Source: Limnomonas spitsbergensis
Taxonomy: Eukaryota; Chlorophyta; Chlorophyceae; Chlamydomonadales
Length of the DNA: 64,000 bases
Direction: 5' to 3'
Assembly: GCA_037349105.1 (NCBI GenBank)
Contig: JAYJMM010000093.1
Coordinates: 1,488,001-1,552,000 of the forward strand
Position 1 is the stretch's first letter. Each line of letters opens with the position of its first letter. A program made the translations under genes and the position numbers. Below the pieces are notes generated by a model, which worked only from the letters and a program-made list of their open reading frames with translations, did not search any database and was not told the DNA's origin. Below are positions 1 to 64,000 of this stretch, one piece after another.

Positions 1-131
1 AATAGGAGAAGATGGGTCTCAAAGGGGGACTGGACGGAGTTGGCGTAACTCCTGTGATAACTTCCTTCGGCTTTGCAACTCCCTTGACTTAAGTAACTCC
101 CCCCTGATATGAAACCCCCTCAGTGACTCAC

Positions 132-3100
132 CTCCTGCCAAGCTTCGTCGGATTCAATCTTCATTCGCTTGACCGTGAAAGGCGGCGGCTCAGTTGCATC
201 ATTGTGGACTGGTAACCTGAGGAGGGGTGATGTGTGGATACTGTTGTATGATGTGTGAACCCTGAGGTGTAATCTTTGTGGATGCTGAGGTGTGACATGT
301 GTGATTGCCTAGGGATAATATGTGTGACATGCAAGGTGTGGTAGGTGTCGTGGGCATGTGACGGCCCGTGACGGCAGCTGCGTCACAGCCTTGGGAACTG
401 GCAGTGTGATGAGGTGTGATGTGTGATGAATGAGGAGTGATGTGGGACATGTGATGTGTGATGTGTCGACGTATGAATTACATGGTGTGATATGTGACAA
501 ATGATGAGTGATGTGAGACATGTGATGTGTGATGTGCCGACGTATGAATTACATGCTGTGATATGTGACAAATGATGAGTGATGTGAGACATGTGATGTG
601 TGATGTGCCGACGTATGAATTACATGGTTTGACATGTAACAAATGAGGAGTGATGTGAGACATGTGATGTGTGATAATACTGTCATTTGCAAGGTGTGAT
701 GTGTGACGAGCAAGGTGTGATGCATGCGCTCGAACTTAGTCACGTAGAAAGAGCTCTATGAGCAGGCTCAGCTCCACAACCAGCCAGCCAACCAACCAAA
801 TGACCCAGCCACTAACCAACCAACCAACCACCCAACTGACCCACCTCGAGTCATACAGATTGGGCTCTATGAACAGGCTCAGCTCCACGCCGGACAGCAC
901 ACAAGTCGTGCGGAATATTCTCAGCCCGCCCTCTTCAGTCACCTGGATCTCCGCATCGCCTGCAACAGGGAAACGTTGCAACAGGCAGGACAGGAGGAGG
1001 AAAATGTTGCAACAGGCAGAACAGGAGGGACAGGTGGTGGAAATGTTGCAACAGGCGGGACAGGAGGAGGGAAACCTTGCAACAGGCGGGACACGTGGAG
1101 GAAACAGTACAACAGGCAGGACAAGTGGAGGAAAACGTTGCAACAGGCAGGACAAGAGGAGGGAAACCTTGCAACAGGCCGAAAAGGAGGAGGGAAACGT
1201 TGCAACAGGCGGGACAAGTGGAGGGAAGCGTTGCAACAGGCGGGACAGAGGAGGAAACATACAACAGGCAGGACAGACGGGACAGGTGGAGGAAAACCTT
1301 GCAACAGGCGGGACAGGTGGAGGAAAATGTTGCAACCGGCGGGACAAGTGGAGGGAAATGTTGCAACAGGCGGGACAAGAGGAGGGAAACGTTGCAACAG
1401 GCGGGACAGGAGGAGGGAAACCTTGCAACAGGCGGGACAAGTGGAGGAAAACGTTGCAACAGGCGGGACAAGAGGAGGGAAACGTTGCAACAGGCGGAAC
1501 AGGAGGAGGGAAACGTTGCAACAGGCGGGACAAGTGGAGGGAAGCATTGCAACAGGCGGGACAGGCGGGACAGGTGGAGGAAAACCTTGCAACAGGCGGG
1601 ACAGGTGGAGGAAAATGTTGCAACCGGAGGGATGAGTGGCGGAAAGCGCTGAAACAGGCGGGACAGGAGGACTGATACCCTCTAACACTTATATCTAGAT
1701 TTGTTTGCAACTTCCCCACATAATGCCCCAGGGCCACGTTCCATACGTTTAGCCTTCACAAGAAGCTGCTCCAACCGCTGGCTGTAGTTGAGGAATCCTA
1801 TCTCCAACCACTGACTGTAGCTGAGGGCTTCTTGCTCCAACCGCTGGCTGTAGCTGAGGGCTTCTTGCTCCAACCGCTGGCTGTAGCTGAGGGCTTCTTG
1901 CTCCAACCGTTGGCTGTAGCTGAGGGCTTCTTGCTCTAACCGCTGGCTGTAGCTGACAAGTCCTAGCTCCAACCGTTGGCTGTAGCTGAGCCCCCCCCGC
2001 CTATCTGTCACCCCTCACCTATCTGGTACCACTTTCTGGCATCCTTCCCAAACTGCTGCCCGGCAGTTATAAGAAACTGCTCCAGGAGCTGGCTGGAGCT
2101 GAGGACGACGCGTTCCCCGGGAAAGTGTAACTTTTTGAACGCGGCGGTGATGCTGGCCATCTCCGTCTTGACGATCGGAAGCCGTACGAACTGGTGGAAA
2201 TGAAGCGGGAGGGGGGGGGGGGGGGGCAGGGAGCTTTTGAAGGGCAGGAAGGGGGGCAGGGGCTTTTGGGGGAGACTAGAGGAGGGGAGGAGGGGGGAGG
2301 GGGAAGGGGGGGAAGGGGGGGCAGGTATGAGGTAGGGGCAAGCTTTTGAACGCGGCGGTGAGGCTGGCCATCTCAGTCTTGACGATCGGCAGACGGACAA
2401 ACTGGTGGAGGGGAAGGGAGAGGGGGTTAGGGGGGCAAGTCGTCCTGTATAAGGCAAGTGGTAGCCATTGGCAACCAGTAGGGCGAGTCAATTGGCGATT
2501 TCAGCCAAGCCACTTGCCAAAAGATATCGGCAAGTACGGCAGCCCGAAGGCGAGTGCCCATGTTCACACTTTTCCCCACCGTTGGCTGATTGGCTCCCAG
2601 AAAAATATGTTGGGATTTTGAAATCAGATACAATCGGGGACATGGGGGGCAGGGAGCAGGGAGAAGATTTTGAACACGGCGGTGAAGCTTGCAATCCAGT
2701 TCTTGACGATTGGGGGGCGGACGCATTTATGGGGGAATGGGGGATAGGGTTTTAAGCTTACAACCTCTGCCGGTACTATTCCAATTTCGAGACGCTAGGG
2801 TGTGAAAGCTGAAAGCTAGCTAGGGCAACTTGTTAAACGCAGGCCCTTCCGGATCTTGATGGCAGGCCGACAGAAGAAGTGGCCGCAGTGTTTATTTTTT
2901 CGTCTGCGAATCCACCCTAAACCCTTAAGCCTAAACCCTTAACCCTAAACCCTTAACCCTAAACTTAACCGGCCTACAGACAGAAGAATTAGCCGCAATG
3001 TTTATTTTTTTCGTCTGCGAATTTACCCTATATAGGGGGGCAACTTAATCGGCCTACAGACAGAGGCCCAAGCAGTATGGGGCCACCAGCTGAAGGCCTG

Positions 3101-4834
3101 TAGGTACCTGAACTGTAGCTGAACTGTAGCTGAACGGTAGCTGAACTGTTGCTATCCCACGGGTTTTGAGGAAATGATTGTAGCAACTAGACAAGTGAAG
3201 GGCCGCATACATGCATATGTTTACTTTGGCCTACCTGATGAATGACAGCCGCATGGCATGGACACCATGCAAACAGCCCAGCTGCATGGCATGGAGAGTT
3301 TGCAGCCAGCCCAGACGCATAGTGTGAAGACCATTCAACTAACCCAGACATATGGCATGGACACTATCTAACCAGCTCAGCTGCATGGCATGGACCCCAT
3401 GCAAACAGCACAGCCGAATGACATATAGTCCATTCAACCAGCCCAGCTGCATGGCAAGAATACCATGCAACCAACCCAACCTCATGGCAAAAAACCCATG
3501 CAATCAGGTCAGCTGCATGGCATGGACACCATGCAACCAGCACAGTCGAATGACATAGACACCATGCCACCTGCCCGCCTCCCTGGCATGGAGTTTTTTT
3601 AACCAGCCCAGCTGCATGACGTGGATGCCATGCAACCAGCACAGCTGAATGACATGGACATCACGCCACCTGCCCGACTGCATGGTATGAAGACCATTCA
3701 ACTAACCCAGGCATATGGCATGGACACTATCTAACCAGCCCAGCTGCATGGTCTGGACCTCATGCAAACAGCCTAGCTGCATGGCATGGACACCATGCAA
3801 ACAGCCAAGCTGCATGGCCTGGAAACCATGGAAACAGCGCAGCCGAATGACGTGAACACCATGCCGCTGCCCGGCTCCATGGAATGGAGTCCATTCAACC
3901 AGCAGCTGCATGGCAAGGAAACATTGCAACCAGCCTAACCACATGGCACGAACCCCATGCAACCAGCTCAGCTGCATGGCGTGGATGCCATGCAACCAGC
4001 ACAGCCTAATGACATGAAAATCATGCCACCTGCCCGACTCCCTGGCATGGAGGCCATGCAACCGACCGAGCTGCCTGGCATGGACACCATGCAGCCAGCT
4101 CAGGGGCATGGCGTGGATACCATGCAATCAGCAAAGCCGATTGACAAAAAGACCATGCAGCCTGCCCGGCTGCATATCATAGAGATCATGCAACCAGCCC
4201 AGACGCATGGCACGGACCCCATGCAGCTAGCCCAGACGCATGGCGGGCACACCATGCAGCCAGCCCAGCCGCATGGTATCGAGGCCATGCAGCTATGCCA
4301 CCCACTGATGCTGCGTTTTGCTCAGCCTCTGGTTCTGCTGCATCAGGATCTGCTGTTGTTGTTCTCACCCAATTAGTATGGTTGCGGCTTGGCAGGGATC
4401 GGGTTGGTGCGGGGTGCACGCTGCCCCATGCCATGTCTGGTGAAATATAGCAAGAGGCGCCCGGTTCTGTCCAGCACCCTTCCCTGCCCCCTCCCAGACA
4501 TGAATGTTCAAACATGGCGAGCAAGCAATTTTCTGCCCCCTGACATTGTTGTCATGTCAGGTCAAATATAGCAGGTCAGACCTCTGCCCTGCCCCCCACC
4601 TTGTCTCCAGGCCGTTCATCCGCATCCAGCAGGCGGATATCGACACTGAACCTTTCCACCGCTTGGGCGCTGGATAGCATCAACATGTCTCGTCTCGCCA
4701 CCTCCTTTCTACCGAGTCGCGCTCTAGCAGGGGGCGAAACAGCTGCTGAGTCACTGCGTAAAGGTTGCGTAGGTGCCGCAGCTGCTACTACTGCTGCAGC
4801 TGATACTTGCTGCGATCCTGTCCAAGGGATTGGG
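132..4834 (-). CDS. Partial spliced gene, unknown protein (five exons)
   Basis: Five exons join in phase on the minus strand: 4600-4834, 4302-4352, 2019-2190, 845-959 and 132-216, about 219 residues in all. The last four junctions use GT donors and AG acceptors with matching phases (for example CAGATAG|GTGAGG to GCAG|GCGATG, and GACTCGAG|GTGGGT to CTCAG|GTTACC). The peptide runs from an Ala-rich start through VERFSVDIRLLDADERPGDK, a Gln-rich piece (QILMQQNQRLSKTQHQW), FVRLPIVKTEMASITAAF, LLEQFLITAGQQFGKDARKW, GVELSLFIEPNLYDSR and FTVKRMKIESDEAWQE. The final donor (GAG|GTGAGT) shows that the gene continues past base 1, and a start codon is not visible. Exon 4302-4352 is the weakest because its acceptor has no clear pyrimidine tract. 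I do not recognise the family. Splice-phase agreement makes a real gene likely. Confidence 0.6.
217..735. repeat. Intronic 71-bp minisatellite
   Basis: This stretch lies upstream of the exon at 132-216, inside the intron of the unknown gene. It carries imperfect copies of a roughly 71-bp unit (motifs GATGTGTGATGTGCCGACG and GAATTACATGGTGTGATATG), clearest at 440-680. The short open frames here are repeat artefacts. Confidence 0.8.
741..785 (-). repeat. Partial copy of the 3' part of exon 845-959
   Basis: Bases 748-780 repeat the exon segment around 870-905 (shared CTCTATGA-CAGGCTCAGCTCCAC). The copy lies downstream of the true exon in the gene's direction. The rest of the interval to 844 is a short CAACCAAC-type simple repeat. 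Confidence 0.7.
960..1677. repeat. 30-bp intronic minisatellite seeded at an acceptor
   Basis: About 22 imperfect copies of a unit near 30 bp (GGGAAACGTTGCAACAGGCGGGACAAG type). On the gene strand each copy repeats the ...CGTTTCCCTGTTGCAG tract that forms the acceptor of exon 845-959. Long stop-free frames on both strands (up to about 330 codons) come from the repeat. Confidence 0.9.
1775..1990. repeat. 33-bp tandem repeat (11-codon period)
   Basis: Six copies of a 33-bp unit (CTGTAGCTGAGGGCTTCTTG plus CTCCAACCGCTGG). Because 33 is a multiple of three, the minus strand reads as repeated SYSQRLEQEAL. The flanking exons 2019-2190 and 845-959 already join in phase without it, so I place it in the intron rather than in the protein. 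Confidence 0.75.
2341..2745 (-). repeat. Decoy copies of the 5' part of exon 2019-2190
   Basis: Two copies (2341-2420 and about 2683-2715) repeat the first third of exon 2019-2190. The first still reads QFVRLPIVKTEMASLTAAFK; the second is shorter and more decayed. Both lie upstream of the true exon. G-rich low-complexity sequence separates them. Confidence 0.75.
2746..4301. repeat. Intron with telomere-like tract and CATGCAACCAGC minisatellite
   Basis: Bases 2920-2970 hold several CCCTAAACCCTTAA motifs. Bases 3106-3150 hold an ACTGTAGCTGA simple repeat that recurs elsewhere in the window. From about 3235 to 4300 runs a diverged minisatellite built on GCATGGCATGGACACCATGC and AACCAGCCCAGCT. 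On the gene strand the intron beginning after exon 4302-4352 already reads GTGGCATAGCTGCATGG, so the array looks grown from the donor side. Confidence 0.7.
4353..4599. other. Short intron of the unknown gene
   Basis: Non-coding stretch between exons 4302-4352 and 4600-4834. It contains two similar segments ending in ATATAGCAAGAGG and ATATAGCAGG, suggesting one internal duplication. I see nothing else in it. Confidence 0.5.
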
Positions 4835-5154
4835 CTCGAGACAGATAGGAAATATGCTATAAGGTCGTGGTCTCGCTTTAGGGGGTCACAGCGCGTGCTG
4901 AGGCATAGACCGCGGAAATGAAGGAGTTAGTTCAATTTTTATTGTCGCTTTATTTGCATGCGCACATCTGTGTCGCAGAGGTGTAGAGCCAGCGTGATCA
5001 GTCGTAGACGAGTTGTGAGTGATACCGACAGGTTGGAGGAGTGTGGAAGACTCGAAGTACGGCATTTTGCAACACCGAGATCTCTGCCTAGTCACCCACC
5101 TGTTAATGCAGATGTCTTCCAAGGAGGACCCTATCAATTTATGTAATGAAGTTA

Positions 5155-5270
5155 CAAGTCTGGGCCTTGCTGATGACGCTCGGCCACGTCGGCAAACAGA
5201 AAGTCAGCTAGGAAAGGAAAGGGAGAAGGCACAAGAGGGAAGAAAGGATAGCATGTTCACCCACCAATAA
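5155..5270 (-). mobile_element. Retroelement 3'-end fragment
   Basis: Contains GCTCGGCCACGTCGGCAAAC followed by a purine-rich tail (GGAAAGGAAAGGGAGAAGGC). The same tract occurs at 41780-41860, and its reverse complement at 6900-7012 and 39600-39690. It is a truncated member of a dispersed family with no intact coding sequence. Confidence 0.6.
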
Positions 5271-5825
5271 ACAAGAACACAAAAAATTGATCCTATCAAT
5301 TTAGTGTCAGTCTCCGAAGCCTCAGCAACCAAGTGGCAGGGTCCCCATCTCGTAGGGCTTTTGAGACGGGCTCAAAAGGCAGCTGTCGCCCCCCGAAATT
5401 CTCACTGGCTCACCTGGTATGCTCTTCGATTTTTCTGGCTTATCGACTCAACTCTCTACTCTCGAAATTCCATGCAGCTCCATGTTGGCACATGCCTTCG
5501 GACCTCCCTGGCTCGTCCACTCCATGTCATTGACACCCATGTAACATGCATGGCAGCTCCATGCTGGATTTTGCCCACCGGTTGCCATGACATGGAACCG
5601 CCCCCACGGTTCCCCACTGTGAATTGGCCTCGCTCTCGACTTTCTTTCCCCCACTCTCTACTGTCCCCTACATTCCTTGGCCACCCATTCTGTGCTGCCA
5701 TCTCATCTTCCCATCCTCCCTCAGTACCCTCCCTCGTCCGTCGTCCTCGTCCTGGCCTTCAACAAGGAACCTACTCCACTGTTTTAGCCATTCCTATATA
5801 TGTCATTGCCCCTCATCTCCTCTCC

Positions 5826-6012
5826 GGGGTTACCCGGTACGAGCAAAGGGTACGGGAATATGGTTCGGTCAAACGGTAAGGTACGGATACCAGTACAGAA
5901 CGGACAAAGTCAATAGACTAGTCAGAAAATTATCGGCACGTTTTTCTTAGTTCAAATGCGGTACGATACGGTAAAGGGGGCTTAGGCTCAAACGGCTATC
6001 CTGGGGAACCTT
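5826..6012. mobile_element. Decayed terminal-inverted-repeat element
   Basis: Opens with GGGGTTACCCGGTACG and carries internal ACGGTAAGGTACGG tracts like the better preserved copies at 33538-33694 and 42074-42224. The right end (GGCTATCCTGGGGAACC) is degenerate and I see no target-site duplication. Confidence 0.5.
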
Positions 6013-6204
6013 ACTCCTCGTAGATGCTCCCTACATACGTCCCTCATTCCGCGTCCTCGCCTTCACCGCCGCCTCGTCCACGAGTCCATTCACGATGCTC
6101 CACTTCAGCTTCTCATGACCTCTGCCAACACCTCCCACAGCGGCGCCGCCGCATACCGCCGGCCGCCACTGCTCTGCTAGCGACGGAGCCTTGCTTGCCC
6201 GGTA

Positions 6205-6660
6205 GATCGGCATGTCAATGACATTACACCTCTGGGCCATGCTCAAAAAGGCTCGGCCGCTTGGGCACCCAACTGTCCCGCTGGAAGAAAAAAAACTCAA
6301 GGTAAGAGGGAAAGAAGGAGAAGAACACAAAGGAGAAGAAATACCCCCCTCAAAAGGAAAAGGCAGCCTTAAGTATCTTTGCCCCTCTCAAGCCTATGGC
6401 AGAAGTCGATAACGTTACACCTCTGGGCCCGCTCAAAGCTAGGCCGCGTGGGCGCCCAACTGTTCAGAAGGGAGAAAAGAAGAAACTGTAAGGAAGAGGG
6501 GGGGGAAGGAACAAAAGGAGAGGACGGGAAGGCAAAGAAGACCAAGTCCGACACCTGAGTTCCACTAGAGACCAGCCCTCAACAAAGCCTGTAAAAAAGA
6601 TAAGTCCATAAAAGCAAGCGTATCCCACCCCTGCTTGGCCGCGAGGGCGCCCCACTGATC
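6205..6660 (-). mobile_element. Two or three nested retroelement 3' ends
   Basis: Two termini read GTCAATGACATTACACCTCT (6212) and GATAACGTTACACCTCTGGG (6408), each followed by a GGCTCGGCCGC-GGGCGCC-type motif and purine-rich sequence. Reading leftward from 6655, the minus strand gives a peptide ending FTGFVEGWSLVELR, similar to VVDFVEGWFVV at 41960-42060. This suggests the C-terminal end of a retroelement ORF. No reverse-transcriptase core is present. Confidence 0.6.
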
Positions 6661-6749
6661 ACAAGGGAGAAGGTGTTACGTTATTGACTTACCTATGATA
6701 GATGAGGCCTCACATTAATACTGGGCTTTCTGCCATTTACTTGCCATTG

Positions 6750-7015
6750 ACTTGGATAGTTCGCAGGCAAGAGTGGGTGGCCCTGGCTTTTGTGGAACTT
6801 GTAGTTCAGTTTTTTTGTAGGCTAGTCTCTTCAGGGGCAAGGGCTTCGGTTTACCTTTACTTTTTGCTGTTGTTCTTGTTGTTTGTAAGGTGAACTTAAT
6901 TTCCTTTCTTTCCTCGTGTGCCTTCCCTCTTGCCTTTCCTAACTGACTTTATGTTTGCTGACGTGGCCGAGCTTTATCTAAGCAGGGCCCAGAGCTGTTA
7001 CGTCATTAACTGACC
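6750..7015 (+). mobile_element. Retroelement 3' end, plus orientation
   Basis: Begins with an ORF tail (EWVALAFVELVV) related to the one at 41320-41370. It continues through a pyrimidine-rich stretch and ends GCAGGGCCCAGAGCTGTTAC followed by GTCATTAACTG. The termini match, in reverse complement, the fragments at 6205-6660 and 31478-31660. Confidence 0.6.
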
Positions 7016-7495
7016 CTAGCTTGACAAACTAGAGTGCTACCACTTGTAAATCTGCGCTGCCACCTCTCCGCCTCACGAACGCTGTCTGATTCCGACAACT
7101 CTGTGTCCCCACCAGCCAATGTTTACTTAAAAGATCCCTTTTAACCTCGTTCAATTCTCGAGCACGGGGGCAGGACAAGCAACATAATGCATATAATGTG
7201 ATAGACCTGGCGACTGAACTCAAAAGTACAATTAATAAGCATAACTTCTATTTCATTTTCGATGCCCTACGCTGGCTGTCACGGTAATTCCCGTACACGT
7301 GACATAACCGTATATTACGCAGATTATAGCAGCGGCGTCTCCGAGTCCCTGTCACGGAGTCTGTGAGTCGAAAGTAGCAGGAATGAGCTGAGGTGGACTT
7401 TCCCGTGCTTAGTCAATAAGGATCTTGTTCACCCGGCAGTGCATGAGGCCCCTTTACTTTCGTCCCTTTAAAAGGACAGGCTCTAGGGATCCATT

Positions 7496-10400
7496 TCAAG
7501 AGGGCAGTGGTACCGCACACACGTGCCTCATGGTTGGTCTACCATGCGGGCAGTTCCACGGCTGCTTCAGCCCCGCCAGCCCCGCCAACACCCGCCCCAT
7601 GGCCGGCGCGTCCAACGATCGGCCGATCATGATGGACGAGCGGCACGCGCGGCTGGCCAGCATGGCGCGCACCCGCACCGGCCGCACGTCCTCCGGCCTC
7701 TCGCGGCCCTCCCGCAGCCGAGCGACGATCTCGGCGACATCCTCCGCGCCGAGCGTGGTGTTGCGCGAGAAAGGCACCGACGACAGCAGCAGCCGCGGCG
7801 ACTGCTCCTCCGCTGCCGCTGCTGCCGAGCCCCCAGGAGGAGCATCAGCATCAGCATCAGCATCGGTTTCAAACAAATCCCCTGCTCTTGAAGCTTCTCT
7901 TTCCCCGTACAACCTTTTCCCTATCAGCTCTGCTTCAGCGCTCATCGGGGTGCCGGCGGCCGGCCCTCCCTCCAGCTGTGCGTCGTTTCCCGCAGAGGCC
8001 TCATGGGGCGGGCCGGCGGGCAGACTACTCGGGGCGTCGACAAAGTCAAAGCCGCTTCGGCGGAAGACTTCCAGGTGGTCCCTGGGTTTGGGAGAGTGAA
8101 AGGGTTGATTGGCTTCAAAGGCAGTTCGGCTTTGAGGTGTTGCCCCGTTGAGGTGTTGCACAGTTGAGGAGTTGAGCAGTTGAGGAGTTGAGCAGTTAAA
8201 TTGTTGAGCAGTTCAGCAGTTGAGGAGTTGAGCAGTTGAGAGTTTGAGCAGATGAGGAGTTGAGCAGTTGAGGAGTTAAGCAATCGAGGAGTTGAGCAAT
8301 TGAGGAGGAGGAGGAGGACGACATGCATTATTGCTGACCTCGTACTGTTCTTCCAGGCATCCAATGAGGGTTGCGACTGAGTTGACTGCAGTGGCTGAAA
8401 GCGCTGCGTTGACCCAAGTTAAAATTATCGTAACTGATGCGCGACGGAATACCGGTATTAAAATTTATATGACAAAATATCGCCGTTTTTTAATTGATGT
8501 TTTGCTGCGTGGTGAAAAATGAAATTGTGGTGCGCGGAGTTTATTCGGTTATACGGTAAGTGGAGAACAGTAAAATACCGGTACCGTACCGGTAGATTAA
8601 AATAGCTTAACCGTCCCCCTAAAAAAACATTGTCAATTAATCCCCGACATGTCTTACTGTACTTCAAACCGGTAGTTTGCGCGGCCTATCGCGCACCCCA
8701 ACATAAACAATGTTTTGCGGAAAGGCAACCTGAAGCTACGACAGTGTCAAAGTCAAACTCCAGAGAGAGAACAGGCACCTGATGATGGACTCGTGTAAGG
8801 GTAAAGGCGCGGACGCGTCCTAGGCCCATGCCACACTGTTTCCTCAACCCTCACGCCCCTGCGGGGCGTCGTTTTCTTTCTTTCTTTCTTTCTGATCGAC
8901 TCGTCGTGGGGCATGAAGCCTGGGATGGGCCGCGGAACCAGCAGGGCTTAGGGTTTAGGGTTTCAAAGTAGGGTGTCAAAGTCAAACTCAAGAGAGAGAA
9001 CAGGTACCTGATGATCGACTCGTCGTGGGGCGTGAGGCCTGGGATAGGCCGCGGAACTAGCAGCGGCTGGCGATTCAACACGAATGTACGTTGGAGGCGC
9101 TCAAAGGTAATCTTCTCGTCCGCGGCATGCTGGTCCACGATGAACAGATCCTGACCCAGCCTGCAGGGGTTTAGGAGGGAGGGTTTCAGTTAAACCCTAG
9201 TAAAACCCTAAACCCTGGCCCAGCATGCTGGTCAACGATGAACAGGTCCCGACCCAGCCTGCACAGGGATTAAGGGGAGAAGGTTTCAGTTAAACCCTAG
9301 TAAAACCCTTAACCCTGGCCCAGCATGCTGGTCCACGATGAACAGATCCTGACCCAGCCTGCAGGGGTTTAGGAGGGAGGGTTTCAGTTAAACCCTAGTA
9401 AAACCCTTAACCCTGGCCCAGCATGCTGGTCCACGATGAACAGGTCCTGACCCAGCCTGCACAGGGGTTAAGGGGAGAAGGTTTCAGTTAAACCCTAGTA
9501 AAACCCTAAACCCTGGCCCAGCATGCTGGCCAACGATGAACAGGTCCTGACCCAGCCTGCACAGGGGTTAAGGGGGGAAGGTTTCAGTTAAACCCTAGTA
9601 AACCCGTAAATCTTGGTCCAGCATGCACACTTGCACAGGGTTTAGGGTGAAGAGGTCCAGGCCCAGCCTGCAGGGGTTAAGGGGGGAGGGTTTCAGTTAA
9701 AACCTAGTAAAACCTTAAATCTTGGCCCAGCATGCACAGGATTTAGGGTGAAGTGTTTCAGTTAAACCCTATACCCTGGCTTAGCCTGCAGGGTTCAGGG
9801 TCCAGGATTTTAGTTAAGTGCTACTTGACCCCCAAATCCTGGCCCAGCCTGCGGGGTTGAGGTTGAAAGGTTCTAGTTGGGCTGGGGCAATAATCCCGGC
9901 TGCTTTGACTGTCGGCCTGTCAAAGTCTGGTCCCTGTCCGCCTAGTGACGGCCGGAAAAAATAGGCCTGCCTCAAGCCGGCAAACCATTGGGCTTGGACC
10001 TGTTGGCTGGGCCTGTTCGCCGGTTAAAGTGTGGACCCCTCCCCGGCCAGCTGCCAGCCATGCTGCTTGGGCCTGGGCCTGTCGGCCGGTCAAAGTGTGG
10101 AATCCTACCCAGAATACAAGCTAGGGGCAAGATGGTGGGCGCAGGGGCCCAAGGGGGGGGGGGGAGGTGAATTGCTTGAATATCATGCTATAGATATCTG
10201 CGATTAGCATTGCCTGGCGTGGTCGCAACGTTTGGAAGAGGGTCCGAACTTAATGTACCTCGCGATTCACATTTCTGCAAATCGTGACCTTTGAGAACGC
10301 AGCGATTATTGCAATCGGTCTTATAATGCCATTTCAAGGCCATCTGAACCTTACAGTTCCGAGGAATCCAGCCCGTGAGGGGAGTTGGAGACCCCTTCAG

Positions 10401-13400
10401 GAATCCAGCCCGTGAGGGGAGTTGGAGACCCCTTCAGGAATCCAGCCCGTGAGGGGAGTCGGAGACCCCTTCAGGAATCCAGCCCGTGAGGGGAGTCGGA
10501 GACCCCTTCAGGAATCCAGCCCGTGAGGGGAGTCGGAGACCCCTTCAGGAATCCAGCCCGTGAGGGGAGTCGGAGACCCCTTCAGGAATCCAGCCCGTGA
10601 GGGGAGTCGGAGACCCCTTCAGGAATCCAGCCCGTGAGGGGAGTCGGAGACCCCTTCAGGAATCCAGCCCGTGAGGGGAGTCGGAGACCCCTTCAGGAAT
10701 CCAGCCCGTGAGGGGAGTTGGAGACCCCTTCAGGAATCCAGCCCGTGAGGGGAGTCGGAGACCCCTTCAGGAATCCAGCCCGTGAGGGGAGTCGGAGACC
10801 CCTTCAGGAATCCAGCCCGTGAGGGGAGTCGGAGACCCCTTCAGGAATCCAGCCCGTGAGGGGAGTCGGAGACCCCTTCAGGAATCCAGCCCGTGAGGGG
10901 AGTCGTAGACCCCTTCAGGAATCCAGCCCGTGAGGGGAGTCGGAGACCCCTTCAGGAATCCAGCCCGTGAGGGGAGTTGGAGACCCCTTCAGGAATCCAG
11001 CCCGTGAGGGGAGTCGGAGACCCCTTGAGGAGGGGCCAATGGGAGAGGGGTGTTACCAAAGGGGGTGAGGAGGGGTTGGCTGCGTTTTCTTTGTTACGAC
11101 AACAAACTGAGGCCTAAAAAGCGGGCGGAGGGGTCCAGTGGGGGGAGATATTGCTGGGGTGAGGAGGGGGTGGGATCCCCCCACACCCCTCCTTTCAAAC
11201 TGGGGGCAAGAAGGGGGGCAGATGGGCTTAGGAAGGGGAGGGGGGGGGGGGGGGCATTTGAATGAGGTGAGGAGGGGGTGGGATCCTCCCCCACACCCCT
11301 TCTTTCAAACTGATGGCAAAAAGGGGGGCAGAGGGGCCCAGCAGGGAGAGGGGATATTGAAGGAGGTGAGGAGGGGTGGGATCCCCCCCTCCACCCCATT
11401 TTACAAACTGGGGGCAAGAGGGGGGGTAGAGTGTCCCAGGAGGGGGGGGGGGGGGTATTGAAGGAGGTGAGGAGGGGGTGGGATCCTCCCCCACACCCCC
11501 TATTCAAATTTATGTCAAGAGAGGTGTCCCAGGAGGGGGGGGGGGGGCATTTGAACGAGGTGAGGAGGGCTGGAGATTCCCCCCGCCCCCTCTTTCAAAC
11601 TGGGGGCAAAAAGGGGGGAAGATGGGCCCAGGAAGGGGAGGGGGGGGGGGTATTGAAGGAGGTGAGGAGGGGGTGGGATCCTCCTCCACACCCCTTCTTT
11701 CAAATCGATGTGAAGAAGGGGGGCAGACCGGCAGAGGGTCCCAGGAAGAGGGGGGGGTATTGAAGGAGGTGTGGAGGGGGTGGGATCCCCCCCCCCCCCC
11801 CGCTTCCATCAAGAACTGATACCCTGTCACACCAGCCTGAATAGCCTCTATGGACGCCCTCCTTATCCCACCCCTCCAGTCGACCTCCTTACTTAACCCT
11901 CCTTACTAAACCCTCCTTACTTAACCCTAAAACCTTCCTCCCCGACAGAAGCCAGTTTCCCCCATGGCCCTGTGTTCACCCTGCCATACGCGCATGCCTC
12001 CTCGATGTAGCCCGCGCTAATTATAGAGCGCACCAGACCACCTTAAGCAGGCCTGCTTGTGGCCATGACCATGACCTTAGGCCCAACAAAGGCGTACTGC
12101 TCCTCATGAGCATCACCCTGTCAACGCTCCCCCAAGCTCATGGCGTGCTACCATGGCGAACTGGGGTCAATCGATAAAGCCTAGGCTGATTTTAGAGCGC
12201 ATCAGACCACCTTCGGCAGGCCTGCTTGCGGCCATGACTAGGCGGACTGGGGCCGATCTCAGACCAACCAATGGCCAAAGCGGCACCGGGATAACAGCAG
12301 CAGGGAACCCCTGGTTGCAGGTCGTGACGTAGCTAAATTGTAGCTGACGCACATTCAATGAGGAAGCTGAATTGTAGCTGACGCACATTCAATAAAGAAG
12401 CTGAATTGTAGCTGAAGCATCCTGAGAGAGACAGCGCCTGCAGCACCCACTTTGCAATGATGAAGCCGAGGTTGAACTGACCGACGACCGCCATGCGAAC
12501 GAAATCATCCTTGCGGAACACGCGTTCTAGCTCAGACTCGGCGGCGGCCTCTGATTCGGCGCGGCCGGCCGTTGCCGCTGCCGCCGATGCAGTGCCTGCG
12601 CCTGCGGCCTGCAGATCAACGGGCAGCAGGCAGCAGGAGAAGGTCCAATCAGGCACGGTGTGCAAAATGTAGGACTCGGCAGCGGCCTAAGACTCTGCGC
12701 GGCAAGCCGCTGCCGCCGCCCCAGATCCAGTGGCTGCACCTGCAGCCTGCAGATAAACGGGCAGCAGGAAACAAGCAGGCAACAGGAAGTGTTCCAATCA
12801 GTCACAATTTGCAAAATAGACGACTCGGCCACGTCCCCTAACGCTGCTCGGCCAGCCGCCGCAGCCGCCGCCGCCGATCCAGTGGCTGTGCCTGTGGCCT
12901 GCAGATCAACGGGCAGCAGGCAACAAGCAGGCAGCAGGAGGTGTTCCAATCAGCCACGTTTTACAAAATATAGGACTCAGCCACGTCCCCTGACCCTGCG
13001 CGGCCAGCCGCCGCCGCTGCCGCCGATCCAGTGGCTGTGCCTGCGGCCTGCAGATCAACGGTTAGCAGGCACCAAGCAGGCAACAGGAAGTGTTCCAATC
13101 AGCCACAATTTGCAAAATAGACGACTCGGCCACGTCCCCTGACCCTGCGCGGCCAGCCGCCGCCGCTGCCGCCGATCCAGTGGCTGCGCCTGCGGCCTGC
13201 AGATTAATGGGCAGCAGGCAACAAGCAGGCAGCAGGAGGTGTTCCAATCAGCCACGTTTTACAAAATATAGGACTCAGCCACGTCCCCTGACCCTGCGCG
13301 GCCAGCCGCCGCCGCCGCCGCCGATCCAGTGGCTGTGCCTGCGGCCTGCAGATCAACGGGCAGCAGGCAACAAGCAGGCAGCAGGAGGTGTTCCAATCAG

Positions 13401-16400
13401 CCACGTTTTACAAAATATAGGACTCGGCCACGTCCCCTGACCCTGCGCGGTCAGCCGCCGCCGCTGCCGCCGATCCAGTGGCTGCGCCTGCTGCCTGCAG
13501 ATTAATGGGCAGCAGGCAACATGGACACGATACGCACTTTTATGGGCGAGCAATTGGCTTGGTGTCGCTGACACTCCTTCTCAACCGTGGAGCCACACAT
13601 CTGGAGACTTCCAGGCACTGGACCCAAAATCCACGCCGCATCGGCGTTCTCTTTTCATTTCTATCGCAAATCTAACACCCCTTTCCTACTGTGGAGCCAG
13701 GCGTGTAGATTCTGGGCCTCAAGCGTTCAGCGATTATGGGTTTAGCGTTTAGGGTTAAGGGGTAAAAGTTGCGCTGGGGGAGCCTGGCAGCCCGTGTCTG
13801 TGAACCGTCTGTTGCAATGATGATAGGTGACAACTGACGACAGGCCAGCTGCGACCAGTCGCAAACAGTGAAGTTCACACATATTGCACGGCACACATCC
13901 ATGCCAGCAAAGCAGGGAAACAGACGTATGGCAACACTGGCAGGCTCGTGCATGCAGCACTGGCAGGCTCGTGCATGCAGCACTGGCAGGCTCGTGCATG
14001 CAGCACTGGCAGGCTCGTGCATGCAGCACTGGCAGGCTCGTGCATGCAGCACTGGCAGGCTCGTGCATGCAGCACTGGCAGGCTCGTGCATGCAGCACTG
14101 GCAGGCTCGTGCATGCAGCACTGGCAGGCTCGTGCATGCAGCACTGGCAGGCTCGTGCATGCAGCACTGGCAGGCTCGTGCATGCAGCACTGGCAGGCTC
14201 GTGCATGCAGCACTGGCAGGCTCGTGCATGCAGCACTGGCAGGCTCGTGCATGCAGCACTGGCAGGCTCGTGCATGCAGCACTGGCAGGCTCGTGCATGC
14301 AGCACTGGCAGGCTCGTGCATGCAGCACTGGCAGGCTCGTGCATGCAGCACTGGCAGGCTCGTGCATGCAGCACTGGCAGGCTCGTGCATGCAGCACTGG
14401 CAGGCTCGTGCATGCAGCACTGGCAGGCTCGTGCATGCAGCACTGGCAGGCTCGTGCATGCAGCACTGGCAGGCTTGTGCATGCAGCACTGGCAGGCTTG
14501 TGCATGCAGCACTGGCAGGCTCGTGCATGCAGCACTGTCAGGCTCGTGCATGCAGCACTGGCAGGCTCGTGCATGCAGCACTGGCAGGCTCGTGCATGCA
14601 GCACTGGCAGGCTCGTGCATGCAGCACTGGCAGGCTCGTGCATGCAGCACTGGCAGGCTCGTGCATGCAGCACTGGCAGGCTCGTGCATGCAGCACTGGC
14701 AGGCTCGTGCATGCAGCACTGGCAGGCTCGTGCATGCAGCACTGGCAGGCTCGTGCATGCAGCACTGGCAGGCTCGTGCATGCAGCACTGGCAGGCTCGT
14801 GCATGCAAGGAGATTCAAAATTCAGGAAGGCGGACGTACATATTCGTGAATACCATAAATCACAACTCAGTTACCGGTATTTATAGCTACTAAAAGTCAT
14901 AAGTCAGTTATTAATTACTCAAAGCTCTGTTGATAATAAGTGAGCTAGTTGATGATAACTAGAAAAGAGACATGTGACACCATAGGATAGCGGGGAAAGG
15001 CAGTAGGCAGGAGACATGTGACACCAGCCGCCCTTGTCGCGACCACCCACCAGCAGGCGGCACCTCCTTAACAACAGAGGAATAGAGGAATGCGGGAAAA
15101 GGCAGCAGACAGCAGATATGTGACACCAAGGATAGCAGGGAAAGGCAGCAGGCAGGAGACATGTGACACCAGTGGAATGCGGGAAAATTCAGCAAGCAGC
15201 AGATATGTGACACCAGCCGCCCTTGTCGCCACCACCCACCAGCAGGGAAGAGCTCCGGAACCGTCCATGCCCCGCCGCCGCCGCCGCCGCCGCCCCGCCC
15301 GCGGCCCGCTCCAGGATCTTCCGAGTGCGGATGCCAGACGCCGCTCTGATTTGGGCCATGTCGCAAGCGAGCGCGTCCCTCGCCGCCAAGGCGACCCGCG
15401 GGCCTGCTGCCTCTGGGGGAGCAGGAGGCAAGCCCGAGGTGGGGCCTGCCTCCTGCCCCTCGCCATCCAAAGAGGAGCTCTCTGACGCGACGTGTTCGTC
15501 GTCCTCAGCAGCATCAGACAGGACCGGGGAGGAAGCCGGGTCCTCTGGATCTACAGCATCTGACGGATCTATTTCTAGATCCACACCAGATCTATCCAGA
15601 TCCTGATCCTGGTGGCCATCGCCGTTATCTCCTTGGCTCCTCGGGAGCTCAGCAGAGTCAGCTAGCGCCGGGTAAGTGTAAGTGGCATGCCCGCTGCCGC
15701 TGCCTGCGGCCGCTGCCGCCGCCGGGGCACCCTTGCCGCTGCCGCCGCGGCGCGCGGCGCTAGGCATCATCTTGGCCAGGAAGGCGGCCTTACGGGGACT
15801 CACGTGCCTACCTAACCCTGGGCCTCTCGCGGGGACAGGCGGCAGCACACCGCCACCGCGCCCCCCCGTCGACACGGGACTGCATGTGTCATACCCCGGT
15901 TGTTGCGTCCCATCTTCTGGTTGTTGCGTCCCATCTTCTAGTTGTTGCATCCCGTCTTCTAGTTGTTGTGTCCCGCCTCCAGTTTGTTGCGTCCCGCCAT
16001 TCGGTTGTTGCGTACCGTCAGAGGAGCCGGTGAGTTCCTTGTCTGGCTGGACCTCACAGCCGGGTTGTACCGCCGCATCCCCTGGACCCTCCCCACAGAC
16101 CCCAAACCCTCCCTCACTGGAGCGCGCTGAACCCTGTCGGCCGATCCCTCCTCCACCAGCCCCCTGATCCCGCTCCTGCTCCTCTCCCAACAATGCTGCT
16201 GATGAGACAGTGCCCGCAGCGTTCGCGGGTAAGTCTTGAGGAGGCTGCTGCAGGGCGCCCGATTGTTGCGTACTGCCTCCCGTTTGTTGCGTACCGCCTC
16301 CTGCTTGTTGCGTACCGTCAGTGGGGCCAGTGAGCCCCTCGTCTGGCCGGATCGCCCACCCTAGCTTTGCCTGGTGGAGCCGTAAGGACGGCGGCAGCGG

Positions 16401-19400
16401 CCGCGCGGCGCTGCCGGCAGCCCAGCCCTCGCCGGACGATGCAGAGGCCCGCCGCTGGCCACCGGGCGGGTCGTCACGCTTGTCATCATCATCAGGGCCG
16501 ACGGCATCAGGTTCCAGAGCTGCCGGCTCTAAACCCTCAGATTCGGATCCAGGCGTTCCACACGTTCCCACCTCCCCTCCTCCTCCACCTCCTCCTCCAA
16601 TCGTACCTCCCTTTTCTTCCAACTCCCCCATGGCGGCGTCCTCGGCCCCCCCTTGGCTCCGGACGGCAGCCCCCCCTCCCTCCACCCCCTCCTCTCCGCT
16701 CCCCTCCGCCCCGTCGCCGCCGCCGTCCCTAGCCCGCTTTCCCCGCTGCGTTCCTGCGGCGCGCCCACCCGCCGATTCAGAAACACCTCGAGCGAAGGCA
16801 AGCAGCGGGTTGCAGTCTTCTCCTCCTCCTCCTCCTCCTCCGCTGTTATCCCCCAGGCCTGCACCGGCGGCGGCAGCCCGCCCGCGCTTCCTGCCCAGCG
16901 CCGCCGCCGTCTGCACGCCCGCTGCGGACGTCGAGGCGGTGATGACGGCACCGGCTCCTCTGGCAGCATACGTGTACCTTGAAGGCTCCCAAAGGGCCTT
17001 CAGGGCCTGCATGTCAGGTGGCATTGTATGAGATTACACTCATCACACTGTTATCACCACATTATCACACACATCACTCTTGTGTCAGACGTATACCCCA
17101 TGCATCACACCTATCAGGGCCTGCAGGTCAAGTGGAATTGTATGAGATCACACCCAACACACTATTATCACCCCATGATCACACCCATGTCCCTTGTGTC
17201 ACACATATACCCCGTGTGTCACATTTGTCACTCTTGTGTCAGACCTATACACCCTGCATCACAACTATCAGGAAATGCAGGCCAGGTGTCCTGATAAGAG
17301 ATCACATCCATCACACTGTTATCACACCCATGTCCCTTGTGTCACACCTATTACACGCCTTGTCACACCGATCGCCTATGTCACACCTATCAGGGCCTGC
17401 AGGTCGGGTGGCATTGCAATTTGCAATACATCACACCCATCACTCTTGTACCGTACCCACCACTCTTGTGACCATATGTCTATCCAAGCACCCTTGTGTC
17501 ACACCCACCACTCTATTGTCACACCCATCACCCCTGCTCCCACCCCCTCCAGCGCTGCCATGAGCGCGGCCTCCGACTGTATGAACACCTTCGTCTTAAA
17601 GGGAGTCACGTTCACGTCACACATGGCACACGTGCCACACACATCATTCTTTTGCCACACCCATCACCCCTGCCTCCCGCTTCCAATGCTGCCATGAGCG
17701 CCGTCTCCGACTGCGTTAAAACCTTCCTCTTATCGGGGGTGACGTTCACATCACACATATCACAAGGCGTGTCACACCCACCACTCTTTTGCCACACCAT
17801 CACCCTTGTGTCATATTCACCACTCTTTTGGCACACTCAGCACCCCCGCCTCACCACTTCCAGTGCTGCCATGAGCGCCGCCTCCGACTGCATGAACACC
17901 TACCTCTTATCGGCGGTGACGTTCACGTCACACATGACACAATGTGTGTCACACCCATCACTCTTTTGTCACACTCATCACCCTTATGTCACATTCACCA
18001 CTCTTTTGTCACACTCAGCACCCCTGCCTTACCGCTTCCAGTGCTGCCATGAGCGCCGCCTCTGACTGCATAAAAACCTTCCTCTTATCGGGGGTAACGT
18101 TCACGTCGCACATGTCGCGCGGCGTGTCGAAGGCAAGGGCCGCGACTGGTCGCACAGCACCACTCACTGCGCTGCCCAGCGACCTTTTTGCAACAAAAGC
18201 GGGAGGGGCAAAGCTGGTCAACAGGTACAAGGCGGGAGGGGCAGAGACAAGTAGCCAGCGTGCTGCCAACAGAATCGTATCCTCACCTCGAACCTCTGGT
18301 TGAAGAGGATGCACTCTGAAATCTACTGGTAGACCAGTAAACCCTTTGGGGTTCCCAGTAAACCCTTTGAGGTCACCAGTAAAGCCTTTGGGGTCACCAG
18401 TAAACCCTTTGGGGTCACCAGTAAAGCCTTTGGGGTTCCCAGTAAACCCTTTGGGGTCACCAGTAAAGCCTTTGGGGTCACCAGTAAAGCCTTTGGGGTC
18501 ACCAGTAAAGCCTTTGGGGTCACCAGTAAACCCTTTGGGGTCACCAGTAAAGCCTTTGAGGTCACCAGTAAAGCCTTTGGGGTCACCAGTAAAGCCTTTG
18601 GGGTTCCCAGTAAACCCTTTGGGGTCACCAGTAAAGCCTTTGGGGTTCCCAGTAAACCCTTTGGGGTCACCAGTAAAGCCTTTGGGGTCACCAGTAAAGC
18701 CTTTGGGGTCACCAGTAAAGCCTTTGGGGTCACCAGTAAACCCTTTGGGGTCACCAGTAAAGCCTTTGAGGTCACCAGTAAAGCCTTTGAGGTCACCAGT
18801 AAACCCTTTGGGGTCACCAGTAAAGCCTTTGGGGTCACCAGTAAAGCCTTTGGGGTCACCAGTAAAGCCTTTGGGGTCACCAGTAAACCCTTTGGGGTCA
18901 CCAGTAAAGCCTTTGAGGTCACCAGTAAAGCCTTTGGGGTCACCAGTAAAGCCTTTGGGGTTCCCAGTAAACCCTTTGGGGTCACCAGTAAAGCCTTTGG
19001 GGTTCCCAGTAAACCCTTTGGGGTCACCAGTAAAGCCTTTGGGGTCACCAGTAAACCCTTTGGGGTTCCCAGTAAACCCTTTGGGGTCACCAGTAAAGCC
19101 TTTGAGGTCACCAGTAAACCCTTTGGGGTCACCAGTAAACCCTTTGGGGTCACCAGTAAACCCTTTGGGGTTCCCAGTAAACCCTTTGGGATTCCCAGTA
19201 AACCCTTTGGGGTCACCAGTAAACCCTTTGGGATTCCCAGTAAACCCTTTGGGGTCACCAGTTAAACCCTAGTGGTAATGGAAGATGCATGCTGAAACCT
19301 ACTGGCAAACCTTTTAGGATGACCGGTACAAACAACTACAGGTAAACCCTTCTGGTAAATGGGAAAACCCTACTAGTAAACCCAAGTAGCCAACCAGTTA

Positions 19401-22400
19401 AACCTACTAGTAAACCCTGCTGGCTCACCAGCAAACCCCTTCTGGTGAACCCTACTGGCCGGTCAACTCTACTAGCTAACCAGTGTACCCTTATGGTAGA
19501 CCCTACTTATGAAAAGCTTGCCCCCCCCCTCCCTCTCTCAGGCAGCCTGTTGCGTTTGCCAACCTGAAGGTGTCGTTGAGGACCTTGAGGGCCCGGGGCA
19601 GCCCCCCTCCCCCAGCTTGCCCCCCCCCCTCCCTCCCCCCCCCCTCCCTCTCTCAGGCAGCCTATAGCGTTTGCCTACCTGAAGGTGTCGTTGAGGACCT
19701 TGAGGGCCCAGGCCCCCTCCCCCCCCCCCAGCTTGCCCCCTCCCCCCCTCCTTTCAGGCTGTCTGTAGCGTTTGAGCGAGGCGGAGCTCTTTACACAGCT
19801 TAACTCCAACCCAAATTCTACATAATAGCAGAGCACTACTCTTCCCTCCAGTAGTACTTTGCCAACCTGATGGTGTCTTTAAGGACCTTCAGGGCCCACT
19901 TTAAAATTCGTCGAACCCTATTAGTAATACTTCCTGCTGGAAAAAGAAGCTTGCTCCTGCCCCTCTCTCAGGCTGCCTGTAGCGTTTGCCTACCTAAAAG
20001 TGTCGTTAAGGACCTTGAGGGCCCGGGGCAGGTCGACCGGCCGGCCATTTAAGAAGGTGAACTGTCGCCCTGCGTCCCCCCGGGCGCCTTGGTTGGCCTT
20101 GGACACATATCTGCAGGGGGAGGAGCAGGCTGTCAGGTTTTAAGCCCTCGTACCATAGCTCCGTAGCCATATACTGCTTGCATCCTACACTCTTGGTTGG
20201 CCTTGGACACATATCTGCAGGGGGAGGAGCAGGCTGTCAGGTTTTAAGCCCTCGTACCATAGCTCCGTAGCCATATACTGCTTGCATCCTACACTCTTGG
20301 TTGGCCTTGGACACATATCTCCGGGGGGAGGAGCAGGCTGTAAAGTTCTGAGGTATTGGAGAGGGAGTTGTGTTCAGGAAGGTGAACTGTCGCCCTGCGT
20401 CTCCCCGGGCACCTTGGTTGGCCTTGGACACATAGCTGCAGGCGGCAGCAAGGAGGAGGAGCAGGCTGTAAGGTTCTGAGATATTGGAGAGGGAGTTGTG
20501 TTCAGGAAGGTGAACTGTCGCCCTGCGTCTCCCCGGGCACCTTGGTTGGCCTTGGACACATAGCTGCAGGCGGCAGCGAGGAAGAGGAGCAGGCTGTAAG
20601 GTTCTGAGGTATTGGAGAGGAAGTTGTGCTCAGGAAGGTGAACTGTCGCCCTGCGTCTCCCCGGGCACCTTGGTTGGCCTTGGACACATAGCTGCAGGCG
20701 GCAGCAAGGGGGAGGAGCAGGCTGTAAGGTTCTGAGATATTGGAGAGGGAGTTGTGCTCAGGAAGGTGAACTGTCGCCCTGCGTCCCCCCGGGCACCTTG
20801 GTTGACCTTGGACACATAGCTGCAGGCGGCAGCAAGGAGGAGGAGCAGGCTGTAAGGTTCTGAGGTATTGGAGAGGGAGTTGTGCTCAGGAAGGTGAACT
20901 GTCGCTTTGCGACCCCGGCACCTTGGTTGGCCTTGGACACATAGCTGCAGGCGGCAGCAAGGAGGAGGAGCAGGCTGTAAGGTTCTGAGATATTGGAGAG
21001 GGAGTTGTGCTCAGGAAGGTGAACTGTCGCCCTGCGTCCCCCCGGGCACCTTGGTTGACCTTGGACACATAGCTGCAGGCGGCAGCAAGGAGGAGGAGCA
21101 GGCTGTAAGGTTCTGAGGTATTGGAGAAGGAGTTGTGCTCAGGAAGGTGAACTGTCGCTTTGCGACCCCGGCACCTTGGTTGGCCTTGGACACATAGCTG
21201 CAGGCGGCAGCAAGGAGGAGGAGCAGGCTGTAAGGTTCTGAGATATTGGAGAGGGAGTTGTGCTCAGGAAGGTGAACTGTCGCCCTGCGTCCCCCCGGGC
21301 ACCTTGGTTGGCCTTGGACACATAGCTGCAGGCGGCAGCGAGGAAGAGGACCAGGCTGTAAGGTTCTGAGATATTGGAGAGGGAGTTGTGCTCAGGAAGG
21401 TGAACTGTCGCCCTGCGTCCCCCCGGGCACCTTGGTTGACCTTGGACACATAGCTGCAGGCGGCAGCAAGGAGGAGGAGCAGGCTGTAAGGTTCTGAGGT
21501 ATTGGAGAGGGAGTTGTGCTCAGGAAGGTGAACTGTCGCCCTGCGTCCCCCCGGGCACCTTGGTTGGCCTTGGACACATAGCTGCAGGCGGCAGCAAGGA
21601 GGAGGAGCAGGCTGTAAGGTTCTGAGGTATTGGAGAGGGAGTTGTGCTCAGGAAGGTGAACTGTCGCTTTGCGACCCCGGCACCTTGGTTGGCCTTGGAC
21701 ACATAGCTGCAGGCGGCAGCGAGGAAGAGGACCAGGCTGTAAGGTTCTGAGGTATTGGAGAGGGAGTTGTGTTCAGGAAGGTGAACTGTCGCCCTGCGTA
21801 GGATCTAGCGTTTCTAGGATCTAGCGTCCTAGGATCTAGCGTTTCTAGGATCTAGCGTTTCTAGGATCTCACCCTGTGACTTCGACCGATTACCATCCAT
21901 ATAAAATCCAGCGTTTCGCTCACCCGGTGACTTTGACCGAAAGCTCCGGGACTTCAAAACTGAGGGGCTCCAATGTGTCGACCACTTTGGTCCCAAACAC
22001 CGCGACAAGCGTGTCCCGCATCCCGCAGCCTGAGGGCTGCCCGCTTGCGCCTGCACCCGTGCCGGCGATCGCACTCCCGACTGCGGGGGGCACACTTCCG
22101 CCCGCGCCGCCGCCCGCGCTTGCACTGCCGCCTGCGGGAGGGGCACTGCCGCCGCTGCTCCCACCGCCGCCGCTGCTGCCGGGCGTCATGAGTACGACGC
22201 TGCGCGCCGAGGAGGCCCCCTGGTGGCTGACCACGATGCGTACCTGCGCGGACAGGTGGGCGCATGGGCATGCCATGATAAGTGTGGGGCTGGGCAGGGT
22301 TAAGTGTGAGACGAGCAGGACGAGCAGGTGCGGTGGGGCACTGGTCCTTCTGGCGGGCCCATGCGGTACAGGTGTGACCCCTGCAGTACAGAGGTGTGAC

Positions 22401-25400
22401 ACATGCGGTACAGAGGTGTGACACATGCGGTACAGAGGAGTGACACATGCGGTACAGAGGTGTGACCCATGCGGTACAGTGGTGTGACACGTGCGGTACA
22501 GAGGTGTGACCCATGCGGTACAGAATGTGACACATGCGGTACAGAGGAGTGACACATGCAGTACAGAGGTGTGACCCATGCGGTACAGAGGTGTGACACA
22601 TGCGGTACAGAGGTGTGACCCATGCGGTACAGAGGTGTGACACATGCGGTACAGAGGTGTGACACATGTGGTACAGAGGTGTGACCCATGTGGTACAGAG
22701 GTGTGACCCATGTGGTGCAGAATGTGACCCATGTGGTACAGAATGTGACACATGCGGTACAGAGGAGTGACACATGCGGTACAGAGGTGTGACCCATGCG
22801 GTACAGAGGTGTGACACATGCGGTACAGAGGTGTGACACATGTGGTACAGAGGTGTGACCCATGTGGTACAGAGGTGTGACACATGTGGTACAGAATGTG
22901 ACCTATGCAGGACATCAGTGCCACCCAAACATTGCAAAACGTGACCCAGTCAGTACAGAGGTGACACATGCGGTACAGAGGAGTGACACATGCGGTACAG
23001 AGGTGTGACACATGCGGTACAGAGGTGTGACACATGCGGTACAGAGGTGTGACCCATGTGGTACAGAGGTGTGACACATGTGGTACAGAATGTGACCCAT
23101 GCAGTGCAGAGGTGTGACCCATGTGGTACAGAGGTGTGACACATGTGGTACAGAATGTGACCCAAGCAGTGCAGAGGTGTGACCCATGTGGTACAGAGGT
23201 GTGACACACGTGGTACAGAATGTGACCCATGCAGGACATCAGTGCCACCCATGCATAGCAAAAACGTGACCCAGTCAGTACAGAGGTGTGACCCATGCAG
23301 TATAGAAGTGTGACCCATGCAGTGCAGGGGTGTGACTTACCGAGGTGCTGATGATGGCGTAGGCCTGGAGGACCACCTGCAGCTTGGAGTACTCGCGCTT
23401 GAGGTTGCGGAGAAACTCCTGAGGGGAGACGGGGAGACGGGATGGTGGGGAGGGGGCACAGGGTTGGGAGGTGGGAGACGGGGTGTGTGTGGGGGGGGGG
23501 CATACAGGAGGTTGCGGGGGAACTCCTGAGGGCAGACAGGCAGACGGGTGGTGGGGAGGGGAGGGGGCATACAGGGGGTTGCGGAGGAACTCCTGAGGGG
23601 GGATGGGGCAAATGCTACAGGCAGTCTGAGAGAGGGGGGGGAGGGGGCAAGCTTCAGAGGGGGGGGGGGGGGAGGCAGGCTCTGAAGGTCCTCAAGGACA
23701 CCTTCAGGTGCACAAACGAGTAGCGTGCCACACCATTGATCACACATGTGAACCACTGGTTACTCTTCCACACCTTATGCCTCACTGGCAGCGCCTTGAA
23801 CAGGTCCTTCCCTGCCAGCGTGGTCCCCACGGCCCTCGGGCATGTCACACCATTGATCACATATGTGAACCACTATTTACTCTTCCACACCTTATGCCTC
23901 ACTGGCAGCGCCTTGAACAGGTCCTTCACTGCCAGCGTGGCCCCGACGGCCCATAGGCATGTCATACTATTGATCACACATGTGTGTCACTGGCCACTCT
24001 TTCACACCTTATGTCTCACTGGCAGCGCCTTGAACAGGTCCTTCCCTGCCAGCGTGGTCCCCACGGCCGTCGGGCATGTCACACCATTGATCACATATGT
24101 GAACCACTGGTTACTCTTCCACACCTTATGCCTCACTGGCAGCGCCTTGAACAGGTCCTTCACTGCCAGCGTGGCCCGACGGCCCATAGGCATGTCATAC
24201 TATTGATCACATATGTGTGTCACTGGCCACTCTTTCACACCTTATGCCTCACTGGCAGCGCCTTGAACAGGTCCTTCACTGCCAGCGTGGTCCCCACGGC
24301 CCTCGGGCATGCCACCTGGCTAGACAGCTGGCCATCGCGGTCAAACTCCAGCCGCGTGCCCACCTACACATAAAACAGGGTTCATTTAAGTGCTCAGGCA
24401 GGCCACGGCCACGGCAGGCCACCCTCAGACACGCCACTAGGCTGGACAGCTTGCCACATCGGCCAAACTCCGTCCGCGGGCCCACCTACACACACAACAG
24501 CGTTGATTGGAGTGCTTGGCAGACCGACCGCTGAGGGGCGGACCGGCGACTGCTCCTGGGCATATGGGGACAGAACCGGCCAACGGCTGGACAGCCTGCT
24601 GTCTCGGTCATCCTGCAGTTGCATGCACACCTTCACACACAAGAGCGTGTATTGGAGTGCGCAGAAGACCAACTGTCGGGGGGCGGACCGGCGACTGCTA
24701 CTGGGCATATGAGGACAGAACCGGCAAACGGCTGGACAGCCTGCTGTCTTGGTCAAACCTACACACACGCCAGTTTATAAACGTGTGTGCCAAACCAACT
24801 GGCTGGACAGCCTACCGTCTCAGCCAAACTCTGCCCACCTGTCCCCAGTTCCTGTACACTAGTGTCCATTTACGTTTGTGCCAGGCCACAAGATCGTGGG
24901 CGGACGGGGGACTGCCACAGGGCCCATGGAAACCAAACCCATGAAGGTGAAGGGTTTAGGGTTTGAAGCCTGCCTTGTAGGGCCCATGGGAACCTGGACC
25001 TGGACCTGCACAGTTGCAGGGTTTAGTGACTAAAGAGTTTAGGGTTTAAAGCCTGCCTTGAAGGGCCCATGGGAACCTAACCTGGACCTGCCTAGGTTTA
25101 GGGTTTAGGGTTTAGGGCTTAAAGCCTGCTTTGTAGGGCCCATGGGAACCTGGACCTGGACCTGTCTATCGGCGGTGGTGTGCGTAGCAGGGCTGGCTGC
25201 ACCGGGCCCCAACAGCAGTGATGTGGCTGAATCGTAGCTGAATTATAGCTGAGGCGCGATATGAAAAACACCACTTGTTGGGCGCACTCAAAGGACCATC
25301 AGAAATATAGGTCAACCTGTTTGTCCCTAGTCTGTTTGTTTATAGGTTAACCTGTTTGTCCCTAGTCTGTTTGTTTAGAGGTTATCCTTTTAGCTTCTCT

Positions 25401-28400
25401 GTCTAGTCGTCGTTGCGGTTTCGTTCTGGTTTTCTGTTCTGGTTTCCTCCCGGTTCGCTCTGCCTGGCCCTTTCGAAAAAAGGCTGTGGGTGGTTGCGCC
25501 AACTTTGTAACAAAACATTTTGTTGGCTGGGGCAGACGTTGGCGCGACTGCTGCCCTGCCATGTACGGCTTGACCCGTACAGCCCAACCCGACGTCGCTG
25601 GGGTCACCCCCAGTTCGCTCAGCATCACTCCTAGGAAAAAGGCCGTGGGTGGCTACGCCTCGGCTGCAACTCTGAAACAACAACCGGTGCTAGCCTCCTG
25701 ATCTGCGGAGCGAGTGATGGCATCTAGCTCCGAGACCGCACTCATTGATTTTCCGGCAGTAGGAGGTTGTATGACAGATGCCCCGCTACACAGCCATGAG
25801 AGGCACCGACCCGAACCCACCTCCTGATCTGCGGTCCGAGTGACGGCGGCTAGCTCCGAGACCGCACACAGGGAGCTAAGGGCCTCGCCGCGGAACCCAA
25901 ACGTGTGGAGGTCCTGTGGTGTGGAGGAGGGAGCAAGGCGCTTGGGGTCCAGGGTTGAAGGACCATCATGGGCTTAGGTTGTAGGGTTTATGGTCAAGGG
26001 TTTAAGTCATGATGGTGCCGTAGGGTACAGGGCCCAGGGTTCAAGGCATGTTGATGCCTTAGGGTTTGGGGTCCAGGGTTCAAGGCCCTTCATCATCTTA
26101 GGGTTTAGGGCCCAGGGTTCGAGTCATGCTGATGCCTTAGGGTTTGGGGTCCAGGGTTCACGGCTCTTCATCACCTTAGGGTTTAGGGTCCAGGGTTCGA
26201 GGCCCTTCACCACCTTAGCGTTTAGGGTCCAGGGTTCAAGGTCTGCCATCACCTAGGGTTTAGGGTCCAGGGTTCAAGGTCTGCCATCACCTTAGGGTTT
26301 AGGGTCCAGGGTTCAAGGCTCTTCATCACCTTAGGGTTTAGAGTCCAGGGTTCAAGGCTCTTCATCACCTTGGGGTTTAGGGTCCAGGGTTCAAGGCTCT
26401 TCATCACCTTAGGGTTTAAGGTCCAGGGTTCAAGGCCCTACATCACCTTAGGGTTTAGGGTCCAGGGTTCAAGGCCCTTCATCACCTTAGGGTTTGGGGT
26501 CCAGGGTTCAAGGTCTGCCATCACCTTAGGGTTTCGGGTCCAGGGTTCAAGGTCTGTCATCACCTTAGGGTTTAGGGTCCAGGGTTCAAGGCTCTTCATC
26601 ACCGTATGGTTTAGGGTACAGGGTTCTAGGTTTGCCATCACCTTATGGTTTAGGGTCCAGGGTTCAAGGCTCGTCATCACCTTAGGGTTTAGGGTCCAGG
26701 GTTCAAGGTCTGCCATCACCTTGGGGTTCAGGGTACAGGGTTCAAGGCCCTTCATCACCTTAGGGTTTAGGGTCCAGGGTTCAAGGCCCTTCACCTCTTA
26801 GGGTTTAGGGTCCAGGGTTCAAGGTCTGCCATCACCTTAGGGTTTAGGGTCCAGCGTTCAAGGTCTGCCATCACCTTAGGTCCAGGATGTAAGGCCCATT
26901 GGTGTCTTAGGGTTTAGGGTCAAGGATGCAAGGTCAATGGTTAAGGGCCAAAAGTTCAGGTTCAAGGTGTCTGACCGCAATGGCCGTCAAAATGTGAAGC
27001 TAGGGTTGTGGGTATAAGGTTTAGGGCTCTGGTTAGGGTGTAAGCTTAAGTGTCAAGGGTTCAATACTGAAGCTCGAGGGTTGAAGGTAACAGATTATTG
27101 TCAAATGTTGAGGCTTTAGGGTCAAGGTGGAGGTCGAGGTTTCAGCGAACGGCCCCGCTGCCCACGTCTCACCGCCAGGTCTTAACCCTCAACCTAAACC
27201 TAAACCCTAACCATTAACCCCACCGCCCGCGTCTCACCGCAAGGTCTGCAAAGTCGTTAATCTTGGAGGTGTGGTACTTGAGTGTGAGTGCCTGGTAATC
27301 GGCAGGGGGCACTCCGCCGCCATTGTCCGCAACCTCAATCAGCGTGGAGCCATGGTCGCGCAAGCGGACCTGAAAGGGGGCAGGGGGGAGGGGGGTGAAA
27401 GGGGAGGGGGGGGGGGGGGGTGAAGGGGAGGGGGGGGAGGTAAAGGGGGGGGAGGTAAAGTGGGGGGGGGGGGAGGTAAAGGGGGGGGGGGGGGTAAAGG
27501 GGGGGGGGGGGGTAAAGGGGGGGGGGGGGGGGTAAAGGGGGGGGGGGGAGGTAAAGGGGGGGGGAGGTAAAGGGGAGGGGGGGGAGGTAAAGGGGGGGGG
27601 AGGTGAAGGGGGGGGGGGGGGAGGTAAAGGGGGGGGGGGAGGTAAAGGGGGGGGGAGGGAGGTAAAGGGGGGGGGGGGGGAGGTAAAGGGAGGGGGGGAG
27701 GTAAAGGGGGGGGGGGGAGGTAAAGGGGGAGGGAGGGAGGTAAAGGGGGGGGGGGAGGTAAAGGGGGGCGGGGGGGGGAGAGGGGAGGTAAAGGGGGATG
27801 GGGGGTGTAAAGGGGAGGAGGGGGGGTAAAGGGGAGGGGGGGAGGTAAAGGGGAGGGGGGTGGGAGGTAAAGGGGACGGGGGGGGGGGGAGGGGGTGTAA
27901 AGGGGAGGGGTGGGTAAAGGGAAGGGGGGGGTAAAGGGGAGGGGGGGAGGGTAACAAAAAAAAATGCCTGTCGGGGGCGTGAGAGTTAAGGAAACAGTGG
28001 ACCTTGGACCGAAGCCTCATCCGCGCCGTCACCATTGGGGGAAATACCTGAAGATGAGGGTGTGTGGCAGTGTTTCCTTCTAGCGCACTTCAGCAATAGT
28101 TCAGCTATAGTTCAGCTATAGTTCAGCTATAGTTCAGCTATAGTTCAGCTATAGTTCAGCTACATCATGGCCTGGGGCAGTGGGGGCCTGGGGCAGCAAG
28201 GTGCCTGCTGCATGGGCCACCGGCTTAAGTTCGGTCAAGATTTGTCCCCATGGGCCCAGCGGTGGCCACCCGGCGGCCCCCTACGGGTGGTCTGGTGCCC
28301 ACTAACGACTGAAGGAGAAGTGTGTGTGTGGGGGGGGGGGGGAGCTGGGAGAGTTCTAGGGTGACCTGGACTTGGCGTGTGCGAGGGGGGGCGGCTCGAC

Positions 28401-30729
28401 GACCAAACCTGGAGTAATGCCTGGGGTTCTTGCAAACCTACTGAAATTCGTGCAACAGCTCCCGCAGGTGTCCTGAAGCTGCGCAGCTTGAAGCGGAAAC
28501 TGTTGGTTCCCTATTTCGATTAAAACCAAAGTCACACGAACCATGTACACACGTGCCTCACCGGTGCCAATATCTGTTTAGGGTTTAGGGTTTAGGGTTT
28601 AGTAATAACCGTAATATCTTGAAGATATGATTGGATAAGTGATCTACTGATCTGATATAATTGGATAATAACCCTATTTACTAATCCTGCAATGCCTGTT
28701 TTTTTGAAAGCATGTGTACTTGTGTAGAAACGCTGGGTTTAAGCAGATGGAATGCATTCGGGTTGCCTGATACATGGCAGCACAGTCCGGCAAGGCATGC
28801 GCTGCATCGTGCCATACTGTGCTACATTGGTTGTTCAATCCATCAAAACATGTGCAGTGTCGCGCTGCATTGGTAGTTTAGTTTGGCTCAACTTGCGTAC
28901 TTTGTGCTGTATCTTGCTGCTTGCCTACTGGGTGGGACAGTCCAGCTTAGCATGTGCCGCATCCTGCTACATTGGTCTTATAATCTGGCTCAGCCTGTGT
29001 TGCATGGTGCCGTATTATGCCGTGCTACATTGGTAGCACAATCATGTAGCACAATCCAGCGTACCCGCGCCGTATCGTGCCGCCATGTGCTACATTGGTA
29101 GCACAATCCAGGTTACCCGCGCCGTATCATAACGGTATCGTGCCACATGATAGCACACTCCGGCTCAACCTGTGCCGTATCGAGCCGTATCGCTGCACTT
29201 TTGTAGTACAATCTGGCTGAACCTGTGCCGTATTGCGCCGTATCATGCCGTATACTGCTACCATGCCGTGCTACATTGGTGGCACAATCCGGCTCAACCT
29301 GTGCCGTATCGTGCCGTAACGTGCCATGTCGTGCTACCATGGTCTGGCCTCCGCTGCATACTTTCCGGCCCTTTAACTGAACTGCAATTCATACAGGCCC
29401 CGGGCCAGGCTGGAGGAGGCGGGTGCAGCAAGCCCTCCTGCATCCCCGCGGGTGACATGCGGTAATGGCAGGAAAGCAAAACGCAGCGCTCTGCCGTAAT
29501 GGAATCGGGCAGCTTCCTCGGCCTTCTACTGTCGTTAGCCTGCTGCGCCTGCTACACGCACAGCTCAGCCCCACCCTGCGCCCCGCACCTCGATGTTGGT
29601 AGCCCCGGCATCGAGTGCGTTCTCGATCAGCTCTTTAACAGCTGCAAAGAATAAGGGGCAGGGTGAGTAAAGTGCGTATTCAAGGCGTCCGCAGGCCGCA
29701 GTGCTTCGCCGCTCAGGCATAGAGCCTTGGCTCCCTTGGGTACGAGAGCATGCTCATGTGGCCATCAGTCCATGCGCCAAGAGGCCATGTGCATGTGGCC
29801 ATCAGGCCATGTGCTATGAGGCCATGTGCATGTGGCTATCAGTCCATGCGCCACGAGGCCATGTGCATGTGGCCATCAGTCCATGTGTATGTGGCAACCT
29901 AGCCTTGTGCAATCAGACCATTGGCCATGCGCGATCAGACCATGACACCATGTGTAAGCAGCCATCAGGCAGCTTCGAAAACCAGATGAAGCTCTTAATG
30001 CACACAGCAGCCCTGGTATCCTACCCAGTGCTACGGTCGAATGGGTAGCTTCCTTAATCAACACGTCAGGGCGGATTCATTATTGTTTATACACAGCTGC
30101 GCACAGTCCCTGATGACAATGGTCCATGCAGCGTGACCTGGCATAATTCCGCGCAACCAATCAAAGACAGGGGCTAAACAAGGCAACAAAAATAGAGGGG
30201 GGGAGGGGTAACCAGTTGGTGGCGCTGGGAAGGAGGGCTGACGCGTTGAGGAACTGCAAGGAATCGGATCCCATTAACATCTGTAGATGCGACAAGGTGT
30301 CGGCTGCCTGAGGGGGCTGCAACTCAGCGCCTCTGGCTTAAGGTTAAAGAAAGGTTCTATTGAAACTGCAGTCAGAAAATCGTAGAGAAAGGTCACATCC
30401 GCTGAAGGCTAGCCCTCTTGCCGTGACTTGCCATGCGGCCCCATGCTTGACTGGATCCTGTCATCCTGGTAAAGCACCAGGCCATGCCTAGCCATGGCCT
30501 TTCTGGAAGGCTGGCAGAACTAGTGGCAACGATTCATATTTTTGTTTAATTGGGCTACATACGATGTCCGGGGTCGCGGGTGTTCGGAGACCTCGTCTGC
30601 TGCAGAATGCGCACCTGTGGGCAAGTCGAGGATGACCTGGCCGGAGCATATACGATGCGTCGCTGCACGACAGATGGCCTTAATGCGGCCCTTCGCATAT
30701 TGTTCTGGTTCGGATGTCTCCATCATCAT
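7496..30729 (-). CDS. PMS1: PMS1 (human PMS2 orthologue), MutL-alpha mismatch-repair endonuclease
   Basis: Thirteen exons (5' to 3' on the minus strand): 30615-30729, 29589-29641, 27238-27369, 25821-25913, 24241-24363, 23341-23418, 21924-22243, 19994-20110, 18033-18183, 15240-17006, 12451-12608, 9008-9160 and 7496-8081. All junctions are GT-AG, every phase agrees, and the total is 1,281 codons plus TGA. ATPase motifs are intact: KELIEN (E42, N46), DNGGG (D71), GFRGEAL (106-112) and GTT (155-157), then NGRPVD and NVTPDKRK. The endonuclease half has QFNLGFI, DQHAADEKITFE (1045-1056), SRACR (1230-1234) and CPHGR (1264-1268). Plant PMS1 and human PMS2 are about 860-920 residues; the extra length is mainly the 589-codon linker exon and a Gly-rich insert in the ATPase half (residues about 221-268). 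It would pair with MLH1 to nick DNA in mismatch repair. The start is uncertain: three ATGs in a row at 30721-30729, with the frame open to 30819. Confidence 0.93.
8082..9007. repeat. PMS1 intron 12: 16-bp array and copies of the exon 12 donor side
   Basis: Bases 8150-8312 are a 16-bp array (AGCAGTTGAGGAGTTG). Bases 8745-8800 and 8893-8945 repeat the 3' part of exon 12 with its donor region (CAAAGTCAAACTC, AGAGAGAACAGGCACCTGAT, GATCGACTCGTCGTGGGGC). Bases 8447-8660 resemble the inverted-repeat element family (repeated CCGGTACCGTACCGG). A hairpin-type dispersed repeat sits at 8819-8885. Confidence 0.8.
9161..9860 (-). repeat. PMS1 intron 11: tandem copies of the exon 12 acceptor and 5' part
   Basis: About five copies of a unit near 115-120 bp. 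Each contains AGCATGCTGGTCCACGATGA and ACAGGTCCTGACCCAGCCTGCA, which on the gene strand is the acceptor plus the start of exon 12 (LGQDLFIVDQHA). Later copies are shorter and more diverged. The remainder of each unit is AAACCCTAGTAAAACCCT, resembling telomere repeat. Confidence 0.9.
10359..11033. repeat. 37-bp minisatellite, 18 copies, in PMS1 intron 11
   Basis: Eighteen nearly identical 37-bp units (GGAATCCAGCCCGTGAGGGG then AGTCGGAGACCCCTTCA); the spacing between first and last copy is exactly 17 x 37. Each unit can form a short AGGGG/CCCCT hairpin. The few differences are T/C or G/T at one or two positions, so the array was recently homogenised. Confidence 0.95.
11040..11805. repeat. G-rich intronic repeat (110-120 bp units)
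   Basis: Six or so diverged units containing GAGGTGAGGAGGGGGTGGGA, CACCCCTTCTTTCAAACTG and poly-G runs of 8-14. Both strands read open by composition only. G-quadruplex formation is plausible. Confidence 0.85.
11806..12450. other. Rest of PMS1 intron 11
   Basis: Lower-repeat sequence up to the donor of exon 11. It contains two copies of a segment around ATTTTAGAGCGCATCAGACC and ACCTTCGGCAGGCCTGCTTG (12010-12065 and 12185-12240). It also contains three copies of GAAGCTGAATTGTAGCTGACG at 12330-12415, related to GTAGCTGAA repeats elsewhere. Confidence 0.6.
12609..13535 (-). repeat. PMS1 intron 10: tandem copies of the exon 11 acceptor and 5' edge
   Basis: Six copies of a unit near 148 bp. Each repeats CCTGCGGCCTGCAGATCAAC, which on the gene strand is TTGATCTGCAG|GCCGCAGG, the acceptor and first codons of exon 11, plus GCCGCC-rich sequence matching its Ala-rich start. 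Every copy therefore keeps a plausible branch/acceptor context. None extends to the exon 11 donor. Confidence 0.92.
13932..14806. repeat. 23-bp minisatellite, about 38 copies, in PMS1 intron 10
   Basis: Unit CAGGCTCGTGCATGCAGCACTGG, almost invariant, with three single-base variants around 14475-14540. Twenty-three is not a multiple of three, and no frame on either strand contains a stop, so both strands show open frames of more than 300 codons (MHARACQCC... and its antisense). These are not proteins. TGCATGCA is palindromic within each unit. Confidence 0.95.
14960..15239 (-). repeat. Copies of the exon 10 donor edge
   Basis: Repeats of GACACCAGCCGCCCTTGTCG and CCACCCACCAGCAGG (15024-15062) match the true donor side of exon 10 at 15215-15247. 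Intervening units share GGGAAAGGCAGCAGGCAGGA and GACATGTGACACCA. Confidence 0.8.
17007..17540 (-). repeat. Copies of the exon 10 acceptor edge
   Basis: CAGGGCCTGCAGGTCAAGTG (about 17115), a decayed copy near 17272 and CAGGGCCTGCAGGTCGGGTG (about 17391) repeat the acceptor tract at 17000-17020. They are separated by TCACACCCATCAC-type sequence from the same intron. Confidence 0.75.
17541..18032 (-). repeat. Three decoy copies of the 3' part of exon 9
   Basis: Copies at about 17545-17635, 17685-17770 and 17866-17940 each repeat the end of exon 9. They read DVNVTPDKRKV and ALMAALE, or close variants, on the minus strand. The first and third keep a GT after the exon edge (GAGGGG|GTGGGA and GAAGTG|GTGAGG); the middle one has lost it (GCGGGAGG). 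All lie downstream of the true exon (18033-18183) and lack its 5' part and acceptor. Confidence 0.88.
18340..19270. repeat. 21-bp minisatellite, about 44 copies, in PMS1 intron 8
   Basis: Unit GGTCACCAGTAAAGCCTTTGG, with variants AAACCC for AAAGCC and GTTCCC for GTCACC arranged in recurring blocks. Because 21 is a multiple of three, both strands give open frames of about 310 codons (SPVKPLG and TPKGLLV repeats). Bases 19271-19520 are decayed copies. Confidence 0.95.
19540..19993 (-). repeat. Decoy copies of the 3' part of exon 8
   Basis: Three copies (19554-19602, 19671-19720 and 19858-19905) repeat TACCTGAAGGTGTCGTTGAG and GACCTTGAGGGCCC, the end of exon 8 and its donor. They lie downstream of the true exon and are separated by C-rich low complexity. 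Confidence 0.88.
20111..21805 (-). repeat. Twelve decoy copies of the exon 8 acceptor and 5' part
   Basis: Twelve units of 125-128 bp (20383 to 21800), plus two shorter ones near 20190 and 20300. On the gene strand each unit carries a C/T-rich tract, TGCAG, then codons YVSKANQGARGDAGRQFTFL, nearly identical to the true exon 8 start. The unit then leaves the exon before its 3' half. No unit carries the exon 8 donor. Some units have a 3-bp shorter variant (CGCTTTGCGACCCCGG), showing two subfamilies. Confidence 0.95.
21806..21923. repeat. Copy of the exon 7 donor edge and a TAGCGTTTCTAGGATC repeat
   Basis: Bases 21868-21895 (ATCTCACCCTGTGACTTCGA) repeat the donor side of exon 7 (CGCTCACCCGGTGACTTTGA at 21917-21936). 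Bases 21800-21867 are five short copies of CTAGGATCTAGCGTTT. Confidence 0.75.
22355..23335. repeat. 22-bp minisatellite, about 42 copies, in PMS1 intron 6
   Basis: Unit GAGGTGTGACCCATGCGGTACA with ACACATG and GAATGTGAC variants. The first intron bases after the exon 6 donor (gene strand GTAAGTCACACCCCTGCACT) resemble the unit, so the array appears to start at the donor. A 60-bp interruption (GACATCAGTGCCACCCA...) appears twice, at about 22915 and 23233, marking a larger duplication. Stop-free on the minus strand. Confidence 0.92.
23419..23700 (-). repeat. Decoy copies of the exon 6 acceptor edge
   Basis: GAGGTTGCGGGGGAACTCCT (about 23509) and GGGTTGCGGAGGAACTCCTG (about 23577) repeat the 5' edge of exon 6 (GAGGTTGCGGAGAAACTCCT at 23401-23420). 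On the gene strand they are CAG|GAGTT... acceptors followed by a few codons. G-rich filler separates them. Confidence 0.85.
23760..24240 (-). repeat. Four decoy copies of the 3' part of exon 5
   Basis: Copies near 23779, 23890, 24008 and 24121 (period about 112-118 bp) each encode AVGTTLAGKDLFKALPVRHK or a close variant, followed by GTGTGGAAGAG or GTGTGAAAGAG, so a usable donor is retained. All are downstream of the true exon (24241-24363) and lack its first half and acceptor. Confidence 0.92.
24364..24915 (-). repeat. Four decayed copies of the exon 5 acceptor and 5' part
   Basis: Segments at about 24430-24490, 24585-24640, 24735-24775 and 24795-24845 repeat GGCTGGACAGC-TGCC with TCGGCCAAACTCC and CCCACCTACACACAC. 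On the gene strand this is the acceptor TGTGTAG|GTGGGC and the start of exon 5. They are more diverged than the downstream copies. Confidence 0.82.
25160..25820 (-). repeat. PMS1 intron 4 remainder with a decayed half-copy of exon 4
   Basis: Bases 25697-25742 repeat the 3' half of exon 4 and read VSELDAITRSADQE on the minus strand, but GAGGCTAGC replaces the true donor GAGGTGGGT. Two AAAAAGGC-GTGGGTGG segments (25475 and 25635) form a further local duplication. Bases 25300-25395 contain a duplicated AGGTTAACCTGTTTGTCCCT tract. Confidence 0.7.
25975..26960. repeat. 39-bp minisatellite with embedded TTTAGGG, about 22 copies
   Basis: Unit TTAGGGTTTAGGGTCCAGGG plus TTCAAGGCCCTTCATCACC, in PMS1 intron 3. 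The unit contains a telomere-like TTAGGGTTTAGGG core. Thirty-nine is a multiple of three, so open frames arise (GFRVQGSRPFITL on plus, EPWTLNPKVM on minus). These are not coding. Confidence 0.93.
26961..27237 (-). repeat. End of PMS1 intron 3 with a copy of the exon 3 donor edge
   Basis: Bases 27150-27180 (GCCCACGTCTCACCGCCAGG) repeat the true exon 3 donor region at 27224-27246 (GCCCGCGTCTCACCGCAAGG). The copy lies downstream of the true exon. Decayed TTTAGGG-like sequence fills the rest. Confidence 0.75.
27380..27955. repeat. Poly-G minisatellite in PMS1 intron 2
   Basis: About 30 units of 17-22 bp of the type GGGGGGGGGGAGGTAAAG. On the gene strand it reads as a CTTTACC-C-run polypyrimidine tract directly ahead of the exon 3 acceptor, so the array may act as an expanded pyrimidine tract. 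G-quadruplex formation on the plus strand is likely from composition. Confidence 0.9.
27956..29588. repeat. Rest of PMS1 intron 2: short arrays
   Basis: A hairpin-type dispersed repeat sits at 27957-28003. Bases 28082-28166 are an 11-bp array (CAGCTATAGTT, about 6 copies). Bases 28572-28602 are TTTAGGG repeats. Bases 28780-29335 are a diverged minisatellite built on CGTGCTACATTGGTAGCACA and ATCCGGCTCAACCTGTGCCG, related to single copies at 34550 and 40075. Confidence 0.75.
29642..30614. repeat. PMS1 intron 1 with a CATGTGGCCATCAG minisatellite
   Basis: Bases 29745-29965 hold four or five imperfect copies of GCATGTGGCCATCAGTCCAT plus GCGCCAAGAGGCCAT. The remainder to the exon 1 donor at 30614 is unique sequence in which I see no exon. 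No half-exon copy was recognised here. Confidence 0.7.
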
Positions 30730-31477
30730 AACATGAAAAGTTTGGCCACGCCCGTGTAGTTCCCAGCGTTTTTGAAATAGAGTGGTTGGGGGTCCATGGT
30801 TGGGGAGAAGTGTGGACAAAAATCCCCTAGGTCCGATAACACGTCAGATCAGGGGCGTCAGATAACAGTCGCTGCAAAGTGCTCTTGCGTTTATTCCTTC
30901 CTCATTTTAGCTCCTTGTGAACATTGTTGCCGCAAGTCTTCCGTCCCTCCTCCTCAGTATGATTCCTATTTAAAATTGGGTTCGGGGTTTTGGTTGCAGT
31001 TCCCAAGGTTTCCGGTGAGCTAGAGAGGGGATCGGGTGTTGACTGCCTTTGGTTGGTCCGTCCTTAATCTTTTATTTTCTCTTTTTCTTAGACTTTTGCT
31101 TGGACTTAATAAGGTGTGAGGCCAGCCGCCCAACCCTAGAAAACCTGTGACGCTAACACAAAAAACAGCCAAGGTGAGCATGGGGCCCTTGTCAGCAGCT
31201 GAGAAAAGGCGAACATGAACATGCAAGGCACACGACCAACAAGCACTCACACGGCCGCAATAACTCATACGCAAGGTCTACAAAAAAACTGCTTTCCCGC
31301 CACGACACCCCTCTAGCTAAAGCACACTACCACCAGAATCACACCCCACAGCGGCTGACAACGTCTCCACCAATAATGATATATCGGCACCCAACCTTTG
31401 ACGCACGTTCAACCTTTGTCGCTTGCCCGACCTTTTACGTGCAGGGAACATGCCTAGGGAACATGATGCCGTATGTT

Positions 31478-31660
31478 GCATGTCAATGACGTTACACCTC
31501 TGGGCCCTGCTAAAATAAGGCTCAGCCGCGTGGGCGCCTAAATAAAGAGTTGGGAGGAAAGATGGAAAGAAACACAGTAGGGGGCAGAACAAAAGAATGG
31601 GGGGGGAAGTGGGAAATAAAGAGAAGGGAAACAAAAAGGCTGGAAAACATAAAAATGAAG
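31478..31660 (-). mobile_element. Retroelement 3' end, minus orientation
   Basis: Starts GTCAATGACGTTACACCTCT, then GGGCCCTGCTAAAATAAGGC and CAGCCGCGTGGGCGCC, followed by purine-rich sequence. It is the reverse complement of the end at 41500-41590, so the two are members of one family in opposite orientation. Confidence 0.65.
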
Positions 31661-33537
31661 TTTCAACATCATGTTGTATGTGTTTCTGCATTCCTGATGG
31701 TACTCTTGAACCCGTATTTTGTAACAGTTTATAAACTCCACCTTACGACAGCTGATGAACCAGGTACAAGAATCTTGAAGGAAAGTGAGGTGGAAGATGT
31801 GGGAAAATTACCGGGTGAGACAGGGTTTGCCACTGGGTTGGGTGTGAAAGAAGCGGGAATGGGTGAAACCGTCAGGGTTTACAGACCGGGGCTTAGGTAG
31901 GGGTCCTGTTTGTTAGCCTGTACCTGTCAATATCCACGGCGAATAACTTGGCGTGTTCCCTCTTTTTCCTTTCCTTGAAGGTGACGACGACGTAAACATA
32001 ACTACCTGAGTCGCAGTGTGCCAGCCTGCTAGCGTTTCTGAAAACTGCGCCTTCCGAAATCCAGTGACCTTCGTCACAGATTCGTCGCTTTTTCAGTGCG
32101 CACCGGCAGTTTTCCAGTCGAAAATCCAGACTTGGGTCCAGCGTCCTCTGCTTTGGTCAGGAAATTCGTTCTCAGAAGTCGGTTGCATTCTCGAGCAAGA
32201 ACAAAGTGTTGCGCATTGCACAATTTTGTTATCGATTTCGCTGCTTCTCAGCTACCAGGCCGGCAGGCCGGGGCGCATGCAGGCCAGGGGTACATTGCAG
32301 CACCAACGACTTCGGTTGTTTCGGTTGTGGGTGCGAAACGCCTGCGATGCTGGCTTCGGTTGAGGTGGTTGGGGGCTCCAAACGCCCTCAACACAGCTCC
32401 AAGGCAGGCAGGCTGTCCATCGAGTGGCAGGAAGCTGTTCGTTGCAATCCGCCCCCACCTGTCCGTACCTGCGATCCAGATACTTTCAGAAACGCCATTT
32501 CGAATTAGAAGAATATCCCTCACACATTTATGTCGCGTGTCTCATTCCCGCCCGCATTGTCTATCACGCACTCTCTGGCGCCAGCAGGTTCCACCTCATA
32601 TCAGACAATTCGGCGACAGCTGCTGCACCACCTTGATTCTAGCCGAGGTTGCGGAAGTTGGAACGTGCATGTGGGCGCCAATTTGTCGGGCCTCCAGAAT
32701 GATCAAGTCTGCTTCGTACCCTGATTTGGCGCTGGGTTCGGTGGCTCAACTGCACAGGAGATCTGTCAGCAGCGTCGTCACGTCGCGGCGCGCCTTGCCA
32801 CGCGATGTCATCACACCCAGTGCGCAGGTAGGCAATGAATGATCGGCTACCGGTATTGCCAGGCAAGTGGCTCTCTTTGCGCTGTTCACAGGCGATTGTG
32901 GCTTGCATCTCTATTGCGTCTCGGTGGGCGTTAGTCCAGCGTTGCTGGCCATAAGGCAGCTGCGCTTGAGGCTCGTAAGTTGAATTCGATCTCCCAGCTT
33001 CGAGCCAGCTTCGAAGGCCGCGCTGTCCGGAGTTCCAGCAACCACGTTCCTATCCACCAGTTCCCATTTTCGTTGATAGTGTAATTATTTGACGAGTTTC
33101 GTAATAATTGATTATAGTGACTGTCTGGAGGCCACAGCAGCTGCTAGCCTCCTTTCGCGTCGCATCCAAGCGCCCCAAATCCTAGCACACCCATGTAGAC
33201 TGAATCCCTGCTTTTCCTGACACGAACCAGCCCAGTGCCCGATCTATCCTCCTGCCTGCTGATTTTTTCTCATTGATGATTTACCGATCAGATCCGTCAG
33301 AGATCATTCAATCAAGTTAACCAGTATGTGTTACAGTACTTAGTCGCCAGACTGACCACCCGCTCTGATGAATCCTCTGATGACCCAGCTGCCAGTGTCT
33401 GCCTGATGAGGAAAAATCGCCCCTTCACCCCATCTGACTGGAATGGGCGACTGCTGCCACCCTTTGGCCATTCCCTGCTGTTGCCTGCCTTGAACTGATA
33501 GTCTGACCCGCAGTGCCGTCAGGCTGCCGCCCGACAC

Positions 33538-33694
33538 CAGGGTTACCCAGTACGGCCGTATCGGCAAAAATCCCATACCTTATCCCATACTGTTTGACCG
33601 TACCTTACCGTTTGGAACTACCGTATAGTCCATTTCTTACTATCCCATCCCATTATGTCCGTACCGTACCGTTTGACCGTACCGGGTTACCCTG
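33538..33694. mobile_element. 157-bp terminal-inverted-repeat element with 11-bp target duplication
   Basis: Left end CAGGGTTACCCAGTACGG, right end the inverse of CAGGGTAACCCGGTACGG. It is flanked on both sides by the 11-bp direct repeat CCGCCCGACAC (33527-33537 and 33695-33705). There is no coding capacity, so it is a non-autonomous MITE. The 8-11-bp duplications of this family suggest Mutator-like or hAT-like mobilisation. Confidence 0.88.
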
Positions 33695-34194
33695 CCGCCC
33701 GACACCATCCCCCCAAAATCACCCGCCAAACAAATCATCTGCTCTGACCCAGCCACCAGATTTCAATGCAGGTCACCCACCACCTACTGTGACTGGCTAA
33801 TAATGCCCACAATACCCTACCGTTGCATACCGGAGCTAGAGAGAATAACTGTCCTCGTGCTCGTGCTGGCAAGGCCTTGCCATGGACACAGGATATAGGC
33901 CGTTTTGGCAAAAATCCCGTATTGTATTGTATCCATACGGTCCACTAACGTAATCCGACTGGAAATCCACACTTTTGTCCCGTATTGGCCAAAACTCCCG
34001 TATCGCACCGTGTTGTATTACCTTATTCCATACTCAGTGTTCCTGGGCCTACTGGGCCTTGCTGGAGTTCTGCCTACGGTACACTGACATTCTCACATCA
34101 TAACAACTTTCTTTGCACCACCGGCTGTCAAACCTCCTTGCCTTTCATAAAAAACGATTTTCAAGGTAGCACTAGTCTGGCTTAACCATTTACC

Positions 34195-34525
34195 CTAAAC
34201 CATGTACTCTATAACATTTACCCTAAACCATGTACTCTATAACATTTACCCTAAACCATGTACTCTAAACCATGTACTCTAAACCATGTACTCTAAACCA
34301 TGTACTCTAAACCATGTACTCTAAACCATGTACTCTAAACCATGTACTCTAAACCATGTACTCTAAACCATGTACTCTAAACCATGTACTCTAAACCATG
34401 TACTCTAAACCATGTACTCTAAACCATGTACTCTAAACCATGTACTCTAAACCATGTACTCTAAACCATGTACTCTAAACCATGTACTCTAAACCATGTA
34501 CTCTAAACCATGTACTCTAAACCAT
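34195..34525. repeat. 14-bp minisatellite, about 20 copies
   Basis: Unit CTCTAAACCATGTA, preceded by three longer units containing ACCCTAAACCATGTACTCTA and TAACATTT. The left copies still carry CCCTAAA, so the array may have diverged from telomere-like sequence. Confidence 0.93.
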
Positions 34526-34677
34526 AGTGAGCTGTATTGAAAGGTTACCTGGGTGGTATAATCCGGCTGAACCTTTACCGTTCCATCATGCCCTGTCCTG
34601 CTAACTTGGCAGCAATTCCATGGTCGCCTCGACCCGGTCACAACGACTAACACATCTTGCCCTTGCCTCCACTCCTC

Positions 34678-37600
34678 ATGCAGCGAATCCAGATCCCTTC
34701 AAGGAGCACTAAGTCCCCCACCCGCGAAAGCGCATCGCATTCCGCCTCCGCAGCGTCTGACGTCACCCACACGCTGCTCCAGCTGGCCGCAGCCACCGCC
34801 GCCACCGCGATGACCATGCACCAGCTAGCCTCCGCCGCCCCCGCGGCCGCCGCCGCCCCGGGCACGGAGGTGTCAAACCCGCAACACGGCAGCGCCCCCC
34901 CTGCCGCAGCGGCGCTGTCTCAGGCTGTCCAGGAGGAGATCGTGATGGAGAGCAGCATGCACGTGACCTGGCTGTCCGCCGCGACCTGTGAGGCGACCTA
35001 CGGCCGGCCTCGAGTTATGTCGGCGCCAAGTCTGATGATCGTCGACGGAGGCGGCGCCGCCGCCAGCGGCGGATCTGTGGTGCCTCCACACATCCGCGTC
35101 CTGCTGTTGGTGGGAAGTGTGGACAATTCACACACCAACCAGCCAGCCTCACCTATGGGCTTGGCTGCCTGCCTCGCCACACCCAGTGAGGGTCCGACTG
35201 AGGAGCAGACGGAGGAGAAGGAGGAGTCAGAGACCCTCCTGCGCCTGAACAGGTAAATTTGTGTGAAACAAACATCGGCAGGGTCAGAAGTGTAGTCCCA
35301 CTTTTGTGCTAGTCCACACTATGCATGCATCATGCCCTGCATTGTCAAGGGTTCAGGGGTTTCAATTATTGAGGTGAACGCCCCGATCCGAAGCGTACCG
35401 TCATTCAAACAAGCGAGCTCCCGCTTCTTTTACTGGGGGGGGAAACGGTTCTCACTTTGCATTAATTATGCCCCAAGTTTGGAAGGGTTGAGGTTTTTAA
35501 GAAGGTTCACAATCCGATCTGAAGCCTGCCGTTATTCAAACAAGCGCGGTCCCGCGTTCTGTACTGGAAAAAAAGGGTCCTAACTTTGCATTTATAATGC
35601 CCCGAGTTTTGAAGGATTGAGGTTTTAAAAACAGGTGCACAATCCGATCCAAAACCTACCTTCATTCAAACAAGCGCAGTCCCGCGTTTTTCACTGGGGT
35701 GGAAAACGGTTATCACTTTGCATTAATCATGCCCCGGATTTTGCAGAGTTGAGGGTTTCAAAAAAGATGCAAGATCCGATCTGAAGCCCACCGATATTCA
35801 AAAACAAGCGCTATCGTCCCAGCACTTTTCCATGTGGCTTTATAACTCCTCCTCGGGGCCTCCAACCTGACGGCCAGTAGGCGCCCGTTCCATCGTTCCT
35901 CTATGAATCTCTGTGACTCCATAGCTCCTCCTCCGGGCCTCCAGCCTGACAGCCAGTAGGCACCTGTCCCATTGTTTCTCTGTGTGTCGAGTCTCCGTGA
36001 CGCTATCACTCCCCTTACAGCCTGACCGCCAGTAAGCACCTGTCCCATTGTTCCTCAGTGTGTGTCTCTGTGGCTCATTAATACGCCTTCAGCTGCTTCT
36101 CTCCACCCATCTCAATTCACTTATGTCCCTCCCTCTCCAGGTCCGCTGCCAACCTAGTGCTGCTCCCCGTGGCTCCCTAAGGCTCAGTTTACTCCCCCTC
36201 CCTCCAGGTCCGAAGTCAGCCGGGCCTATGACGTAGCTGTGACTGAGCTGCTGATGGATGAGGCCAGCCAGACCAGCAAGAGGCTCAACACCCATCCTTA
36301 GGTCTCTCTCAGCAACCCACAGTTAAATTCTGTCCCCATCACTCCCCCCTCCAGGTCCGCAGCGAACAGGGCCTATGAGGTAGCTGTGACAGAGCTGCTC
36401 AGCGATGAGGCCAGCCAGACGCAGAACAGCAAGGGGCTCAACACCCATCCTTAGGTCTCTCTCAGCAACCCACAATTATATCCAGTCCCCGTCACTCCCT
36501 CCTCCAGGTCCGCAGCGAACAGGGCCTATGAGGTAGCTGTGACAGAGCTGCTCAGCGATGAGGCCAGCCAGACGCAGAACAGCAAGGGGCTCAACACCCA
36601 TCCTTAGGTCTCTCTCAGCAACCCACAATTATATCCAGTCCCCGTCACTCCCTCCTCCAGGTCCGCAGCAAACAGGGCCTATGAGGTAGCTGTGACTGAG
36701 CTGCTGACGGATGAGGTCAGCCAGACCAGCAAGAGGCTCAACACCAACCGCTGGGGCATCCTGCTCCGCCGCCTCCGCCGCAAGCGCTTCACGTCAAAGC
36801 TCCAGGTAATTCAGGGGGGCGATCTCAGCCAACTCTGGGGGCCGCCAGTGAAATTATAATACTTTACACGGAACAGATACTACCATACGCTTGAGCGCGC
36901 ACGTCAAAACACCAGGTAATTGAAGGGGTCGATCTTAGCCAGCTTTGGGGGCCTCACATGCAGAAACCGCTCCTGACACTTAAAACCCGCTCCGAATACC
37001 CCAAAACCCGCTCCTGACACCCAAAACTCGCTCCTTACACCCCAAAACCCGCTCCTGACACTTAAATCTCGCTCCTTACACCCTAAAACCCGCTCCTGAC
37101 ACTTAAAACCCGCTCAGAATACCCCAAAGCCCGCTCCTGACACTTAAAACCCGCTCCGAATTCCCCCGAACTCGCTCCTGACACTTAAAACCCGCTCCAA
37201 ATACCCCAGGAACCCGCTCCTGACACCCAAAACTCGCTCCTCACACCCCAAAACCCGCTCCTGACACCCAAAACTCGCTCCTTACACCCCAAAACCCGCC
37301 CCTTACACCCAGACCCGCTCCTTCATAGTGGAGGGACAGGTAGTGGATGGCGGGTTGTGGGTGTTCCTCTGCCAGTGAAGTTATTACACTTTGTACGGAG
37401 CAGATACTACGCTTGTACGCGCACGTCTTCAGCAGCAGCGATTCTCCGTGCTTGCCGTCATCACGCACGGTGCTTGATTGCCGCCTAGGCCCATGCCGCG
37501 CTGTTTCCTTAACCCTCACGCCCCTGCAGGGCGTAGTTTTCTTCTTCTTGATGCGGCAGATTTCCGTGTGGTTTTCGCGCTTGTCACATGCAGCCTCAGC

Positions 37601-37930
37601 TCGCTCCCACCCGCTCCTGCTTGATCGGCTTATGGCCAGTGTGCCCAAGCAGCAGGCACCTTGCTACGCAAGGCTCTGCTGGGAGTAAGCCAGAAAGCTC
37701 AGAGCTCTGCCGGGCGTAGATCTGAAGTGTAGCTGAAGGATCCTCCACAGAGCACTGATCCCAGTTGTCCAGAACCCTGTTTGGCCCTGGCGTTAGTTGG
37801 TCTCTCGCGTGCGTGCAGAATCCCCGATTCCCCATCCGGCATTCATACTCGTTTTTGTGGTTGCTGTTTGCAGGAGCTAATGACCTTCAAATTCCCCGAG
37901 GCTTTTCAATTTCCGAGCCCCACATTCGTG
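34678..37930 (+). CDS. Partial spliced gene, unknown protein (three exons)
   Basis: Exons 34678-35252, 36661-36805 and 37874-37930 join in phase on the plus strand (AACAG|GTAAAT to CTCCAG|GTCCGC; CTCCAG|GTAATT to TTTGCAG|GAGCTA). The first exon opens at ATG 34678 (MQRIQIPSRSTKSP), or could start at an acceptor (CATGCAG|CGAATC) six bases later. It is Ala/Ser-rich, then acidic (EEQTEEKEESE). The second encodes NRAYEVAVTELL and a very basic WGILLRRLRRKRFTSKLQ. The third reads ELMTFKFPEAFQFPSPTFV and is the weakest. I do not recognise the family, and no stop codon was assigned. Partial exon copies in both downstream introns behave as in PMS1, supporting real exons. Confidence 0.5.
35253..36660 (+). 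repeat. Intron with 90-115-bp repeats and decoy copies of the next exon's 5' part
   Basis: Bases 35340-35800 are four units of about 115 bp (GAACGCCCCGATCCGAAGC, CATTCAAACAAGCG). Bases 36207-36290, 36354-36450 and 36507-36605 each repeat CTCCAGGTCCGCAGCGAACA and GGGCCTATGAGGTAGCTGTG, the acceptor and first part of exon 36661-36805 (a further fragment lies near 36138). Copies read AYEVAVTELLSDEASQT and terminate at CACCCATCCTTAG, where the true exon continues AACCGCTGGGGC. Confidence 0.88.
36806..37873. repeat. Intron with a donor-edge copy and an ACCCGCTCCTGACAC minisatellite
   Basis: Bases 36894-36950 repeat the donor edge of exon 36661-36805 (ACGTCAAA-CACCAGGTAATT, then GGGGTCGATCTTAGCCAGCT). 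Bases 36965-37325 are a 20/40-bp array of CCGCTCCTGACACTTAAAAC. Bases 37475-37560 carry the hairpin-type dispersed repeat. Confidence 0.82.
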
Positions 37931-38600
37931 GTCAGTGACACGACTGGACAGTCTCCTGACCAGCAGAAGGGTGCAGCGGAGGAGGCATCAGGCTGATGAT
38001 GTTACAAACTTACAACCTCCACGCCCATGATCACCTTCGAGTTCCCGAGCCCTTTTTTGTGTGGTCAGTGACACGACTGGACACCCTCATATGATCAGGG
38101 GCATGGTGAGAGTGAGGAGGCATCAGGCTGATCATGTTGGAGCAGCCCTATATTTCAGTAGTGTGGGCCGCGACACGCCTCGAGAGTCTGCTGATTGTCA
38201 GTAGAAGGGTGCAACGGAGGAGGCATCACGCTGAACATGTTCCAACCTCCACGCCCATGATCACCTTCCAGTTCCCGAGCCCAATATTTCAGTTGTTGTG
38301 GGCCGCGACATGACTCGCAAATCTGCTGATTGTCAGACGGGTGCGACTGAGGTAGCATCGGACCACCATCCGGCATGTCAGCAGGGCACGACTGAGGATT
38401 GAACATGCTAGAACAGCCACGCCCATCACCATCAGATCCCCGAGCCCTGTAATATTCATGGGCAGTGACACAACTGGACAGCCTCCTGATCAACAAAAGG
38501 GTGCGGCTGAGGAGGCATCAGGCTGAAATGTTGCATCAGCCACGCCCATGATCACCTCCAAGCTACACTTCAGCTAAAGCCGCCGGGCCTTCGTGCAAGG
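37931..38600. repeat. Tandem partial copies related to exon 37874-37930
   Basis: Segments at 38020, 38255, 38415 and 38540 share CACGCCCATGATCACCTTCG, TTCCCGAGCCC and GTGGTCAGTGACACGACTGG with the exon and its donor side. All lie downstream of the exon. They are more diverged than the PMS1 examples. Confidence 0.6.
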
Positions 38601-39594
38601 AGCCCTTCTAGGGCCATAGGCTGAACAAGGCTTGGCCCAGCGGCAGCTGCCTAGTGGCGGCCCTCCCTCCTCAATGGGACGTCCAGCGCACTTTTAAATC
38701 AACACTGGGTGCCACTCCCGGTATTGTTACTCAGTGTCAGGTTCATCTACTGGACCGTTTAGGGCTTAGGGTTTAAGTGTCAGGCACATCTACTGGGCCG
38801 TTTAGGGTTTAGGGCTTAGGGGTTTAGTGTCAGGTACATCACCTGGACCGTTTCTGCTCCCATAATTCTTTCTCGGTATCAGGCGCGTCGCCAGAGCCGT
38901 TTTGACATTTCCCCATTATTCGTTCTGTCCCCCCCCCTCTTTTAGTTTTTCTCCGACGGCCCTGTCCTCTCCATTTGCAGCGTTTATGTATATACCCTCA
39001 TTACCCTTCTAGTTTCTTAGAGCGTGCGTTATGTGACTTCCCGGTATTTTGTATGGTAGGTTTCCTTGTGACTGAGAAATATGCTTGATTGAGTGTGCGA
39101 GCAGAGAAGGGCAGCATCTTGATTGATAATGGACTGTGTGCGGACGCGTTGTATACATACTTTTCATACCTAAATATTAGTATTAGACAGGAATAAAACA
39201 TCTGATTGCGTGTGTCATATATACTTTTCATTCAAGAGCATCCACATCCTCATTATGGAAGGCTGTGTCTTGCAAATGATTTTCAGTTTGAGAGTTTCTT
39301 ACTCGGCTGAGTGCCCACAAGCGTTTGAGCTCGAGCGACGGAGAAAATGAGAGTGTACAAAACAGTGTGAGGTATCCGATGGTGGTAAGCAGGGCATACA
39401 CAGGTAGCGCCGTCTGGTTGCCCCTGGCTACCGGTATACAAAGTGTGAGGTGTGGTGCTATGTAGGATATGTAGGGGTGGGACCATCTGGCCGCTGGGTA
39501 GATGTAGACATGTTTACGAGTCACTTAAGTCAGTCGCATTCTTTTCTGATTACCGGCCCTCTCTAAACAGCACAAAAATAATATGGTTTACTGT

Positions 39595-39692
39595 TTGTCG
39601 ACTTCCCTTGACTTTCCTACCTGACATCATGCTTGCCTCCGTGGCCGGGCTTTATTTAAACAGGGCCCAGAGGTGTAACGTCATTAACTGTT
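39595..39692 (+). mobile_element. Retroelement 3' end, plus orientation
   Basis: Ends GGGCTTTATTTAAACAGGGC then CCAGAGGTGTAACGTCATTA. It aligns with the ends at 6955-7015 and 41520-41590. Only the terminal part is present. Confidence 0.6.
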
Positions 39693-41299
39693 TGTTGACT
39701 GTTCCTTCCCTGCCCAGATGTCCTTGGGTGCCTTTCTAAGTGTACCTGCTATCTTTAACTTCTGCTAGTCGGCTTTCGTGACCTGTTTCCGTGCCTTTCC
39801 ATCTCCCTTGACTCAATTGACTCGGCTTGATCGGATTTCCCGACTCCTTTCCGAGCCTACTTCGGCTTATTAGTTTGACTTGCATGCCTTCCTCCACCCG
39901 GCATATTCCCGGCCTTCCAGAATCTAGTTTCACCGCTTCGCAGCGAAGATTTTCTGCTGATGGATATGCTCAGTGTACCTCTCGTGTGTGCAATTCCGTA
40001 AAAGCAGCCTGGTTATTTTTAGCGGCCTTCCATGGCAGGTGCTTCCTTAGCACTCTGTTGTTAGTTCCCGCAGTGAGGCAATCCGGCTTAACCTGTGCCA
40101 TATCGTGCCGTATTGTGCTCCTTTTTAGTACTTCCCGGCTGAATCTATGTTTTATCGCATGTCTATGGTTATTTTTCGTACCCTCCGGTGTCTTCAGCCC
40201 GTCCATATGTCTAGATGCGGGGTAGCTGAGTTTTAGTGCTTGCTGGTGTAAAAAGAAGTTTATAGTTGCCTTTATAACTACCCTCTTTGTCCCATGCTCA
40301 AGGTGCACGATTGCTGCACGTCAAAAATCGCAATTCATGTAGGTTCGCACATCCACGAGCCGGAACTAAATCTCTCAGGGAAAATCAGAATTACCGGGCA
40401 CCATCGACTGAGGGGTCTTATCCCGCCAGCAGATCAAAGCGCTCTCATGGTATCTGGCAATTTAGCTGGTTGTGAAGGCTCAAATGTCCAAGGAAGAAAA
40501 CAAATTTGCAAAATCTCCCGTCTCCCCTTCAATTCTCTAGGCGGTGCTCTTTTGCGCCCACGTCATGTTTTATGGCTGGGGCTTCATGGCTTATCTCCTG
40601 CACTATGGGGTTCATTCCCACGCCACTATCGTGGTGATGTGCTAGTTCATTGCTTGCCGAGGGGGTTCACTGGTTTTCGCTTCTGTCCTAGTGTATCAAG
40701 TGCCTGAACCGGTTTACAGGCACATGTCCCATGCATCGAATGTGATGCTCTGACGGATGGACTGTAAAAACTTCACAAAACGTCACAGAGAGCAGACATG
40801 GGATCCAGCCCGGGATACTTATAACCTGCCTACTTATCTACCCCCTATCTGCTGCGTCAGTAGCGTCAGACAGCGACTGACCTATAGGCTACAGCTGCTG
40901 CCTGTCAGAGAGGTGCTAGCGCTAGTTGATGCAGCATACTAATGGGCGCAGCTGGATGCAGCTGGCAGAGGGGACCCCAGAGATCCTGCCACTGAACACA
41001 GGTGTGCGGCTGCTTACCGCACCTGGTTTCTCTTCGGTGGGCGCCGTGCTGTCGCAGGTTAGGGGCCGCACCAGCCGAAGGGAGTGCGCACGAATTTAAG
41101 ACTGCGGCTTGGCGCTGTCAGCACGGCTTACACTCGAGGACGGCGCAGTGGTCAGCAGCGTGGCAGACGGTGCTGCCAGCGATGTTGGGCTAGGGGAGAC
41201 AGCGAGCATGTGGAGATGCGTTGCATGCACTCTTTCAAAGCCCCAGCGTGCTGGATCAACGTAGGAGGCGGAGATGGGCAGGCCCTCCGAACGGTGCTA

Positions 41300-41592
41300 G
41301 AGAATATCTTGAGTTGTACTGGGGCAGGCTTGGGTGGGATGCCCTGGCCTTTGTGGACGACGTGGTAGATATTGTTGAGGCGTAGACTTTTTCAGAGGCT
41401 GGAACTTCCTATGTATTTTGTGTTTTCCAGCCATTTGTTTTGTCCCTTCACTGCATTTCCACTGTTTCTCCCTTTCTGTTTTCCTGCCCCCTTTTGTGTC
41501 CTTTCCATCTTTCCTCCCAACACTTTAGTTAGGCGCCCACGCAGCCGAGCTTTTTTGAGCAGAGGGCCCAGAGGTGTAACGTCATTGACTAC
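41300..41592 (+). mobile_element. Retroelement 3' end with ORF tail
   Basis: The plus strand reads GWDALAFVDDVVDIVEA then stop at 41385, followed by a pyrimidine-rich stretch and the terminus GGCGCCCACGCAGCCGAGCT...GAGGGCCCAGAGGTGTAACG. Related ORF tails occur at 6640-6590 (minus), 6755-6800 and 41960-42020. This supports a non-LTR-type element whose ORF ends shortly before the 3' terminus. The catalytic domains are missing. Confidence 0.6.
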
Positions 41593-41754
41593 GGTAGTAA
41601 GACCAGATTTGGAGTCATCTCATGAAGCTCCACAATTTATGATGACGGGGTACGATTTGTAAGTTATGCCCCCCACCCCATCACGACTACACACTTGACA
41701 CTCCTGATCAGACTACCAGTATCTGGGAATCACTTACGGTACTAACGCTGCATG

Positions 41755-42070
41755 TTCATGACATGACACCTCTGGGCCATGCTGGAATGAAGCTCGGCCA
41801 CGTCGGCAAACAAAAAGACAGCTAGGAAAGTGAAGGGAGAAGGCATACGCGGAAAGAAAGGATGTCAATGTGTGCTTTCAGTGCCCTGGCGTGAAGGAGA
41901 GGCTGAGGGCGAAAGGTTGGACAGGCCCACCGGAGAGCGCCACGAATTGTCAGCAGTAGTTGTACCAGGGCAGGCGTGGGTGGGAGGCTCTGACTTTTGT
42001 TGATGAAGTGGTAGACTTTGTTGAGGGCTGGTTTGTTGTCTTTGTTTTTCCTCCTTGGGGACTGGCTCTT
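41755..42070. mobile_element. Two opposing retroelement fragments interrupted by a TIR element
   Basis: Bases 41755-41860 are a minus-orientation end (TGACACCTCTGGGCCATGCT...CTCGGCCACGTCGGCAAAC). Bases 41950-42060 are a plus-orientation ORF tail (WEALTFVDEVVDFVEGW). The latter is cut by the inverted-repeat element at 42074-42224. Confidence 0.6.
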
Positions 42071-42073
42071 TCC

Positions 42074-42224
42074 CAGGGTAACCCGGTACGGAATACGGTA
42101 CGGTCAAACAGTACGGTACGGGTACGGTACGGTACAGATATAATGGGATGGGCTAGTAAGAAAATGGACAATACGGTAGTTCCAAACGGTACGGTACGGG
42201 ATACGGGCGTACTGGATAACCCTG
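42074..42224. mobile_element. 151-bp terminal-inverted-repeat element with 8-bp target duplication
   Basis: Left end CAGGGTAACCCGGTACGG and right end ...CGTACTGGATAACCCTG, flanked by CTCTTTCC on both sides (42066-42073 and 42225-42232). Internal sequence (GGTACGGTACGGGTACGG, AGTAAGAAAATGGACAATAC) matches the reverse complement of 33538-33694. It has inserted into a retroelement tail, so it is the younger of the two. Confidence 0.85.
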
Positions 42225-43555
42225 CTCTTTCCTGCCTGTAAACCAGCTGACTCTTAAGCACATTGGCAACATACGATGCTCATGACTTGGGGTTTAGGGT
42301 TTAGGGTTTAGGGTTTAGGGTTGTACCGGTTTACGGGCACAAGTCCCATGCATCAAATGTGATGCCCCGTTGTCCTGTAAAAACTTCACAAACTGCACAT
42401 GACAGATCTGAGTTCATATATGACTGCTCAGCACTTACAACTGTCGGGGCTAAGCGCTGCACCGAGTAAATGACTGCGCAAGTACAGGAAACAAAGTAAA
42501 GCAAGCATCAAAGACACCCTTTCACTGTGTAACTGCAACAGCAGTTCCGTACACAGAGTTAAACTGCAGGGATCCTTGAACAGGGAACTGATAAATAAGT
42601 AATGCGCACGGTGCGCTACATCAGCATGACGCAACCAAACATAAATATTGGCATTGAGTCATGTTCGAATTCAAAGCCCTAACACAACGTTCCTAGCAGC
42701 AGCTACCACTACGTGGCTACGTGCCCCCCTCTCCCCCGCCTGAGCGCCCTCTCTGAGCTGCTCATGAGAGCAGGCCTCTCCTCCAAACTGGGGCTCAAGA
42801 GGAGGAGGCCCAGTGGCCCACTGACCTGCACTGAGCAGTCCTACTAGGTAGTGCTCATCTGCGTCACCAGTTCTGTAATGCTGGACAATTTGATCAGTTG
42901 ATGTACTGGTTTTCGCTCACTGTCCTAGTGTATCAAGTGCCTGTACCGGCTTTCGGGCACATGTCACATGCATCAAATGTGATGCTCTGCTGGACTGTAA
43001 AATATTCACCGGTATGCCTGACTAAGACATGGGTGAAACCCCGGGGTAAAATGACCACGTCGGAATCGTTTTTTCTATATGTGATGAAATTGCTCAGTGG
43101 TTGCTTATGATTCTCAGCGATAGGTCGCTCTGGTTGCCGGATTGCGGTTGCTTTGTTCAAGAATGCTGTGTTCTTAATTGCCAGTAGATCATAAAGGTGA
43201 GCATCAAACCCGAGTGACAAAGGAAACTGCACAGCCATACAGCTCTCAAGTAGCCGCGCTAAGGGTGGACACTTTTAACCTGTTTTAACAAAATAAAATC
43301 CGAAAACCAATCAAAACCTGAAAAAGGCGACCATCACACCTTCACTTGTGGCTCCTCGTCGTGACGAAACCATAAAATTCGATCAACAGAAACAAACCCA
43401 CAAGCGCTTATTTTGATGCATGTACACCACCTTCGGCAGACCTGTGCGCCGCCACCATTAGGCCAATAGGGACCAGGCTTGAACTGCCACATTCGACCGC
43501 AGGACAAAGCCTACCGGTTATAACCTGGGTTGTATCATAACGCCAAAAAAGAAAA

Positions 43556-43722
43556 AATTGGGACCCAATTCCACCTATGGGACCCAATTCCACCTATGCG
43601 ACCCAATTCCACCTATGGAACCCAATTCCACCTATGGGACCCAATTCCACCTATGCGACCCAATTCCACCTATGGAACCCAATTCCACCTATGGGACCCA
43701 ATTCCACCTATAATACCGAAAA
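43556..43722. repeat. 20-bp minisatellite, 8 copies
   Basis: Unit GGGACCCAATTCCACCTATG in a repeating three-unit pattern (GGGACC, GCGACC, GGAACC), which implies duplication of a 60-bp trimer. It lies downstream of the ARL1 stop codon. Confidence 0.93.
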
Positions 43723-44048
43723 CCATATAGAAAATATACCCTTTCCAACCTGCGGCCGGGGCACCCGCACACGGACGCCTGATTTAGTCAATGTTTCCTT
43801 GCATCACATCCCGCCGTTGCACCCAGCCGGCCCCCCTCATTCTCTTCCGGAACGCCCTCCAAAGAAAGCTCTGCCAATACAGGCTTTCACACCACCTGCT
43901 TGAACATGTTCCCTCAGTCTCGCATCACGCTCAAATGCCGCCGCCGTCCTCCGTGCATCTCATCCCGCCGTTGCATCCAGCCGGCCCCCCTCGCATCGCG
44001 CTCACTGCCGCCACCGTCCTCCTTGCATCCTGTTCAAGGACGGAGATT

Positions 44049-47000
44049 TTACCGCCCGCGGGTCTTCAGCGTGTTGACCAGCCAGTCCAGTCCCTGTAAG
44101 TTACGGTGGGTCACCAATAGGGGCCAAGGTGACGAAAGTGTGACGCACGACAGATAAAGTGTGATACCGTAAGCATCGATTGTCTGCCCTCACTCTGCCG
44201 CGCATCACCGTCAGAAGCCATCGTTTGAGGCCTGGGAAGTTCTCGCTCATCAGGCATTCATGCAACCAAAGCTATGCAGCAAACTACCAGTCATCCAGGA
44301 AGAGCGGCAAGGCTTGCAGAGGGCGAAGAGATTGAAGAGAGCATGAACAAGTTTGTGCGTGCATGTGTTTAGAACGGTGCATACCCGCTAATGAACGCTC
44401 GGCCGCGTGGGCCGTGAGTGTGTATGTGTGTGCATGGCTGTGTGCCTGTCTGCCAGTTTGTGTGACCCGTGTACTGTATGACTCAGTTTGTGTGACCCAT
44501 GTACTGTGTGACCCAGTTTGTGTGACCCATGTACTGTGTGACTCAGTTTGTGTGACACATGTACTGTGTGACTCAGTTTGTGTGACCCATGTACTGTGTG
44601 ACTCAGTTTGTGTGACCCATTTACTGTACGACCCAGTTTGTGTGACCCATGTACTGTGTGACTCAGCTTGTGTGACTCAGCTTGTGTGACCCGGTTTGTG
44701 TGACCCATGTACTGTGTGAACCACATGCAGGAGGGACTGACTGTGGCACGAGCGACCTGCTGTCTGACAAGGTCAGAACTCCCCGAGGACAGATTTCCTG
44801 AGGAACGCCCACTATGAAGAGACAGGCATGGTTCCTGTCTAGCCTGTGCCGTCGAAACATCAAGGCCTTTGTGGTACTGGACATTCTGAAAGAGTTTGTG
44901 TAACAACGTGACAGAAAAAAACGGGCCATGCCTTGCTGGTAGGACACAGGGAACCTACCGTGCCAGAACTGGACCGCGTTTTCGTTTTCGCTGTAGGCAA
45001 AAGAAGTGCGCACCGGCGTGTTTTCGAACTACGATTAGCGCGCAGCAGGTCCGCGCAGCCCATTCAACAAGTAATTTCACGCAAAGGCTGCGGAGCGGAT
45101 TAAGGTATGTGACAGTGTAGCCATTTGTACACAGGTTGAGGGTTGCATGCCAGCGTTTCTTTCAGTGGGTACCGGACCACCTTTGCTGGGCCGCCCTGCG
45201 GCCACCCTTGGGCCGATTCCCACCAAACCCGGACCGCCCTCCGGCCGGTGGTCCAAACAGCAAGGCTGGCCACACCAGGGGCTTGTGGCCGGGGGCCACA
45301 GTGTAGCTGAACTGTAGCTGATAATAATATACCACTCACTGAACGCAGCACGCATGTCGAGTTCAAACAGGAAGGTCTAGCCGAGCCGTTACCCCGGACG
45401 CAGTAACGCACCTCGAACAAGCCATCCCCCTTTACAGCCGAGGTCTTGAAGATGGACCATGGGCGTGTCTTGATGTCGTGGAGCCCCATGGCCTCTGCAA
45501 TCTGTGCCTCAGTCAACGCATTGGGCAGGTCCTGCAATCGAGAGTTTGGGATGAAGGGGGTTCATGTTAAGGTTAAGGGGGTTCGGGTTTAGCGAGAGGG
45601 ACCTTCAGCGAGAGGTCAGGGGTGTGTGCCTCAAGCAACGCATTGGGCAAGTCCTGCAATGGAGAGTTTGGGGTGAAGAGGTGAAGGGGGTTAAGGTTAA
45701 GGGGGTTAGGGTTTAGAGAGAGGGACTTGAGCAAGAGGTCAGGGGGATGTGCCTCAGTCAATGCATTGGGCAAGTCCTGCAATCGAAAGTTTGGAGTGAA
45801 GGGGTGAGGGGGTTAAGGTTAAAGGGGCAAGGGTTTAGAGAGAGAGGGATCTTGAGTGAGAGGTCAGGGGGATGTGCCCCAGTTAATGCATTGGGCAAGT
45901 CCTGCAATGGTGAGTTTGGGGTGAAGGGGGTTAAGGTGTAGGGGGGTAGGGTTTAGAGAGAGGGACCTTGAGCGAGAGGTCAAAGGGAATGTGCCTCAGT
46001 TAATGCATTGGGCAGGTCCTGCAAGAGGGATTTTCATGGTCAGAAGGGACGGTCCATCAACACGGAGGGACAGGGGTCTGCATCGTAGTCAACGCATTGG
46101 GCGGGTCCTGCGAGCGATGGGTTTTATGGTTTCGAGGGAGGGTCCATCAACAAGACACTACACAACCGAAAATCACACCTCCATGATCCTCACATACCTT
46201 AGATCTGACTTGCTTTCCCTCGGACGTCAAACCATGGTTTCTTTGTATGCTGCCCTCAGGGCAAACTGTTCGCCAAACTTTCTGACAGAAAACTCGCATT
46301 GACAATCGATAACAAGGAATTCCTTGGATCCCTCAAAACCTCAAAGAACGTTAATTCTGAGGGAAGGCAGAGCAAAACTATGGCACTTATTTTTGACATA
46401 CCACGTATTACCTGCTCACACACCCCGTCCGCCAAAGGGGGCCTCATGCACAGTGAAGTGGGCACTGCCTGAAATGAGCACTTCGTCACGCCGCTGCTCC
46501 TCACCTGCTCGTTTGCATATAATCCCCAAGAGCTGCGCTGTTCCCCTAACCTGCTCGCCCCAACCGAGAAGCGGTTTTTTCCCTTTCATCCCCAGCGCTG
46601 TGCTCAGCACCGACTAGAATAAGCACTCGGGACCCAGGCTGCCCATGGTAACGGTGCGGATGTAGCTTCAGCCCCAAAAGCTGCGCTGTTCCCTTAACAT
46701 GCACGCCCTTACGGAGACGTAGTTCTTTCTCTTTCCTCCCCAGAGCTGAGCTCTCAGCACCGACTAGAATAAGCACTCAGGACCCAGGCTGCCCATGGTA
46801 ACGGTGCGGATGTAGATTCCGCTCAAAGAGCTGCGCTGTTCCCTTAACCCGCACGCCCCTAGGGGAGCGTAGTTTATTTTCCTCTACAACGCTTCTCGTC
46901 ACCTGCTTGTTCGCATACACCAAGATGACAGCATCTTTCAGCTCCTCCTCGTCCAAGATGGCATGGAACTCGTCACGAGAGATCCTGTTCAGGGTTAAGG

Positions 47001-50000
47001 GTTTAGGGTTTTGTTGTTGCTACCTCATCCAAGATGGCATGGAACTCTGTGACGAGAGATCCTGTTCACAGCATCGAGGTCACGCTTGGTTTGATTGCCG
47101 TTAATTAAATAAAATTAGTTGTACAAGGATGAAATCTAACCCCTTTTGTTTGTTGCGGCTCCCTCATCCAGGACTGCAAGGAATTCGTCACGACAATCCT
47201 GCTCAAAACAACATTGTGGACAGGGTGTGAAACCAGCCCTGAGAAAAAGCCACAGCTCTGCAGTCAAGAGGCCTGACAGAGGGTCCCCAGTTTAGGGTTT
47301 AGGGTTTAATCCGGCTAAAGCCTAAACAAAACCCTTTACCCTAAAGCACATGGACAGACCAAATGCGCTCCCCCCTCTTATAGCTGCCCACACCATGTCC
47401 ACACTATGGTCACCCAATGCGCTCCATGTCCCTACCGTCCACACTTTGTCCACTCAATGTGCGCCATGTCACACCTGTTCACACTATTCCCACTCAATGC
47501 GCTCCATATCATACCTGTCCACACTATGTCCACCTTGTGTCCTCCGTGGTGCAACTGCTCACCAGTACTACATAGATGATGGCCTGTGTGTAGGGTTTAC
47601 ACCCTTTACCTTAAACCCACTCATTATTTATACGAAACCCCTTAACCCTAAACCCCACCCAATTCACACTAAGAACCCACCCAATACGCTCCGTATCGCT
47701 GCTGTCCACTACGTAGATGATGGCCTGTGTGTTAGGGTAGTAGCAGCGCCAGTACGGCCGGATGCTGGTCTGGCCGCCCAGGTCCCACACTTGAAACTGT
47801 TAAGCGTGAACAAGTGTGAAAGTGTGGACAGTTTGGGGAGTCAAAAAGTACTGATTCGAGTGTAGGGGTGGTCGCAGTGCCAGTACGGCCGGATGCTGGT
47901 CTTGCCGCCCAGGTCCCACACTTGAAACTGTGAAGTGTGAACAGTTTGGGGAGGGAGGAAGTGCAGGGCAGAGTGCAGCCGTGTACGGGTAGTAGCAGTG
48001 TACGGAAAATCGGATGGCCAAAACGGTAAAAAAATAGCCGACGCGGTGTTTTAACACGATACGGTATCGATAAACAGTGCGGTTCGGCATGGTACACGGC
48101 CGTCCTGGGTGACCCTGCTCCGTACATTGCTGCACACTCACAATATTCTCAACCCATGCACCCTTCCCTACTTACCCAAAACCCTAATACCAGTAATCAC
48201 TGCATTCGTTTATGCTACAAAATATTCATATTTTGACATGTTATTCTGCGTCATTCTCACACCTTGAACCCATGGACCCCTCCCGAAAAAACCCAAAATC
48301 TAATGACCACTGTATTATTTTATGCTACCATATTCATATGTTAATATGCCATTCGTATGTTATTCACGTCTTATTCATATGTTCACATGCCATTCATGTA
48401 TTAATATTGTCATTCATATGTTATTCAGTGTCGCGCTCAATCGCTCATACCTTGATGTTTTTGTAGCACACCGTTTCGACGTTGAATCCAATGGCTGCGG
48501 GCAGGGCAGTTAATATTTAGGAGGGTGCCTCAACAGAGATTCAGCCTAAGCATGGCATTGGCCCACTAAGCCCAGCAGGGCTTAATGCAGCACTCCCAGC
48601 TGCTTGCATGCCAAATTGCCAATGTGTGTGGGAATGTGAACATGTGTGTGCTTCAACTTAAGTCCAGCTACAATCCAGCTTACTATGTCCAACAGGGTTT
48701 GGTGCAGCACTCCCTGCCGCTTGCAAGCAACCATGTGTGGGAAATGTGCACATGTGCGTGCCTAAACTGAAAATCAGCTAAAATACGGCATAGGCTTAGC
48801 AGGGCTTAATGCAGATTGCTTCATGCTGATTGCATGCCACCGTGTGTGAGCATATGCTCATGTGTGTGCTTCAGCTTCAATTCAGCTGAGATCCGGCTTA
48901 AGGCAAGCAGGGCTTGGTGAAGCAACCTCGACCACTTGCTAGCCACTGCACGTGAGCATGTGTGGTCACATGTGTGGTTGCATGTGCTGAGCATCCGTGT
49001 GTGTGTGGTTGCATGTGCTGAGCATCCGTGCGTGTGTGGTTGCATGTGCTGAGCATGTGAGCGTGTCTCATTGCATGTGCTGAGCATCCGTGCGTGTGTG
49101 GTTGCATGTGCTGAGCATGTGAGCGTGTGTCATTGCATGTGCTGAGCATCCGTGCGTGTGTGGTGGCATGTGCTGAGCATGTGAGCGTGTGTGGTTGCAT
49201 GTGCTGAGCATCCGTGCATGTGTGGTGGCATGTGCTGAGCATCCGTGTGTGTGTGGTTGCATGTGCTGAGCATCCGTGTGTGTGTGGTTGCATGTCCAGA
49301 GCATCCGTGCGTGTGTGGTTGCATGTGCTGAGCATCCGTGTGTGTGTGGTGGCATGTGCTGAGCATCCATGAGTGTGTGGCTGCATGTGCTGAGCATGAG
49401 TGTGTGTGTGGTTGCATGTGCTGAGCATGTGAGCGTGTGTCAATGCATGTGCTAAACATCCGTGCGTGTGTGGTGGCATGTGCAGAGCATCCGTGCGTGT
49501 GTGGTTGCATGTGCTGAGCATCCGTGCGTGTGTGGCTGCATGTGCTGAGCATTTGTGCGTGTGTGGTTGCATGTGCTGAGCATCCATGCGTGTGTGGTTG
49601 CATGTGCTGAGCATCCGTGCGTGTGTGGTTGCATGTGCTGAGCATCCATGCGTGTGTGGTTGCATGTGCTGAGCATCCATGCGTGTGTGGTTGCATGTGC
49701 TGAGCATCCATGCGTGTGTGGTTGCATGTGCTGAGCATCCATGCGTGTGTGGTTGCATGTGCTGAGCATTTGTGCGTGTGTGGTTGCATGTGCAGAGCAT
49801 CCAGGCGTGTGTGGTTGCATGTGCAGAGCATCCGTGCGTGTGTGGTTGCATGTGCTGAGCATTTGTGCGTGTGTGGTTGCATGTGCTGAGCATCCATGCG
49901 TGTGTGGTTGCATGTGCAGAGCATCCATGCGTGTGTGGTTGCATGTGCTGAGCATCCGTGTGTGTGTGGTGGCATGTGCTGAGCATCCATGAGTGTGTGG

Positions 50001-53000
50001 CTGCATGTGCTGAGCATGAGTGTGTGTGTGGTTGCATGTGCTGAGCATGTGAGCGTGTGTCAATGCATGTGCTAAACATCCGTGCGTGTGTGGTTGCATG
50101 TGCAGAGCATCCGTGCGTGTGTGGTTGCATGTGCTGAGCATCCGTGCGTGTGTGGTTGCATGTGCTGAGCATCCGTGCGTGTGTGGTTGCATGTGCTGAG
50201 CATCCGTGCGTGTGTGGTTGCATGTGCTGAGCATCCGTGCGTGTGTGGTTGCATGTGCTGAGCATCCGTGCGTGTGTGGTTGCATGTGCTGAGCATCCAT
50301 GCGTGTGTGGTTGCATGTGCAGAGCATCCATGCGTGTGTGGTTGCATGTGCTGAGCATGTGAGCGTGTGTCATTGCATGTGCTGAGCATCCGTGCGTGTG
50401 TGGTTGCATGTGCTGAGCATGTGAGCGTGTGTCATTGCATGTGCTGAGCATCCGTGCGTGTGTGGTGGCATGTGCTGAGCATGTGAGCGTGTGTGGTTGC
50501 ATGTGCTGAGCATCCGTGCGTGTGTGGTGGCATGTGCTGAGCATCCGTGTGTGTGTGGTTGCATGTGCTGAGCATCCGTGTGTGTGTGGTTGCATGTCCA
50601 GAGCATCCGTGCGTGTGTGGTTGCATGTGCTGAGCATCCGTGTGTGTGTGGTGGCATGTGCTGAGCATCCATGAGTGTGTGGCTGCATGTGCTGAGCATG
50701 AGTGTGTGTGTGGTTGCATGTGCTGAGCATGTGAGCGTGTGTCAATGCATGTGCTAAACATCCGTGCGTGTGTGGTGGCATGTGCAGAGCATCCGTGCGT
50801 GTGTGGTTGCATGTGCTGAGCATCCGTGCGTGTGTGGCTGCATGTGCTGAGCATTTGTGCGTGTGTGGTTGCATGTGCTGAGCATCCATGCGTGTGTGGT
50901 TGCATGTGCTGAGCATCCATGCGTGTGTGGTTGCATGTGCTGAGCATCCATGCGTGTGTGGTTGCATGTGCAGAGCATCCATGCGTGTGTGGTTGCATGT
51001 GCTGAGCATGTGAGCGTGTGTCATTGCATGTGCTGAGCATCCGTGCGTGTGTGGTTGCATGTGCTGAGCATGTGAGCGTGTGTCATTGCATGTGCTGAGC
51101 ATCCGTGCGTGTGTGGTGGCATGTGCTGAGCATGTGAGCGTGTGTGGTTGCATGTGCTGAGCATCCGTGCGTGTGTGGTGGCATGTGCTGAGCATCCGTG
51201 TGTGTGTGGTTGCATGTGCTGAGCATCCGTGTGTGTGTGGTTGCATGTCCAGAGCATCCGTGCGTGTGTGGTTGCATGTGCTGAGCATCCGTGTGTGTGT
51301 GGTGGCATGTGCTGAGCATCCATGAGTGTGTGGCTGCATGTGCTGAGCATGAGTGTGTGTGTGGTTGCATGTGCTGAGCATGTGAGCGTGTGTCAATGCA
51401 TGTGCTAAACATCCGTGCGTGTGTGGTGGCATGTGCAGAGCATCCGTGCGTGTGTGGTTGCATGTGCTGAGCATCCGTGCGTGTGTGGTTGCATGTGCTG
51501 AGCATCCGTGCGTGTGTGGTTGCATGTGCTGAGCATCCGTGCGTGTGTGGTTGCATGTGCTGAGCATCCGTGCGTGTGTGGTTGCATGTGCTGAGCATCC
51601 ATGCGTGTGTGGTTGCATGTGCTGAGCATCCATGCGTGTGTGGTTGCATGTGCAGAGCATCCATGCGTGTGTGGTTGCATGTGCTGAGCATCCATGCGTG
51701 TGTGGTTGCATGTGCTGAGCATTTGTGCGTGTGTGGTTGCATGTGCAGAGCATCCAGGCGTGTGTGGTTGCATGTGCAGAGCATCCGTGCGTGTGTGGTT
51801 GCATGTGCTGAGCATTTGTGCGTGTGTGGTTGCATGTGCTGAGCATCCATGCGTGTGTGGTTGCATGTGCAGAGCATCCATGCGTGTGTGGTTGCATGTG
51901 CTGAGCATCCGTGTGTGTGTGGTGGCATGTGCTGAGCATCCATGAGTGTGTGGCTGCATGTGCTGAGCATGAGTGTGTGTGTGGTTGCATGTGCTGAGCA
52001 TGTGAGCGTGTGTCAATGCATGTGCTAAACATCCGTGCGTGTGTGGTGGCATGTGCAGAGCATCCGTGCGTGTGTGGTTGCATGTGCTGAGCATCCGTGC
52101 GTGTGTGGTTGCATGTGCTGAGCATCCGTGCGTGTGTGGTTGCATGTGCTGAGCATTTGTGCGTGTGTGGTTGCATGTGCTGAGCATCCATGCGTGTGTG
52201 GTTGCATGTGCTGAGCATCCATGCGTGTGTGGTTGCATGTGCTGAGCATCCATGCGTGTGTGGTTGCATGTGCAGAGCATCCATGCGTGTGTGGTTGCAT
52301 GTGCTGAGCATGTGAGCGTGTGTCATTGCATGTGCTGAGCATCCGTGCGTGTGTGGTTGCATGTGCTGAGCATGTGAGCGTGTGTCATTGCATGTGCTGA
52401 GCATCCGTGCGTGTGTGGTGGCATGTGCTGAGCATGTGAGCGTGTGTGGTTGCATGTGCTGAGCATCCGTGCATGTGTGGTGGCATGTGCTGAGCATCCG
52501 TGTGTGTGTGGTTGCATGTGCTGAGCATCCGTGTGTGTGTGGTTGCATGTCCAGAGCATCCGTGCGTGTGTGGTTGCATGTGCTGAGCATCCGTGTGTGT
52601 GTGGTGGCATGTGCTGAGCATCCATGAGTGTGTGGCTGCATGTGCTGAGCATGAGTGTGTGTGTGGTTGCATGTGCTGAGCATGTGAGCGTGTGTCAATG
52701 CATGTGCTAAACATCCGTGCGTGTGTGGTGGCATGTGCAGAGCATCCGTGCGTGTGTGGTTGCATGTGCTGAGCATCCGTGCGTGTGTGGCTGCATGTGC
52801 TGAGCATTTGTGCGTGTGTGGTTGCATGTGCTGAGCATCCATGCGTGTGTGGTTGCATGTGCTGAGCATCCATGCGTGTGTGGTTGCATGTGCTGAGCAT
52901 CCATGCGTGTGTGGTTGCATGTGCAGAGCATCCATGCGTGTGTGGTTGCATGTGCTGAGCATGTGAGCGTGTGTCATTGCATGTGCTGAGCATCCGTGCG

Positions 53001-56000
53001 TGTGTGGTTGCATGTGCTGAGCATGTGAGCGTGTGTCATTGCATGTGCTGAGCATCCGTGCGTGTGTGGTGGCATGTGCTGAGCATGTGAGCGTGTGTGG
53101 TTGCATGTGCTGAGCATCCGTGCATGTGTGGTGGCATGTGCTGAGCATCCGTGTGTGTGTGGTTGCATGTGCTGAGCATCCGTGTGTGTGTGGTTGCATG
53201 TGCAGAGCATCCGTGCGTGTGTGGTTGCATGTGCTGAGCATCCGTGTGTGTGTGGTGGCATGTGCTGAGCATCCATGAGTGTGTGGCTGCATGTGCTGAG
53301 CATGAGTGTGTGTGTGGTTGCATGTGCTGAGCATGTGAGCGTGTGTCAATGCATGTGCTAAACATCCGTGCGTGTGTGGTGGCATGTGCAGAGCATCCGT
53401 GCGTGTGTGGTTGCATGTCCAGAGCATCCGTGCGTGTGTGGTTGCATGTGCTGAGCATCCGTGTGTGTGTGGTGGCATGTGCTGAGCATCCATGAGTGTG
53501 TGGCTGCATGTGCTGAGCATGAGTGTGTGTGTGGTTGCATGTGCTGAGCATGTGAGCGTGTGTCAATGCATGTGCTAAACATCCGTGCGTGTGTGGTGGC
53601 ATGTGCTGAGCATCCATGCGTGTGTGGTTGCATGTGCTGAGCATCCGTGCGTGTGTGGTTGCATGTGCTGAGCATCCATGCGTGTGTGGTTGCATGTGCT
53701 GAGCATCCATGCGTGTGTGGTTGCATGTGCAGAGCATCCATGCGTGTGTGGTTGCATGTGCTGAGCATCCATGCGTGTGTGGTTGCATGTGCTGAGCATT
53801 TGTGCGTGTGTGGTTGCATGTGCAGAGCATCCAGGCGTGTGTGGTTGCATGTGCAGAGCATCCGTGCGTGTGTGGTTGCATGTGCTGAGCATTTGTGCGT
53901 GTGTGGTTGCATGTGCTGAGCATCCATGCGTGTGTGGTTGCATGTGCAGAGCATCCATGCGTGTGTGGTTGCATGTGCTGAGCATCCGTGTGTGTGTGGT
54001 GGCATGTGCTGAGCATCCATGAGTGTGTGGCTGCATGTGCTGAGCATGAGTGTGTGTGTGGTTGCATGTGCTGAGCATGTGAGCGTGTGTCAATGCATGT
54101 GCTAAACATCCGTGCGTGTGTGGTGGCATGTGCAGAGCATCCGTGCGTGTGTGGTTGCATGTGCTGAGCATCCGTGCGTGTGTGGTTGCATGTGCTGAGC
54201 ATCCGTGCGTGTGTGGCTGCATGTGCTGAGCATTTGTGCGTGTGTGGTTGCATGTGCTGAGCATCCATGCGTGTGTGGTTGCATGTGCTGAGCATCCATG
54301 CGTGTGTGGTTGCATGTGCTGAGCATCCATGCGTGTGTGGTTGCATGTGCAGAGCATCCATGCGTGTGTGGTTGCATGTGCTGAGCATGTGAGCGTGTGT
54401 CATTGCATGTGCTGAGCATCCGTGCGTGTGTGGTTGCATGTGCTGAGCATGTGAGCGTGTGTCATTGCATGTGCTGAGCATCCGTGCGTGTGTGGTGGCA
54501 TGTGCTGAGCATGTGAGCGTGTGTGGTTGCATGTGCTGAGCATCCGTGCGTGTGTGGTGGCATGTGCTGAGCATCCGTGTGTGTGTGGTTGCATGTGCTG
54601 AGCATCCGTGTGTGTGTGGTTGCATGTGCTGAGCATCCGTGCGTGTGTGGTTGCATGTGCTGAGCATCCGTGTGTGTGTGGTGGCATGTGCTGAGCATCC
54701 ATGAGTGTGTGGCTGCATGTGCTGAGCATGAGTGTGTGTGTGGTTGCATGTGCTGAGCATGTGAGCGTGTGTCAATGCATGTGCTAAACATCCGTGCGTG
54801 TGTGGTGGCATGTGCAGAGCATCCGTGCGTGTGTGGTTGCATGTCCAGAGCATCCGTGCGTGTGTGGTTGCATGTGCTGAGCATCCGTGTGTGTGTGGTG
54901 GCATGTGCTGAGCATCCATGAGTGTGTGGCTGCATGTGCTGAGCATGAGTGTGTGTGTGGTTGCATGTGCTGAGCATGTGAGCGTGTGTCAATGCATGTG
55001 CTAAACATCCGTGCGTGTGTGGTGGCATGTGCAGAGCATCCGTGCGTGTGTGGTTGCATGTGCTGAGCATCCATGCGTGTGTGGTTGCATGTGCAGAGCA
55101 TCCATGCGTGTGTGGTTGCATGTGCTGAGCATCCGTGCGTGTGTGGTTGCATGTGCTGAGCATCCGTGCGTGTGTGGTTGCATGTGCAGAGCATCCATGC
55201 GTGTGTGGTTGCATGTGCAGAGCATCCGTGCGTGTGTGGTTGCATGTGCTGAGCATTTGTGCGTGTGTGATTGCATGTGCTGAGCATCCATGCGTGTGTG
55301 GTTGCATGTGCAGAGCATCCATGCGTGTGTGGTTGCATGTGCTGAGCATCCGTGTGTGTGTGGTGGCATGTGCAGAGCATCCGTGCGTGTGTGGTTGCAT
55401 GTCCAGAGCATCCGTGCGTGTGTGGTTGCATGTGCTGAGCATGTGAGCGTGTGTTTATGCATGTGCTGAGCATCCATGCGTGTGTGGTTGCATGTGCTGA
55501 GCATGTGAGCGTGTGTCATTGCATGTGCTGAGCATCCGTGCGTGTGTGGTGGCATGTGCTGAGCATGTGAGCGTGTGTGGTTGCATGTGCTGAGCATCCG
55601 TGCGTGTGTGGTGGCATGTGCTGAGCATCCGTGTGTGTGTGGTTGCATGTGCTGAGCATCCGTGTGTGTGTGGTTGCATGTCCAGAGCATCCGTGCGTGT
55701 GTGGTTGCATGTGCTGAGCATCCGTGTGTGTGTGGTGGCATGTGCTGAGCATCCATGAGTGTGTGGCTGCATGTGCTGAGCATGAGTGTGTGTGTGGTTG
55801 CATGTGCTGAGCATGTGAGCGTGTGTCAATGCATGTGCTAAACATCCGTGCGTGTGTGGTGGCATGTGCAGAGCATCCGTGCGTGTGTGGTTGCATGTCC
55901 AGAGCATCCGTGCGTGTGTGGTTGCATGTGCTGAGCATCCGTGTGTGTGTGGTGGCATGTGCTGAGCATCCATGAGTGTGTGGCTGCATGTGCTGAGCAT

Positions 56001-59000
56001 GAGTGTGTGTGTGGTTGCATGTGCTGAGCATGTGAGCGTGTGTCAATGCATGTGCTAAACATCCGTGCGTGTGTGGTGGCATGTGCAGAGCATCCGTGCG
56101 TGTGTGGTTGCATGTGCTGAGCATCCATGCGTGTGTGGTTGCATGTGCAGAGCATCCATGAGTGTGTGTGTGGTTGCATGTGCTGAGCATCCATGCGTGT
56201 GTGGTTGCATGTGCTGAGCATCCGTGCGTGTGTGGTTGCATGTGCAGAGCATCCATGCGTGTGTGGTTGCATGTGCAGAGCATCCGTGCGTGTGTGGTTG
56301 CATGTGCTGAGCATTTGTGCGTGTGTGATTGCATGTGCTGAGCATCCATGCGTGTGTGGTTGCATGTGCTGAGCATTTGTGCGTGTGTGGTTGCATGTGC
56401 TGAGCATCCGTGTGTGTGTGGTGGCATGTGCAGAGCATCCGTGCGTGTGTGGTTGCATGTCCAGAGCATCCGTGCGTGTGTGGTTGCATGTGCTGAGCAT
56501 GTGAGCGTGTGTCAATGCATGTGCTAAACATCCGTGCGTGTGTGGTGGCATGTGCAGAGCATCTGTGCGTGTGTGGTTGCATGTGCTGAGCATCCGTGCG
56601 TGTGTGGCTGCATGTGCTGAGCATTTGTGCGTGTGTGGTTGCATGTGCTGAGCATCCATGCGTGTGTGGTTGCATGTGCTGAGCATCCATGCGTGTGTGG
56701 TTGCATGTGCTGAGCATCCATGCGTGTGTGGTTGCATGTGCAGAGCATCCATGCGTGTGTGGTTGCATGTGCTGAGCATGTGAGCGTGTGTCATTGCATG
56801 TGCTGAGCATCCGTGCGTGTGTGGTTGCATGTGCTGCGCATGTGAGCGTGTGTCATTGCATGTGCTGAGCATCCGTGCGTGTGTGGTGGCATGTGCTGAG
56901 CATGTGAGCGTGTGTGGTTGCATGTGCTGAGCATCCGTGCGTGTGTGGTGGCATGTGCTGAGCATCCGTGTGTGTGTGGTTGCATGTGCTGAGCATCCGT
57001 GTGTGTGTGGTTGCATGTCCAGAGCATCCGTGCGTGTGTGGTTGCATGTGCTGAGCATCCGTGTGTGTGTGGTGGCATGTGCTGAGCATCCATGAGTGTG
57101 TGGGTGCATGTGCTGAGCATGAGTGTGTGTGTGGTTGCATTTGCTGAGCATGTGAGCGTGTGTCAATGCATGTGCTAAACATCCGTGCGTGTGTGGTGGC
57201 ATGTGCAGAGCATCCGTGCGTGTGTGGTTGCATGTCCAGAGCATCCGTGCGTGTGTGGTTGCATGTGCTGAGCATCCGTGTGTGTGTGGTGGCATGTGCT
57301 GAGCATCCATGAGTGTGTGGCTGCATGTGCTGAGCATGAGTGTGTGTGTGGTTGCATGTGCTGAGCATGTGAGCGTGTGTCAATGCATGTGCTAAACATC
57401 CGTGCGTGTGTGGTGGCATGTGCAGAGCATCCGTGCGTGTGTGGTTGCATGTGCTGAGCATCCGTGCGTGTGTGGTTGCATGTGCTGAGCATTTGTGCGT
57501 GTGTGGTTGCATGTGCTGAGCATCCATGCGTGTGTGGTTGCATGTGCTGAGCATCCGTGCGTGTGTGGTTGCATGTGCTTAGCATCCATGCGTGTGTGGT
57601 TGCATGTGCTGAGCATCCATGCGTGTGTGGTTGCATGTCCAGAGCATCCATGCGTGTGTGGTTGCATGTGCTGAGCATCCATGCGTGTGTGGTTGCATGT
57701 GCAGAGCATCCATGCGTGTGTGGTTGCATGTGCAGAGCATCCATGCCTGTGTGGTTGCATGTGCTGAGCATCCGTGCGTGTGTGGTTGCATGTGCTGAGA
57801 ATTTGTGCGTGTGTGGTTGCATGTGCTGAGCATTTGTGCGTGTGTGGTTGCATGTGCAGAGCATCCATGCGTGTGTGGTTGCATGTGCTGAGCATCCATG
57901 CGTGTGTGGTTGCATGTGCTGAGCATCCATGCGTGTGTGGTTGCATGTGCAGAGCATCCATGCGTGTGTGGTTGCATGTGCAGAGCATCCATGCGTGTGT
58001 GGTTGCATGTGCTGAGCATCCGTGCGTGTGTGGTTGCATGTGCTGAGCATCCATGCGTGTGTGGTTGCATGTGCTGAGCATCCATGCGTGTGTGGTTGCA
58101 TGTGCAGAGCATACATGCGTGTGTGGTTGTATGTGCTGAGCATCCGTGCGTGTGTGGTTGCATGTGCTGAGCATCTGTGCGTGTGTGTTTGCATGTGCTG
58201 AGCATCCGTGCGTGTGTGGTTGCATGTGCTGAGCATTTGTGCGTGTGTGGTTGCATGTGCTGAGCATCTGTGCGTGTGTGGTTGCATGTGCTGAGCATCC
58301 ATGCGTGTGTGGTTGCATGTGCTGAGCATTTGTGCGTGTGTGGTTGCATGTGCAGAGCATCCATGCGTGTGTGGTTGCATGTGCAGAGCATCCGTGCGTG
58401 TGTGGTTGCATGTGCTGAGCATTTGTGCGTGTGTGGTTGCATGTGCTGAGCATTTGTGCGTGTGTGGTTGCATGTGCAGAGCATCCATGCGTGTGTGGTT
58501 GCATGTGCTGAGCATCCATGCGTGTGTGGTTGCATGTGCTGAGCATCCATGCGTGTGTGGTTGCATGTGCAGAGCATCCATGCGTGTGTGGTTGCATGTG
58601 CAGAGCATCCATGCGTGTGTGGTTGCATGTGCTGAGAATCCGTGCGTGTGGTTGCATGTGCTGAGCATCCATGCGTGTGTGGTTGCATGTGCTGAGCATC
58701 CATGCGTGTGTGGTTGTATGTGCTGAGCATCCGTGCGTGTGTGGTTGCATGTGCTGAGCATCTGTGCGTGTGTGTTTGCATGTGCTGAGCATCCGTGCGT
58801 GTGTGGTTGCATGTGCTGAGCATTTGTGCGTGTGTGGTTGCATGTGCTGAGCATCTGTGCGTGTGTGGTTGCATGTGCTGAGCATCCATGCGTGTGTGGT
58901 TGCATGTGCTGAGCATTTGTGCGTGTGTGGTTGCATGTGCAGAGCATCCATGCGTGTGTGGTTGCATGTGCAGAGCATCCGTGCGTGTGTGGTTGCATGT

Positions 59001-62000
59001 GCTGAGCATTTGTGCGTGTGTGGTTGCATGTGCTGAGCATTTGTGCGTGTGTGGTTGCATGTGCAGAGCATCCATGCGTGTGTGGTTGCATGTGCTGAGC
59101 ATCCATGCGTGTGTGGTTGCATGTGCTGAGCATCCATGCGTGTGTGGTTGCATGTGCAGAGCATCCATGCGTGTGTGGTTGCATGTGCAGAGCATCCATG
59201 CGTGTGTGGTTGCATGTGCTGAGAATCCGTGCGTGTGGTTGCATGTGCTGAGCATCCATGCGTGTGTGGTTGCATGTGCTGAGCATCCATGCGTGTGTGG
59301 TTGCATGTGCAGAGCATCCATGCGTGTGTGGTTGCATGTGCAGAGCATACATGCGTGTGTGGTTGCATGTGCAGAGCATCCGTGCGTGTGTGGTTGCATG
59401 TGCTGAGCATTTGTGCGTGTGTGGTTGCATGTGCTGAGCATCCATGCGTGTGTGGTTGCATGTGCTGAGCATCCGTGCGTGTGTGGTTGCATGTGCTGAG
59501 CATTTGTGCGTGTGTGGTTGCATGTGCTGAGCATCCGTGCGTGTGTGTTTGAATGTGCTGAGCATCCGTGCGTGTGTGGTTGCATGTGCTGAGCATTTGT
59601 GCGTGTGTGGTTGCATGTGCTGAGCATTTGTGCGTGTGTGGTTGCATGTGCTGAGCATCCGTGCGTGTGTGGTTGCATGTGCTGAGCATCCGTGTGTGTG
59701 TGGTGGCATGTGCTGAGCATCCATGAGTGTGTGGCTGCATGTGCTGAGCATGAGTGTGTGTGTGGTTGCATGTGCTGAGCATGTGAGCGTGTGTCAATGC
59801 ATGTGCTAAACATCCGTGCGTGTGTGGTGGCATGTGCAGAGCATCCGTGCGTGTGTGGTTGCATGTGCTGAGCATCCATGCGTGTGTGGTTGCATGTGCA
59901 GAGCATCCATGCGTGTGTGGTTGCATGTGCTGAGCATCCATGCGTGTGTGGTTGCATGTGCTGAGCATCCGTGCGTGTGTGGTTGCATGTGCTGAGCATC
60001 CGTGCGTGTGTGGTTGCATGTGCTGAGCATCCGTGCGTGTGTGGTTGCATGTGCTGAGCATTTGTGCGTGTGTGGTTGCATGTGCTGAGCATCCATGCGT
60101 GTGTGGTTGCATGTGCAGAGCATCCATGCGTGTGTGGTTGCATGTGCTGAGCATCCGTGTGTGTGTGGTGGCATGTGCTGAGCATCCATGAGTGTGTGGC
60201 TGCATGTGCTGAGCATGAGTGTGTGTGTGGTTGCATGTGCTGAGCATGTGAGCGTGTGTCAATGCATGTGCTAAACATCCGTGCGTGTGTGGTGGCATGT
60301 GCAGAGCATCCGTGCGTGTGTGGTTGCATGTGCTGAGCATCCGTGCGTGTGTGGCTGCATGTGCTGAGCATTTGTGCGTGTGTGGTTGCATGTGCTGAGC
60401 ATCCATGCGTGTGTGGTTGCATGTGCTGAGCATCCATGCGTGTGTGGTTGCATGTGCTGAGCATCCATGCGTGTGTGGTTGCATGTGCTGAGCATCCATG
60501 CGTGTGTGGTTGCATGTGCTGAGCATGTGAGCGTGTGTGGTTGCATGTGCTGAGCATCCGTGCGTGTGTGGTTGCATGTGCTGAGCATGTGAGCGTGTGT
60601 CATTGCATGTGCTGAGCATCCGTGCGTGTGTGGTGGCATGTGCTGAGCATGTGAGCGTGTGTGGTTGCATGTGCTGAGCATCCGTGCATGTGTGGTGGCA
60701 TGTGCTGAGCATCCGTGTGTGTGTGGTTGCATGTGCTGAGCATCCGTGTGTGTGTGGTGGCATGTGCTGAGCATCCATGAGTGTGTGGCTGCATGTGCTG
60801 AGCATGAGTGTGTGTGTGGTTGCATGTGCTGAGCATGTGAGCGTGTGTCAATGCATGTGCTAAACATCCGTGCGTGTGTGGTGGCATGTGCAGAGCATCC
60901 GTGCGTGTGTGGTTGCATGTCCAGAGCATCCGTGCGTGTGTGGTTGCATGTGCTGAGCATCCGTGTGTGTGTGGTGGCATGTGCTGAGCATCCATGAGTG
61001 TGTGGCTGCATGTGCTGAGCATGAGTGTGTGTGTGGTTGCATGTGCTGAGCATGTGAGCGTGTGTCAATGCATGTGCTAAACATCCGTGCGTGTGTGGTG
61101 GCATGTGCAGACCATCCGTGCGTGTGTGGTTGCATGTGCTGAGCATCCGTGCGTGTGTGGCTGCATGTGCTGAGCATTTGTGCGTGTGTGGTTGCATGTG
61201 CTGAGCATCCATGCGTGTGTGGTTGCATGTGCTGAGCATCCGTGCGTGTGTGGTTGCATGTGCTGAGCATCCATGCGTGTGTGGTTGCATGTGCTGAGCA
61301 TCCATGCGTGTGTGGTTGCATGTGCAGAGCATCCATGCGTGTGTGGTTGCATGTGCTGAGCATCCATGCGTGTGTGGTTGCATGTGCTGAGCATTTGTGC
61401 GTGTGTGGTTGCATGTGCTGAGCATGTGAGCGTGTGTCATTGCATGTGCAGAGCATCCGTGCGTGTGTGGTTGCATGTGCTGAGAATTTGTGCGTGTGTG
61501 GTTGCATGTGCTGAGCATTTGTGCGTGTGTGGTTGCATGTGCAGAGCATCCATGCGTGTGTGGTTGCATGTGCTGAGCATCCATGCGTGTGTGGTTGCAT
61601 GTGCTGAGCATCCATGCGTGTGTGGTTGCATGTGCAGAGCATCCATGCGTGTGTGGTTGCATGTGCAGAGCATCCATGCGTGTGTGGTTGCATGTGCTGA
61701 GAATCCGTGCGTGTGTGGTTGCATGTGCTGAGCATCCATGCGTGTGTGGTTGCATGTGCTGAGCATCCATGCGTGTGTGGTTGCATGTGCAGAGCATACA
61801 TGCGTGTGTGGTTGTAAGTGCTGAGCATCCGTGCGTGTGTGGTTGCATGTGCTGAGCATCTGTGCGTGTGTGTTTGCATGTGCTGAGCATCCGTGCGTGT
61901 GTGGTTGCATGTGCTGAGAATTTGTGCGTGTGTGGTTGCATGTGCTGAGCATCCGTGCGTGTGTGGTTGCATGTGCTGAGCATCCATGCGTGTGTGGTTG

Positions 62001-63830
62001 CATGTGCTGAGCATTTGTGCGTGTGTGGTTGCATGTGCAGAGCATCCATGCGTGTGTGGTTGCATGTGCAGGGCATCCGTGCGTGTGTGGTTGCATGTGC
62101 TGAGCATTTGTGCGTGTGTGGTTGCATGTGCTGAGCATTTGTGCGTGTGTGGTTGCATGTGCAGAGCATCCATGCGTGTGTGGTTGCATGTGCTGAGCAT
62201 CCATGCGTGTGTGGTTGCTATGCTGAGCATCCATGCGTGTGTGGTTGCATGTGCAGAGCATCCATGCGTGTGTGGTTGCATGTGCAGAGCATCCATGCGT
62301 GTGTGGTTGCATGTGCTGAGAATCCGTGCGTGTGTGGTTGCATGTGCAGAGCATCCATGCGTGTGTGGTTGCATGTGCAGAGCATACATGCGTGTGTGGT
62401 TGCATGTGCAGAGCATCCGTGCGTGTGTGGTTGCATGTGCTGAGCATTTGTGCGTGTGTGGTTGCATGTGCTGAGCATCCATGCGTGTGTGGTTGCATGT
62501 GCTGAGCATCCGTGCGTGTGTGGTTGCATGTGCTGAGCATTTGTGCGTGTGTGGTTGCATGTGCTGAGCATTTGTGCGTGTGTGGTTGCATGTGCTGAGC
62601 ATCTGTGCGTGTGTGGCTGCATGCGCTGAGCATTTGTGCGTGTGTGGGTGCATGTGCTGAGCATCCATGCGTGTGTGGTTGCATGTGCTGAGCATCCGTG
62701 AATTGGATACTAGTACTCACTGGGAATAGTGGACACCACCTCCCCGACCTGTAGCCGATACAGGATGGTCGTTTTCCCTGCATTGTCCTGCGGGGTTCGG
62801 TGCATGCACAAGATCGGGGTTTGGCGCTTGGAAGATATCGGGGTTTGGTTGTTCAAAGTACTTTTCCCTGCATTCTCCTGCAATGTGTGGTTGTGGGGAA
62901 CTTCCACGCTTCTCATGAAACATTATCTTGCAGCAGGTGGGTGTGGGGCACTTTTGCACACTACGCAAGCCTGTGGTAGGTGGGCATGGGGGAGGGAGTA
63001 TGTCGGTGCTTTGTATGCAATGAGATGGGCAGCTGTATCAGGTGGCAGCGAAGATCTCATCCGTCCAGGGCTGCCTGTTCTAGCACCACAGAGCAATATT
63101 CTGCATGGAATATATACATGGAATATATGACCTCGTGACGGCCTGATGGCCAAGCAGAGCTGCCATTTGAATTTGAACACTGCAGTGCAAATTTGAAACA
63201 TGCGCTTGCGATGGGTTCTGCTGTTTGCAGCCCTGTCACGGAAACAGCTGCGGCTTGGCTTCATGCGCCCCAGAGCTGGCAGCTGCAGGAAATAGCATGG
63301 AGTGTGCGGCATGCATGCATGCCACAATCTCCATGCTCCATCCTGCCTCATGCACTCCGCAGGCCAGATTTTTCCTGCTGCATCAGACCCCAATCAGACC
63401 TGTTATCGATACAGGCACATAGCACTAAGCCCCCCGACCATAACAGGTCCTACACAGAATATGACTCGTGCGGTGCATGCGGTGTGGATGGGGACAGTGT
63501 GGGGGCAGAAACGAGACGTCGCACTGAGTAGCTTTCGAGATGATCGAAACACGCACCAGGCCTAGGACGAGGATACGCGCCTCTCTGTCGCCGAAGTAGC
63601 TGAATAGCCTGTGGACAGGTACAAGAGGGGGGAAGCTGCTCGAACGTATCCAGGGGGAAGGGAACGGGAAGATCCACCCCATGGGTCATTTGCTTCGCTG
63701 GTTCCTCTTGTCACCCGGCAGGACCCTGCACGCTGCGTCATGAAGGTACGCAGAGGATCTGGCGAGATGGTGCAAACCAGCACAGACACGGTGACACCTA
63801 GCTACCTCACCTAGACATCCATATTCCCAT
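44049..63830 (-). CDS. ARL1: ARL1, ARF-family small GTPase (plant type)
   Basis: Eight exons (5' to 3'): 63811-63830, 63557-63608, 62721-62787, 48451-48494, 47681-47796, 46903-46984, 45412-45531 and 44049-44093. All introns are GT-AG, phases agree, and they encode exactly 181 residues plus TAA, the usual ARL1 length. The protein starts MGIWMSRLFSYFG; Gly2 is the expected N-myristoylation site. Nucleotide-binding motifs are complete: GLDNAGKT (23-30), Thr47 in [15 protein letters not shown] (65-70), NKQD (125-128, split by intron 6) and TSA (157-159). The C-terminus ends [14 protein letters not shown]. Closest family by motif is plant ARL1, a trans-Golgi GTPase that recruits GRIP golgins. Coding sequence is 546 bases in 19.8 kb; intron 3 alone is 14,226 bp. 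Confidence 0.95.
44094..45411. repeat. ARL1 intron 7 with a 30-bp minisatellite
   Basis: Bases 44455-44720 hold about eight copies of GTTTGTGTGACCCATGTACT plus GTGTGACTCA. Bases 44750-45100 look unique and non-coding. Bases 45300-45325 are two GTAGCTGAACT units of the dispersed simple repeat. Confidence 0.85.
45532..46130 (-). repeat. Five decoy copies of the ARL1 exon 7 acceptor and 5' part
   Basis: Copies near 45630, 45755, 45880, 46000 and 46090 (period about 120-127 bp, the last shorter) carry GTGCCTCAGTCAATGCATTG and GGCAAGTCCTGCA. On the gene strand that is TTGCAG|GACTTGCCCAATGC, the acceptor plus DLPNALTEA of exon 7. All are upstream of the true exon (45412-45531), and none reaches its donor. 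Confidence 0.93.
46480..46902 (-). repeat. Copies of the ARL1 exon 6 donor edge and a hairpin-type repeat
   Basis: Bases 46487-46518 (CTGCTCCTCACCTGCTCGTT) repeat the exon 6 donor edge (CTTCTCGTCACCTGCTTGTT, 46892-46911). Units at about 46600-46720 and 46745-46860 repeat AGAATAAGCACTCAGGACCC, CCATGGTAACGGTGCGGATG and the GCTGCGCTGTTCCCTTAACC dispersed element. Confidence 0.8.
46985..47215 (-). repeat. Two decoy copies of the ARL1 exon 6 acceptor and 5' part
   Basis: Bases 47025-47062 (ATCCAAGATGGCATGGAACT then CTGTGACGAGAGATCCTGTT) and 47163-47205 (a decayed version) repeat the start of exon 6. Both are upstream of the true exon. The first has a one-base insertion that would break the frame. 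Confidence 0.85.
47216..47680 (-). repeat. ARL1 intron 5 remainder with one copy of the exon 5 3' part
   Basis: Bases 47561-47600 repeat the tail of exon 5 (gene strand CACACAGGCCATCATCTA then CGTAGTAC-type sequence with a following GTGAGC). They lie downstream of the true exon. Bases 47385-47540 are three copies of a ~65-bp TCCACACTATGTCCAC-type unit. TTTAGGG-like tracts flank it. Confidence 0.75.
47797..48450 (-). repeat. ARL1 intron 4 with a copy of the exon 5 acceptor and 5' part and a decayed TIR element
   Basis: Bases 47868-47931 repeat the first half of exon 5, reading [18 protein letters not shown] on the minus strand with the acceptor CTTCACAG kept. Relative to the exon one visible change is Q to K in the GGQ motif. 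Bases 48000-48114 end GGCCGTCCTGGGTGACCCTG, resembling the CAGGGTTACCC element family. Confidence 0.85.
48495..48950. repeat. 3' end of ARL1 intron 3: 115-120-bp repeat
   Basis: Three to four diverged copies of GGCTTAATGCAGCACTCCCA, GCTGCTTGCATGCCA and AATGTGTGTGGGAATGTG. This unit grades into the large 31-bp array and may be an older version of the same sequence. Confidence 0.75.
48951..62699. repeat. 13.7-kb 31-bp minisatellite with higher-order structure, filling ARL1 intron 3
   Basis: About 440 units of GTGGTTGCATGTGCTGAGCA plus TCCGTGCGTGT. Monomer variants (CCGTGCG, CCATGCG, TTTGTGCG; CTGAG, CAGAG, CCAGAG) recur in fixed order. A marker block containing ATCCATGAGTGTGTGGCTGC recurs 19 times. 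Its spacings are almost all multiples of 31: 217, 465, 527, 589, 620, 651, 682 and 837 bp. The run 620+682+651 = 1,953 bp repeats exactly twice (49397 to 51350 to 53303). No minus-strand frame of the 31-mer contains a stop, which creates spurious open frames up to 1,540 codons in Met/His/Cys/Thr repeats. Confidence 0.97.
62788..63556. other. ARL1 intron 2 with one copy of the exon 3 acceptor edge
   Basis: Bases 62868-62892 (TTTTCCCTGCATTCTCCTGC) repeat the start of exon 3 (TTTTCCCTGCATTGTCCTGC, 62773-62791). On the gene strand that is GCAG|GAGAATGCAGGGAAAA, encoding ENAGK. The rest is mostly unique sequence with two related ATCGGGGTTTGG segments at about 62812-62850. Confidence 0.75.
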
Positions 63831-64000
63831 GCTGCGCGGAAGGCCTCCGATCAAGCTACTGCTGCTCCTGTTGCTTTTATTGCGGACGTGCTTGCTTCAC
63901 GGATAAGTAAGTAAGGTAATCTACCGACGCGAGGGTGTGATCGCTGGACGAGACGAGACAAATGAGAGTAGACAGTGTCGAGTGTGGAAATTCAAGTTTG
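63831..64000. other. ARL1 5' leader and upstream sequence
   Basis: Sequence upstream of the ATG at 63828-63830. I see no TATA-like box or other motif that I would name. The transcription start is unknown. Confidence 0.4.

Follow-up and report, generated by a model that had tools for sequence, protein, structure and literature searches.

Half-exon tandem repeats of the mirage type in introns of the green alga Limnomonas spitsbergensis

Introns of Limnomonas spitsbergensis carry tandem repeats in which the repeated unit includes the edge of the neighbouring exon together with its splice site. They were noticed in a stretch of 64,000 nt (the window; contig JAYJMM010000093.1, nt 1,488,001–1,552,000), and a first-pass annotation of this DNA proposed that exon-intron junctions seed the duplications. 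The locus raises the question of whether splice junctions are hotspots of duplication, or whether ordinary intronic duplications, some of them crossing an exon edge, would leave the same structures behind.

Genes of the window and their half-exon copies

Gene models were obtained by tblastn and spliced alignment, using human PMS2 and ARL1 sequences as probes. Both of the genes recovered are on the minus strand, a PMS gene between about 30.7 and 7.5 kb and an ARL1 gene between 63.6 and 44.0 kb, and most of their modelled junctions are GT-AG. Between 22.2 and 12.5 kb resolution of some PMS exons is only partial, and weak pieces in the middle were left out. Pfam matches to MutL_C, DNA_mis_repair and Arf agree with the two models, and two Arf-related GTPase families also match the ARL1 exons; the N-terminal PMS exons are without a Pfam match, and their model comes from tblastn and spliced alignment. 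No further gene was found by Pfam scans of read-through frames in the window (scanned outside 19.1–19.9 kb on the minus strand, 18.9–27.0 and 43.5–48.9 kb on the plus strand, and 48.9–62.6 kb on both). Matches to FixS, CIAPIN1, Nuc_recep-AF1 and Collagen_mid were weak or lay in low-complexity or repeat sequence and were rejected, leaving two genes where four had been described originally. Rfam searches at gathering thresholds gave no match in the window. Tandem Repeats Finder (TRF) returned 99 rows, one of which, the 31-bp array of Table 1, was masked in the junction analyses. Telomere-like CCCTAAA/TTTAGGG pieces recur in intronic and intergenic repeat units (2914–2964, 9125–9735, 26021–26880, 28576–28602 and 42290–42322), and the ORF translations near the left end (2011–2487) contain recurring, similar peptide pieces, which may be copied exon edges of a further gene.

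Table 1. Exons, half-exon copies and tandem arrays of the window (PMS, PMS gene; ARL1, ARL1 gene).
Feature	Position (nt)	Strand	Basis and remarks
PMS exon 4 3'-part copy, downstream	25694..25744	-	exon itself 25913-25821
145-bp x 1.9 array	24483..24755	-	TRF; upstream of PMS exon 5, acceptor + 5' part
PMS exon 5 (VGTRLEF...LPVRHK)	24241..24363	-	spliced alignment; 5' part copied upstream, 3' part downstream
117-bp x 5 array	23729..24315	-	TRF; PMS exon 5 3' part + donor, from exon into downstream intron
PMS exon 6 acceptor/5' edge copies, two, upstream	23508..23608	-	exon itself 23418-23341
128-bp x 11.6 array	20327..21799	-	TRF; upstream of PMS exon 19994..20110, acceptor + 5' part
PMS exon 7 (numbered E9 in one analysis), copies at both edges	19994..20110	-	spliced alignment + copy scans
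115-bp x 2 array	19521..19751	-	TRF; PMS exon 19994..20110 3' part + donor
PMS exon (CDVNVTPDKRKV), exact acceptor unsettled	18033..18149	-	tblastn, spliced alignment
178/134-bp array	17496..18128	-	TRF; PMS exon 18033..18149 3' part + donor
100-bp x 6.1 array	9125..9735	-	TRF; acceptor + 5' edge of PMS exon 9008..9160
PMS exon (GQDLFIVDQHAADEK), copies at both edges	9008..9160	-	spliced alignment + copy scans
31-bp x 443 array, 89% matches	48971..62700	.	TRF; 13.7 kb, fills one ARL1 intron
ARL1 exon 4 (FQVWDLGG)	47681..47796	-	upstream acceptor copy 47943-47860; downstream copy of internal piece 47596-47567
ARL1 exon 5	46903..46984	-	upstream acceptor copy 47068-47023
122-bp x 4.3 array	45503..46024	-	TRF + sequence; acceptor + first ~30 bp of ARL1 exon 6
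ARL1 exon 6	45412..45531	-	spliced alignment

Each exon edge, represented by 12 bp of intron and up to 40 bp of exon, was aligned to the introns on both sides. Of 30 edges in PMS and ARL1, 12 have a copy of their splice site in the adjoining intron on the predicted side, acceptor copies upstream and donor copies downstream, while copies on the wrong side and copies in shuffled introns (one shuffle each) were seen at 0 of 30; the three counts were the same at each of three thresholds. The copies belong to 7 of 14 acceptors and 5 of 16 donors, and to 9 of the 18 modelled exons. The figure of 18 out of 29 exons given in the first-pass annotation was not reproduced under this strict threshold, and an extra short donor copy of ARL1 near 46535 is visible by eye and missing from the scans. 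Arrays of up to about a dozen copies were confirmed, the largest of the window being the 128-bp array (20327–21799). Copies at both edges had been described for exons of both genes; this holds for three PMS exons (24363–24241, 20110–19994 and 9160–9008) and for no ARL1 exon in the edge test, the downstream copy of ARL1 exon 4 being an internal piece.

The same test was applied to 13 genes elsewhere in the assembly, namely CCT1–8 (with two CCT7 loci), three ARF-type genes and one SAR1-type gene. The regions were picked by protein family prior to any look at repeats, and 13 of 20 were used; three were dropped before counting because their models were 28–36% identical to the reference (L047, L048 and L051) and four because they had no BLAST hit (L049, L050, L053 and L054). 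In this sample a copy lies on the predicted side of 17 of 192 edges at a threshold of 40 (19 at 36, 15 at 44), against 0 of 192 on the wrong side. Copies are found at 16 of 109 exons, at 12 of 96 acceptors and 5 of 96 donors (p = 0.13), and clusters of copies touching an exon are present in seven of the genes and absent from six. The share of edges with copies, 40% in the window and 9% in the sample, indicates that the window is not typical. Of 368 copies listed in all, 98 reach across a junction by at least 6 bp on each side; these lie at 31 junctions.

Half-exon copies with one splice site are thus real structures of these introns, and the rule about the side on which they lie was borne out in both data sets. 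The rule is forced by the geometry of tandem duplication and needs no special process: whichever copy is joined to the rest of the exon counts as the exon, so that an extra acceptor copy must sit upstream, and donors mirror this. It shows that the copies originate by tandem duplication, and nothing further. The statement that no copy retains both splice sites also held, with 0 whole-exon copies for 95 internal exons (12 of them in the window), but only about two would be expected. Lengths alone predict about 0.07 whole-exon events per single-junction event, and the expectation from 25 partial copies (25 x 0.069) is close to the observed zero, so their absence says little.

Two groups of repeated genes were seen elsewhere in the assembly. 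Many chlorophyll a/b-binding genes have nearly equal scores, some of them locally clustered (G000:C109, C110 and others), and pieces of an MCM-like gene are repeated several times within about 40 kb (G000:C75:557601-598846). Among 120 listed matches of a light-harvesting protein from the assembly, the best was from Chlamydomonas eustigma (90% identical).

Duplications relative to splice junctions

If junctions seeded duplications, repeats might be expected to be densest there. Repeat coverage was calculated with exons masked, because constrained exon sequence may keep copies recognisable for longer. It was 5.9% at 0–15 bp from a junction, 8.1% at 15–30 bp, 9.1% at 30–50 bp, 10.1% at 50–75 bp and 11.5% at 75–100 bp, then 16.2% at 100–150 bp, 15.7% at 150–250 bp and 22.2% at 250–500 bp, values in which distance is confounded with intron length and in which masking shortens edge matches and lowers near-junction coverage by some amount. 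Beyond 500 bp it reached 75%, a value in which one CCT2 array weighs heavily, and the trend was the same when the CCT2 gene was omitted. Unmasked coverage followed the same trend (9.8% at 0–15 bp, 22.8% at 250–500 bp), and 7.7% of the sequence outside gene models was covered.

A paired comparison covering 53 introns no shorter than 300 bp found junctions to be spanned by duplications in 12.3% of cases and interior points in 15.9% (Wilcoxon p = 0.10). Within the window, 9 of 31 junctions were spanned, compared to a mean of 47% of interior points in 15 introns, the junction list having the donor of ARL1 exon 2 a few bases off and lacking the acceptor of the PMS exon at 20110; in two intergenic stretches 23% and 39% of points were spanned. 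The overlap of the copies with the exon is spread over 7–79 bp, which argues against duplications being nucleated exactly at the splice site. No per-position test on the 13 genes or the window shows enrichment of duplications at junctions. The comparison of junctions with other positions had been put forward by the first-pass annotation itself, and it left junctions no higher than interior points, with coverage of 6–9% close to junctions against 16–22% at 100–500 bp. Its central inference, that junctions seed the duplications, is not supported.

Counted as events, the clusters give one result that runs the other way. Of the 36 clusters in genes, 24 touch an exon and 12 are confined to introns; a further 10 lie outside genes. 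With introns of their present lengths, uniform duplication predicts an exon-touching share of 36% analytically and 39–42% by simulation, the latter letting duplications fall uniformly and applying a viability filter and a detection bias. The observed 24 of 36 lies above this (P about 0.0001 at a share of 0.355), and still does if introns were three quarters as long (P = 0.004). With ancestral introns half as long, the expected share becomes 56% (P = 0.12), and it rises to 68% if introns are given an upper limit of 229 bp, the mean reported for C. reinhardtii (PMC11247165). The clusters are not fully independent, as the two CCT7 loci perhaps share some; without four possible CCT7 repeats the count is 20 of 32 (P = 0.002 at 36%, 0.27 at half length). 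Those gene clusters whose best identity is at least 88% comprise eight that touch exons and six that are intron-only, which is not clearly above 42%.

Half-length ancestral introns would account for the excess, and shorter ancestors are plausible since introns with duplications are now much longer than those without (medians of 730 and 227 bp). Intron length and repeat content are correlated across 96 introns (Spearman 0.63), which may partly reflect the greater room in longer introns, and none of 30 introns shorter than 200 bp has a detected duplication. The mean intron length of L. spitsbergensis has been reported as 788 bp, and repeats were noted in the same work (PMC11228838). The 24 of 36 leaves room for a modest bias towards junctions. 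A stronger version, in which a process tied to splicing or to the junctions (for example, transcription- or splicing-linked breaks) starts the duplications, makes junctions true hotspots with an event share raised up to about 1.6- to 1.9-fold, and provides a main route of intron growth in this lineage, could draw on that excess over the uniform null; set against the flat per-position tests, the scattered exon overlaps, the loss of significance with introns about half as long and the near balance among the most similar clusters, we regard it as unlikely.

Origin and fate of the copies

The best explanation, to which we would give a probability of about four in five, is that these are mirage-type minisatellites arising from ordinary intronic tandem duplication that sometimes crosses an exon edge. 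Short duplications, mostly of about 65–180 bp, would arise anywhere along introns. Those lying over one exon edge would keep the reading frame and the real splice sites and could survive; the copy still attached to the remaining exon would stay functional, and the others would become half-exons with a single splice site, acceptor halves ending up upstream and donor halves downstream. Duplications within exons, or over two edges, would alter the protein and be lost. Some pairs may then expand into arrays by unequal exchange or slippage, and introns would lengthen as the arrays grow. What we infer here is the mutational mechanism, the purging step, the lengthening of introns that follows and the skipping of the copies by splicing.

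A local origin is also what distinguishes this reading from insertion, with later copying, of introners or mobile elements bearing splice sites. Splice-site-bearing repeats do sit in introns, and introners have been reported in 5% of species (PMC9860276). The copies, however, hold the sequence of the neighbouring exon itself, and three units searched against the whole assembly (260,226,709 bases in 124 contigs; simple repeats and very common words skipped) matched only their own arrays: the 122-bp unit of ARL1 exon 6 (45503..46024) at 4 places, the 128-bp unit (20327..21799) at 15 and the 178/134-bp unit (17496..18128) at 4. Insertion of such elements therefore seems highly improbable.

An error in assembling noisy long reads is harder still to credit. 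Tandem arrays are difficult to assemble, and the assembly of one amphioxus mirage was aberrant in a draft genome (PMC3087553), but best identities in the 24 exon-touching clusters range from 73 to 98%, and a divergence of 2–27% between copies speaks against assembly error. Moreover, many clusters consist of just two copies, they were found in 7 of the 13 sampled genes, and the published L. spitsbergensis reads, if they underlie this assembly, have an L50 of 33 kb (PMC11228838).

Most junction-spanning copies keep their splice dinucleotide, AG in 42 of 49 acceptor copies (43 of 49 by eye, where all 13 copies of PMS exon 7, whose start was set one base off in the count, have AG) and GT in 46 of 49 donor copies, of which 23 come from CCT2 exon 8, copies within an array being non-independent. 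Such retention might suggest functional decoy or alternative splice sites under selection. Their retention is only slightly above that of other bases: 0.93 for the AG bases compared to 0.87 on the intron side and 0.91 on the exon side, and 0.97 for the GT bases compared to 0.92 and 0.79. At the acceptor of CCT4 exon 13, AG is gone from each of the three copies listed. In 9 of 24 clusters the nearest copy is displaced by a multiple of three, the chance level. At 16 junctions, splicing to the nearest copy would in 15 cases throw the message out of frame or run into a stop codon, and in the remaining one give an in-frame, stop-free extension. Selected decoys are accordingly very unlikely, if slightly less so than inserted elements, and the dinucleotides appear to decay like neighbouring bases, in what looks like near-neutral change.

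As most nearest copies would damage the message if used, they are presumably ignored by splicing. The proposal that half-exons are tolerated for this reason fits the retention and frame counts; that they are passed over by the splicing machinery is the presumptive part of it. The most extensive case is in CCT2 (L046, about 5066–7407), where the last ~20 bp of exon 8 and its donor form the beginning of an array with an 83-bp unit. The start of this intron offers 23 spanning, near-identical donors, and in 20 of them the 20 bases surrounding the site are identical; the array, whose best identity is 95.9%, shows that homogeneous arrays exist.

The two CCT7 loci (L043 and L044) have equal exon numbers, proteins that are 97% identical and a K4 of 0.70. 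Exons 4, 7 and 9 have half-exon copies in both loci, and those at exons 4 and 9 end at nearly the same exon position. As a means of dating the copies and of detecting concerted evolution, comparison of these paralogues gave a mixed result, common origin and recurrence being indistinguishable.

Mirages, introners and intron gain by duplication

The closest known structures are the 'mirage' minisatellites of amphioxus, described in Adh3, the globins BflGb6 and BflGb9, TnC and PGBD5 (PMC3087553, PMC3902484), similar repeats in PGBD5 being covered by the second of these sources (PMC3902484). Their units range from 10–72 bp in Adh3 to 150–160 bp in the globins, with 81–100% identity in BflGb6 (PMC3087553, PMC3902484). 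Amphioxus and alga alike have a unit that spans the exon-intron boundary, repeats on the acceptor or the donor side, and many, although not all, copies that retain AG or GT; in the alga both edge types are affected and the copies lie in the adjoining intron. The difference is one of host and of counting: a green alga rather than a chordate, with copies counted over 15 genes, with controls, from DNA alone.

What is new here is the presence of mirage-type repeats in several genes of a chlorophyte, the structure itself being known already from amphioxus. A literature search of one collection found no report of mirages in green algae, and half-exon repeats go unmentioned in the available portion of the L. 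spitsbergensis genome paper (PMC11228838), which reports IsoSeq data for this species. Mirages, which those sources describe from a handful of amphioxus genes, are then not a chordate oddity. Half-exon copies constitute natural tests of splice-site choice, the CCT2 donor run being an example, and they point to a simple way for introns to grow longer.

Two other systems share part of this pattern. Introners are likewise repeated DNA bearing splice sites in introns, and are described as copying themselves into many genes (PMC9860276); the three algal units searched are local only, and similar units dispersed over many introns were not found for them. In the model of Rogers, introns are gained through duplication of AG/GT (PMC3087553), and a short intragenic tandem duplication that copies a splice signal is common to that model and to the alga. 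The duplication creates a new intron in the Rogers model, whereas the copies in L. spitsbergensis lie inside introns that already exist.
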